NCBI GenBank assembly: GCA_002118135.1
Contig: BDIU01000253.1
Span: forward strand, 62,001 to 126,000
Source of the DNA: Trebouxia sp. TZW2008
Taxonomy: Eukaryota > Chlorophyta > Trebouxiophyceae > Trebouxiales > Trebouxiaceae
DNA: 64,000 bases
Reading direction: 5' to 3'
Within the stretch, counting starts at the first letter, position 1; each line of letters opens with the position of its first letter. Positions 1 through 64,000 of the stretch are shown in pieces. The position numbers and the translations under genes are program-made. The notes beneath the pieces are model-generated. The model had not been told where the DNA came from. It searched no databases and saw only the letters and a list, made by a program, of their open reading frames with translations.

Positions 1-520
1 GCAGCATTTTGATCATCTTTTGCTCATAGTTTGCATTGCGTGCCCTGAGCAATGTGACATGACCAGTGTCTTGAGCACGGAAGAAAGGCCCATTGATCTG
101 CAAACATGTCGCAATCTGGAAGACATTCAATTGAAATGGGTCTTTTGCCTACTGCCAACGTGTGACTGCTTGACCCATCAAGCCATACCACAACAAACGG
201 TATATGACACATAGCACAAAATACGAGTAGCGCCATGCTGCTGTACGCCGCAAAGGATCAGCCGTCCCTTTGTGACAGCAAACAGTAACCACAACCTGAG
301 CCAATGACAAGTTGAGAGTATGTAAACCTGCAGGCCATGCTGTGCCAAGAAGTACTTGGTGGTTGATGCCCCAGGCATCGATTGTGCTGCTCTGTTAATC
401 TCCTCTGCCATCTGAACGCTGCTACAAACCATCATCCGATGAGTGTGATAATGCTCAACAGTATCCAGAACTTCTGCATGTGGTGCCGCTTTTCAGCATC
501 TCTGCAAACAATGCTCGGCA

Positions 521-875
521 GACAAAGCTGCCATGTTGAGCCCAGATAGCAGTGCATTTGGCTCAGCCAAGCTGCCACTGTGACACACAACACATTCAGG
601 CTGATTTTCACTGTAATGCAGCGGCAGAGGGCATTCCCGAAACATGTCAAGCGTACGGTCCAGGTCAGCAAGGTGACACTGCATGCTACAGCAGCAGACA
701 AAGCTGCGCTGTTGAGCCCAGATAGCAGTGCATTTGGCTCAGCCAAGCTGCCGCTGTGACACACAACACATTCAGGCTGGTTTTCACTGTTATGCAGCGG
801 CAGAGGGCATTCCCGAAACATGTCAAGCGTACTGGACAGGTCAGCAAGGTGACACGACATGCTCAGCAGACAAAG
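521..875. repeat. Tandem duplication, ~175-bp unit, two copies plus a stub
   Basis: Two nearly identical units run from about 521 to 696 and from 697 to 868, and the first bases of a third follow at 869. On the minus strand each unit has an open frame containing MFRECPLPLHYSENQPECVV and then CHSGSLAEPN. The Cys/Pro pattern faintly recalls the zinc-ribbon of ZNRD2/p27-autoantigen proteins, but one expected Cys before the PL pair is missing. The unit may be a duplicated exon of a minus-strand gene or a repeat that happens to be open. No start codon or partner exon could be assigned. Confidence 0.8.
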
Positions 876-1111
876 TCTAGTTGCGCCAGCAGGACCTGCA
901 GGCCCCACAGCTGTGGCCCAGTCGCGCCAGTGGATTTCACGTCAGCAACATTGGGTTGGTTGAGGTTGACAGCTGGCCCAGTAGTGGCGTTCCAATCAGC
1001 ATTGATCTGATTGAACGCTGTGATTGCAGGCTTGTTGCTGATGTATTGTGGTGCATTTGCGTCTGTGCAGTCCCAGTCGACAGCCACCCAGTTGCCTACA
1101 TTGGCAGGCAT
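863..1111 (-). pseudogene. Tail-fibre/collagen-like protein fragment
   Basis: From an ATG at 1111 the minus strand encodes two degenerate copies of a module ending in an NKP-like triplet: VAVDWDCTDANAPQYISNKP, then NADWNATTGPAVNLNQP about 25 residues later. A DWNATxGxAxxLNKP module is widespread in tail-fibre and adhesin proteins of bacteriophages and some bacterial and large-virus proteins. The frame then reads TGATGPQ. After a 5-base disruption, the adjacent frame reads GPAGPAGAT, a collagen-like Gly-X-Y run that commonly follows such modules. The disruption and the short length suggest a decayed fragment. Transfer from a phage or bacterium, or an algal extracellular protein exon, are both possible. 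Confidence 0.45.
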
Positions 1112-1129
1112 GCTGGCTACTGGTACCAC

Positions 1130-3480
1130 ACCAAATCACAATTTCATCAATGGATCATTGCCATCTCAGAGCACATGATTTGCTTGTATTTAGTGTCGTT
1201 CTGACTGGCGTGGACATTTTGCAGAAGATACAGTAATACTATCAAGACAATAGCTGATGTCTTGAGTGGCACAGTCATCATGACAATTGCATGTGTTGAG
1301 TCATCATGACGATAAGCAGGACACATGCAGCTAGACTGGTACATGTGTGGCGTTAGAGTCGATGCACTGTGAGAGTAAATGCACCGCACAGAAATTTGTT
1401 GCGAGACGATGATAATTACAAGGCTATAGTCAGGTAGAGTTGAGTAGCTAGTAAGTAAGTGTTCACAGCAGAGTACCAGTCAGTTCCGATCTTCTGGAAT
1501 GGTCTGCACAGCTTGCATATCAGCTTGAAATGCAGAGTCGTAAGTGTTGCCAATACAGGCAGTAAATCATAATGTTCTGGCTAAAGTATAAGACAAATCG
1601 TATCTAGTCAGACTCGTGCGCGTCTGGTGAAAGGAAGCTAAGTCAAGTCAACGCTAATGACTGATTGAATGGTGGCCGCCTAATTGCAGCGCGCCATAGT
1701 AACTGCTGTGCAGGAATGTTTAGCTGCAGACCAAGTGCTGCAGTGCTATCAGTAATGTCTTGCCAAGAATGAAGGCTCATACTGAAGGCCTTTGTATATA
1801 CTTTCATACGCACTCATTGCTTCGCCACACATGTGATATACCCAGGTGGAGCTAAAGCACTCGAAAAAAGAGAATTTGCTCGGTTGACTTGTGAGCTTAA
1901 AATCTCACCGCCACAATACACTAACTGCTTCAGCATTGCATAGATCAACATTTCAGGAAAGGGACCTGTGAACGCAATCTCGAACTGTTGTGCTTAAACA
2001 ACAAGCTTGTACATCTCATCAGATCAACTTTCTGAGCCACCTTAAATCATGAGACTCCATGACAAGCTTGCCATCACTTGCACCGTCTGGCCGCTGAATG
2101 TCTGCATGATTCATGAAGTACGGCGTGTTGCCTCGTGGCAGGTTCTGCACTCTAGTAGAGTCAAGCATCTCCGTGCGTTATAACACATGCATGTTAAACA
2201 TGCAGTCACTGTATCTCAAGATGTTTGAGGACTGTAGACAATCGCAAACCTTGCTGTCGTCACCTGCATCACTTCAAAAGTCAATACTACATAGAATAGT
2301 GTCAATCATCTGCACATATGTGAATACCACTGCTGTAGGTACAGAGCATAATTTATCTGCTCTGTCCCAAGACTTTAGTCCTCATATTGGTTGAAACTCA
2401 AAACACAATCAAATCATCAGGCAAGCTGACCATGTTCGCCATCAAGCAGCAGTCATCAAGGTACAGTCAATCCAGCATGGCACACAACGTAATCTTCTCG
2501 TACTGTGCATGTCACGATATGTAAAATCTCAACATGAAATACAGAGCTGTACCTGGAAGGCAAAACTCCATATGAAGGATTGGCAAAGAAAAGCTGCAAT
2601 GGAGCAAACACACAAAACTGCTGGGTCAATCCTCATGCTTGTTAATGACCACAAGCGATCGCTCAAGAGGGATTGTGCCTTCAGACTGAGCATGCTGAGC
2701 TTTTGCAGTCCTTCGCCTGTGTCCAACCTGACTTCTATGGCGGGAATCTTCCTCAACACTGTGATATGTGCTAGCAGAGCCTTGTTGCATGTTCTTGGCA
2801 AACACACCAGACAATGGACCGAGCCATGAGTATTGCTGCTTGACAAGTACATCTGCTGCCCTTTGCCTGGCGGCTTCCTGAGCTGGGCTAGGGTGGTTGC
2901 CCTGCCGACTGCGCTCCTTGAGACTGCAGCAGCTCACAGTACCTAAGGGCACTTGCAAGTCAACACTTGGGCTATGCATGTAGCGAGTTGATAGCCTAGG
3001 AGAGGCGCTCGTGAACATTTAGTGCACAACCCCTTTTGTTACAATGCATGCCTGACATGTTTCAAGGGTGCCGGCAAGCCACACAAAAGCAACTTTTGAA
3101 CAAGCTGCAGTCTCTGCCATGACCAATTGTGTGTTCCTGTTTATTTGGTGCGGATTCTCTGCACTTCATGAGAGAGAGAAAGTCTACTCGACACAGCAAG
3201 TTGTGCTTGTGCAAACTCTACGCAGACAGAAACATGAATTGCAACAAACAGTGGTAACGCGTTGCAAAGCACTGTTGCTAGCATCAGCAGGGTTGTACGT
3301 GATGGAAATCTGCTTGCAATTAGGCAACGAGAAAAATGCTGATAAAGGCAACTGTCAAGATTTACAAAGGCACAAACAAATTTGTTGTTGTTGCCAAAAA
3401 GTGAACATTTGAGCGACCGGTATGCACTAATACTGACATTGCATACATGTACAGCTTTGTCAAATGAGAGGTGCTGATGC
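1130..3480. other. No supported gene; one weak minus-strand ORF
   Basis: No conserved domain, coherent exon series or RNA gene was recognised here. The only open stretch of note is on the minus strand at 2626-3018. It contains QEAARQRAADVLVKQQYSWL and a basic C-terminus, and could be a 3' exon of the J-domain gene that ends at 3481. The J-domain gene already has a stop codon in frame, so this is only a possibility. Confidence 0.4.
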
Positions 3481-4990
3481 TTACTCCCTGTCACGCTTCT
3501 TCAGAAACTGGTCAGCAGCTGCAAATACATCAGCCACATGGCCTCCTGCCCCGCCCATCATTGTGCCAACATCAGTGACTTTGACTTGGTTTGCCATCAC
3601 ATATTCTAGGGCTGGCAACTGATCCTTCTGGACCCAGTGAATGCAGTCAACAGGACAAGATGCAATAGCATCCTGCAGTGCAAAATCACCTTCATCAATG
3701 AAATTGCCGTTCAAGATTGTCATTGAATTCGATTTGCATGTATTCTTATCTGACTGCAAGCATAAACCAGGCAGCCTTCTACAGGAAGCAGCACCCCAGT
3801 GTGCAATGCACAATCCCTTTCGTAAAAGCAGCAAATCAAGCATGGTTTCATGCAAAGCCAGGTGCTTCACAATGCATGCGTCTTGAGCCTACCTCAACTT
3901 TGTCTTCATGGTCCACCCATTGAGCAAACACTCGGGATCTGCCATGTTGCTGATTGATTCTGAAAGTCCCAGATGCGCACCAGACACACATCTTGCAGCC
4001 TATGCATGCCACCTCATCCTGTCAGCACAGCAAATGGATTAGAAAGACAGCCTTTGCTGGAAGATCAATGCTTTGAGTCTTGCAAAGCCTGTGTACAGAT
4101 CAGAGGGACAAACCTTATCAGTAAGCAAACTTGAGCAATTAAAGGCAACAAGGGGTCAGTTCAGCTGAAAATTACTTACCACAAAAATGGCACGAGTCTC
4201 ATTTGGGTCAGTGTTTCTCCCCATTTTGTGACCTACAAGCCACTTGCTCAGAGGCTGGCCTGCAATACAACAACCAAAGTGAAGGTTCACAGATGATGCA
4301 ATCACACAGTCTGCATACAGAATGTCAAGATATGCACAGTGCGTGTGGGAGCAATTCATCACTCAGTCTTGCATTAGCTGACCTGTGTAGTCATCTTCCA
4401 CATCTTGCAAAGCCTGCTCAAGCTGAGCGTTGTATTTGAGCCTTGCCATGGGGTTGCTCAGCGTTGTATACGCCTAGTCATGAACCAGATCAATCACAAC
4501 ATAGTAACAACAACAACAACAACAAGAGCAGCAGCAGCAGCAACTACTATAGTCACCAAATTAAGAACAAGAATAGCTTGGAGAGTAATCAGCTGTCAGG
4601 ACTGACTGACCAATGACCTAGTGATCAGCATGCCAGAGCTTCATTTCTGCAGACTGGGGGAGGACGATCACCTCATTAAGCAAGATGCACAGATCATGTC
4701 CATCATCATTGACATCAGGGTGACAGTGCTTGCAAAGCTGTCTGTAGGCTGTCTTGATGTCGCCTTGACTAACGTCATCATCAACCTGTGCACAAGGTCA
4801 GAAAGCTGGTTAGACGCAAGGGTCACTTCACAAGCGGCAAAAATGCTTTGTCATGCTTGCTGCCTGCACGTACCCCAAGAATCTCGTAGTAGTCCACGAC
4901 ACGCTTCCCTCTGACTTGCGTAGCTGACGCCTGTTGTGCTCTAACGCGCCATTTGCCTGCACCGTGGAGTGACTCTGAGTACAGCACTGA
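3481..4990 (-). CDS. Chloroplast J-domain protein with 4Fe-4S ferredoxin domain
   Basis: Exons read from high to low coordinates. The first recognised exon ends near 4872 with VVDYYEILG, the start of a J domain. The exon at about 4660-4793 gives IKTAYRQLCKHCHPDVND with the HPD motif. The exon at about 4390-4475 carries LSNPMARLKYNAQLEQALQD and ends in DDYTG. The exon at about 4195-4265 gives PLSKWLVGHKMGRNTDPNE. The exon at 3890-4017 gives the iron-sulfur motif ACIGCKMCVWC. The last exon gives ASCPVDCIHWVQKDQLPALE and stops at 3481. This order matches plant chloroplast DnaJ proteins with a C-terminal ferredoxin domain (DJC76/77/82 type), thought to combine co-chaperone and redox roles in the stroma. 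The start codon and transit peptide are unresolved: the J-domain frame runs back to an in-frame stop at about 4990, so another 5' exon is likely. It is divergent from the gene at 5529. Confidence 0.85.
4500..4552. repeat. Trinucleotide microsatellite (AAC)n(AGC)n
   Basis: A run of AAC repeats passes into AGC repeats inside an intron of the J-domain gene. No function is visible. Confidence 0.85.
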
Positions 4991-5528
4991 TCACGCTCAG
5001 GTGCGCAGACAGGGACGTCCACAACACGCACTAGCGGTCGTTTTTTGAGAGTTTGGCCGCTGCACCAGCGGAGCGTCTCGTCTGATCGGCAGGTGTGTGC
5101 CGCAAAGCTTCGCTTGCCCAAGACAGGAGGTCATATCTCACAGCGGTAGACCTCAACGTCTAGACAATCTACTTCAGCTGGTACGCGTGGCCAGTAGATG
5201 GCAGTCCGCAGCGCTTGCATATATATGCTACGCTGGGTACATCTGCATTCAATCCGTAGTGCCAATTCTGACATGGCCGAGATGCACGAGCATGGCACAT
5301 GCATTCTCATAATTTTACGCCGTTTGGTCTTCCCGAGATAGCTTGGCGATTGCGATACGTGAGGACTCTTGAGTCTTTCCACAGGCTCAAGCGCCCAATC
5401 GACAGTCTCGTGCTAATCAGTCAGCTCATCTGACAGGCAATCACTTACTTGATTGGCAATCGGGCTGTCGGACAACATTGCTTCACGCTTTCAATCGAGA
5501 TCACTGTTGAGGCCGGTGCCGCTCGGGC
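4991..5528. promoter_or_regulatory. Divergent intergenic promoter region
   Basis: This stretch separates the minus-strand J-domain gene from the plus-strand RIQ-like gene and must hold both start regions, probably including an unresolved first exon of the J-domain gene. No clear TATA box or repeated operator was seen. The ORFs inside it have no recognisable content. Confidence 0.4.
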
Positions 5529-6526
5529 ATGGCGGGCTTACTGCAGTCATCTAGTCTGCTTGGACAGCCACTTCGAACCCATCACACGAGCAGATTATGT
5601 ACTCGACCTCGGCGGCAATGTTTCACGCCAGTGGTTGCAGGCAAGTGGAAAAAAGTCAATAAGGTTGACGAGTCCTGGAAAAAGGTTAGGAACACAACCA
5701 ACCTTGTGAAGCTGCTGCATACATTGCGAGATCATATAAAAGATGTGGGGGCCTCAATGCTGCTTGTGTGAATGGTATGACCTGGCTGCAGGCGTTTTTT
5801 GGGTCAGGCTACTTCAATGAAGGCAACTCATCATCAGCTGACAACAATTACCTCAAAAGGATTGAAAGCAAAAAGCTCTTGAGTTTTGTGGAAAAGTCTG
5901 GCCTTTTGTCCAAAGCAGACAAAGCAGGGTTGACACTGTCCAGAGTAAGTGAATGACCAGCCACAGACATGAAAAGCACTTTGTTTGCATTGGAGGCAAT
6001 TGGCTCCTGTTGATGATCAAGGAGTCAGGCGCCTTATTGGTCACAGCTGCAAGCTCTTGGGTTGACTCGTCATCAGACCTTATATTGACATATGCTTGAT
6101 GCAGATTGAACAGTCTAAGCTGCTGTCAACGGCTGAGAACTTAGGATTGCTGGCTATTTTGGAAAGGTTGCTGCTCACTGATCCAGGCAAAGTGACAGCA
6201 TTGTCAATCCCCTTCTTCCTCATCACATCTGGTGAGTTTTGCATCGCAGCATGCTGTGAGTCTCACAGCAACCTGTTCGACACATCACAATTATTAATAA
6301 TTGCGCCTGTATGTACCTAGTGGCTGAGTTTTAACGCCTGCCTAGAATGCATTTGTAATGCGTGACAATGCAAATCGTGACTGTTGCTGCAGGCCTTCTT
6401 ATAGCATTTCCCCATGACAATGCTCCGCTCCAGGTCCTGCAGTACCTGCTTGTGGCCCTGTCAGCTGGTGTTACTGTCACATTTTTTGCAGGTGGTTTTG
6501 TCTTAGCTGCAATACAAGAAGAGTGA
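5529..6526 (+). CDS. DUF1118 / RIQ-type thylakoid protein
   Basis: Exon 1 starts at ATG 5529 and reads MAGLLQSSSLLGQPLRTHHT, an Arg/Ser/Thr-rich likely plastid transit peptide. It ends at a GT near 5664 or 5685. Exon 2 (5792-5944) reads AFFGSGYFNEGN and then KLLSFVEKSGLLSKADKAGL. Exon 3 (6105-6231) reads SKLLSTAENLGLLAILERLL. Exon 4 (6393-6526) encodes two hydrophobic segments, VLQYLLVALSAGVTVTFFAG and FVLAAIQEE, and the stop. The repeated LLSxAExxGLL motif followed by two membrane helices is characteristic of DUF1118. In Arabidopsis this family includes RIQ1 and RIQ2, grana thylakoid proteins that affect LHCII organisation and non-photochemical quenching. Phases across introns 2 and 3 are consistent. 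A TGTAA poly(A) signal lies at 6548. Family assignment rests on motif memory. Confidence 0.75.
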
Positions 6527-6841
6527 CAAGTCTGCTTTCCGTCATGTTGTAAGCCAGCACTTGATAGAGTATTGCAAATCTGTAGATCAAACTGTAGGTG
6601 AATTTGCAGTGTGTGCGCTAGCTCAGAAGGATTTGCCCATTCACTTTGACACCTGGCGCATGTTGTGGTTGACTTTGCTGCTGCAGATATTCCATGTCAA
6701 ACTGCCCTGTACCAACCCAGTGGGTGTTTGCAGAATATGACAAATCATCAAAAAATGCCCTGTAATGTAAGCACAGAGACATGTTGACTGCCATGCACAC
6801 CTGCTTGTCATCTGTTCGGGTCAGCTCGCAAATACCTCAGA

Positions 6842-10531
<3,690 letters not shown>

Positions 10532-11306
10532 TTACCGTGACCTGCGCCGAGGCCTCGACGAAAATAAGCTTAAGTCTGCTTCAGCGACCCATTGCAGCTT
10601 TGCACACGCATGCTTTTGGCGTCTGAACCACAAGCAATCACAACAGGGTAAAGAACGCTACTTCACAGGCCAGGCGAGTGGCCTTGACAGAGTTTGTAAT
10701 GCAGGCACTGCGGCAAGCAGGTCATCAGTGAAGTGCACCAGGGTCTTTTCTGTTTTCAAATTCGCTCACTCCGCACTCAGAACTCAGCTGAGTTCAGCTC
10801 AGGCACTCAGCTCAACATTCTCAGCTTTGGCTTTCAAACCTGCATGCGCGGCTCCGAAAGCGTATCTTCCATGAGCGCTTCGCGATAGGTAGCATTGTTC
10901 CTCGACATCTAGTAACGCCCTATTTGACACTGCGTCTTGACGGCTTAGATACGCAATCGGCGCCATCTTCTGCTATAATTGGTATTGCTGGCAAGCAGCC
11001 GGACTGCCAGAAGCTGCCGACTTTCGCATTCTGTGGCGCCATTGCTCGACAATCAGGGCTTCCTTCCAATCTCTGGAAGGTGCCACGCTCTAGGCAGCAG
11101 TGCATATTGAAGCCTCAACACCGCACAAGGGCTAAGGGGCCAGACAGTCCGCAAACCCCCGCACTGCACGGTCTTTCTGCTCGCTCAGCCGCTCATTTTG
11201 ATATCTGCTGGTGGCAAAGCGAGCAGCATATCGAATTCAGCTGCTGAGTCTGCAGCTGAATCTGAAGCTCATGTAGTCAGTGTCCAGAAATCCTGAGGGC
11301 CCTATC
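10532..11306. promoter_or_regulatory. Divergent intergenic region, TTLL1 / rhomboid-like
   Basis: Holds the start region of TTLL1 on the minus strand and the upstream region of the rhomboid-like gene on the plus strand. A plus-strand frame at 10924-11247 is open but lacks an ATG at its start and shows no conserved content. An unrecognised 5' exon of the rhomboid-like gene may lie here. No clear promoter motif was identified. Confidence 0.4.
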
Positions 11307-14300
11307 ATGTCTCCTCGTAATGCCCCTGTGCTGGTGGCACCAGACACCAAACTTGCTTCACATAGCATGGTCCCACGGACACCGGCCAGTACAGGCAGAC
11401 GATGGACAGTGTTTGGCAGCCAGGACTTTGGGGCAGCAGAGCAGCCTGACAGAAGTGCAGAATCAACAAGCACAACACCAACGCAGCAAATGCTGAATCC
11501 TAGCTACCAGCTAGCTTCCCCTAGAGAGGTGGGAGCGCTAGGATCTCAATGCTTGCTCATGGTCAAGCTGCTGTCAAGAGTGTTGCAACCAGCATAGCTA
11601 GTCTCAGCAAGTACTTTGCAAAGGGTGACGACTTGTACCCTGCCAAGTCAGTGACAATTTGCTTTTCGTTTTCATGATCCAAGAGACCAGAACTTTTCCG
11701 AACTCCTCCATCAACAGGCTGTAGTCCTGAGTGAAGCAGACACAATTGTCATGCAGTTCTACTGGAGACAGTTGCTGCCTAACTTCCCGTTTTCATGCTC
11801 AGGCATCTTCACCCTGGCCAGACGTGATATTGTCTCCTCATCCTGCTACAGCACCCTCGCGCTTTTCAGAGCCTCAGCACAGGCATGGAAATGACTTCCA
11901 CATTGAAATCCCACATTCACCTGTGGGTCAGCCTAGCACTGCACAGCAGCCTCCTGCTGAGGATAGTGCAAACTTGGATCCAAATAGCGCTGACGTACTT
12001 GGATTTCAGAACACCAAGCCAGCTAAAGCTGCAGCAAATGAGTAAGCGCTCTTGTAATTTGTGTTGTCACTTTGTGACTTCGTTGCCTAGACTTCTGCAT
12101 CAGCATGGTCTTGACTTCGTCGTCACCTTGTATGAGGAAGACCATTTGCAAGTTGCCCTGCTATCAGTGTTGGATGCGTGCCAATTCATACTCAAATGCC
12201 AACAGCTACATGCCACAGTGACTTCTCCTTGTGACATCTGCATGGTCCACCAAGAAGTTTTTGTCATAGTTGTTCTCACTCCTTACTGCATTCTGAGTGC
12301 AGTGACATGACGCCTGACTCACTCAGTGGTCTGACTCGCTCAAAGGGCACTGCACCCATAATGCAGTCATTGCTTCCCAACAAGTTGTCCTTACAACAGA
12401 AAAACACAAGAAAAAAAGGTTTTTTGTTTTTGTGTTGGATGCCCCTGCAGTTTCAGAGTTCTGTAATATGCAGGCCAAAAGCAAGACGTATGCCTTCCAG
12501 CAGAAGCCCACCCAACACCACTTCCAGAGTGGGCACCTTTTGGCATATTGCCTCCCTTTCTTTTGCAGCAAACCCTGTCAGACTGCACAGAGAATGGACT
12601 GGCGCTATTGACCGCGCGGCACTTCCAGTGCCTTCTGCACCTCAGGCAACCGCCTCTTCACAAGTGGGGGCAATTATTCGCTGCCTGCACCGCGACTTCA
12701 ACAGCCCAAGCAACCATGGCAGGTGCTGCTTTTCTGTAACATAATAAGCATTACAAGTGCAACAATGATCTTCTGACTCTGCTTCTTTGCGCATCAGAGT
12801 GGTAAGGATTTTTCTCGTAGAACATCCAGTACGTTTCAAGGCTGTCTCCATGCCTAGTACAGCCAGCTGAAAGGCATTGACACCTGCAACATGGAACAGT
12901 CAGCACAGCCATGCAGTAAGTGCACCAGAACTCATGTGCTACTGACCTCTGATGCCAACTTTCTTGCAAGCACCCAAGCTTGGCAAGGTCATGTTTTTTG
13001 GTCAAGTCAAAGGCTCAAACCCCCCAGGTTGGCCTAGAAAGATCTGGAACGACATTGTTTTGTCTGACTTTCACAAGTTGAACATTAGACGTCCATTCAG
13101 TGACGTTCTGAACAAGCCAGCCTGGCGAGACAAGACTTGTGGCACACACACCTAGCACTCTAGCTGGAACGTGTAAGCATGGTTATTATTATTGCTATTA
13201 TTGGCAAGTCATGCTGTCCACATAAGCATTACTTGCCGTCAGCATGCATCTGGTCTGTGCTCAGTCAGCCTTGCTAGCAGTGACCAAGTACCGAACATGA
13301 AACAGCTTGCTGTCTAAGCAACTCTCTTTGCCAGTGTGCATCAAGCCTGTACTCAATCAACCTTTCAGCACTCAAGGCCATGCTGCCAACTGACTGTCAC
13401 TGTTCCTTCATTCATTCATTCTCAATGTTTGCTGGACAGGCTCAGCAGGCCCAGCTAGGTACATACTGCAGCAATCAACTGTAGCTTGCCTGTTGCTATG
13501 TGTAGGTTTGTGCGACTAGAGACTTTGGAGGAAGCTTATGCAAGCAACAAGAAGCGGCGGCGGCTGGCATATGCTCTACGTCGCAAGCAGTCCGGCTCAG
13601 GCTTCAGAAACCTGTGGGACAGGATCAGCAATGACCTCTTCATCATTGGGGAGGTGGCTTTTGACCGCTGCACACCACGCAAGCTCCATGGCCACGCACC
13701 TTGGTGGACCCTGATGGTCATTGCTGTAAGTTGCTGATCCTTGATGTACGGTCTAGCTGTGTACTGTGTCATCTATCTATGATTGTTTAGACAACTTTAT
13801 TGCTTCACAGGATCTATGTCATGTGTACTCAAATGTATCAGGCTGTAATGAGCACCAGCGTCATCTGCACCTGTGAAAATGCGTGTCGCTGTTATACTAA
13901 GGCTCATGTTGTGTGCATGCCTACAGCATTGATGTCAATCTGAACCAGTAACACAACATGCTACGCTTCAGCACAGTCTTGACAAAACCACTTTCTGCAT
14001 GCAGACGTGTCTGGTGACTTTTGCCTACATGGCAGCACAATGGCCCAGCTTCTTGGTTCGCAGCTCTGCTGACATTGCCTGCTCTCATGAGCTGTGGCCT
14101 CAGGGGCCCAAAAGCCTGTGGGACTGGCTGGTGCAGTGGAATGACTGCCGCAGCTTTGGTGACGACTATCTGATTATGTGGGGCGCCAGGCAAGTGTGAC
14201 AGCAGCAAATGCAATGCAGTGAAAATGCAAGCAACTCAAATGCAAGACATGCTTTGTGCTGCTACAGCGTATGGTGCATTGCGCGAACATGCACAAAGCA

Positions 14301-15445
14301 TGCATGCTAACATCTTTGTTTCTGGCACAAACATTGATTTGCACAGCTTCTGCTGTCATCACCTTGACGTGTTTGTGACTTGCTGCATGCCACCTGACAG
14401 CCAAATCTGTCAACACCCTGCCACTGCTGTGATTGCTGCTCGGTGAGGGCAGCCACTGGGACATGTCAAGTCTCTGCCAGTGCAGCATGCTATGCATTTC
14501 ATTTTCTCTGGACGATACCCAAGCAGACCGGTAGCCTTTGTTCACAGATATGGACCGAAGATGACTCAGGGTCAGAACGCCTACCGATGGTTCAGCTCGC
14601 TGTTGCTGTACAAGGACTTTGTACAGCTAGCAAGCAACTTGCTGCTGTTTCTGACCCTGGGCGTGCATCTGGAGCGTCGGTTTGGCACCCGCAGAGTTGC
14701 GATTTTGACAATGGTGGCAGGTGTTGGTGGCAACTTCTTCAGTGCAGCTTTTGAGGTAGGTTCAAGTCATTGTGTCTGTCTCCACATGTTGTCATTGTTC
14801 TGCGAAAGCAATAGTGCTGTTCAGCATTGGCATCTGCTGCTGGTGAGATGCTTTCAGACTCATCTGAAAGCGATTGAATGCCCAACCTGAATTTGAATTC
14901 ATTGAGTCAACCAAGCGTCTGGTAAAGCAGCAGGTCTTCATTAAATGTTCACTTAGTTGGTGATATGAAGACAAACTCCCAAAGCTGCACTGACGAGCAA
15001 GCTTTGGAATCTGTCCAAGATCATATATTGTAGCAACATTCAAGCATCATTCATTGCTGTAGACAATTATACTGCTTCACTGCAGGATCTATGTCATGTG
15101 TACTCAAGCGGGTCAGGCGCAACCTTTGGCCTGCTGATCTTGTTCATAGCAGACATGGGCTTCAATTTTGAGGCAATCAGATTTCCCATTTTGCGCATTT
15201 TGGCAGCAGCCATTCTGCTTGCAGTGTTCATTGCTGCAGCAGTTGTGCAAGGCCTACCAGCAAGACTTGCAGTCCTTGGTGGTGCCTTGACAGCCATTTT
15301 CCCTGCACTGTCTTTGCTACCGCAACTGAAAAGCGAGAAGTTTGAGTGGTGGATACCTTATGCGTCTCTGTTCACTACATTTGGTTTCTTGCTAGCTCTT
15401 CCTTTGTATGTGTACTTGAAGCGCTTGCCAGGCATTCATTGCTAA
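11307..15445 (+). CDS. Rhomboid-fold membrane protein, probably proteolytically inactive
   Basis: The 5' part is a Ser/Pro/Thr-rich, probably disordered cytosolic region in exons near 11307-11530, 11803-12044 and 12444-12730; the exact start and joins are uncertain. The certain exons are 13505-13725, 14005-14189, 14548-14755 and 15086-15445. The join of the first two forms a membrane helix (WWTLMVIATCLVTFAYMAAQ). The next exon gives RYGPKMTQGQNAYRWFSS and QLASNLLLFLTLGVHLERRF, the rhomboid TM2 region. The last gives SSGSGATFGLLILFIADMGF, aligned with the GxSG serine loop, then further hydrophobic helices. The TM2 histidine of active rhomboids (H-x3-N) is Gln here, and no His occurs in the last helices, so protease activity is unlikely even though the Ser is kept. 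The intron after 14189 appears to use a GC donor. A TGTAA signal lies at 15741. Confidence 0.8.
11671..11781 (+). repeat. Copy of a TTLL1 exon fragment inside the rhomboid-like gene
   Basis: The sequence follows 9908-10018 of TTLL1 in the same orientation, including TTCATGATCCAAG, AACTCCTCCA and CAACAGGCTGTAGTCCTGAG, with scattered substitutions. The source is the exon encoding [10 protein letters not shown] plus part of the adjoining intron. The copy lies in an intron of the neighbouring rhomboid-like gene, about 1.76 kb away, and is antisense to that gene's product. Confidence 0.85.
12401..12437. repeat. A/T-rich inverted repeat able to form a hairpin
   Basis: An arm beginning AACACAAGAAAAAAA is followed after two bases by a near-perfect inverse, TTTTTTGTTTTTGTGTT. 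It lies just upstream of a putative exon of the rhomboid-like gene and next to a TTGTCCTTAC motif of the dispersed family, so it may be part of such an element. Confidence 0.6.
12945..13200 (+). mobile_element. 5'-truncated non-LTR retrotransposon tail, copy 2
   Basis: The plus strand encodes QVKGSNPPGWPRKIWNDIVL, SDFHKLNIRRPFSDVLNKPA and WRDKTCGTHT followed by a stop. An ATT/GTT trinucleotide tail follows. A Pro-Arg-Lys stretch, then W-x-D, then A-W-R near the end is the usual C-terminal tail of reverse transcriptases of LINE-like elements. It matches 7900-8060 in both the coding and the 3' non-coding part. It lies in an intron of the rhomboid-like gene, in sense orientation. A weaker third match may lie at 42709-42750. 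Confidence 0.75.
13410..13482 (+). repeat. ~70-bp dispersed element, copy 1
   Basis: Core GCTGGACAGGCTCAGCAGGC followed by CCAGCTAGGTAC and CAGCAATCAA, preceded by TTCATTCATTC. The same element occurs at 17460-17533 and, inverted, at 16700-16778. Confidence 0.75.
13786..13850 (+). repeat. Copy of the acceptor and first bases of the last rhomboid-like exon
   Basis: The bases around TTCACAGGATCTATGTCATG and TGTACTCAAATGTATCAGGC repeat the intron end and exon start at 15057-15117. The copy loses the reading frame shortly after (GTAATGAG) and so looks like a pseudo-exon placed two introns upstream. Confidence 0.8.
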
Positions 15446-15572
15446 TGCTTGGCAGTGCTGTAGAGTTGTCAGAACAAATGCCTCTTGTTTTGCTTATGCA
15501 TTCATTGCTAACGCTCAGCAGTGTTGTAGGGATGCTGTAGAAACAGACGTCTGTTGTGTTACTTTTGCAGTC
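15425..15572 (+). repeat. Imperfect ~70-bp tandem duplication at the rhomboid-like 3' end
   Basis: GGCATTCATTGCTAATGCTTGGCAGTGCTGTAG at the end of the coding region is repeated about 70 bp later as GCATTCATTGCTAACGCTCA plus GCAGTGTTGTAG. The first copy includes the stop codon. Confidence 0.75.
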
Positions 15573-16200
15573 AGAAACTCTGAAGTAGACATTGCGATTT
15601 TGCATGTAGATGTAGATTCTCATTAGTAGCCACCAATAAGTTGCATGCCTTAAAGAAGGTTTCTTGCGCACATACGGTTTGCCAGTGAGTTCTCTAGAGC
15701 CTGATAGAGGGCTATGTAGGAAGTCTGCCATAGCTTTGCGTGTAACTTCTATGTATCACCGATGTCATGGAGCGACATGTTACAACACATAAGCACAATG
15801 ATTTTCATGTCAATTGACGTTCCAAGTTGCTGTGGGCGCAAATGCTTGCAATGGATTCAGTCAATGGCAACATTTATTGTCCAAAACCTTCCATCATGTT
15901 TCTGTCACCACGACAGATCAGTACAAAGCAATTTGGAAACCAGGCCAGGACGAAACAGTAACTGAAAAAAGGAGTCCGGGCCTTTACAGCATACGCTGCT
16001 TTCGTACATGAGTACAGAGATCTGAAGTGCAGGGTCTTTGCAAAGCGTCATCAACTGCCTTAACCACCCAAAAAGCGCCATTCTTTGACTCAAGAGGGTT
16101 CTGCATTAGCATTGAGTCAGCTGCAGACAGGCTGCGCTGACAGCATGTTGTGCCTGCATGTGTGCGTGCGCGACTACGCCTTTGTGCCCATCAGAAGCTG
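15446..16200. terminator. Convergent 3' ends with poly(A) signals on both strands
   Basis: The rhomboid-like gene ends at 15445 and the methyltransferase at 16201, facing each other. TGTAA occurs on the plus strand at 15741, and its complement TTACA at about 15984 serves the minus-strand gene, 217 bases past its stop. No further gene is seen between them. Confidence 0.55.
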
Positions 16201-19112
16201 TCAACTCTTGTCGCGTCGGCGTCTCCAGACTGTACAGCATGTGACACCCCATTCATACTTGCGTGCTGTATGTCGAGTCAAGTATGGGATGTCCTCTTGG
16301 TCTATCAGGTCGAAGTGGGGATCCAAATGCTGCTTGATGCCATCAAGGGTCCTCACTGGCTCGTTTGCCTTCTGCAGTGAAAGGCAGAAGGTTTGAAAGG
16401 CAAAATTGGCTCATGTGCGTTCTACAATGACAGACAGAACCTTTGAAAGGCAACACTGGCTCATTTGCCCCCTGCAATGAAAGGCAGGCCTTACCTTTTC
16501 TCCTTTTTTTCTTCCTTTTTCTTTGTACTGGGGTCTTTTTGGGAAAAAACCTTGCAAGCGCAACATCTTTGAAAGGCAACAAGCACAAAGCCAACACGGT
16601 ATATGCTGCATCGAGTATGCTTACAGTCCTTGCTAAACAGCAACAAACAGGTTGCTTTCAGGCAAGGACCAAATGCACAAGATTGCTGGTTGAAGACAGT
16701 TGATCGCTCCAGTACGTGCCTAGCTGAGCCTGCTGAGCCTGTCCAGCACGCGTCTTCAATGATTAAAAACGAATGAAGGACCAAAAGCTATGCACAGACT
16801 GACAGCAATGCTTTCAAAGCAGGACCATGCTCAACAACATTCACCTTGTAAAATCCGCCAAGCCAATTTTCCTTGGGTGTATTGTGCTCTGACCATGAGT
16901 GTGCTGATGACAGCACCACCACCCCGTCTGGTTTGACTAAGCTGGATAGGCGGTCCAAGAACAGCGCAGGGTTTGGAAGACGCTCAATGACATTGGCAGC
17001 CAGCACAGCATCAAACTGTATCAGATTCTGTGGCAACCTGCACAAATCTGCCTGCAAGCAACGAACCATCATGCAGAAAGGAAATCATATGCTTTGAAAG
17101 ACAAGTGTATGCCAAACGGTATCAGACTCCACAGCAACCTGCACAAATCTGCCTGCAAGCAACAAATCATCACACAGAAACAATATACACACATGCGTAC
17201 ATACAAATACATGCTAGTTTGGCTCAAAGGCCTTGCTAGGTTCATATCGTCACCAAGCAACTGTCTGTGATCAACCCAGTCTGTACACATGCTGGACCAC
17301 TAAACAAAACAGAAAAATACGCTTTGAAAGAAAAGTGTATGCCAAACTGTATCAGGTTCTGTGGCAATCTGCACAAGTCTGCCTGCAAGCAATACATCAC
17401 CATGAATGGTTACTGCAGCCAGCATGCGCTGCCATGGATCATGTGTGGTGTCAAATATTCATTCGATTTTCGTTCATTCTAGACGTATGCTAGACAGGCT
17501 CAGCAGGCCCAGCTAGGTTCGTGCTGAAGCAATGAAATGTCGCCAATCATTTCGGTCCTGTGCTATCCTGAAATATGGTCAGATCATGATGTGGATGACT
17601 GGATCATGAACATGCTGAATGTGATCTGGCTGTACAGCACAATGCAGAGCCCACATGCCAATATCAGTATGGCTGCAAACTCCGCCGTTTTCCAAGGCAG
17701 CTCTATTGACAGACCAGGTGTCAGACTAGGTTTTGTATGCATAGATTTTATTCCCGGCACTTCTTGATGCTTTGTTGAGAACATCAAAGACGATTAAGGT
17801 GTAGTGGTGTGTGTGTGGCGTCGCAGCACTAGCACCTGTCCATCATCTCCCTAGCTATCTAGGTGCTTTGTTGACGAACGCCAAAGCAATAGAGTGCATG
17901 TCTGTTTTAATTTAGTTGTCTGTTCTGTATTGATTCATTGTTCACATTGTCTGTTGACTCCCCTGTTGGGTCCCAAAGACAGTCAATTACATTAATTGAT
18001 TGATGGCAAACCTGTATGAATTGGACGCGGTCTGCATCCACGTCATCAGGAAGCTGTGCTAAGCGAGTAGCTGTGATGTCACCCTCCTCTGCAGTTGTAA
18101 AAGCGAGAACGCCCTCTCTCTGTAGTACCTATGCACATCACATTCATTCTTGATCCACTGAAGGTGTTTGCCATGCAGGACACAAGCAGCATTTGGTCTG
18201 TTCCAATATCAACAAAGCTATCACAGGCAATGTGGCCCGTTTTGGCAGCAACAACACAAAAGCAATCTACATTCTGTGCATGCACTGATGCAACTTGCTT
18301 GTTCGAAAGAAAGCAATTTTGCTGCCAAAAGTCGAAAAGAATAGAAGACACAGGATTCTATGCCATCAGACGTCAATATGGGGGCTTCTGTGAATACAGC
18401 CAGCCTCAGGTACAGGAAAATGTGCCACTTCACGGGGCTGCTCACCTGTGCAGCTTTTATGAAGTGCTGAGAGCTGTCAATGCCAACAACAGACTGGAAG
18501 GCTCTTGCAAGGGCAAACAAAGCAACCTTGATGTCTCATAGGCATTGGAGCAGTATATATACATGTGAGTGAGTGCACTGCTGACCTGTGCAGCTTTGAT
18601 AAAGTGCTGAGAGCTGTCAATGCCAACAACAGATTGGAAGGCTCTTGCAAGGGCAAAGGAGCTGCCCCCTACTGCACAGCCCAAGTCTAGTGCAGCAGCT
18701 CCACCTTGTTCTCCTGTGAAGTCTTGCAAAGCTAGGCAATTTCGCTCGCACAGCAATACAAGCCTGTCTAGGAACTGCAAAGCCTCCTGCAGGGGACTGA
18801 TCAGCTTCGTCAGCATGCGATCATGGCGCAAATTGAGGAATGCAGATAATCATTGTGTACCTTTGGTCCACCTGGGTACGGCAAAACTTCCTGTGGGGTT
18901 GCGTAGTGGAACTGCAAGTACTCATCAACTGCCCTTTTTACGTCGAAGGAGTGGTCGCCATTCGATACAGGCCGGACGCCCGCGCGGCTGAACCAGCCGT
19001 GATATCTATACAGTCTGTAGGCTGAGTATGCTGCTGCTGCCGAGGCGCCAAGGGTCACTGCAGCGACCGTGTACCGTTTCGACCACTTAAGGTCGGAACA
19101 CCTCTGCAGCAT
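16201..19112 (-). CDS. OvoA C-terminal-type methyltransferase (putative 4-mercaptohistidine N1-methyltransferase)
   Basis: Exon 1 (18861-19112) starts MLQRCSDLKWSKRYT, has a hydrophobic Ala-rich anchor (VAAVTLGASAAAAYSAY), and ends EYLQFHYATPQEVLPYPGGP. Exon 2 (18586-18786) carries the SAM-binding motif ALDLGCAVGGSSFALARAFQ and VVGIDSSQHFIKAAQ. A later exon ends at 18012 with ITATRLAQLPDDVDADRVQF. The next (16845-17051) gives FDAVLAANVIERLPNP and ENWLGGFYK. The last (16201-16371) gives EPVRTLDGIKQHLDPHF and ARKYEWGVTCCTVWRRRRDK. These blocks match the C-terminal methyltransferase domain of OvoA (ovothiol pathway) in order. The sulfoxide-synthase part of OvoA is absent, so this is a stand-alone, possibly membrane-anchored enzyme. 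Small exons between 18095 and 18580 were not resolved. Introns carry several exon-fragment copies. Confidence 0.85.
16365..16495 (-). repeat. Three tandem copies of a 3' splice acceptor region
   Basis: The intron end and first codons of the last methyltransferase exon (plus strand GGCTCGTTTGCCTTCTGCAG) recur as GGCTCATGTGCGTTCTACAA and GGCTCATTTGCCCCCTGCAA, about 60 bp apart, each with a GAAAGGCA neighbour. Only the copy nearest the exon continues into the conserved coding sequence. Confidence 0.75.
16700..16778 (-). repeat. ~70-bp dispersed element, copy 2 (inverted)
   Basis: The reverse complement reads GCTGGACAGGCTCAGCAGGC, then TCAGCTAGGCACGTACTGGAG, preceded by TTCATTCG. It matches copies at 13410-13482 and 17460-17533. 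Confidence 0.75.
17085..17405 (-). repeat. Two pseudo-exon copies of a methyltransferase exon start
   Basis: The acceptor and first codons of the exon at 16845-17051 (encoding ADLCRLPQNLIQ) recur at about 17120-17165 and 17350-17395, each with the flanking GCTTTGAAAG...AAGTGTATGCCAAAC block. Neither copy continues into FDAVLAANV. Confidence 0.85.
17460..17533 (+). repeat. ~70-bp dispersed element, copy 3
   Basis: Reads GCTAGACAGGCTCAGCAGGC and CCAGCTAGGTTCGTGCTGAA, preceded by TCGTTCATTC. Same orientation as the copy at 13410-13482. Confidence 0.8.
17742..18004 (+). mobile_element. ~260-bp dispersed element, copy 1
   Basis: From CTTCTTGATGCTTTGTTGAG to ATTAATTGATTGATGG this block matches 43752-44013 over its whole length, with shared landmarks GCAGCACTAGCACCT, GGTGCTTTGTTGAC, and TGTCTGTTGAC near the end. 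It ends in ATTGATTG-type simple repeats, as 3' ends of non-LTR elements or SINEs often do. It sits in an intron of the methyltransferase gene. No protein is encoded with confidence. Confidence 0.8.
18440..18540 (-). repeat. Copy of the 3' half of methyltransferase exon 2
   Basis: The block repeats 18580-18665, including the donor site and the codons for FALARAFQSVVGIDSSQHF, with only a few differences. It lies in the intron immediately downstream of the true exon, about 145 bp away. Confidence 0.9.
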
Positions 19113-20080
19113 ACTCACGCAGACCTCCTAAGGCCCATTCTCAAGACATGATTTGTGAAGGCAGCAACAATACGGAACACAGCACGTCTGCAGCTTCACA
19201 GGACGTCAATCGCGCAGTGTGTGTGTGTACCTTCGATGTTGTTTGCCTCTGGCAGCATGAACGAGCTCCGAAACCAGAACGTTCATCTACTGTTCAAATT
19301 TCGCATAGCTTGTGCTGAGGGCTTTGCAGGCCATGCAATAGCACAGACCGATGCACCAATAAGAATTACAGAACCCGCATCTTGCGGTGAGGTCCAGCGC
19401 AGACAATCGTCAATAGCTCAATGCATGACGCTGGACCCAGGCATGCATGCATATACAGCATTTGGCAGCATTTTGAGGCCTCTTCTGGCGCTGTAGCGGC
19501 AAGAAACATGTACACTTCAGGCAAATTTGTAGCCATGACGACTGATATTGTCGTTTCTCCCCTTATTATACGCGCGAGCGAGTGAAACTTTCTTTGCAGG
19601 ATAGGCTGGTGAGTTTGAGCAAAGGACCTGTCATGGAAGTTGCACACAGCCAAATTACTCAACAGTCTTTTACGAATCAGTGCACGCATGATGTCCTGTT
19701 ATGCAGCGCCATGTTTCAAAGCAGGGCTCAGAATCGTCCCGCAGAGCCTCACACTGTCCGTCTCGAGGAACCTTCTGCCGGTGTGCACCCTATAGGTTCG
19801 GCTGTTCGATGAATTGCGGACCGAGCTTGAGTTGCGTGCAGTCGTTGAAGATTTGACTTGCCCGTGCAGGAAAGTAGCGTTGGCTTGATAACGCAGCAAA
19901 CGCTCAGGTGTTGCAGATCGAGTCTGCCGCAGTAGCAGGACGCGGCGCAGAGCCACGGAATGTCATCTCCGACAGGGCTTGTGCTCGTTTGCTTCTCCGG
20001 CGTTGACCACATCAGGTCGACCAGCTGTGTTCGACAGCTTGTTGTAAACATAGTTCAGAGTACGCACGTGACTCCGACGA
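19113..20080. promoter_or_regulatory. Divergent intergenic region, methyltransferase / DJ-1
   Basis: Contains the start regions of the minus-strand methyltransferase and the plus-strand DJ-1 family gene. A minus-strand frame at 19699-19956 is Arg/Ser-rich and looks like a targeting peptide, but begins at GTG and lacks a following exon. An unrecognised first exon of the DJ-1 gene may also lie here. Confidence 0.4.
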
Positions 20081-23033
20081 ATGGGTGACATCGATAGTGC
20101 CTCACGCAGGACGCAAGACGGCAAGAAGCACGAGACTGGGTTCTTCCTGAAAGAGCTAGGCGCACCTTTGATCAAGATCCTTGAGGCTGGATATGGTGTG
20201 GAGGTAATGGCTTGCATAGCTGGCTCAGAAACAATAAAAGACAGAAACTTTGCACAAGAGCCTGTTGCAGATGCACTCTGCATGCATGCATGCATGCCTG
20301 GCAGTAGGTCATGCGTGAAACACATGATGCATAGACAGTGCAGTCGACATGATGATTGTGATGCCTTTGACTCAGCATTTTGCTGGGTAGCGTTGACGCT
20401 TTGTCATACACTACGATTTATGGGTCCCTGGTCCTGTTGCTGTGGGGCTGTGTAGTCTGAGATTGCTATGTATGTGCAGCTGCAGATCAAGCATGAAATG
20501 CTGAAGCCAATGGGATCATGATCATGCCAGCATGATGTTGTGTGTCTTCATGCTTTGCATGCCTCTCCTGCATGGAGTCAAGTCAGCTGCTTTTGCAGTT
20601 CGCCAATCCTATGGGTGAGGAGCCTCGCATGGGTTCCTCGTCACACGTGAATTGCTAGTTCAGAATGCACCGTGATATCATGCCTCGTCATGCTTTGTAT
20701 GCTTCTCCCGCATCACATCACAGCTGCTGTAGCGGTTTGCCAATCTCAGTGGAGAGGAGCCCCACATGGAAGCCTTGTCAGACATGAACTGCCAAATCAG
20801 AATGCACTGTGACATCATGCTTTGTCATGCTGCGTGCCTCTCTCGTGTCAAATTCAGCTGCTGTTGCAGTTTGCCAACCCAACTGGTGAGGAACCACACA
20901 TATATCGCTTGTCAGACAGCTCCATTTCTTTCATTTATTCTCTTTCACTGAATCTCTCTACAGCTTGTTCATGAATCTCTGAGTCTTGACATTCCTTGAT
21001 GTGAAGTGACACTGGCATGAGCATCAGCCTTGTGTTTAGCAGCAGAGCTGAGTCATGGATCTTGCTTCATGCAGCTTGTACTCACCAAATGCTGTGTGCA
21101 AGCTCTGCTTGATGGTCATCCAGCTTCTTTCAGTCGTGCTCGTTGTAATTGTGGCGACTGCTGACACAAACATGTACAGTAGGGCCTACAACGATGAGTT
21201 AAGGGCTTACAGGATGTTTGCCTAGCTTCACAGATAGAGAAACTGTAAGGAAATGATTGTTGTTGCAGTTTGCCAACCCAACTGGTGAGGAGCCACACAT
21301 GGATCCCTTGTCAGACAGCTCCATCTGGTTTCTGCCCAGCCTTACAGAAATAGAGAATGAGAAGGAGTTGTTGAAGAAGATTGGGGCGGAAAAGAATTTC
21401 AAGAGACCTACCAAGTTCAGTGACATCACAGAGCAGCAGCTGCAAAAGTATGTTGGCATTTTGATTCCTGGAGGTATCTACAGCTCAACCTTGTCATCAA
21501 CAGCCCAAAAGCCTGTAAGCTGACAACCACTTTTGTCTCATGCGACACCTGATTGAATGACCTGCGTCGTTTTCAGCAAACTAACCTCAAACCCTAATGG
21601 CATTTCACCACTTGTAATGCTCAAACGCTGTGCAAATTGTACACTTGTTGCTCATGCGCCAATGACTGACCTATTGTCTGACAAGAACTTGGAGTTGCAT
21701 TCTGCAGCGTTTTCAAATGTCACAGAAGCCCAAAGCCAGCACTACAATTGTTACTCACTTTGATCTCACTGTAGCATCTCAAGGTTACTCGAGCTGCTAT
21801 ATGCACAGCTCATGCGCCAATCACTGACATGTGGTCTGACAAGGAGTTAATCGCATTCTCCTGCACTTTCACAAGACACAAAACTTCACTGCTAACATGT
21901 GTCAATTGTGACGATGTCGCTCACAGGTCATGATCCAATGACTCATCTTTGGTCTGACAAGATATTTGCTGCACTTTCACAAGACACAGAAGCCCACTGC
22001 TGGCATGTGCCATGGCGTGGTGGGTCTGCTGTCCACCAAGACTAAGAGTGCGGACCCAGACACCCACTGATGCTACAATGGCTATGAAATGACCTTACAC
22101 GCTACCTTCATTTCATTGCTGTCAGCTGTGATACAATTACAATGTAACTTTGCATAAGGATCATGTGCCAGTGACTGCCCTGTCCAGGACCCTGCTCGCA
22201 TTCTCCTGCAAGTCCACAAGTCACAGAACTCACTGCTGACATGTGCCAATCGTGACGATGTCGCTCACAGGTCATGCACCAATGACTGATCTTTGGTCTG
22301 ACAAGGACTTGGGACGGATTCTGCTGCATTTCCACAAGACACAGAAGCCCACTGCCAGCATGTGCCATGGTGTGGTGGGACTGCTGTCCACTAAGGTAGC
22401 GGACCCAGACACCCCCTGGTGCTACAAGGGCTATGAAATGACCTGCTACAGCAACACTGAGGAGAAGACCAATGAAGCTTTGTTTGGGGACAATTTGCAA
22501 TTCAAGGTAACTCCTTGTGAACTTCTGTGAGACTGCTCTTGTCAGTGTATCTAAATCTGTTGTTTTGCGTTGCCTTGATGTCACCAGAGCGCATTACAGC
22601 ACAATTTGCGCTTGAAAGCGGTGAAGTCAACACATACGACAGGCGACATGCACGTCATATGTGATGACTTTGACAATACCCTGAGCTTGCTGTAGAATTA
22701 TAGAGTAACAATGGCTAGGCAGCCTGACCACATGGCCTTCAGGCTGGGCATATTTGTGCAGACCCTAATCATGATATTATAGCAAATCTGTTGTGTCCGT
22801 AATTGAACAAATGTGTGCAGTCCTGTTCAGCATCAACTCCTGGACGAACATGAATGGCACGTGCACATTTGCAGGCGGAGGATGTGCTACGTGAAAATGG
22901 TGCAATCATGAAGCAGGCGTACCCTATGGTGTCAAAGGTCACGGTGGACAGAGAAGTCATCACAGCACAGCAGCCCAGCAGTGCCTTTGCCTTTGGAGAT
23001 GCTATTGTCAAGGCGCTCTCTGCCAAGGCTTGA
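20081..23033 (+). CDS. DJ-1/PfpI family protein (class I glutamine amidotransferase-like fold)
   Basis: The first recognised exon (ATG 20081) gives GKKHETGFFLKELGAPLIKI and ends LEAGYGVE. The exon from about 21269 gives FANPTGEEPHMDPLSDSSIW, ILIPGG at its end, and an intervening helical region. The exon at 22269-22506 continues HAPMTDLWSDKDLGRILLHF and holds the nucleophile elbow ASMCHGVVGLLS. The last exon (22876-23033) gives AEDVLRENGAIMKQAYP and VTVDREVITAQQPSSAFAF, stop at 23031-23033. The order E-x-x-x-P, then PGGHxPM, then the CHG nucleophile with catalytic Cys, then ITxQxPxSA matches Hsp31/PfpI-type DJ-1 proteins, which act as glyoxalases, deglycases or stress chaperones. The first beta strand of the fold is missing, so an upstream exon is likely. 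TGTAA lies at 23710. Introns and the 3' flank contain many degenerate exon copies. Confidence 0.85.
20590..20930 (+). repeat. Three pseudo-exon copies of the DJ-1 second exon start
   Basis: The acceptor and codons for FANPTGEEPHM at 21266-21320 are repeated at about 20592, 20728 and 20862 with spacing near 135 bp. Copies carry substitutions such as CCAATCCTATGGGTGAGGAG and CCAATCTCAGTGGAGAGGAG. All are followed by TGTCAGACA or CGTCACACG blocks and lose the coding frame. Confidence 0.9.
21640..22095 (+). repeat. Degenerate copies of the DJ-1 nucleophile exon
   Basis: Blocks at about 21650-21740, 21815-21900 and 21925-22095 repeat the start of the exon at 22269, including GTCATGCACCAATGACTGAT and the ACACAGAAGCCCACTGC segment. 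The third copy even covers GCATGTGCCATGGCGTGGTG around the catalytic Cys codon, but small deletions break its frame. Confidence 0.9.
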
Positions 23034-23425
23034 TGCAGAAGTCTACAAGATGCAGTCATGCAGCAGGCATATCTTATGTGAAAGATCATGGTAGAGAGAG
23101 AAGTTCTCACTGCGCAGCAGCCCAGCAGTGCCTTTGCCTTTGAGGACGCCGTTGTCAAAGCGCTCTCTCCCAAGGCTTGTGCAGAACCATGCTATGTGCA
23201 GGAACTGCAATGTTTGATGTCACTGTATTGGGTCTTGTGATGTATATGCGCTGGATGAGAACAAACATGTGTTGTCTTGGCATGTCTGGGACCTCATTGC
23301 ATTCTGGACAGAGAAGACATCGTGGCACAGCAGCCTAGCAGCGCTTTTCTCTTTGAAGACGCCATGGTCAAGGCGCTCTCTGCCTCAGCTTGGTGCAGAA
23401 TTCTACATCATGCAGTCACTGCCAG
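23034..23425 (+). repeat. Two copies of the last DJ-1 exon downstream of the stop codon
   Basis: The coding block around GCAGCAGCCCAGCAGTGCCT is repeated at about 23040-23185 and 23300-23420, with GACAGAGAAG and CGCTCTCTGCC landmarks kept. They lie after the true stop at 23031 and so are either 3' UTR or alternative 3' ends. Confidence 0.85.
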
Positions 23426-23639
23426 GGATAGTCACCTGTGAATGCCTATGCCATGAGCTTTGCACATGCATTGGTTGGCATCTCGCTTCACGTTACTGTG
23501 AACACACACGGACAAGGCTGCATACTGTCTCAGCCTCAGAGCTTGTGAGAATTCTTGTGTCCATCTGCTGTTACTTGACAGCGCTGCGGGTGTACTGTTG
23601 AGCGACCTGACATGTGCATTCACGCTTGAGGCATCATTG

Positions 23640-23760
23640 TCGTGATCACTAGGTGCTTAGTTACAGTGACCTTGTTGCTTTGCCACAGCTTGATCCGTAT
23701 GACAGAGGCTGTAACTAAAATCGGTGTTGATCAAGTAGGTTCAAATTGGCTGTTACAGCG
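23640..23760. terminator. Overlapping convergent poly(A) signals
   Basis: TTACA at 23661 gives TGTAA on the minus strand, 202 bases past the spinster stop codon. TGTAA at 23710 serves the plus-strand DJ-1 gene. If both are used, the two transcripts overlap at their 3' ends by about 50 bases or more. Confidence 0.5.
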
Positions 23761-23866
23761 GAATGTGCTGGTCTGACGAAGCATAAGGTCTGCCCAGCAT
23801 GGTCTTTCCAGCACACCGATCAGCAACCAAGCAGAAGATGCAGCAACACAAGTCAACAACAACGAC

Positions 23867-26800
23867 TTAGGCTTCAGTTTGAGTCTGATCAGAGTTGCTA
23901 GGCTCATTTAGCAAAGGCAAGTGGGCAGATTCTTCAGAGTCTTGCCCATTTGATGTTTCTGGTGGATTCAGATCATTTGTTGATTGCTGCTGATCCCTGT
24001 AGTCTGGGCTATACCTAGCTAGCACAGCTCCCCAAGCATATATAGCTGCAGCTAGGAGTAGGAAAAGACTGCAGATGGACATGCTCAACCTGCCACACCA
24101 AACAACGATTTGTGTAACAAGTTCAGCTGTTGTGAGTTTACAAACAACTGCAGTTTTGGTTGAAAGATGACTTTCAGGTTGATAGGAGTAATAGGAGGCT
24201 GCAGATGGACATGCTCAACCTGCCAGGGATTAGCAAGACCTGCTGGACATCATAGGACTGGGGCCAAAAGCTGTTGGATACATGACCGTGCTCGCTGACA
24301 CAGAGCAAGTCATGGCAACTTGTGAGACAGATGGCATCATGCCTTGAGCATGGGACATGACGGCATGAACATTGGCATCAGTATCGTCAATGCAGCAGCA
24401 CTTGATTGCTACTGATGTAACAAGACACCACCAGTCCTTACATTCCTGTCAAGCTTGCATTGTCAGCAGCTTGGCAAACATAAAACATTTACAGGCTTGT
24501 CAAAAGAGCACTATTGACCTGCATTTAGCAAGGTTGCTCTGTGGTCACAAACAATACTGCCATCACTATGAATGCTTGGGATTGACAGCACCTCGTAAAA
24601 GAACAATTTCTGGAGCTTTGAGCAACACTGACCTCCAGTTGGAGAGGTTGCTCTGCAGCCAGCCTAGGGCAGGCGGGGAGGGTACATCGCCCCCCAGGTG
24701 GATACAGATAATGAGTATGGCCATGCCAAAAGGGCGCAACAGTGCTGGCACTGACCACAATGCCACTGCATTTGAGGGTGCCTGCAGACACATTGGAAGA
24801 GTTGGGTCTGACTGCTGTAATGGCTGGCGCATGCAGGGCGACTACATACCAAATTCATCATAGTAAAAGACTGCTCAAGTGGACACAGATGTGATGGAGA
24901 CTGAGCTCACGGTGTTCATGATTGTGTTGTGGTGTGATCTGAATAATATTCAATGCAGACACTGTTGGAATGCCTTCTCAGCAGAGTTGCTAAGGGCCAC
25001 AGTGGCACTGGCATTGAAAACAAAGATCGTTGCATTGGAGGGTGCCTAGAGTCAGCTAAGTTTGCCTGGTTGCTGTCAGATTGGTGAGTTGATTCATCAT
25101 GACGTTTTGTCACGAATGACGCATGCGGGACCTCCGCACACACAGCAATCCTGTCACAGTAACAGGCTGTTCCTTTGCACAAAGATGTGAGGCACATTGA
25201 CCTCAGAATGATCATGATCATGCTGTGGTGTGATCTGAACAATATCCACAGTAAGTTCTGCAGCCGTGCCCTCTCAGCAGCATTGCCACAGGGCCGCAAC
25301 AGCACTGGCATTGGCAACAATGCTACTGCATCAGAAGACGCCTATAAGCAAGGCATTATTATGCAGACTGTTGGCATTGTCTGCAATTTGGGCATGTAGT
25401 ACAAGGTGGTACAGTGACTTCTCTTTGCAACGACTGCTTTGCTTCCCAAGAAATTGTCCTTACTGTTGCTTCTGAACTTGCAAGAGATACGATGGCAGTC
25501 AGCATGCATTGATTGCTTGCCTTGTCCTGACATTACAATTGTCCTTATATCAGGAGTCCGTGCAAATGGAAGTCACTGCAGCTACTTGCACAGTAGAAGC
25601 AACCGTGACTGTGCTTGACTCAAAGGACTGAAGACATGCCTTTGCAACAGTTGAAGGCATGCCTCAACTACCTTTTGGTCAAGCACGGCCACATTTCCTT
25701 CCGCTGTGATCGTAGTCACCATCAGAACATTGCCCACCGACTACATGGCATGATGCGCATGCGTACTCAAAAGCTGACAAGGGCAGGCAAACAGCACAGC
25801 AGCAGCACACAAATGCGTTTGCAGGGCTCACAAAGGTGATGAGGCCAGAGTGCAAGTGTTGCAAACCAGGATGCCATGCTGAAAATCATCAGCCATACCT
25901 CACACAAAAGTTGTACGTAATAGGCATCAGCCACAAAGAGAGATCTACTGAGTCCTGTGAGACTACAAGCTGATCATAATCGAGCCCAAGTAACAGCTGC
26001 AATCATCAGCTAGCTGCAATCAATGGCTGCATCCAGGAGCTGCATTCAATAGCTACACGTAACAGCTGCATGCAGACACTATCCTGCATGCAGCAAGTGT
26101 GCAAAGCTCAAATGTTGAACGTCCACAGTATGTGACCTAAAGTCATAGCTGCTAGCAGTGTATAGGACAATTCTGCGAGCAAATCTGTGTAGCAAAGAGA
26201 GCCAGCTGGCCCAAGGCAAAGTAGGGGACAAACATGGCAACATTTGTTGCTGTCAATAGTGCTGATGTGAGTAGTGTTTGGGACTGACCTGAACGGCCAA
26301 GAGTGCGAGCAGGCCCAAGGCGAAGTAGGGCACAAACATGGCAGTACCCACTGCTGTCAGAAGTGAATGGGGGCATGCTTTTCTGATGTCAGTGATGATT
26401 CAGGCTGAACTGAATGGCAGAGAGGGCCAGCTGGCCCAAGGCAAAATACAGCATCAACACCACAGTCCTCAATGCTGGCAGCGGTGTTTGGTACTGAATA
26501 GCTGATGGTAGCGAAGGAGGCTGACCTGTATGGCAAAGAGCGCCAGCTGGCCCAAGGCAAAGTAGGGCACAAACATGGCAAAGGAGGAGGCCGCAGCAAA
26601 GCTGGCCACCAGCAGCAGCGCCCTGCAAACCATGGAAGCTGTTGCTGACGCAGCCGATGGCCAGCGCGTGGTTTCATACAGGACCCAAATAGAGAAATGA
26701 GCACAACAAGTCTATGTACAGTAATATCCAAGGGACAATCATCAATAATATTGCTAACGCACAAAATGGCCAGCACGTGCTTTTGTGTAGGACCCAAACA

Positions 26801-29800
26801 GACAAACAAGCACAACACGTCTTTGTTCAGTAATGTCCCAGGGACAGTCACCAAGATCATTGCTGATGCAGCAAATGACTCAGGTGTGTTTGATGAGAAA
26901 CACACCACATCTCATGAAGCACTCAACAGCACAGCGACGGAACTGTAAGATCCAATACATAAGACATCTGAGTGCTTTATGCCAGGTACACTCACAAGCG
27001 ATCACTGCTGAAACCGCAAATGACCAGTGCATTTTCAATAGATGACGCAACATGATCCATCAACCAACCATTCATAAGAGCATATCGCATCTTCATGTGC
27101 GCTATATCCAAGTCTGCTCACCCAAGAACATTGCTGACGCAGCAAATGGCCATGGCGTTTTTCTTGGAAGACCCAACACGGTCCAGGGCCACCCCCCCTA
27201 GTATGGTGCCCACCACCCCTGTGCCCACTGTTACAGCCCCAAACTTCAGATCAGCCCCTTCAGGGGCCAAATGAAACACCTTGGCCCCAGCTTTAGGCCC
27301 CCAATATGCATACGCTCCCAGCACACCTGGCACACAACAGCAAAATTGCATTTGAACAGTCACAAATGGTGGCATTGGACAGTCACTGCCCCAAATTTGA
27401 GGTCAGCCCCTGAAGAGGCCAGATGCAACACCCTAGCCCCAAATTTTGGGGCCCAGTATGCGTATGCCTCCAGCAAACCTAAATCACAGTGGCAAAACAG
27501 AAGTTGGACAGTCATAAATTGTGTGACTGGAGCATCGCCGCCCAAATGGTGAGATCAGCCCCTTCAGGGCCAAATCAAGTACCTCGGCCCCAGCTTCAGG
27601 CCATCAGCATGCATACACCCCCAGCACACCTAGGGTGCAAGACAAACATGTGAATGGCACAAGTCACACAATGCATGCAAGTCGACAGTCACTGTCCTAA
27701 TTGTGCCCAACAGGCTACATATTGACGCGACCTTGTTGATAGCAATGGGGAATACACAGCAGTATTGAGTGCTGCGCTGTGTAGACACTGCTGAATGACA
27801 ACAAGGGTACTGAAGCCTTACACAGGAGCTGTCTTTCTGCAACAGCTGGACAGCATATGCATGGCTGTCTTTCCTGTACAGACCCACCAGCTAACAGCAG
27901 GCATTTGCACAGGCCAAGGAGGCCCTGAGCAGCATTCGTGTCTGCGAATGGGGTGATCATGCATTCTCATGCAGCATAACGCCAGTCATTCATCTGTTGC
28001 TCAGGTGATTGGGCAGCAGTCTCATGTGTAATTGTGAGGGAATGGCATGCATGCACGCGGATTATGATGTCAACCATTCGTTCCCCTCCCAGGTGGTTGC
28101 TGCACTCAATGCAGCCCTTGAGCAGGAATTACATCTCCAACTGGGATAGGAAGGCATGCAGTGCCATGGCAGTGTGATGTGAGCCATTGGTCTGGCTGTC
28201 AATGGGGGCGCTGAATATTTGCATATGGTGGGCCAGCAGGCAGCGGCAGCATGATGGCCTCACAGCAGGGAACTCATCTGCATACACAGCTGTGCCTGCT
28301 ACCATGGCTTACAGAATCAGAAGCTTGTTCTATATATCACCTGTACATATTGCTATGTCTGTCCTGACACCTGTCTCGTGCAGCACTGCATGCAATCTCC
28401 ACACAGAGTACATGTAATGCGCCTGCCATGTTTGTCACATATAGCGGTGAGTGCATTGCATGGTCTGACCTGTATACACGGCTGTGCCTGCCACGTTTAG
28501 CACGTACACAGGGTGCTTTGCCAAGGTCTTCAAGTCTGCTAGGGCGCTGCTAATGCCATGCTGCAGCTTGTTAGTCACGCCTTTGCTTGCTAGCGAGCCA
28601 GCATCATTCTCACCTGCAAACATCATCAAGCGTCTTTTAAGAAACATAAGATATGCGTGCACTTGCAAATGGAAGCATGCTTGCAACCCTTGCAATTTTC
28701 TTGCGAGCTAGGATCGTCTCCACCTGCAAGCACCACCAGACGTCCCTTGTGCCATGTAGGGCATGTCTGCAAATGACAGCATGTTTGGGCGTGCTAGAAA
28801 GCTAGAGTTATCTTCACATCCCCCATAAAAAGTGTTGCTGCTTCACAGGACCTGCCTGCAGCTGCAACGGAAAGCAGGCATCATTCACAATTTCATCAAA
28901 GGTTTTGACTTACCAGTGTGTTGTGGCTTGCCTCTGAGGTCTACAGCAGGCCCAACAGCACAGAACAGAGCAGTGCAGCAAAAGCTTCCAGCAAAAAAAC
29001 GGCTCTTCAGCCCAGGGCTGGTGCAATAATGCCCCCCCAGGATATAGCCAGCAGCATAGCCGACAGAGATGCACAGGTCCTACTCACATCTTGTAGAGCT
29101 TCCTTACAGGTTATGACTTACCAGTGTGTTGTGGCTTTCCTCTGGGGTCTACAGCAGGCCCAACAGCACAGAATAGGGCAAAGGGCAGCATTGCAGCAGC
29201 CTCCAGAAGGAATACAGCCCTCCAGCCCAGGGCTGGTGCAATAATGCCCCCCAGGATATAGCCAGCAGCATAGCCGACAGAGATGCACAGGTCCTACTCA
29301 CATCTGGTAGAGCTTCCTTACAGGTTATGACTTACCAGTGTGTTGTGGCTTTCCTCTGGGGTCTACAGCAGGCCCAACAGCACAGAATAGGGCAAAGGGC
29401 AGCATTGCAGCAGCCTCCAGAAGGAACACAGCCCTCCAGCCCAGGGCTGGTGCAATAATGCCCCCATGATATAGCCAGCAGCATAGCCAACAGAGATGCA
29501 CAGGTCCTACTCACATCTTGTAGAGCTTCCTTACAGGTTATGACTTACCAATGTGTTGTGGCTTTCCCCTGAGGTCCACAGCAGGCCCAACAGCACAGAA
29601 CAGGGCAAAAGGCAGCATAGCAAAAGCCTCCAGCAAGAAAACGGCTCTCCAGCCCAGGGCTGGGGCAATGATGCCCCCCAGGATATAGCCAGCAGCATAG
29701 CCAACAGGGATGCACAGGTAGAAAGTGGCCAGCCAGCGGGACTTTCTTTGTGGTGGCGCTGTGTCATCTGCAGCAACGAGAACGGGGTGCCGTCAGGCAA

Positions 29801-31385
29801 TAAGTAGCTATACAAGCCTGTCTCATCTGCACCATCATGAGAGGGTTGCTGACAATCAGTAGCAGGCTGTACAAGTGTTGACGAGGATATAGCCAGCAGC
29901 ATGGCCGACAGGGATGCACAGGCAGAAGGCGGCCAGCCAGCGAGATTTGCCCTGTGGTGGCGCTGTGTCATCTGCAACAGCGGAATGTTTGTGGTCAGAT
30001 AAGACGTCACGCTTTGCAAGTTGGCAGGGATCACAAAGCAAGTATGGTGGTGCAACAACTTCCCCCAAGATGTAGCCAGCAGCATGGCCCACTGGTATGC
30101 TGAATATAGAAAGTGGCCAGCCAGCGAGACTTGTTTTGTGGTGGTGCTGTGTCATCTGCAGCATTGAGAGATAAGTGGAAATGATTGCTCCTTCACAAAA
30201 ACAGTTGCTCGAGAGCATTTTCAGTGTGAGAAACATGAATGGAAAACTGATCATTGCCCCCCAAAATATGCCCAGCAGCATAGCTGATAGTGAGATGCAT
30301 AGGTAGAAGATGGCCAGTCAGCAAGGCTTGCATTGTGGTGATGCGGTGTCGTCTGCAACCAACAGATAAGTGCAGCCAATTCTTAGTATGAGGACAGTTG
30401 ATATGAGGACACTTGGTATGAGGACAGTTTGAATGTACAAACAATGCAATTGTGGATGCACCACTGCAGTCTAACTGCAATGGTACCTCTGAGTGAGGAC
30501 AAGTTGACACGTGAATAGTTGACTCAGTAACAAAAGTGGCGTTCACAAGGGAATTTTGCTGTACCTATGAGAGGCGACGCCAGGGAGACAAAGGAGGCCT
30601 CACCCAAGCCCACTACCATGCGACACAGCAGCAAACTATGGTAGCCTGCAGAATGAAGAGATTTTGTTTGCTTATGCTGAACAACATACGACAGTGATGA
30701 TGACAATGATGCTAAAGCCACTGACCAATGCTGAAGGCACAGCCTGCTGTGGACAGGATCCAAGCTCCCAATCCCACAGCCATAAGCCTGAATGCTGAGT
30801 AATGCTTGCTGGCCTCAGCAAACAGAGGCGCAAATAGCAGCAGACCAACCTGCATGTTCAGAATTCAAATCTTTTATTGATATTCATGCAATGTGGGCTG
30901 ACTTGCATGTGTGGGCAAGCTCAATGAAGACAGCGCGACGCAGAATGATGCAGATGGGACAATGCGCTTTGCAAACACTATTGCAAATTCAAAGTTGAAG
31001 TACCATGAAAGCAGTCGCCAGGAAACCATCTTGTGTCAAAGTAAGGCCAAAGTCCCCCTGTGACAAAGCCACAGTTGAGTTGCCCAAGTACATCAGGTTC
31101 AGCAAGCAGCACTGCAAAAAGGTTGATGATGTGAACAGCAAAACGCATGTGTCTGACCACAATACCATACGCAGGACGCCCCTCCTTTGTGGCTATGTCC
31201 CCGTTTACCCCATTGCTTGCTATAACGCCTGCAAGATCAGCAGACGTATGGAGCGAGTGCCTGCTTCGCAACCGCTGCGTGACCAAGGTACGTGCCCTCA
31301 AGTCACCTCGATCTATATAGACGAGCATATTCATCGCGCAGAACAGCAGGAGCAGTCTTGCAGGGGTCAACCATGCAGTTGGCAT
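23867..31385 (-). CDS. Spinster-type major facilitator transporter
   Basis: Exon 1 starts at ATG 31385: MPTAWLTPARLLLLFCAMNM and LVYIDRG (TM1). Later exons, from high to low coordinates, give VIASNGVNGDIATKEGRPAY (about 31170-31240), LTQDGFLATAFM (31010-31120), LLLFAPLFAEASKHYSAFRL (30725-30850), CRMVVGLGEASFVSLASPLI (30565-30650) and WLATFYLCIPVGYAAGYILG with LGWRAVFLLEA (29549-29767). Then come SALADLKTLAKHPVYVLN (28480-28610), GAYAYWGPKAGAKVFHLAPE (27130-27330), FAMFVPYFALGQLALFAIQ (26525-26620), LRPFGMAILIICIHLGGDVP (24640-24790), and a final exon ending at 23867 with a hydrophobic helix and an acidic Ser/Asn/Gln tail. This is the order of plant spinster homologues, proposed lysosomal/vacuolar sphingolipid or lysolipid carriers. 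Most introns contain repeated fragments of adjacent exons, which stretch the gene to 7.5 kb. Confidence 0.88.
24180..24240 (-). repeat. Copy of the acceptor of the last spinster exon
   Basis: GCTGCAGATGGACATGCTCA followed by ACCTGCCA occurs both at the true exon start (about 24070-24095) and at 24200-24228, with flanking TAGGAGTA blocks in both. Confidence 0.75.
24510..25350 (-). repeat. Copies flanking the second-last spinster exon
   Basis: The exon end (plus strand CCAGTTGGAGAGGTTGCTCT) recurs at 24516-24548. The exon start (ACAATGCCACTGCATTTGAG with GGTGCCT) recurs at about 25010-25050 and 25285-25345. Thus copies of the 3' end lie downstream and copies of the 5' end lie upstream of the real exon. 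Confidence 0.75.
26165..26500 (-). repeat. Three tandem partial copies of a spinster transmembrane exon
   Basis: Fragments encoding MFVPYFALG or LYFALGQLAL recur at about 26190-26250, 26290-26345 and 26414-26465, downstream of the intact exon at 26525-26620. Each includes the exon's end and donor region, with a spacing near 110 bp. Confidence 0.9.
26640..26900 (-). repeat. Copies of the end of a spinster exon
   Basis: The block around plus-strand CATTGCTGACGCAGCAAATG and the GGACCCAA segment (true exon end at 27119-27180) is repeated at about 26645-26700, 26740-26800 and 26860-26890 with decay. Confidence 0.7.
27360..27645 (-). repeat. Two tandem copies of the GAYAYWGPK exon start
   Basis: The exon at 27130-27330 is preceded upstream by two partial copies at 27370-27490 (open, encoding EAYAYWAPKFGARVLHLAS) and 27545-27640 (degraded). 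The first copy keeps an acceptor and an open frame, so use as an alternative exon cannot be excluded. Confidence 0.9.
28913..29548 (-). repeat. Three ~210-bp tandem copies of a spinster exon's 3' part plus donor
   Basis: Units at about 28913-29075, 29115-29290 and 29327-29502 repeat the 3' two thirds of the exon at 29549-29767, its GTAAGT donor, and part of the intron. The middle two units are nearly identical, indicating recent duplication. At least the unit near 29115-29290 is open and encodes GYAAGYILGGIIAPALGWRA. Each unit begins at an AG before GACCTGTGCAT. Confidence 0.95.
29875..30365 (-). repeat. Three copies of the same spinster exon's 5' part plus acceptor
   Basis: Blocks at about 29880-29975, 30065-30160 and 30258-30362 repeat the exon's first third (encoding DDTAPPQ and WLATFYLC in the true copy) with its CTGCAGATGACAC acceptor. 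They lie upstream of the true exon and are more diverged than the downstream 3' copies. Confidence 0.92.
30390..30535. repeat. Dispersed TGTAAGGACA-family element, copy C
   Basis: Contains four TATGAGGACA-type motifs and the shared core CTAACTGCAATGGTACCTCT plus GAGTGAGGACAA, as in 9186-9315 and 9590-9745. It sits in a spinster intron. Confidence 0.6.
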
Positions 31386-32299
31386 CCTGATCTTGGCAAA
31401 ATCTTGCCGGACCAAGCACCGCCACGCAACGCACTTGAATGCGATGCAGCTCAGTCAATGCAGCTAGAAAAAGAGACCCCTAAAGCAATGCGGGAGTTGG
31501 GAGAATCCGCCGTTAATGCAATGCTGCAAGGCTGTTTGGTACACCTGTATCTTGTGTGGCAAACTTTCTACATGCACCACATCAGATCGTGGTATTGCTT
31601 ACACTGCAACCATCGTTGTAAGAAGCACATGATCAAGTGCACGACACGACATCGACTTTTGTCTGTAAGGATCCGACTCATCAGTGTTTTGCTGCAAGCT
31701 CTACTGCATGTTTTTGTCATTGCATTGCAATTCCTTGCAGATGTGCGCTCACGATTGCTTAAGCATCTTCATTGCTGCTTTTGCAAAACTTTGAGGACCA
31801 CTACATGCTGAAGGACTGTCATTTGGATCTTTGCAACAACATAGACAGAGATCATGAACTTCACGGGCAAACCCCCGTGGCCAGGACACTCATGCATATG
31901 AGGCACATGTCCTGGCTGCCATCAGATTTGCAGAGCTGTTTGCGAATTGTAGTGTTTTGGTAGGAGCATATTCGCAGCACAAAGTCAAGCAGCAACGCGT
32001 TGACAAATTGGTGCCTCATCGACGTCTGACAGAGAAGCATCTACATCATGTGCATGTGACTGCAACATAAGCGGAATGACACGAACCCCTGACACTCCTG
32101 ACTTGCTGTTGACGCTCTCTCGGTCATACCACGAGGCTGGCATCGCTTGTTGCTTGTTCTGGCACAGAAGGAAAATCATGACGCATCGTACGGTATGACA
32201 CAGAAGCATGCGCTCAACCATGCATACACGAACTCAGTTTTGTTGTATAACGCTTCAAGCGCATGCTAGCATGATGCTCGATGGAACGGTTGTCTGCAT
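31386..32299. promoter_or_regulatory. Divergent intergenic region, spinster / thaumatin-like
   Basis: Holds start regions for the minus-strand transporter and the plus-strand thaumatin-like gene. A minus-strand ATG frame at 31985-32221 (78 residues, beginning MVERMLLCHTVRCVMIFLLC) is open but has no recognised homology, so it is listed only as a possibility. No promoter element was identified. Confidence 0.35.
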
Positions 32300-33567
32300 G
32301 TGCAGGGATTTGCGGCACTATTGCTTTTGATCAGCTGCACACAGGCAGCGCAAGGTACTTGTCATCGATCAACAATCCTCGGAACGACTTTGCAGAAGCG
32401 TGTCCTGTTCATCGACAGATGTCGACATGCATTCGAACATTGGCGTGCACGCATGCATGATGTTGTTACGCGACAAGCAGCTTGCGCATCGTCATACTTT
32501 TGCGTCGCTCTGCACCGACAGACAACATGATTGCCAGACTGTCGTCAACGGACATGAATGATGCCAGCCAGAAGATAAGCTGCGTAGTCTTGTCGTGATG
32601 CAGGGACAATCATCAATGTCATCAATGGTTGTCCTTACTCAATCACAGCATTCGCTAGGGCAGGCAGCTCACCAACCAACTCGTATAATCTGGCGTCTGG
32701 AGCGTCTCAAGCGTTGAACGTGGGATCTCAGTGGACTGGAGGATTGGTTTTCGCTTCCGTAGATGGTAGCGTCAACAACGCGCAGGTAATCGGTTGGAAT
32801 ACTGAGCAATAGCGCGCGATAAGCTGAAGAGAGAGAGAATAATTTTACATGCTTGAACAGAGAAGGCCTGCACGCAATGCGCCTTATCTTTACGACATGC
32901 TCGCGTTGCTCCGTTATCGCCATTCAAAATCCGTCTCCGCAATTGTGCTGCACCGCTTTGATCGTCCATCCGGCGCAATACTTGTCGCCGGCTGACACAT
33001 TTCCGCGCATTGACTGAAATTCGCGTTACATGCAGGCGACCCAGCTCGAGATGACGACCGGCGCTTCAGGACTTGACTACTACGACATCAGCCTTGTGGT
33101 GAGTGCATGCCTTCTTGCCTTGACGTTTTCAGATGCAACTCTGACCACCGTGCTGTCCTGGTTTGATTGCAACGCCACATGCTAACACATTTCCATTATG
33201 AGACCAGTTTCTCGGCCAGAACATGCTCTACTGATCCCTCTACGTCTGACGTGTTCTGTTTCAACTGCAGAATGCCTATAACTTGCCAGCACAGATACAG
33301 CCCTATGGCATCGTCGGCCATCCTGTGGATGGAGGATGTGCTACACCAAGCTGCACAATTGGCAATCTTGCAGCTTTCTGTCAGTCACCAAATGTCTACG
33401 GAGGCAAGTTCTGCACCAACACCGATGGGCCAGGCACTGTCTCTACTTCTGGCACACAGCAGTTCAAGTCAGCATGCCCTGCTGCGTACTCTTACTCCAA
33501 AGATGATGCTACTAGCACCAATGCTTGTACCACTGGCACCAACTACAACTTCAAGTTTTGTCCTTGA
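32300..33567 (+). CDS. Thaumatin-like (PR-5 family) secreted protein
   Basis: A signal-peptide exon near 32306-32356 reads FAALLLLISCTQAAQ; its ATG could not be placed in frame, so a short upstream exon or a different start is likely. The exon at about 32671-32775 gives YNLASGASQALNVGSQWTGG and FASVDGSVNN. The exon at 33034-33099 gives TTGASGLDYYDISLV, the strand that precedes the acidic cleft. The last exon (33271-33567) gives NAYNLPAQIQPYG, then a Cys-rich region (GGCATPSCTIGNLAAFC), then SACPAAYSYSKDDATST and the terminal FKFCP with stop. The YDxSLVxxYNLP and CPxAYSYxxDDxTST blocks with many cysteines define the family. Members are secreted and often antifungal or glucan-binding. TGTAA occurs at about 33978. 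Confidence 0.88.
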
Positions 33568-34486
33568 TAAAATTAGTGTCAGCATGCTGTTTGGGTTTAA
33601 TATTTGCCCCAGTTCTAGGTTGCTTAATCTAGATCCAAGTTGAGGGCAGCAGCAGATGCTGAGGATAATTTCTTGCAGAAACTCTTGGCGGCTGCTGATA
33701 GGGCTCACATTGTTGAATCTCACAAACAATGCAACATGCAACGAAAGCATTGGCATGTCGCCATCTGTGAGCACATTGTGAATTGAGGTAGCTTAATCTT
33801 TGGAACTGGATTTCGAAATTGGTGACTTCACGCTAGCAAGAATTGGTTACTGAAGACGTAATGTAGAGTAGAACCGCAGCTGAAGTTGGCAGTGATCTCA
33901 TTGCTTTGCAACAAACCTTTTAGGCAGATTTCATTTGTGATTATACTGGAAATGCTGAACTTTCAAGTTCATAAGATTATGTAAATGAGTGCTGCAGATT
34001 GCATCATGCAGCCACAACCTGCTGTATTCGTTGGAGGAAACTGACACCATCAGACAAACGCTTACTGTGGCACTAGATTGCATTGATGTCCCAAAGCGCA
34101 ATTGGTAGGTTCTTATGTTTGAGCAAAGCCATCAGGAAGGTATAGCCAGCTTCAGCAGTTCAGAGCAAACAAGGGGCAAACAAGCAACTCCTGTTTCCTG
34201 AGACACAACCCAGAGAAGACAAAGCCCACAATCAGCATTGGCTCATTCTGGCCAGCTGAGCGCTTTGAAACCGCTTCAGCATCTTGCCTAGCTGCTGGGC
34301 TCAAAGTGTCTGCTCCAAAAGAACTTCCAGCTGCACACAACTGTCTGAGCTGCTTTGGTCCAGTGCATCCCACTCAATACATGACAGAGCTTGCCAAAGT
34401 ACTCTGTAGTACTACCCTAATTTGTCAAAGTAAGAGTCTCAGTGCAAAAGTCAGGCCTGTTGTATGTCCATGTGTGTGCTGCCTGT
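33568..34486. other. Convergent intergenic region with one minus-strand ORF
   Basis: Between two converging stop codons. A minus-strand frame at 34152-34373 reads AAGSSFGADTLSPAARQDAE and then a hydrophobic MLIVGFVFSGLCL before a stop. It could be an alternative 3' exon with a membrane tail for the sulfurtransferase, or a chance ORF. Nothing else is supported. Confidence 0.35.
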
Positions 34487-37400
34487 CAGTCTGACGCCTT
34501 GCCTGTGTCAATTGGGGTGTCTTGACGGCTGCCCCATTCAGACCAAGACCCGTCATACACTGCTACCTGCATGCAAATAAGATGCATGTAAGACCCCAAC
34601 ATGCAAGGCAAGCTTTCATTCAGGCCAAGGCCCATCATACATTGCTACCTGCATGCACACAAGGTGCATGTGAGACCCAAAATGCCAGGCAAGCTCATGC
34701 AAGATCACAGCATGCGAGGCAAGCTTGCCATATTTTTTTTTGCTTCTTTTTTTTGGCCTCTGTCAGCAGCATATCTTGTCAGCCGTGAGTGTCATGTGTA
34801 ATGACATGAAGCTGCTGCAATGGCTCAGAGATGTGGTCCCCATCTCTGACTATCTCAAAGCACCAAAGCAGCTGCAATTGTGCACAGTGCAGCAAAGCTG
34901 ACAGCATACATGCCAGTCAAGAGTAAATTTGGGCATATACTCCATCATCAATGATTTGCAGCTTTTGCCAATGCTTTGAACTGAGTGCAGCACTGTTGTT
35001 TTCCTTGTGTTGCCCTTTTCCGTGGTTTGTGCATGTACCTTGGGTTGTGGCGATAGCTGATGGAGGGCAAGGGCCAGCACACTGGCGGTGACCCCTGTGC
35101 CGCAGCTGGTCACCAGGGGCCGCTGCAGGTCCACCCCTGCTGTCGAGAACACACCCTGAATCTCATCTGGGCTCTTCAATCTGCACAGTACAAACGGACT
35201 TGACTTGTGATGTTCAAGGCACAAAGCACATTCACAACTTGTTTGCTTTTTGACACAAGGTATGATGGCTTACATAAGCAGCTTGTGGTCATGTCAGTTT
35301 GTCGGAGGTTTACCCCTGCTATTGAGGATACACCCTGAACGTCTTCTGGGCTCTTCAGCCTGCAAACTAGCGACAAAAAGGTTAAACGTTTCAGAGCTAA
35401 TGTTCAGTACACATCCATCGCTTGTGCATGGTCTTGCGCACCACAAGTCATGGTGCTGTATTGAATGCTAGCTCTGAAAACTTCAACCTCTTTATTGCTG
35501 TTTTGCACAAGATATTATGCCGTTCAGAAGACCATGTGGTCATGGCGGTGCATTGCAAATCCACCCCTGCTGAGTGAACACCTTGCATCTCATCTGGACT
35601 CTTCAGCCTGCTCAACAGTGACCGTCAAATTCAAGCTTGGAAGTCAAACAGGAACTAACTAATTGTTTGCTGTCTTGCACAAGGTATATTACCATACAGA
35701 AGACCCTATGGTCACGGCAGTGCAATGTCAATCTGACCCTGCTGAGACCAAGCCCTGAATGTCTTTTGGGCTCTTCAGGATGCACATCAGTGGCAACTGA
35801 AAGCAGTCTCAAGGGATTCAGGACCCACTGCACGCTGACATGTTGTGTGCTAGCTGGCCAGTGCTCTGCATTGGCATACTTTCCTGCTGAGCTGACTGCA
35901 CCTGCAGTGGAGTGCAGCTGCAACATTGCCTGACACCACTGCCAGCAAGGCCTTCATTGCTGGTGGCAGCAATATTGCTGTTGCTGCACCAACAGTCCCT
36001 AGGCATCTCACAGAAGCCAACTAGTTTGCAGTGCCCGATTTGCTCAGATCCATTTGTCAGTACACATAATGTTTATTGTGTTTACTAACACATGTATCCA
36101 TGTTCGTCATAGAGTGGTTGCCAAGTATTTCTAATTCTTTCTCCAACCCGTTATAATTTCCCTGAACATGATCTGTTTATCTCATTTGGTGGACAAATGT
36201 GCAGAGCAGCCACAGCACATGCTTGCAGGCAGCCAAATGTTTAGCAATGGTGAAGCTGAGCATTGATGATCACTTTATGGCATGGCCACAAATTCTGCAT
36301 TATTTCGAATGTTAGTGAGGCATTAGCTAGCTGTCTTGAGAACCATTGATTGTGAATATAGACTCACAGTTGTATCAATGTTTACAGAATGCTCTACTGG
36401 ATGTGACACACATCAGCAAAAGAACAAATTGCTGTGCAAAATGGCTGTGTGAAATCACTGCAATAGCCGTGATTCTATGCACTGTTGGCTGAGCTGCATC
36501 TAAGTTCGGCTTAGCATGCAGACGGCAAAAGTCATTGCATCTCCTTGCCTAAGCTGCTTGCTGGCTCAGCCAGTGGATTTGCCAAAACGCAACAAGATTA
36601 GGGCCTTTTTTGCAGTGGCAGCAAATGGCTCATCTAGGCTAATCTGCCTGCTGACTCATCATGGCTCATGCCACTTTGCACTGGTTTACAGCGGCTAAGC
36701 ATACAGCTAATCAGGGGGATATAGGGCATGGAGCGGCACATAACTTGATGCCTTACAAGAGCGTCTATAACTGCAACTAGTAAGCCGTGTGTCAGAGCAC
36801 ACGCTCTGCTGTACTTGGCATCTGTACTTGCCATGAGTAAGCAAATGTCAAAGGTATCATGTGTACCTGCCGTTGGTGAGCAGTGTGTCGAAGGGCACAT
36901 TCCTGCTGTGAGGTATGTGGCCCCCTCTCATGCCAGGCCGGGGCTCTGGAGCAGTTGCCTCAAACCGCCCTGCCCCTCTGGCATCCACCACAACTTCCCG
37001 CTGACTCTCCACATTACGTAAAACCTCCTGCAGGTCCCTGACCTGTTCCCTCTGCAGTCAGCACATACGCTGGTCAAGCGTTGCAATGATATCTGTCGGA
37101 CCCCTGGAGGGAACAGCATTGAATATGACTACAGTCAGCACAGCTTTCAGATGCCGCACATGCTTTGCAAAGGCTTTCTCCTTTTGCAATGCTGCAGGTT
37201 CTTGCTGACTCAACACATTCAATGCTTTCTGCAACGGGTGCCTGAGTCCATTCCTGCACAGACAGGATAAGTACCTGATGCAGGCAAGCAGTGAAAAAAT
37301 GCAAGCTGCAGTTCAAGATTGCAGTGGGAAAGCTCTGAGCGCATCATGCTAGTGAATCATCATACGTAATACTCAGTTTGCAACATGTAACACGCAACAT

Positions 37401-40400
37401 GTGGCATCTGACAGTGCGAATCACTGAAGATGCAGTGCAGGTTGTGAAATTTACGATACGCTGGCGCCGATGCTGATAAGCATGCGTAAGTATCTTCAAG
37501 TGTCAATCATTGAAAATAGGGGTATGGTGATTCACTGATGCTACAGGTCATTCCACTGACAGCACCCAGTAAGATATGCCATTCTGACAAAGCCTTTAGG
37601 CTGGACAGCTTTATGACATCGCACCCCAGCATGAATGTCCAATACCTGATTGCTTTGCTCATATGCATATCATAGCATACCATAGCATATGCGAGCTTCA
37701 TGAACGTGTCAAACTGCATCAGAATTCCTCACAAGAGTGCATGTAAGGAGCCAGCAGGCGAACCAAAGAGAGAACTTACTTGCAAGTGAGCTTGGTATTG
37801 TAGCTTGGCAGGAGGTTGGCGAGCAGCCTTCACTGCAGCTTCTAGCTGGTCTTCTGACACCGGTGACTCATCTGTCTGATAGCCCGCAGCAAGCCATGCC
37901 GGCAAACCGCCATCAAGCACTGCAATGCTGCAAACACAGTAACAATGACAGTTTGCAGCAAGCCATGCCAACATCAAGCGTTCAAATTCTGCAAGCATAT
38001 CAGCAGCCACAGCTTTGATTCCTGACTACATCATGCAGAACTGCACTCTGCTTGGTGAGCAGCCAAAATGAGCGTTGATGTGCGCTCGACAGCTATGGCA
38101 CCAGCCAGTTCTTGACGGTACTCTGTCACCTGCAAGCCTGATCTCATAATGTTCTCAGGCTACAGCAGCAGAGAACAATACGATGTGTGGTTTGTGATCC
38201 TTGATTGTTCAGCACCAATGCTGCAACTAACGGTGCAGCATCGGCCCAGCTGCAGCACAGTGGCAAACTAGCCAATCTGCCTTGACAGTCAGCAAGGCGG
38301 CTCAACAGGGTCTAGTTGCTCAGCTACTGATGGTCCCAAAGCTCATTGAGCTTTCTGTGGCTTTGAAGCTGTAAAATATGGACATGAGCAGTATTCAATA
38401 CATACCAACTGGCAACTGACTTCAGCGGTCTATCAATTTGAATACTTCATTGCTATTTCTGCATGTATAGTACTTGTGAGTGAATCCATTAGACTTCATG
38501 CACCTGCCGTGTCCAAGCACTTCAATAATCTGTCAGACTCTTGCAGCGCTAAACAGGCCAGAGCGGTCATAGACGACTACTTGGATGTTGTGCCCACTAC
38601 CCACTCCACCCAGTGTGTCTCCTGCGGCTGCAAACGCTTGCTCTGACATTTCTGGGGCTTAAAAGCTTACCTGCTGTGTCCAAACACTTTGAACGTCCAC
38701 CAGGCCCTTGCCGCATTGATCAGGCCAGAGCGGATACACAACAGACTGTGTGTCATTGACACTGCCAACAGAGATATTTGTGGATTTGAGATTGAGAATT
38801 GTGTGGATTCGAAGATTACCTGTCATGCCCAAACACTTTGAAGGTCCACCAGACCCTTGCCGCACTGAACAGGCCAGAGCGTTCAATCACAACAACTTGT
38901 GTGTCCTATGCCAACGGAGACAATGAGACCTAAAGCTCACCTGTTATGCCCAAAGACCTTGCAGGCCCACCAGACTCTTGCAGCGCTGAACAGGCCAGAG
39001 CGGTCATAGACAACAACCTGTGTGTCATTGCCGACACCAATTAAGATTTCGGGGCTGTAAAGCTCACCTGATATGTCCAAAGACTTTGAACGTTGACCAG
39101 ACTTGTGCTGCGCTGAACAGGCCAGAGCGGTCATAGACAACAGCCTGTGTGTCACTGCCAATGTCCAATGCCTCTGCTGCAGCTGCAAACGCTTGTTCTG
39201 ATATGTCTGGGACTTGGAAGCTTACCTGCTGTGCCCGAACACTGTGAAAGTCCACCAGACTCTTGCAGCACTGAACAGGGCAGAGCGATCGTGAACGACT
39301 ACTTGTGTGTCATTGTTGATACTCAATACATCTGCTGCAGCTGCAAATGCTTGGTCTGAGCACATCACGGCGCACTGACATTTCTGGGCTTTGAAGCTCA
39401 CCTGTCATGTCCCAAGACTTTGAAAGTCCACCAGACTCTTGCCGCACTGAACAGGCCAGAGCGGTCATACACAACAATCTGTGTGTCATTGCCAATACCC
39501 AAGGCGTCTGCTGCAGCTGCAAAGGCTTGTTCTGAGCAGATCATGGCACCCTAAGATCTCTGGGGTTTTGAAGCTCACCTGCTGGACGTAGCAGCTGCAA
39601 CCACTTTGAAACTCCACCAGACCCTTGCTGCATTGAACAGGCCAGAGCGGATACACAACAAAAAGTGTGTCATTAACACTGCCAACAGAGAGATTTGTGG
39701 ATTTAATATCAAGACTTCTGTGAATTTGAAGATTACCTGTCATGCCCAAAGACTTTGAAGGTCCACCAGACTCTTGCTGCACTGAACAGGCCAGAGCGGT
39801 CATACACAACAACCTGTGTGTCATTGCTGATACCCAAGGCGTCTGCTGCAGCTGCAAATGCTTGCTCCGAGGGTAGCATGTGCGGCAAGTTGACGCTCTT
39901 GTCTGCTATGTTGTCCACATCAAAGAATTGGCTGCCTGGTATGCGGCTCTGACTGAACTGCTCCTGAGGGTCGCCTTTGCCTACACAGCAGCAACTGACT
40001 CTGTGAAGCTGTTGTAGGGATTTGTGCCGCAGAGGTATGGTTTCCCAGTAGGGTCTGCAACTGGCTCGAAAATTGCCTTTGTGTAGACAGCAGCAGCCCT
40101 TGCTAAGGTATGCAACACCTGAAGTAGGCGTTATACCGATGCTGGCTGATCAATGCAGTTTTGGGATTCTGCCTCAGATTGCCAAGGAGGTATACAGCAG
40201 CAACTGCTGCTGTGCAGAGATGATGCTTGTGTGCAATGCAGAAAAGCTGTTTACATTGAGACACGGTTCAGAGATGCTGCCTGTATCTTGTGCAGTGCAG
40301 AGATCATGTTCACCTTGAGATGAGCTTCAATCCTATTACACAGATAGCACTCAAGCGAATCAGATCAAGGCTTGCAAAAACTTCCTCTCATGTGTATGGG

Positions 40401-41518
40401 CTCTGCAATCAGCTACAGAACATTTGCCAGATGCTTCTGTTGCAGACTGGACAGCCATTGTATTGAGGCAGCTGCAGGGGCAATGCAGCAGTGAACTGCT
40501 GTTTTGCGTATGAGCTTACAGAGATGTCACATGCTGCAAACACGTGTCAGGCCTGTGCTGACACGTGTTTGAAGCAGAATGTGAGTACGTCACATTGGCA
40601 TTGCCAAAGGGAATACGCACCCTGCTGCTCTTCACAACAATGGGCAGAAAAAGTCTACATCATCAGGCATCATAGCAGGAGCCTCTGTCTAAAGAGGCAG
40701 CTTGGAAGCAACAATGGATATGCATGCAATGCCGTTTAGCAGTTGCATCAACAACCACCATGGCATGCTTTGCTCTTTTGCTGATCTGCAGCACCTCTGC
40801 TGCACTTGTAAAAGTGGGCTGTGAAACATAAGCTGTTGTGGTGCATCCAACAACACAACTTTATGAGCGCAGTGATGCAAGGAATCACACAGTGTTGCAA
40901 ATAACATTCCATGGGAGATATCTGGTGAAGCTGTATTAGAATGTGCACGTGCTTAGAATGCTTGCAAACTTGCCTGAGTTCGGTAGATACCAAGTCCCAT
41001 CCAAGATCTTCAAATCCGCAGAGTGCAGCCTGGCACAAAGCATGCAATAGTTGAATGCAGCTGTTCCACAAGCCGTGTAGCACAGGTAGAGGTGCTTGCG
41101 CACACAGAGGCTAGCTGCAGTTCTGTAAGCAAGAGTTTGCATTGTGCACCTGTCGTTGAGCCAGCTAGGAGTTACCAAGGACGACGACATTAAGCTCCTG
41201 CAAGGTTGGGTGAACCTGCAGGACAAGACCAAGCCGTGCTGATGACCGATACAGAGCCGTTCGCTGAAGTTTGTGCCTAGTGGGTGCTTTGCATGCTGAT
41301 GCCTTGTAGCTGAGGTAGTCTCACCCTCGTCGACGCACAGACGAGCGCGTGTGTCGGAACGGTCCGGTCAAGACCTGCAAAAAGCGTTTTCGCTGCGCTT
41401 CTGACTCCATACTACATTTCATGCATATGCACCACAAGCATACCTTGATACTTCCGAGACGAGAACAAGAGGTAACGCCGGCGTATGAGTAGGCAGCAAA
41501 GCGCGTCACCGGTTGCAT
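34487..41518 (-). CDS. Two-domain 3-mercaptopyruvate/thiosulfate sulfurtransferase
   Basis: Exon 1 starts at ATG 41518 (MQPVTRFAAYSYAGVTSCSR), a likely organelle-targeting peptide. Further exons give SSSLVTPSWLNDR (41155-41205), LHSADLKILDGTWYLPNS (40974-41040) and GDPQEQFSQSRIPGSQFFDV through VVVYDRSGLFSAARVWWTFK (39735-39980). Then follow IAVLDGGLPAWLAAGYQTDE (37787-37930), VVVDARGAGRFEATAPEPRP with GMRGGHIPHSRNVPF (36865-37045), LKSPDEIQGVFSTAGVDLQR with the active-site loop SCGTGVTASVLAL (35037-35180), and VAVYDGSWSEWGSRQDTP with the stop at 34487. The CGTGVTA loop with catalytic Cys is the mercaptopyruvate sulfurtransferase signature. The enzyme transfers sulfane sulfur to cyanide or thiols. 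The intron after 40974 appears to use a GC donor, and the intron from 38 to 39.7 kb holds a long array of exon copies. Confidence 0.92.
34535..34710 (-). repeat. Tandem copies of the last sulfurtransferase exon start
   Basis: ATTCAGACCAAGACCCGTCA with a TACACTGCTACCTGCATGCA block (true acceptor region, about 34535-34575) is repeated about 75 bp upstream at 34618-34655 as ATTCAGGCCAAGGCCCATCA, and partly once more. Confidence 0.85.
35270..35790 (-). repeat. Three copies of the active-site exon's first part
   Basis: The start of the exon at 35037-35180 (encoding LKSPDEIQGVFSTAGVDL) recurs at about 35300-35365, 35560-35615 and 35735-35785. The TCTGGGCTCTTCAGCCTGCA acceptor side is retained. The first copy is nearly open (SPEDVQGVSSIAGVNLR); the others have deletions. 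None reaches the catalytic Cys loop. Confidence 0.9.
37870..38010 (-). repeat. Partial copy of the DGGLPAW exon start
   Basis: GCAGCAAGCCATGCCGGCAA and CATCAAGCACTGCAATGCTG at the exon start recur about 60-70 bp upstream as GCAGCAAGCCATGCCAACAT plus CAAGCGTTCAAATTCTGCAA. Confidence 0.75.
38500..39720 (-). repeat. Array of eight extra copies of a sulfurtransferase exon 3' half
   Basis: Including the true exon (39735-39980) there are nine copies starting near 38505, 38670, 38815, 38940, 39068, 39225, 39400, 39580 and 39735, spaced 125-180 bp. Each repeats the codons around VVVYDRSGLFSAARVWW, the AG|GT donor and part of the intron. Copies near 39400, 39225 and 39068 are fully open across the unit, and 38940 is open but shorter. 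Copies near 39580 and 38670 lack the Asp codon region, 38815 is frameshifted, and 38505 has an in-frame stop. The mix of intact and decayed units indicates repeated tandem duplication over time. Confidence 0.95.
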
Positions 41519-41773
41519 GCCGGTGATCACCGCATCAGGCGTTCAAGTCTGTCAAGCCGAGCGATCTGGAAGTCGACTGAATCACTGTGCCCAAACTCGC
41601 TGCAAGCTGTGGACTGTAACACGCTTCGGTAATTGCCTTGCGTGCTTGCTCAAGCGTGCTGCATGACTGCAATGAACGTTGACTGGTTAGCGTTATGGTG
41701 AGCTTGTTAGCGTTATAGCGACTTGCTGCTCGAGCGAGCTTGCAATGTTGCGAAACAGCAAGGTGCGTGCAGC
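41519..41773. promoter_or_regulatory. Short divergent promoter, sulfurtransferase / FKBP
   Basis: Only 255 bp separate the two opposed start codons, so the promoters must overlap. A short direct repeat, TGGTTAGCGTTATGGTGAGC then TTGTTAGCGTTATAGCGAC, lies at 41687-41725 and could be a regulatory element. Confidence 0.55.
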
Positions 41774-44700
41774 ATGCAGACAGTCTTGAGCTCAAACAGT
41801 GCGCTCTGCAAACCCGCAGGTAAGTCAGCCGGCGTTGTCAAAGGTCGCAGGAAACCGCCGCAGCTGCTTTAAGCACACACCGTGCAACGCAGGCTCTCGA
41901 AGGCCATTCGCGGCAGGCACAGCGAGCCGCAAGCTTCAATGCAGGCAAAAACCTGCGCCAAATTGTCGTGTTGACCGAACAGAACGAACTGTATTCGACA
42001 GACGCGCTCTGCTATTGGCTTCGGCAGCCTCCGCAGGTGAGCATTTCTGTTGAAGACATCGTAGTCTGTTGCGCGCGCATTCAATGAAGCATTGCAGACA
42101 GGGTTGACGCTAGACATTATTTACATCTGGCATGCAGTGAGCATTGTCGCCGCTGCCAGTACCGACGTTGCTAGTGCCGACCATGCTTTTGACGACGAAC
42201 TTGATGGTTTCAAGAAAGCTTCAAGTGGGCTTTACTGGAAAGACGTACAGGAAGGAACAGGACCCTCTCCAGTCAAGGGCGCCAACATCAGGTCATTCCC
42301 TTCCAACAGCAATCACTGCGCTGCTTTCAAGCAAGCATTGCCCACATCATGCATCACCAGCACCAATGCATGGGCTGGTGATGCATCATGCAGATCATGC
42401 ACAACATCACAACGCATCAGTGCTGCAGCACTGCCCTGAAAAGTCAGCTGTACTAATTGCCTGCAGGTGTCATTACAACGGCAGGCTGACTGACGGCACC
42501 ATGTTTGACTCTAGCTACGAAAGACGCAAGCCTCTTACATTCAAGGTGAGACTTTGGTCCTCTGCACTCAGATCTCAGCACTCAAACCATGCAGCTGCGC
42601 CACAGTGCGTGGAAGACCCCACCTTGATGATTGGACGCTGCCATGCTGTGCAGCATTTCTGCCCATGATTGTTTGGCTTACTCATCACCATGATGCTCAC
42701 AACAAGTGAGCCTGGTGCAACAGCACTGGGGCCACACACAGCTAGCAACCGTCTTCAACTGTACGGTGTCCCACATTTGGGATTGTCAGTATGCCTTGCT
42801 GCTTGCAGATAGGCGTGAGGCAGGTGATTGCTGGCTGGGATGTAGGCATCCTAGGTGATGGCAAGGAGGTGCCACCCATGAAGGTGAGGTGCCTCTTTTC
42901 ATCTTATGCATTTGCGTGCCAACCTGCATGACCTGAGAGCGTCCCAGTCGATGGTAAGGATGTGCCCCCAATGAAGGTGAGATGCCTCATGTCATCATCA
43001 TTCACCACCATCATTCTTTGTCATCATTTCAAGGACATATAGTCACTGCCACGGTGTGGCACATGTGATCAGCCGTGTTGGCTGGCTAAAGCATGTAACA
43101 TTTCTCTCTCAGCATCATCATGTGCATGCTTGTTAGTGAAGTTGCATGACCCTGCTTGTGGCTACAGAAGCACCCTCACATGATGCACATGCCCTTGATG
43201 AAGGTGAGATGCCTCATGTCATCATCTCTCACAACCATGATTCTTCATCATCAGCAGCATCATCATGTGCACGCTTGTTTGTGAAGTTCCATGATCCTGC
43301 TGATGGATACAAAATCCGCCTCACATGATGCACATGCCCTTGATGAAGGTGAGATGCCTCATGTCATCATCTCTCACAACTATCATTCTTCATCATCATC
43401 AGCATCATCATGTGCACGCCTGTTTGTGAAGTTCCATGACCCTGCTGCTGGATACAGAATCAGCCCCACATGATGCACATGCACTTGATGAAGGTGAGAT
43501 GCCTCATATCATCATCTTTCACCACCATCATTCTTTGTCATCATCAGCATCATCATATGCATGCTTGTTAGTGAAGTTCCATGACCCTGCCGGTGCGTAC
43601 AGAAGCACCCTCACATGATGCACGCACACTTGATGAAGGTGAGATGCCTCATGTATTGGGCTCAGCAATGCTGGCCATCTCGTGTCAGCAGCTTTCATAC
43701 CTAGGATTTCACGTGGAAGAGTTGTCGCAGCACTAGCATCTTCCTTCATTCTGATCCCAGCACTTCTCGATGCTTTGTTGGCAACATCAAAGACAATCAA
43801 GGTGTAGTGATGTGTTAGTGGCGTGGCAGCACTAGCACCTTTCCTTCATCTCTCTACCTATCTGGGTGCTTTGTTGACAAACGCCAAGACAATTCATAGC
43901 ATGCCTATTTTAGTTTAGATGTACGTTTCGTATTCATTTATTGTTGGCATTGTCTGTTGACCCCCCTGCTGGGTCCAAAAAGACAGTACAATTAACTGAT
44001 TGATTGACTGATTGCACACGCACCAGAGCCAACAGCAGATACATGCTATATACCATGCTGCATCCTGTGGATAAGTCTGTATATGTCAAACAGCTTGGGC
44101 GTGGTTGCTTATACTCTTGTGCACACATCACATGAGACATGTCACCAGGCACATGCCACAAGGCTGTCAGTTGGCAGCACTCACAAGGCTAGCTGACGTG
44201 AAGATGCCATCTTGATGTTCATGTCAGCCATTACCAACTATGGGGCCTGCTTGCAGTCTTGTTGCATGTGTCAGCAACTATGTGGGTCCTGCTGACGATC
44301 TTGTTGCGTGTGTCTGTGACTGTGAGCAAGCTGGCCTTGCCCTGTTATGTCAGCATGCCTGAGACGGAAGCCATTTGCGTCAGAAACTGCTGCAATACAT
44401 GCTCAGGAGGCTTGCACTGTTCCTTGTACTACTGCCCGTGTGAATATGATGCAGGGTGTGTGCATGCAACTGGTCATGCAGCACATCATGGGCACATTGT
44501 GTAAGATGATGTACCCTATCTGGGTTGTCAGTTCTTAGAGGAACCCACCATGATGCTCAATTTGCACAGACGCATGCTTTCATTGTGGCTCTGACGCATG
44601 CTTCGCATGGGTTGCTCACGGTGAGTGGGCAAAGTGCATTTGCATGCTGTTTGCAGCTCACAGACAATTGGTGATGCGCATTTGCATGTTATGTGTAGCG

Positions 44701-44850
44701 CACAGCAGCTGGGCAATGTGCATACAGGAGGGCGGAAAAAGGCTACTAATCATCCCACCTCAGCTAGGATATGGCGAAAGGGGAGCTGGAGGTGTCATAC
44801 CTCCAAATGCCATTCTTACATTTGAAGTCGAGCTTTTGGGCAAGAGATGA
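41774..44850 (+). CDS. Thylakoid-lumen FKBP-type peptidyl-prolyl isomerase
   Basis: Exons: 41774-41819, 41851-42036, 42138-42291, 42467-42545, 42809-42883 and 44728-44850; all joins keep the frame. Exon 1 starts [15 protein letters not shown]. The second exon is basic and ends [14 protein letters not shown], a twin-arginine motif before a hydrophobic stretch, followed in exon 3 by a likely cleavage site near DVASADHAF; this points to Tat import into the thylakoid lumen. The FKBP domain follows: [57 protein letters not shown], then [20 protein letters not shown] and [14 protein letters not shown]. The core pocket residues (Y, F, W, and the YGxxG loop) are present; the usual VHY is CHY here. 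The first intron is only 31 bp. The intron from 42884 to 44727 holds a 145-bp tandem array and a dispersed element. Confidence 0.92.
42925..43670 (+). repeat. 145-bp minisatellite derived from an FKBP exon end
   Basis: Near-identical 145-bp units begin at about 43180, 43325 and 43470 and continue to about 43660, with older partial units at 42925-43000 and 43060-43180. Each carries ATGAAGGTGAGATGCCTCAT, which mirrors the end of the true exon and its donor (ATGAAG|GTGAGGTGCCTC) at 42878-42890. The units also contain CATCATCA-rich stretches. The array thus multiplies a 5' splice site inside the intron. Confidence 0.95.
43752..44013 (+). mobile_element. ~260-bp dispersed element, copy 2
   Basis: Matches 17742-18004 along its whole length in the same orientation, ending in ACTGATTGATTGACTGATTG. 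It interrupts the FKBP intron directly after the 145-bp array. The two copies differ at many positions, so the insertions are not recent. Confidence 0.8.
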
Positions 44851-45997
44851 ATTGCTGCAAATGAAGAAAACCAATCTGCCCATGAAGTCAGAGCTCAGTG
44901 ACAAACGCAACGGGCAGTGACCAGATTGATGTGAATGAAGGTCACAAGCAACTCAACCCTGCAGACAAAGCAAGAAGCAAGTGTTGAGTTGATGCTCAGT
45001 TAGGGTGCAGCTCTGCCAACAAGCTTCGAGCTGCATATGGTTGACGCTGTCTTTCTCGTGTAGATTTACCCTTGATCAGTTGCCATATAGCTTGTGTGTT
45101 GGCTTTTGTCAAAAATGACACATAACCGGTTGATGCCACTAGGCTAGATTCACTAGCTTACGTGCTACCCTGTTACAGCTTTGCCATAAGTAGAACAGCA
45201 AGGCACACTTGCTGGCGGCCCTTGTGCACAAACGTGTCTGAAAGCTGACAAAGAGCCTTGCTTTAGGTTGCTGTCCTGCTTTGCATGCAAAACAAATTCA
45301 TGTACCAACGGTCAGATTTGCTTCACTGACCTCAGCCACACAAGGCTGAGAAATTCAAACATGAGGGCAGTTGTGCAAGCGAATCGTGGATGGCAATGGG
45401 GGTACAGCAACATCTTGCATGCGTTGTGATGCTTACACATATTATGCTCAGGGTAGGTAAGCTTTTATTGCTCGTAACAGCACCATCAATCTGTATAACG
45501 GGTTCATTCTACAGCATTTGTTGAGAACTGTTGAGCCACTGACCAGACCAAGGGCCAACTCACTCAAAGAAGTGAACTTCACCTAAGCTATATGGAGGTG
45601 CTTGCAAGCTATAACGCAGCCAGTCATTATTGGGCTGTGCTGTCTAGTTGCAGACCTGTTGAATGACAAACAGATACTCATAGTCACAAGTTGATGCACT
45701 CTAAGCTAATCATTTGACTGTAACACAAGACATTCTTGCCGTCTGAGGCAAGAATGCTGTAAATAAATGCCTGTAAGAATCAAATGCTTGGGTCATGGAG
45801 CTGTACAATCATTCCTAAGTCATAAGCAAGGGCCCAAGACAAACTTACAGACATGCTACAGCAGTACACAGCAGCCTATCTGGCTGCACACTACAAGATT
45901 CATGCGCCGACATCCATAAGAGAGTGGGTCTGCTGCAAGTTATTTGAATGCCTGTTGTGAGGCACACAGCAGCATAGTTGACTGCCCACTACAAGCT
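44851..45997. other. Convergent intergenic region, FKBP / PP2C-like
   Basis: No gene is supported. A TGTAA occurs at about 45772, and the region presumably holds long 3' UTRs of the two converging genes. A ~95-bp tandem duplication covers its end. Confidence 0.4.
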
Positions 45998-46065
45998 TCA
46001 AGCGCTGACACCCACAAGAGAGTGAGCCTGCTGCAAGTTATTGGGATGCCTGTTGTGAGGCGCTC
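45874..46065 (-). repeat. ~95-bp tandem duplication over the PP2C-like stop codon
   Basis: CACTACAAGATTCATGCGCC through GAATGCCTGTTGTGAGGC is repeated as CACTACAAGCTTCAAGCGCT through GGATGCCTGTTGTGAGGC. The second copy contains the C-terminal codons and stop of the minus-strand gene; the first copy lies just beyond it. Confidence 0.85.
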
Positions 46066-48126
46066 TGTGCTGTATCTGTGACTCCACTTGCCTTGCTTCC
46101 CTCAACTGCTCCAACACCCCATCTACAGCACTGTACCATTGCTGCCTAGTATGTTGCCTGGCCTCTTTTGGAAAGTCCAAGAAATGCATGCGTATCAACT
46201 CCCAGTGAACCTGTGCTCTTGAACCAATGGCACTCAGCGTTGAGGTTGATGCTGACTTGGGCATCGAGTTTGCACCCAGCCCCATGCGCTGTCGCTGATG
46301 CACAATGCCTGCTTTGCTAAGACCTTGCTGCTTGCCTGCACAGGAGACATAATAGCAAATCAGTCCTGCACATGGCGCACATTGTTTGAGGCAACAATTC
46401 TGACACACCAAACAAAGCAGTCCAAACAATATGCATGCAGTGTGACCAGACAGGGAGCAAGACAACACTTGGCGCAAGGCAGCAGTCAGTACACAAAACA
46501 TATGCTTTCAGCTTGTCAGAGCGAGTGGCAACATAGACGCTCTCTAGGTACAGCTTTGGCCAGCACAAGCTTTGCATGCCTCCTCAGCACAGCTTGACAG
46601 ACACAAGCAAAATACAGAATTGGACAACAAAAGTGAGAATCATGATAGCAAGGCATCGCTTGACACTGAGCAAGGCATTTCTTGATACTAACCTGGCCAC
46701 TTGATGTGCAGCACAACTGCAGTCATGTCACCATGCACGTCTCCCCTTCTGCGCCTGACAGGCTGCCGGCCACCCCACTTGTAGTTGCCAATGTCACCAG
46801 CCCACAGAGACTGCAGCTGTGACACATGCCTAATGGCTCGCATCCTGGGATCCCGCATCCTCTTGGTGCGCTGTGTCACATTGTGCAGGGCATAGTTGGT
46901 CAGATGGGCTGCACCATTGCCGTGTGAGGCTGTGGGTACTGACGCGTAGTAGTGCTGCATGCGTAGCAGTGCATTCTGTGCTGTCACGTCTCGCCTGCAT
47001 AGCAAAGCAATGGCACTGTTACTTAAAAGAACGCACAGCGAAGCAGTTGGCATTGTTCTGTTCAGAATCAGGAAGCAGGCTAAGCCAAACTACTAATGCC
47101 CTCAAATCAGCAGATACTGCAAGTTGCTTCAACACTGCAACACTGCAATTTGTTGAGTATCAATGATCAGTGTGATGCCAGTTGTACATTGAGGAGTATT
47201 AGCTTGACAATTGTCTCAGTCAGGAGCTTATTCCTAAAGTTTGTGCAAAGTGAGGTGCTCACCAGAGTCCTTGAGAGCCAAGGATGATGGTGTCGACCTT
47301 CTGTGTCAGCTGCACTGTGGCAATACCGCTACTAAGGCTGCCAGGTGTGCTGCTGCTAGACTGACTGCTGCTGGCAGCTGACTTGCCCATGTCAACTGCA
47401 ACCTGCACTTGACCCTGACTATCCCTGGAGCCTACTATGGCTCTGCAGGCCCCTGTGCTGGCCAAGTATAGTGTGTTTGTGGACAAGTCAACATATGCTG
47501 CTGATAAGCTGACACCCTCCAGGACATTCCTGTTGAAGGGGTGCATGTCTCGCCATGCACGATCTAGGGAAAAGATGGCTGCTCTGATGGCCTTGTGCAC
47601 GTCGCCGACTGCTCGGATCTGATGGAGCAGCTCTCTGTGCAAGTTTCTCCTGAGGTAATTGCCTCCTTGAGCAGATCGTGAAGAAGTGATAGCAGCAGCG
47701 AACAGGTGCTTGACCGGTCCCGAACTGTCGACCTGAAAGCAATACAAAAACTGTTGAAGCAACGACGGATGGCAAATGCAAGACTGGAGGTGCATTCCTG
47801 ACCGGCGGCAAGCTTAAGCAGAGGAATCGCAAAACCTTTGATTGAGCGGGGACAAGTTTAGCAAACGACGGGCCTACCTCCAATATCTGCGCATCTCCAT
47901 AAGGGTCCAGAGCCTGATATCCGACCATGGAGTAGTCGATGCGAGGCTGCGCCAGCTCCGAGGAGGAACAACATCGGACCTCGCCAGCCCTTTCGCTGAG
48001 CCAGGAGGCCGGCATCTGCCGGTCGTGAGGCTCAACAGCCTTGCTGCCGGTCGACAGCCTCAGCGGCGCAGCTGAGGTCTGCTTGATAAGCTTGCGGCTG
48101 AAGCGAGCTGAGATGCGTTCTAGCAT
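45998..48126 (-). CDS. Divergent PP2C-like protein, probable pseudophosphatase
   Basis: Exon 1 (47878-48126) starts MLERISARFSRKLIKQTSAA, a basic Ser-rich likely mitochondrial or plastid targeting peptide, and includes SMVGYQALDPYGDAQILE. Exon 2 (47263-47732) gives VDSSGPVKHLFAAAI at the place of FDGHGG, GVSLSAAYVDLSTNTLYLAS and TGACRAIVGSRDSQG, and VDTIILGSQGLW. Exon 3 (about 46692-46995) gives QNALLRMQHYYAS, NGAAHLTNYALHN and GDVHGDMTAVVLHIKW. Exon 4 (from about 46340) ends in a helical tail at 45998. The order and spacing fit PP2C, closest to pyruvate-dehydrogenase-phosphatase-like members. Several metal-binding acidic residues are replaced: DGHGG is DSSG, GDSR is GACR and SDGLWD is SQGLWR. 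Loss of phosphatase activity is therefore likely. Confidence 0.78.
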
Positions 48127-50319
48127 GGTATATGTGTGAAGATAAGTCGCCAAGAGGCGGTGACTCCCGTGGGTCGCTCAAAACGACTGCTCACAGCAAG
48201 CCACTGACGCAGCAATATAGGTGCAGATGGCCTGACAGCCAGAAACGCTGGCGGTCCAGCGGTAGCATCCCACAATGGTGCCGCACAACTGTGCACATGT
48301 ATTGACATGCCGTTCGTCATGCTGTACGTAAACGGACTGTCAGTGGCTGAATTCCAATTTGCCAAGCCTTGATTGGCCATTTAAAGCCACGTGGTCAGCC
48401 TTGATAGCGTCATCTAGCCAGTGCTGTGCTGTGATGCTCCGTTCAGGCAACTCTGCAAACCAGCATTTTGCGGGTTTGTGACACACTGCGGTGGCGTGAT
48501 ACTTGATCAGCGATACCTGCTCCAGCTCCAAACGATTGAGTGCCAACATGACAATCCTGTGTACAATAGTTCCTTATTTTGTCTCTTGTAAGCACTCCGA
48601 TGACAGCAAGCAGATAAAGGTTGGAACTTAAAGCTAAGATTCTTTTGAGCTCTCAAAGCTTACGTGCATGGTGTTTGTGCACTGTCAGTCTCGCACGAGC
48701 CTGAAATATGTTGTGATCAGAGGCATGTTGCCTGTGCGACCTGTCTCGCAGCTGTTGAACTGATCACGGAAGTAATGCGCTAATTTTAAACTCACCTGCA
48801 GTGAAGATCAACCCGTTGGTGACATACAGCGTTGGTTTCGTGAATTAAATCAGTTTTGTCTTCACCTGGCCCAAACAGCAGCCATGCCCTGACTCAACGC
48901 ATCCGACCTCTGCAGACATCTGCCAGCTGTTTTGCAGATGCCTGCAGTATTGCTGTTGTTATGTTGATGTGGCATGGGTGAAAGTGCTTTGTATGCATGC
49001 ATGAGTCGTCTAACTCTGTCACATGTTACAGCTCATACAAAAATACATGCGTGTTGCAGATCAATACACGGTATACATATTTTTTACACATTGTCGGACT
49101 TATGAAGCAGCACTCCTCGTTTTCCATTCAGGACAGGATTGAAGAGACAGCTAAGACCAAGTGACCACTTGTATACCATCAGAGCTCCACGCTAGCTACT
49201 GTATGTGAGCTGCAGGTATGCTTGCTGGTTTGGACGGTCAGCAGCAAGCCAGCACCAGCATCTGCAGTACACTAAAGCACTTTGAGAGGTCATCTCTTCA
49301 CCCTGAATGTTCAAAGGTAGGCACAGCTTCTGCCACCTCGCCATCGGACAAGTCTTGTCCTGAACATGTGGCACATGGCATGCATCAGCTTGGTTCTAAA
49401 TCCAGAAGTCTGCAATAGATTGTGCCTGTGCAGCCCCCTGTGGGCGATGGTCCTCCTGGTAGTTCTTAGCCCTGCTTTGAGGAGCCTCGAATGGGACATT
49501 GCATCATCATAGGTCAACTGCGAATGTTCAGGTGAGAAGCTTGCAACTGTGCACAGCAATTGCAGATGCTAGAGGTGTCACAGCAGACTTGTGTCACTGG
49601 CTGCAGCGTACAGATACATTTGCGCAGCAATGCCCTGACTTTGGGGCTTGGCATGCAGCGCACACGTTGTGCTGAGCTGCTGGGTATCTGCTTTGGTCCA
49701 CTCCGGCTGTGTTTGTCATTGCTATTGGTCTAGGTCAACAGCTGGCATTCTTGATGTGTTTCTGCTCACCACCAGCAAGCTGCAAATCACACGCGTGACT
49801 GCTCAGCTGCTGTGCTGCCACAGGACTATGAGTTTTGACCAATGACATATACAGTACATTATTGACTTCAAAAAAACAGTGATAGCTGAGCCATTGCTTC
49901 TACTTTGATGCCTTATATTATCATAGTCAACCAATGTTCATTTAGATCTTGATGGCAATCTCATCTGACATGCACACAGCTACTTCAGCCACTACATGGG
50001 CACAACACAAACTGGTTCAAGCAGATGTTGTCAGCTAACCATCATCCTAGTCACAGATCACACCAACAATCTTCAACAGAAAACCCCAAAAGGCAAAGAC
50101 CATAAGAGCGCATGAACATCAGTAGACCGGGTTGACAAGAGCTGATCTGAATTATGACTCGACTGCCTGCCTTATTGTTTGGTAATGTATCGCCCATCAC
50201 AATTGTGTCCAGGCAGACAAAGCTGCAAAGCTTGGCCTACTCTATTATGTCTGACCAGGCCCAAGTGGTCATCAGTAGATCATAGTGACAGGCTGTAGGC
50301 ATGCTGAGCTGAAAGCTGA
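48127..50319. other. Region without a confident gene; one candidate exon
   Basis: A minus-strand ATG frame at 48340-48549 (MLALNRLELEQVSLIKYHAT) and a plus-strand stretch at 49217-49316 bounded by AG and GT (GLDGQQQASTSICSTLKHFE) are both open, but neither has recognisable homology or partner exons. The second could belong to an unrecognised plus-strand gene between about 49.0 and 50.1 kb. The rest is A/T-richer, without repeats of note. Confidence 0.3.
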
Positions 50320-52009
50320 TCAGACTGAAAGCAAAGCGTCCATCTCATCTTCCTCTTCCTCCTTTTTCTGCAGATGCCAGCAGAACTTGTCAAAAATGTG
50401 CATCCCGCTAGTTGCTTGTCATGCTCAGCTTGACTGTTAGTGCACCTTGAACGCTGTGCGTAAGTTGAATTGGGCCACAAGCTTGCTTTACAACTGGAGT
50501 CATAGCATACACAGCATGGCTGAAGAGAGTGCGTGATTGCTGAAAATATTTGCTTGATGACACCTGCGCATACTGCATGCCCCCTTGCAGTCAAACTGCT
50601 GTGAAGAGCGCGCAATGTGCAGACATCAACAAACACATAGTTGTAGCAAAAGTTTACTTTCCCCAGCTTTGCTCCCATGCTCTATATGCAACCCCTCAAA
50701 GGCAAAATTCCCTGACAATGTGTACAGGCACAGCAACAAAAAGACCCTAGATTGCAAATGAGCTTTCGCTATTGTGTGCTGACCTTATCATCTTTTGTCT
50801 CTGCAGGAGTGGAGCTCTCCTCTTCCTCTCCCTCTTGCTTTCTGCCGTACACATCAATGCTCATATCCTGCTTGACATTATCTGAGTCATTGACAATGTT
50901 CTCAAAGTTCAACACTCTCTTCTCGTCTAGGTTATAGTTGAAGTTGCTCTTGTTCTGACCCAGAGGCACAATGTCCCTGCATTGCAAGCATGTCTTAGTC
51001 ACAATGTCCCTGCATTGCAAGCATGTCTTAGTCACAATGTCCCTGCATTGCATGCATGTCTAGATCACATTGTCCCTGCGTTGTATGCATCCCTTAATCA
51101 CAATGTCCCTGCATTGCATGCATGTGCTCCAAAGCAAACTCCAAAGCCTAGTCTGGTGCAAACTGAGGACAATGTTCTGTGCAACTGTCTGCTCATCACA
51201 GCTTTGCAGGCAAGTCGCTCTGAACGCAGCGCTATGGATGCAGTGCTATGTCTCAGCAGAACGCAGAACGTACAGCAAGTTGTCTTGTGCATGCGCCCGC
51301 AGCCAAGTCCTTGCGCTGGCCCCGCAGCGGAAGTCAAAGTCTTCACAGTACAGCCCCTCAGAGAATGTGTCTGGGAGCGTTGTGCGGTCTTTGCTCATAG
51401 CCTCCTGAAAGCTGAGACTGGTTACATGCTTGAAACAAGTCTTGGCACCTGCAGAAAAGCAGTTCCTGCTAATTTTGGTTTTTAGACCAATGCAATGCAT
51501 GAGAGCGTGTGCAAGCCCTGCAGCAAGAGCGCAACAGGATTGGGGTGAGGCATCAAGTCTGCTGTAGATTTGCTGAGCATACCAGCAGCCATGCACTCCA
51601 AGGAATTTGCAGTGATAGGTTCTATTACAAACTTGTCCGTCAACTTGCCCTCCTCTGTCTTCTCAAAACAATGTGCTAAGCCCTGTGGACAATCGAGCAT
51701 CAGGCATATGCAGCAAGAGATGGGTCGTCGGGAGTCAGCTCAAACGAGTATGCTCTGCAGTTTGCGCACCAAGGTCAGGTATGCATCTGGCGCTGTACTC
51801 CAGTCGTCTCCATGCAGACCGGCCCTCGTCTGGACGTATCGTCGCTGAGGCCTCGCTTGTTGTTGTGTTGTAAAGGTTTGAAGGCTGACAACGTGTCGCT
51901 GTGGGTGAAGACGCTGAACGTTGGCACATCTGCACTGGGTAGGCCGAGGAGCACTGGCCAGAGGCAAGCATGTCATCATTTGCTGCGACATCGCACCGAT
52001 CTGCATCAT
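50320..52009 (-). CDS. Probable chloroplast protein of unknown function
   Basis: Exon 1 starts at ATG 52009 and is Gln/Arg/Thr-rich (LPLASAPRPTQCRCANVQRL), consistent with a plastid transit peptide, then GDDWSTAPDAYLTLVRKLQS. The exon at about 51583-51680 gives GLAHCFEKTEEGKLTDKFVI and EPITANSLECMAA. The exon at about 51250-51452 gives AKTCFKHVTSLSFQEAMSKD, RTTLPDTFSEGLYCEDFDFR and TWLRAHAQDNLL. The exon at about 50790-50975 gives DIVPLGQNKSNFNYNLDEKR and VLNFENIVND, then an acidic region. The last exon is a Glu-rich tail (KKEEEEDEMDALLSV), with the stop at 50320. The compact conserved-looking blocks suggest a real single-copy protein. I do not recognise the family and give no function. The intron before the fourth exon holds a 33-bp array that repeats its acceptor. 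Confidence 0.65.
50968..51124 (-). repeat. 33-bp tandem array multiplying a 3' splice acceptor
   Basis: About five units of a 33-bp sequence (plus strand ACAATGTCCCTGCATTGCAA then GCATGTCTTAGTC) occupy this stretch. On the minus strand each unit ends ...CTTGCAATGCAG|GGACATTGTG, which is the intron end and exon start of the exon encoding DIVPLGQ. Only the last unit runs into coding sequence. The units are otherwise nearly identical, so the array is young. Confidence 0.95.
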
Positions 52010-53084
52010 GCTTGACTGGGCTGGGGACGTGAAGGAAGGACACTATTTGTGCGACAACTTTTGCAAGCGTGAGATCACAGCAGGATCGCTTCGTTAGGGT
52101 CGCTTGTAGGTTTTAATGCTGTGGTAAGAGCTGTGAATTCCTCTTCTTCCTCATCTGGAATTGTCATGAACAGCGCTAGCGTCTTGCGACGGTCTACAGA
52201 GCTCCCAGGAAAGACTCAAGCGTTGCTTGAGCTTGCGCGGTATCAGCTTGAACGACGGCCACCGGGCCCTGAATTAGTGCTAGAAGCGCAGAATGCATCG
52301 TTGGAAAGATGATCAAGTACTTGTCTATGCAGGCATGGGTCCTTTTGTTACAGTCTTCTGAACGATCAAGCGAAGCACGCTATTTTGATACGAGAGCGGT
52401 GACATGTTGCGGGTTGCTGTTGTCAATGCCTGCTCTCCTGATCATATGAACATCTGATCCGCAGCAGGTCAGCTGATCATGCTCTGCTTCAAGTGCCAAG
52501 GGTTTGCCAACCAATTGCCACACAGAACAGATCTGTATGATAATCAGCACACAAAGGCTTTGAGACGCTGCTGCATAAGGCCGTTGTGAAGGCTCCAATG
52601 CTGCTACTCAGGCATGCAAGCGCATAAGAGATGAAGCTGGAGGGAGCCATGCCTGCTGTGCGAAGGTGCTTCACATCATTGGCTAATCCTTACAGCCTCA
52701 CAACATAAGTAAGGCAACCCTCACGTGAGTGATTCAGCATGCCTTACATACACAATATGCAACATTTCAGAAGCCGCTTGAGAAGGTCATCACTGCATTT
52801 TGCCATTGACCCATTCTAGGCAAGTCCATTCGTGACCTAAGGCGTGACTTCTGTCCCGTAACAATGGCTCGCTTCAGCAGCAGATTGTGCTAAGCCGCAG
52901 ACTTCAGCATGCCTACGCCGAAGCAGCAGTGTATGTTGCAAACTGTTAACGTGCACATGCTACAAGTTTCGACGGTCCCTTCGCTTGAACGGTGTGTCGG
53001 TTCTCACGCTTGCTAGCCTTTCTGCACCAAACTTCTGCTACTGAGTCGTTGTTCAAGACGTCTCGCTAGCAGTTTGCGCAGCGC
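52010..53084. other. Divergent intergenic region with one small ORF
   Basis: A plus-strand ATG frame at 52166-52312 encodes 48 residues (MNSASVLRRSTELPGKTQAL, then an Arg/Glu/Leu-rich end). It might be a short protein or a first exon; no homology is recognised. The remainder is upstream sequence for the chloroplast protein (minus) and the bZIP gene (plus), without clear motifs. Confidence 0.35.
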
Positions 53085-56000
53085 ATGTCGTCTCCGCCCC
53101 GATGGAACTTGCCGCCAAGTTCAAGCCCTTTCGGATTGGCAAGCCCGCAAGCCGGCCTGCAGCTCGAGGACTTCGACGAAATCTTACTGCCGCGAGCTGA
53201 GCAAGATGCTCTGCTAGCTGGTCCCGGCCCGGACGAGAGCCTCGAGGACCTGTTGCCTTTGCATGCACATACGGGTCCAAGTGCATTAGCACAAAGTGCA
53301 AGGCTAGATGCGGCAGTTGTGGGAGCTTCTCAGGCATCTGCAGAGCAGCAAGGCAACAGCTCAGCTTCCAGTGAAGTTGCCAATCAAGAGCAGGAGCTGT
53401 CTGCTGATCCTGGCTCTCTTCCTAGCACAAGAAGAACGCACAGTGCGCCTTCGAATTCCTCCTTGGAAAGAAAACTAGAAGTCAACAGAGCAGCGCAGAA
53501 AAGATTCAGACAGCGCCAAAAGGTCTTGCACTCATCTGCGTTGAGTAAATCTTGCCTGCCTGCCGCTATGCGCAGCATTGAGATCTTTATCAGCATAGTT
53601 TCACTGCATTCTGAGTATCCTATCTAGCTACCACAACATGCTGCACATGTCAAGCGTGTTTAACATGTAGCAATGCTGGTCGTCATCTAGGCTGTGCAGT
53701 CAGAGTGATGACAGCAGTTGGCACTTTTGTTGCAATTGGTTTTACAGTTACAGTGGCCATATGCAACAATGCAGGCCAGAGCACAGCAAGTGGAAGAGCA
53801 GCTTGCCACAACCAAATCACAGCTTGACGAGCTTAGGCAAGCTCAGGCGGAGCTTGAAATGCGCAATCAGCTGCTGGAAAGCGCTGCAAAAGCGCAAAGT
53901 GCGCTGTCCACACAGCCTGAGGATGCTCTTCTTTGGAAGGTATGCAAAAACCAAAAATGAAGATCTGCAACGCTTGAGTTGTTGCCAGCTCGACTGTGAC
54001 TCTATGCCTTTCATCAGCGGGACATTCGCCTTTTCTTTGAGGCAAACACTGATCAGCTGCCTTTGGTTGCCAAACACATTCACCTGTGCTTTCAAGCCAG
54101 GAAGTCTGATGAGTCACATCTGGGCCCCTACCCCGGACTGTAAATTCTATTTATGACTGATTGATTGACTATGTGAGATGATGGGGTTGAGTTGAGAGCA
54201 AACCCAAACTATCATGTGGGGCTTGTGCTCAGCTTTCATGCGTCAAGCCAAATCCACCAACCCTTACTCAAATGTCAAGCATTCAATACATGCCAACTGG
54301 CTCTTGCATGCCAGACACCTTCCATGGCACATACACTGATGCATTTGCTGCCTGGTAACGCCATGCAACATGTTTGCTTGTTCACGTGACGCATTTTACC
54401 TGGAGGCTGACTCTGTGACACAGTCCACTGCTTAGTGGAGGCCTGAACCCTGCACTGCCACCAATGAATCTGCACTTGCTGTGATCCAGGGGGTGGCGGC
54501 CTGGCAGGAACAAGTTCAGCTCAATCAACATCAGCTGAACGCATTGGCGCTGGCTTGGAAGTTGATTCATTTGAGCATCTCCCCAAAAGTTGCATCACCA
54601 GCAGCCTATGACAGCGTTTGCTGTGGTTCAGGGAGACGCAGCCTGGCAGGAACAAGTCCAATTGAATCAACATTAGCTGACAGCATTGGCGCTGACTTGG
54701 AAGTTGCCTTCTTCTTTCATGTGGGAGTCTCACCCAAAGCACCAATGATGCATTACAAGCAGCCTATGACAGTTGATGTTGTGATCCAGGGTGATGCAGC
54801 CTGGCAGGAACAAGTCCAATTGAATCAACATCAGCTGAAGGCATTGTTGCTGACTTGGAAGTTGCCTTCTTCTTTCAGTGGGAGTCTCGCCCAGAGCACC
54901 AATGTTGCATTGCCAGCAGTCTATGACAGCGTTTTTTGTGGTACAGGGAGATGCAGCCTGGCAGGAGCAGGTTCAGCTGAACCAGCATAACCTGAAGGCG
55001 CTGGTGCTGACTGTTTGGCCGCAGAACCACTGGGTCTCTGTGAGGGAAGTGTCGCAGCTGCCTTTGGCCAAGTTTGCCAACCTGTATACGGTAAGAACTT
55101 GCAGTAGCCTGCGTGGAACATTAAGGTGTTGACGTGCCTCAATGTGTGGAAAGCTGAAGTTGACACAAGGCGCTCAACAAGCATTGTTACCGTAAGTTGT
55201 GCCATTGATGCTAAAGGCTGACATGCATCTTGCTCATGTTGCCAGTACCACCCATCATGCTATAGCATACATTGGCCAGCTGTTCAAACTCTGCATTCAA
55301 CCAGCAAATTATGCTCACCACCCACCGCAGCACTTCCAATGGACACCAGCGACTATGAGCACACAGTCTTTTCCAGTGCAAGAACCTTGCAGTGTCAGAG
55401 GCTTGAAACAGTGTGGGGTGTTGCCTGCAGCTGTATGTACAGAAGCTGGCAACATGTCTGCTTGATGAGCCCCAAGGCAGCGCTGCGCCGCTTAACTTGC
55501 TGAGGTGGACAGCTGAAGTCTCTAGTCTGGTACAAATGCAATCTGCCAACACCTGTCATCTCACTGTAGCTGCTTGCAAGTCACTTCAGATCAGCACTGT
55601 GCGGGTTTTACCTAATGCATGTGTCGTCAACAACAGTGTACTGATCAGCACAGTACAGCAGCACTGTTATGTAATGCACTCTGACATTTCCAGCAACTGT
55701 GGCATGCTTGGCGAAGCACTGGCTTGTGTTTGACTGCAGCATGTATGCAAGCAAATACTGCTTGTAAGCACAGTCTGCTGCAGTCTTTGTACCTGTGCCT
55801 GCTAGCCATGCCTGCCACTCTGCCTCAAATGTCATGCATCACTTCAGCATACAAAGACGTCTGACAACCCTGACCCATCACATGAATGTTTGATGAGGAA
55901 GAGAAACGTGTGATGCAGGTCTTGGCAGTGGCACTATGCAACCCCAGCATGCTTCACCAGTTCTGCAGCAGCCGACTGGACTTGGGCAGCGTGGTCCAGG

Positions 56001-57689
56001 AGAAAGCCACTGACGTCTGCTACTCACGCTTGCTGGTGAGTTTGACCTCTAGCCCAAGGCTGTATATAGCTGATACTTGGTCTTGGCATGCATGAAGGCA
56101 CTGTCTGTTGCAGCAGTCATGTGCTCAGAGGATGTTGCGCTTGCTGCATGTGACTGCTCAGCACTAAGCTGCTGAATGCATGTGTAATGCATGACGGTAT
56201 GCCTTGCATGGGGGAAGTGCACGCGGTGCCATCCACTTTGTCACAAGAGTCATGCAGTCCTGTGTTCCATGCTGTATGTTGTGTGCTGCATGCTGTGTGT
56301 GCTGAGCTAAGCTGCTGGCGCTGTCAGGGATCTGTTTGTCACAATCATGCAATGTATGGGAGAGCACATTGCTTTGAAAGGCCTGAGTGACCCCCTGAGA
56401 GCCTTTCGAGCAGGGGGCCGTCCTGCTTTTTGTAGTACATGTCAATTGGACTATTGCTTACGAGCATTGCCAAAGCGTGCTACAGTGCATCTGCATGCAT
56501 TCATGTGTTATCCTACCTGAATGGTATCAGTGCAGCAGTCATGCTCAGTGCCTTCTTTGCTCGGTGCTCAGTGCTCAGCAGCCATCTGGTTTGCATTGTG
56601 TGCTTATGTGGGCTCCTTGCTAAGTGCCCGTGTGCTCAATGCTGAACAGCCTTCTGAGTTGCATCGTGTGGTTGTCTGAGTCCAGATAGCCATGCTGTAC
56701 ACAGAGGATCAAGTGCAGGACTTGCTGCTGCTGCGACGCCTTTTCTATGGCAGACAAGCCCAGCTTCTCAAGCAGCGGCAGGCTTTAGTCAACCAGCTGT
56801 CATCCCAGGAAGGCAGCATTTTGGAGCCTGAGGCTCAGAACAATTATGAGGCCTTCACCGGAGTTGCTGCTGAGTTGCGAGCAAATGCTGCTGAGGAGCA
56901 GATCCTGCTGCTGCAGTGCTGCTGTGCCTGCTTCAGAGGGGTGAGAGTTCTTTTGTTCTGTTGAGAACTTCTATCATCCACTTGTATCACAATAACACTG
57001 AATTGGCATTTAGAGATGCTGCTGACCTTTTTGCTAGCCAGCTTGCACAGCATTTGTGATTGTCAGTACTGTGCGCTGCAAGTTTGCAATGCAGTAGCAA
57101 GACCTGGCACGAAGTCAGTGACATCAGCGCCCGTATCAAGTCAGGCTGGCTGTCAAATCAAGCCATGTCCAAACGCCATGCTTGCTGTGTTGAACCTGGC
57201 TGTCCAGTCTTCCTCTTGAGGGCTGCTCTTGAGTTGTGCTGTTGACTTGTGCTATTGGTACCTGGTGCTGAATCTTGTGTCTCAGTCTTGTTGTTGACTG
57301 TTCCTGTTGAGCGCTCATGTCCTGGTCGGACCTTGCAATTGCATGAGACTGACCTGCGCGGCATGTGTTGGCAGATTCATACCAGCAAGCAGTGTGCAAC
57401 AGGCGTGGTGCACATGTACCCCTTTCCCCTGCTAAGAGACCGCCTCTTTTCTATGCTCGCAAGTGAGAGAGGAGAGCCTTCTGTGCAAGACATACTCAAC
57501 GACAGCAGCAAATCTGACCTGCAACATGTGGCAGAGTGGCGGCATGTGATTGACTACCTGGAAACTGTGACATTGAGCAATTTGGAAGTTCATGTACCCT
57601 TGATTCAAGCCATGACAGGCCCCGTGCAGAGTGGCCGGCTACCCACAGAAGAGCAGCAGCTTTCTGGCATTCCTCCCAGGGCCATTTGA
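53085..57689 (+). CDS. bZIP transcription factor with long C-terminal region
   Basis: Exon 1 (53085-53522) starts MSSPPRWNLPPSSSPFGLAS, is acidic and Ser/Gln-rich, and ends with the basic region LEVNRAAQKRFRQRQK (consensus N-x7-R). Exon 2 (53775-53939) continues ARAQQVEEQLATTKSQLDEL and LEMRNQLLESAAK, the leucine zipper. Later recognisable exons give DIRLFFEANTDQLPLVAKHI (about 54025-54145), GDAAWQEQVQLNQHNLKALV and VWPQNHWVSVREVSQLPLAK (54949-55091), and QKLATCLLDEPQGSAAPLNL (about 55430-55545). Then come FDEEEKRVMQVLAVALCNPS (about 55885-56034), EDQVQDLLLLRRLFYGRQAQ (56687-56940), and a last exon from 57375 with VVHMYPFPLLRDRLFSMLAS, stop at 57689. The basic region and zipper make DNA binding certain. 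The C-terminal domain is not recognised. Some joins between 54.1 and 55.0 kb are out of phase as read, so a small exon may be missing. Confidence 0.82.
54483..54948 (+). repeat. Three ~150-bp copies of a bZIP-gene exon start
   Basis: Before the true exon at 54949, the block encoding GDAAWQEQVQLNQHQLKAL recurs at about 54487, 54637 and 54790, each with an upstream GTG(A/G)T(C/T)CAGGG acceptor and a shared downstream CCAGCAGCCTATGACAG segment. The copies are truncated shortly after the Leu-Thr codons and do not reach VWPQNHW. One copy has an in-frame stop (CATTAGCTG). Confidence 0.92.
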
Positions 57690-59268
57690 TTTGTGGCAAC
57701 AGCAGTTGCTTTTGCACTTGTCAATGTGGTTTGATGATTAAATGCACCATTTCTGATCCTTTGAGCACTTGACAATATAGTTTGATGATGAAACGCTTCT
57801 TTTCTGATCCTGTGAGGCTGCATTTTACAGCATCGTCAAAGGTCTCCTCGCCTGCAATGGGCAGCCCCTAGGTCACTTGTGTATCTGTTCTTTGGTCAAA
57901 TATGCAAATGGCCAGTCTTGTGAACGAATTGCGCTGAAGCCTGCCAATGTGAGTTGACAATTGACCATTTCTGCTTGTTTGATGGTGTGACAAGAAGGAT
58001 GTTGAGTTGTGCACGACGTTTTGAGATCACTACGTCCATTCTCGTTGAAAAGCATTTCCTGAGATGGTTGCCCACAGACCTGATTAAAACAGCACTTACA
58101 CATGTGTTTGGCTGCACTGTCATAACATAGTCGTGTCAATAGTAAGCTCATCATGCTGGACACATTGCAATAGGAGTAAGTCTTAGCTTTGTCAGTAAAG
58201 CACACAACGGGCAGCTTGGGCTTGATCGTTTTAGCACGTGCAAGAGTGCACACCCTCAAGGCCGCAGACCTGTGTATTTACTGCCTGATCTTGTCCGGTT
58301 TCAGAATCTATTGATTATGCCTGAAAACTTGACAGCAGCGCGCCAGCGAGAACTCATTTAATTTCAACAACACTGAACAACAAGGTAGCATGAAATCCTG
58401 GAGCTGCTGGCAGCGCTGTAGCAACTCACAGTTCAACACATGTGTGACGAAGCAATAGATATGCAAGCAAGTACATATAAACCAGCTGATAAGCTGTGCA
58501 ATAGGCTTGATTACTTGCATAAGCACACATTGTATTGTGTAGCAGCTTGCCATCACAAAACGTTGATTGATCGCATCAGGAGTCGTCAAGATCTGCAGAC
58601 CGTCTACACTCAGGCAGACATTTGCTGCAGTAAACTCGAAAGCTATAATTATCAATCATTCAATCTTAGTCATTTTGGATCATCCGCTTGTTTTGGATCA
58701 TCAGATTGTGCAGGACTGATTGATAACTTAGCAGTGTGCACTTGACATGCACTTAGCCTGGTTTCTCTAGAGATTTCCAGACAATTCGGTGATCTAGAAT
58801 GGTTCAGACTTTTCTGTGATCTAGACGGTTTTAAAAGGCCTCCGCCAAGACTATAGAAGGCTGGCCTGTCTCACTCTAGACAACAACAACCAACCTCACC
58901 TGGCTCTTCTGGCCAGGACGCCTTACGACTTGTAAATACTCATGCCTCACAACTGTCCCCGCGTGTGACTGCAATACGTACTTGCAGGGTGCATGCCATT
59001 GACCGTCACACATGTGTTCCAGAAGCAAGATCAATGTCATGCCTTAGCACAACTGCCTGCTACTCTCGTTCAGCTGCTGGCAGCATGCATGTGCTGACTT
59101 GGACTGCGCCCAAGCAGTCCATTCCAACTACACAGTTCAGCCAAATGAACCACGCAGTGCAACGCAGAACAGAAAGTCAAGACCGCACTTGATGAGTAGG
59201 TCAGGTCAATGAAAACTGACACAGGTCAATTTTGACAAGAGCGCGGTCATGCATACAAAGCGGATAGC
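57690..59268. other. Intergenic region with a 54-bp duplication and a promoter-like block
   Basis: Lies between the bZIP gene and the ligase, which converge. A ~54-bp duplication (GTTTGATGATTAAATGCACC / GTTTGATGATGAAACGCTTC, each followed by TTTCTGATCCT) occupies 57715-57815. The stretch at 58746-58940 looks like a promoter or LTR and is listed separately. The other ORFs show no recognisable content. Confidence 0.4.
58746..58940 (+). promoter_or_regulatory. Promoter-like or solo-LTR-like block
   Basis: Contains GTTTCTCTAGAGATTTCCAG, then two GTGATCTAGA motifs about 25 bp apart, then a TATA-like GGTTTTAAAAGG, then TATAGAAGG, then a CAACAACAACCAACC leader-like stretch and TTGTAAATAC (a poly(A)-like signal). 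This layout (clustered TCTAGA-type heat-shock-like motifs, TATA box, CAA-rich leader, TGTAA) is that of an LTR or a stress-inducible promoter, but no open reading frame follows on the plus strand and no second copy is in the window. Confidence 0.4.
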
Positions 59269-62200
59269 CTAGTACTCATCATCAGCTGCTGCCTTACTGC
59301 TCTTGTTGCCCTGAACATGCGGCTGCTTCTGATACATCTCAACAACTTGTTCTGCGCCTGTTGCCTGCTCAGGGTTCTTATCGTCTCGCACCCGCACCAA
59401 GCGTGGAAACCTGATGGAAATGCCCTTGACTGCATCTGCCATGCCAGCAGCAGCTTGGTGAACAGGACTGATGGACAGATCTGCTGCTTTCACCTCCCAC
59501 ACACTCTTCGGCTCAAACCAAACATCTGGCAACAGTGTCTCGCCATACCTGGGAAAACAATAAGCACAGCATTGGACATCATCAAGGAAGACCTGTGTGA
59601 ACAGAAGCAGCCCAGACCTGCTGCCTGTGGACAAGTACCCAGCAGACCTTGCTTGCTGCTTGCAATTCTGTTTGAGCATAGCCTGCAAGTACGTTGCAGC
59701 AATGGGCCTGGTAGCAGTGCATATGCTGCAGTGACCAATCAAACGCACGAGAACCCCTTGGTAAGGCCTTGGCAAGAGCAAGGCTCTGCCATCGTAGGGA
59801 AGCAAAACAAATGCTGGACCCACTCAGCATGGCACAACAGTTTTTGCGCAGAAGGACCTGAACCACGTGGGTCTCAGCTGTGAATACTAAATTGGACTGG
59901 AAATTAAGCAACTCAGCATGCACTGCCTCAAGCAAACCAGAAAGGCTGCATCACAACCGCAGCTTGGCAGCCCTTCATAGTAGAAGAGTATAACTGTGAT
60001 GTCTGACCTGTAGTATGAGCGAGGCTCTGGGATGGTGAGAGGCCTCAGCAGGTCAGCCAACTCCTTGAGCTGCTCCTCTGAGAAGCCGGTGCCAATCTTG
60101 GAGATGGTCTGGTACTCCTCACTCTCCTCGTTGTAGATGGCCAGCAGATATGCTCCAAACACGCCAGCCCGCTTGCCTCTGCAGCGCAAAAGCCATAACA
60201 GAGCATAGACCAGTACGCAATGCAGAGCACACAACTTTTGTCTGTGTAGATGGCCAGCCGGCACACCTCAAATACACCTGCCCACTTGCCTCTGCCATCC
60301 GGAGTATATGAGTACAGCATGACACAGAGACAAGGTCTCTGCAAGCCAGGGCTTGTGATCAGAGCACAAGACAGTCAATGATCCACTTGGATGGCCCGTT
60401 CAAACGCTTCAACACGTCTGCCGGCTTGCCTCTGCAAATCAAGGTAATGTTTGGGGCACAGAGCGTGGGTCAGGTACATCGAAGCATGCACGTATGAGCC
60501 TGCTATGCAAATCTACTGTCATGCAATATTGCAGGACGCCAAAGAAGCAGTTGAGATTGCTGTCACGCAGCTCAAGCACATGAGGTTCAAGAATCTGCAT
60601 CACCTGACATCATGAACGGCTGGATCAGCAAAAAGGCAAGTCAGCTCCTAATGCCCTGTTGTACTTCTTTGAGAGAGTGAGAAAGGAAGGACCTGGACAG
60701 TCAAAGCAAATTCGGCACAAGAGAGGGTAGGGGGCTCACTTGCCATACCAAGCTCCAATGGGCACTAGGTCAAAGGTGTCCCCAACACCTTCCAGGTAAT
60801 CCTTCTTCAGCTTCAGCCAGTGCGCGCTGCGCCTGCTGGGCTCGTAGGTGCTGTCTAGGGTTTTGACAATCAGACCCTCAGTGCCCACATTCACTGCCTC
60901 ATTCAGGAAGGTGGACAGCTCCTCTAGGACTGTTGAAGTCTGCATCACAATGACACTTTGTTGTTTGTTGATCAATCGATAAATTGATTGACTGGTTGTT
61001 GAAGCTATTGAGTGATTGACGGACAGAGTGGTGAATTTCTTGGTTTGTTGGTCGGCTACTGAGGTCCTTGAGTGACTGACTGATCCACTTGTGACTGTCA
61101 GGAAGCATTGACTAATCGTCTGTTTGTGAATGATTCAAGGCACTGGCAAGCAGTAGTGCCATTGAGCACTGAAATAGCGCATTCTGTGAATTGCTACCTC
61201 TCTTTGCAGCAGCGCAGAACAGCTCGATCTGCGCATGGATGTACACCAGCACAGTCTTCAAAAGCAAGTCCTACCTGGGTAGTGGCATAGAAAAGAATAG
61301 AATGGAAGAATAGAATGGAATGGAAAAGAATGGAGAATGGCAGAGTACAGGGCCTTGCAGCATTCGAGCAAACAGCCGCCCACTGGCATGAATGCAACAG
61401 AGCAGTGCTCTTGGAGATAGCACACCCCACCTTGGCGACGGCAAAGAAGAGTGCACTCTAAGAAAGCTATGCCTACCTGGGAATTAGCATACAACACCTC
61501 CCCTGGCTTCTCACAGATGGCATAGCAGCACAAGACAGCTCTCCGGCTCAGATGAAGCTAAACTCTGCGCTCTGTAGGAGCATGTACTGTGTGGAAGCAA
61601 GAAGTACCTTGGCAGTGGCAAAGAACAGCTCTCCTGGCTTCTCATGGATGGCAGAGTACAGAGCCTGGCAACATTGAGTCAAGAAGGGCTTCACCAGTAT
61701 ACAAGCAACAGACCAACGCACTCTGTGAAAGCTAAGCCAACCTTGTCAGTGGCATAAAACAGCTCCCCAGGCTTCTCAACCAATGCCAACGTGTATTAAA
61801 GAACTCTAGCAAAACCAAAGGCTACCTTGGCAGTAGCGTAGAACAACTCCCTTGGCTTCTCATGTATGGCAGAGTGCAGGGCCTCGCGGCGTTCAGTCGA
61901 GGGACAATCCACCAGTATGAATGCAACAGACCAATGCACTGAGTAACAGCAACACCTTCCCTGACAATGGCACAGGACATCTCCCTCAGTGAAATTGATT
62001 TACCTTGGCAGTAGCATAAAACAGCTCTCCAGGCTTCTCATGTATGGCAGAGTACAGGGCTTCACGGCGCTCAGTCAAGGGACGGTCCACCAGCACTTGG
62101 CCATTCAGGTAGAGGCAGTCAAAGGCGTACAGGCACACTTGCACCTTGATGTCAGCCACCTTCACGTCCTTGCGCGCCCTAGTGCTCAGCACCTGTCACA

Positions 62201-64000
62201 CCACACAGCAATGTCAGGTGAAGACACACATTCTTGTCTTGACAGTAAGTGCTGTGAGCACTGTTGACTAGCGCCATCATCACCACCAGCCAGATGCATG
62301 TCAGCAAATGCTATGAGCACTAGTACTTAACACCTGTCACACAGCACCCAAAGGCATGTGAGCACTGTGGCCTTTGCACACGCTTCTGCTGCTTCGACAA
62401 CAGCAGTTGCTATAGGTGCTGTTGCCCATAGAAAAGCTGACCTCTCTCTTGTTGGTGACAAAGTCATAGGTAAGAACCCTACCAAAGCAGATCAAAGTCA
62501 GCAATGCAGGTGCCTGGGAGGGCAAAATCTTCTTGGTGACACGGTCACATGCCACAGCCTCACACTTCAGCTCTCACATAGCAGCGCATAGTGGTCATGT
62601 GCAACAGCCAGAAGTGAGCTTGCAACCCATATGAATGTCTAGGATGCCAAACAAGTACCTGGAAGGACAGGTTCTTGTTGATGATGCAGTCATACAAAAC
62701 AGACCCAACAAAGCATCAAAGCATATCAACCAATGATGAGCAGAGCAGTCACCTGGAAAGGCAGGATCTTCTTAGTGACTCGATCATATGCCACAGCTTC
62801 ACAGTCAAGGACGACACTCTTGGTGCCCTCCTTCAGCAGCTTGGGCACATCAGCCGCCAAGTCTGGATACTTGGCTGTGTTGTTCTCGCTGTTGCGACTG
62901 CACACATAGGTTATCATGAATAGACACTGTCATTCTTGCTGTCATAATTACAAATGTCATAAAGTATGGGCTCTTTATGTTTCCTACTGTGGTCAATGCT
63001 TTTCTGAGTCTGGCTACTTGTCTGTCTTGCTTTTGCAACTGCACATGCAACACTGGACATTCTATCTACAGAAATCTGATTGTGCTTGACGCAATGCCAA
63101 GTCTGGGTACTTGGCTGTGTTGTTCTCGCTGTTTCGAATGCATATGCGAGGCAGAGACCCCAGTAAGGCTTTGAATATCTCAATCTTGAATGAACGCACT
63201 GCCAAGTCTGGGTTCTTTGCTGTACCTTTTTTGATATTGCACAGGCAATATCAATCTTTGCATGTTGTATCTTGTCGGGAGTGCATTGCCAGATGTTGGA
63301 ATTGCCACTGTTGCTGTAGCGGCTGCACATGCAATACCCATTTGCAAGATATGATCTCTTACAGTGTTTGCGATACCAAGCCAGGCTGCTTGCCTGTCAT
63401 GCTTTCACTGCTGTTCATATGACTATTGATGTGGCCCCACCTGTAAATGCTGACTTTGCCGCCTTCACTGATATGGACTTGAGCCCGTTCGCCATCGTAC
63501 TTGTACTCGCATGTGAACTCAATGTCTTGGAACTTGTCCAGAACCTCAGACACCCCAATGGTTGGCTTAGCCAACATGGGCTTCACAGGGACCCCCACCA
63601 CAAAGCTCACGTGTTGCTTCAACTCCTGCATGGAAGCAATGGCAGCTCGTGACTCAATTCTGACATGTCCTGGAAGTTGCCTCACAAGTCACATGTTGCA
63701 ATCCTTGTACTCTCAGTGGCATTTTGTGAACAATCTAAACATGTCTTGGGCTTTTTATGGCGACTTGGACAACCCAATAGCGGATTTGGGCTAACATGGG
63801 CTTCACAGGGGCCCCCACCACAAAGCTCACGCGATGCTTCAACTCCTGTAAACAATCTTGTTGTGGATTGGTCCTGGCGCCTGCAGTGTTTTTGGTGTTT
63901 ACAGTAATCGCTGTCACCTTTGCACGGCTGCCTATCAGCTCAAATGTTTTAAAGTGAGGATGTATGGGTGAGTCAAGGCATAGCAGAGCAAGATATTGTT
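59269..64000 (-). CDS. LIG1: DNA ligase I, 3' part (5' end beyond the window)
   Basis: Exons from high to low coordinates: [20 protein letters not shown] and the adenylation motif [14 protein letters not shown] with the nucleophile Lys (about 63440-63640); [20 protein letters not shown] and [20 protein letters not shown] (62755-62895); [20 protein letters not shown] with [10 protein letters not shown] and [10 protein letters not shown] (62006-62193); [40 protein letters not shown] (60740-60945); [20 protein letters not shown] and [20 protein letters not shown] (60010-60180); [20 protein letters not shown] and [20 protein letters not shown] (59269-59550). Motifs I to VI of ATP-dependent ligases appear in order. 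The protein joins Okazaki fragments and repair nicks in the nucleus. The N-terminal PCNA-binding and DNA-binding regions lie outside the window. Introns are filled with partial exon copies, so the real exon list needs transcript support. Confidence 0.95.
60235..60435 (-). repeat. Copies of the start of a ligase exon
   Basis: The acceptor side of the exon encoding [14 protein letters not shown] (plus strand AGATGGCCAGCAGATATGCT with CGCCAGCCCGCTTGCCTCTG) recurs at about 60247-60298 as AGATGGCCAGCCGGCACACC with TGCCCACTTGCCTCTGCCA, and more briefly near 60415 (GTCTGCCGGCTTGCCTCTG). Confidence 0.85.
60965..61090. repeat. ATTGATTGACTG-type simple repeat
   Basis: Degenerate tandem ATTGATTGACTGGTTG-type tetramers in a ligase intron. 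They resemble the simple-repeat tails of the ~260-bp element at 17742 and 43752 and may mark the end of a decayed copy. Confidence 0.55.
61268..61920 (-). repeat. Five or six copies of a ligase exon 3' end plus donor
   Basis: The exon end encoding [19 protein letters not shown] at 62006-62070 is repeated at about 61273-61375 (interrupted), 61435, 61478-61520, 61608-61690, 61742-61785 and 61825-61915. The copy at 61825-61915 is open throughout and reads [20 protein letters not shown] before a GT donor. The copy near 61608 is open in part; the others are degraded. All lie downstream of the true exon, in the intron that follows it. Confidence 0.93.
61289..61338. repeat. GGAAT/AGAAT microsatellite
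   Basis: A short run of AAAGAATAGAATGGAAGAAT-type pentamers lies inside one of the ligase exon copies and splits it. Confidence 0.85.
62475..62690 (-). repeat. Copies of the KKILPFQ exon end in a ligase intron
   Basis: Plus-strand GGCAAAATCTTCTTGGTGAC through ATGCCACAGCCTCACA at 62520-62570, and a shorter ACCTGGAAGGACAGGTTCTTGTTGATG block at 62657, repeat the exon end and donor at 62755-62810 (encoding [14 protein letters not shown]). Confidence 0.88.
63090..63340 (-). repeat. Copies of the NTAKYPDLA exon start in a ligase intron
   Basis: The acceptor side of the exon at 62755-62895 (plus strand AAGTCTGGATACTTGGCTGT and GTTGTTCTCGCTGTTGCGA) recurs at 63098-63135 almost unchanged, at 63200-63250 with decay, and weakly at 63290-63330. 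Confidence 0.88.
63795..63850 (-). repeat. Copy of the start of the ligase exon before the active-site Lys
   Basis: ACATGGGCTTCACAGGGGCC and CCCACCACAAAGCTCACG at 63795-63835 repeat 63574-63612, with the same CAACTCCTG end. The copy reads [18 protein letters not shown] and is open until just past the block. Confidence 0.88.

Follow-up and report, generated by a model that had tools for sequence, protein, structure and literature searches.

Partial Copies of Exon Ends at Splice Junctions Lengthen Introns in the Genome of a Trebouxia Alga

Results

The window, meaning the whole stretch of 64,000 nucleotides from contig BDIU01000253.1 of Trebouxia sp. TZW2008, contains several multi-exon genes whose introns carry partial copies of the neighboring exons (Table 1). 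Three of these genes, coding for a sulfurtransferase, a methyltransferase, and DNA ligase I, were verified by homology. The spliced sulfurtransferase model reproduces the database protein P0001 (298/298 residues; closest named relative from Trebouxia strain C0009, 69%), and the spliced methyltransferase model reproduces P0241 (315/315 residues; relatives from Trebouxia C0006 and C0010, 74–75%). The source contigs of both proteins contain an unbroken reading frame. The longest contig for the sulfurtransferase measures 1717 bases, and the same gene spans 6.7 kb in the genome; for the methyltransferase the margin is small (2789 bases vs 2909 bases, or 2.9 kb, in the genome). Since the frame is unbroken in the contigs and spread out in the genome, we infer that the source of P0001 and P0241 was transcripts.

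The gene that had been described simply as a ligase is DNA ligase I: with a query joined from seven genes, DNA ligases alone appeared among the best 120 matches. Its model derives from spliced alignment to the algal ligases P0122, P0123, and P0124 and covers a partial gene with the start lying outside; the start of the first listed exon was taken from P0123/P0124. The identities of the remaining models were checked with Pfam, which returned tubulin-tyrosine ligase, rhomboid, DJ-1/PfpI, MFS, FKBP, and, barely, PP2C above cut-off, and a bZIP_2 score of 20.7 bits, below the cut-off of 22.3. The gene described as spinster probably corresponds to the minus-strand model of the MFS family (23867–32143).

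Table 1. Exons and Junction Copies in the Window
Gene or model	Feature	Extent	Strand	Identity or basis
Sulfurtransferase	Exon 3, outermost (used) copy, donor at 39737	39737..39980	-	match to P0001
Sulfurtransferase	8 intronic copies of last 84 bp of exon 3: 39603-39669, 39392-39485, 39217-39309, 39060-39151, 38933-39024, 38811-38903, 38663-38752, 38534-38583	38534..39669	-	82-93%
Sulfurtransferase	Exon 6, acceptor at 35180	35039..35180	-	match to P0001
Sulfurtransferase	3 intronic copies of exon 6 acceptor and start: 35306-35364, 35554-35614, 35737-35786	35306..35786	-	81-84%
Sulfurtransferase	Tandem pair: 34535-34614 (spans acceptor 34566) and copy 34617-34695	34535..34695	-	86%
Methyltransferase	Exons 18861-19112, 18586-18786, 18012-18128, 16845-17051, 16204-16371	16204..19112	-	
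Methyltransferase	Donor 18586: exon end 18578-18657, intronic copy 18438-18517	18438..18657	-	95%
Methyltransferase	Acceptor 17051: exon-start copies 17113-17172, 17343-17392	17012..17402	-	87%, 94%
Methyltransferase	Acceptor 16371: 50-bp tandem unit, copy at 16454-16487	16354..16487	-	
DNA ligase I	Exons 63441-63625, 62753-62897, 62004-62192, 60740-60939, 60008-60178, 59272-59548	59272..63625	-	
DNA ligase I	Donor 62004: copies 61823-61905, 61740-61778, 61605-61664, 61474-61525	61474..62060	-	87%, 92%, 90%, 79%
DNA ligase I	Donor 62753: exon end 62739-62803, copy 62500-62564	62500..62803	-	78%
DNA ligase I	Acceptor 62897: exon start 62856-62902, copy 63096-63142	62856..63142	-	94%
DNA ligase I	Acceptor 63625: exon start 63570-63628, copy 63790-63848	63570..63848	-	93%
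DNA ligase I	Acceptor 60178: exon start 60132-60182, copy 60245-60295	60132..60295	-	78%
DJ-1/PfpI family	Acceptors 21269 and 22271, several copies upstream	20541..22444	+	ab initio exons
MFS	Tandem array of about 4 units of 214 bp, carrying exon end and donor	28892..29719	-	ab initio exons
MFS	Donor at 26526, intronic copies (26185-26240, 93%)	26185..26581	-	ab initio exons
FKBP	Donor after 42883, copy 42939-42996	42846..42996	+	81%; ab initio exons
bZIP-like	Acceptor 54947, upstream copies	54476..55012	+	76-80%; ab initio exons

The clearest series lies in the sulfurtransferase gene, where intron 37928–39736 houses all eight copies of the end of exon 3. Six of them reach the donor and all six have retained its GT (five as GTGAGC or GTAAGC, one as GTAATC as in the real donor), which bears out the prediction that splice-site sequences are being multiplied. 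These copies score 65–153 in local alignment, whereas no score above 29 came from 50 shuffled introns. A second series, the copies of donor 62004 in DNA ligase I, sits in intron 60940–62003.

To extend the survey, we sampled the genome (68.5 Mb, 527 contigs) for an enlarged set of 25 sequences with a total length of 298 kb. The GC content of the window and of 19 stretches of other contigs is 48–51%; the available excerpt of PMC11523091 gives 49.6–51% for Trebouxia genomes of 63–74 Mb, in agreement with the genome size and composition found here. Repeats were found by self-comparison, with one first-order Markov sequence as the control. The window contains 91 local direct repeat pairs vs none in its control, and every one of the 19 other stretches contains 1–24 such pairs per 10 kb (control 0 each). 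Local direct repeats cover 15.6% of the 298 kb, and the local pairs are predominantly direct (319 vs 20 inverted).

Exons were labeled with a simple gene finder trained on homology-supported exons, so that outside the three verified genes all exon labels are predictions. Compared with 13 known exons, this program placed 8 exactly and 5 with one end off, and it added many extra exons, copies among them; before the confidence filter it was too generous, predicting 23 exons in the sulfurtransferase gene, which has 7. With these labels, 90/510 confident splice junctions are accompanied by a partial exon copy, 85 of them outward, that is, on the intron side (58 at acceptors, 27 at donors), and 5 inward. 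All ten gene models in the window show at least one such copy, as do 35 of the 41 models with at least four confident junctions, so the predicted partial exon copies at splice junctions are confirmed. The tubulin-tyrosine-ligase and rhomboid models, located before position 16201, contribute one case each, and at least one repeat cluster was found in 24/25 sequences (at least one outward junction copy in 21/25). The phenomenon is therefore not limited to positions 16201–64000, for which it had been described.

The repeats form 151 clusters, 93 of which are single pairs: 87 junction, 19 intron-only, 2 intergenic, 25 ambiguous, 4 exon-internal vs intron, 5 exon-exon, 8 at a terminal exon edge, and 1 whole exon. 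The statement that the copies always include a junction was thus too strong, even though in the three verified genes a splice junction falls within 11/11 clusters, with no intron-only cluster among them. The median offset is 151 bp (10th–90th percentile 83–268 bp; 146/151 clusters with offsets below 500). Four of the five exon-exon clusters have an offset divisible by three, which matches the prediction from selection. Copies occur more often at acceptors than at donors (59 to 25, P 0.0003). Among the junction offsets we also noticed a deficit of multiples of three (2/21 at ≥85% identity, P 0.013; 21/84 overall, P 0.06) that is too weak for use.

Introns between confident exons have a median length of 679 bp when they carry junction copies (36 introns) vs 308 bp when they do not (99 introns, P 1e-9), in agreement with the claim that a general process lengthens introns in unrelated genes. 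Removing the recognizable copies reduces the intron-labeled sequence from 191 to 166 kb.

We then turned to the fate of the copies. They differ from their exon by about 4–35% and also differ among themselves. The mismatch between exon and copy at codon positions 1, 2, and 3 is 0.13, 0.10, and 0.23, a profile which shows a coding exon beside an unconstrained copy. In the class whose alignment continues past the splice site, mismatches in the intron part amount to 0.19 (with a further 0.04 of gaps), 1.7 times the mean of codon positions 1 and 2, or 2 times with gaps; a factor of 2 is expected when constraint acts on the used exon copy alone. The same class has retained 48/59 splice dinucleotides (AG 34/39, GT 14/20), a fraction of 0.81 compared with a simple expectation of 0.69, or of 0.78 if codon positions 1 and 2 set the rate. 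Splice dinucleotides in the copies are lost at the neutral rate or slightly more slowly, and the copies as a whole decay roughly as neutral sequence. We take them to be passengers.

Splicing to a copy would break the reading frame in 81/84 cases (63 frameshifts, 18 in-frame stops), so the outer site has to be the one used. In the sulfurtransferase and methyltransferase genes, given that P0001 and P0241 come from transcripts, it is the outermost copy that is used in the mature mRNA. Functional alternative exons were rejected as an identity for the copies, because the codon-position profile shows no coding constraint and nearly every copy would break the frame.

Discussion

We consider it reasonably probable that these copies stem from small tandem duplications which keep arising and pass through the filter of splicing, and we regard this as the best reading. 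Short direct tandem duplications, mostly of about 80–270 bp with a median offset near 150 bp, would arise continually in the genome. Those internal to an exon would break the gene and be lost, those fully inside an intron would be tolerated, and those straddling an exon edge would also be tolerated, because splicing at the outermost site would restore the original mRNA. The inner exon piece would then end up within the intron together with its own splice site, and would afterwards decay about neutrally. Each event would lengthen the intron by one unit, and recurrence would generate multi-copy introns. The repeats, their orientation and location, their near-neutral decay, and, in two genes, splicing at the outermost copy (with their proteins assumed to be transcript-derived) are observed; that every copy started as one tandem duplication, and that the duplications were made by break repair of the patch or fill-in type, would be the steps leading to them. 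Tandem duplication so filtered does not account for the surplus of junction over intron-only clusters, nor for the excess of acceptors over donors.

Much of the apparent anchoring at junctions is geometry, since a contiguous tandem duplication that puts exon sequence into an intron has to contain the junction. The one-sidedness of the copies follows from tandem duplication combined with selection on the outer splice site, and hence is no evidence for anchoring. The implied duplicated units have median exon parts of 66–69 bp and median intron parts of 68–85 bp (10th–90th percentiles of the intron part: acceptors 41–189 bp, donors 44–169 bp). An intron part below 25 bp was found in 1/59 acceptor cases, in an array with an alignment longer than the offset, and in 1/27 donor cases. 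The surviving units seem to carry a whole working splice-site module. Since the units reach tens of base pairs into both exon and intron, the breakpoints do not lie at the junction itself. The proposed microhomology repair at AG|GT sites is therefore not supported by the implied unit extents, from which the breakpoints have to be judged because the exact breakpoint bases, and with them any overhang, fill-in, or microhomology signature, have decayed: even among pairs with ≥90% identity, unaligned sequence separates the copies in 26/28.

Beyond geometry, junction clusters are in excess. They make up 87/108 of the junction, intron-only, and intergenic clusters taken together (0.81), compared with 0.23–0.25 (aligned length) or 0.32 (full offset) when duplications are placed at random and those that hit exons lethally are discarded. 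It is this part of the anchoring claim, the spanning of junctions beyond a random null, that stands. Simulated duplications that were aged and recovered with the same search program gave junction shares of 0.35–0.37, or 0.31–0.46 when intron turnover was added up to and past the observed share of truncated matches. In matched introns with confident flanking exons and without doubtful ones, the count is 41/51 vs an expected 0.39–0.46; granting junction copies a 2.5-fold detection advantage raises the expectation to 0.61–0.68 (P 0.003–0.035). Geometry and detectability together are therefore insufficient, on the present exon labels, by the placement, simulation, and matched-intron tests. With exons that are mostly predicted, we accept the excess over random placement, selection, and detectability as genuine, although neither its size nor its cause is certain; a true preference for junctions, gene conversion from the exon, intron turnover faster than in the simulations, or annotation error may lie behind it.

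One possible cause is that the mutation itself prefers junctions, with breaks or template switches being commoner at exon–intron borders owing to chromatin, co-transcriptional structures, or splicing intermediates. The cluster counts, the 11/11 in the verified genes, and the acceptor bias all point in this direction, and the excess persists at an estimated divergence below 0.11 (43/57 junction vs 0.26–0.44 simulated, up to strong intron turnover). However, the youngest class (divergence below 0.05) contains junction and intron-only clusters 6 to 6, in a comparison where the divergences of both classes were scaled together by assumed divisors of 1.35 and 2. Counting all 25 ambiguous clusters as intron-only lowers the junction share to 87/133, the P values in matched introns are modest once the detection advantage is granted, and the breakpoints lie away from the junction. 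A junction-preferring mutation is rather unlikely.

We are equally doubtful about gene conversion from the constrained exon onto the intronic copy, by which junction copies would stay visible after intron-only ones have decayed. This explanation fits the ratio of junction to intron-only clusters along estimated divergence (6:6, 14:4, 23:4, 18:6, 26:1), and it would explain why some matches break off at the splice site although their exon part is highly identical and their flanks share no homology. Such truncated matches, ending at most 14 bp from the splice site, occur at 36/95 junctions (all gene-finder exons, 248 kb). Of the 31 that could be tested, 22 lack clear flank homology (z < 2), some of them at 84–96% exon identity, a combination not expected from a plain tandem duplication of recent date. 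Identity is about 0.9 at the AG and has dropped to the background level near position −13, and at some copies later duplications or dispersed repeats have taken the place of the flank. On the other hand, no conversion tract was demonstrated, and simulated intron turnover alone yields between 23/128 and 55/103 truncated matches at low divergence, depending on the turnover setting, compared with 14/37 observed at ≥85% exon identity. Since the simulated turnover yields a similar share and the shared intron part varies from about 3 to 13 bp, a separate mechanism for copying exons only is not needed.

We entertain only tentatively, if somewhat more readily than either cause in its own right, the broader notion of a process truly directed to exon–intron borders, mainly acceptors, whether by breaks or template switches several times as frequent there as elsewhere or by exons repeatedly overwriting their intronic copies, which would amount to a genome-wide ratchet of intron growth by exon-edge copies.

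Introner-like or other mobile elements bearing exon ends are a very improbable source: some copy flanks, such as that of L019 3136, do belong to dispersed repeats, but the traced copies derive from the adjacent exon, and two loci with three junction copies match only themselves in the 68.5-Mb genome, apart from one nearby inverted stretch (72%), in a search that skips very common words. Just as improbable are an assembly artefact, for which the sole ground is the general risk in repeat-rich assemblies and which is contradicted by the 4–35% divergence of the copies from the exon and from one another and by their presence in most sequences sampled, and functional alternative exons, contradicted by the broken frames and the lack of coding constraint.

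Small tandem duplication with splicing as the filter can be compared with several known systems. Tandem exon duplication with alternative splicing also generates extra exon-like segments beside an exon; the copies described here differ in being partial, unconstrained, and mostly frame-breaking. Intron lengthening is usually ascribed to mobile elements. Introners, covered in the excerpt of PMC9860276, resemble the present copies in altering the intron content of many genes, green algae being one of the groups concerned, but they form multi-copy families and create new introns. Unlike introners, the copies are gene-specific at the two loci tested, and with no dispersed match for these loci genome-wide we rejected this assignment.

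The original statement that no named genome-wide process with this pattern is known in algae was too strong. Tandem genomic duplication is already described as a route of intron gain, with an in vivo demonstration cited, in the accessible part of PMC3443670, which also cites Gao and Lynch 2009 and Hellsten 2011. Shared features, as far as that text goes, are short direct tandem duplications within genes that splicing masks from the protein. The difference is that there an exonic AGGT segment is doubled and its two copies come to flank a new intron, whereas in the present genome units spanning an existing junction add length to introns already in place. In keeping with this distinction, 10/10 verified copy-bearing introns with both ends known have sequence between the copy and the opposite splice site, as read from the coordinates.

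Small tandem duplications from the repair of staggered breaks, which the available sections of PMC8355091 demonstrate and for which they cite natural examples in rice (Vaughn and Bennetzen 2014 is also cited there), are likewise direct, consist of short units, and make prior homology unnecessary. As in break-repair duplication, the short direct duplications in this genome fall into several sequence classes, including the intron-only, intergenic, and exon-exon clusters counted above beside those at junctions. The genomic density and the splice-junction excess seen here do not figure in those sections.

In the titles and abstract openings of the matches listed by our literature search, with subscription papers mostly outside its range, none described intron duplications across splice junctions in algae. 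The parts at hand of the Coccomyxa genome paper (PMC3446292) and of two Trebouxia papers (PMC12712428, PMC11523091) make no mention of such duplications either.

A plain duplication process that has left traces of many ages in most sampled genes would make its rate, size, acceptor bias, and fate measurable within one genus, and a normally rare route of intron change would become directly testable. The same introns would test how the spliceosome ignores several intact donor or acceptor copies within a few hundred bases. Gene annotation is also affected, as our unaided gene finder took copies for exons.

Exon-Edge Copies and Reading Frame

Among the well-conserved junction offsets, that is, the distances between an exon edge and its partial intronic copy, multiples of three are scarce in the 298 kb surveyed (2 of 21). 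Offsets of intron-only and intergenic repeats in the same 298 kb show no such deficit, with multiples of three accounting for 10 of 21. The units of the array at the MFS gene model (see table) are 99% alike over some stretches, and this array is among the youngest expansions of the window.

Predicted ligase P0121, a database protein from another organism that lies near green algal ligases, contains a repeated peptide of the same DNA ligase I exon start that is copied at 60245–60295. This peptide repeat hints that the exon-edge duplication process extends beyond this genome.

The methyltransferase prediction from Trebouxia strain C0010 (P0244) lacks a stretch encoded at the exon end whose duplication in the window occupies 18438–18657; the missing stretch possibly stems from annotation or splicing. 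A methyltransferase exon lies between the two arms of the inverted repeat (see table), one of the few inverted pairs. The sulfurtransferase model, which matches database protein P0001 in full, uses a GC donor at the end of exon 2.

Features of the window with their coordinates
Feature	Position	Description
Dispersed repeat	9673–9759	
Inverted repeat	16687–16777, 17458–17549	78%
Tandem array	28892–29719	214-bp unit, about 4 units; includes exon end of MFS gene model
Sulfurtransferase exon 2 end	40974	CAG|gcaagt
tRNA-Leu gene	46993–47081	TAA anticodon

Base Composition and Dispersed Repeat

Across the window and loci L003–L026, CpG has an observed/expected ratio of 0.36 for exons and 0.37 for introns, and TpG is in excess. 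These figures suggest CpG methylation and decay across the whole genome. The dispersed repeat, which occurs as the flank of one copy, belongs to a family with members also in loci L004, L009, L017, L019, and L022.
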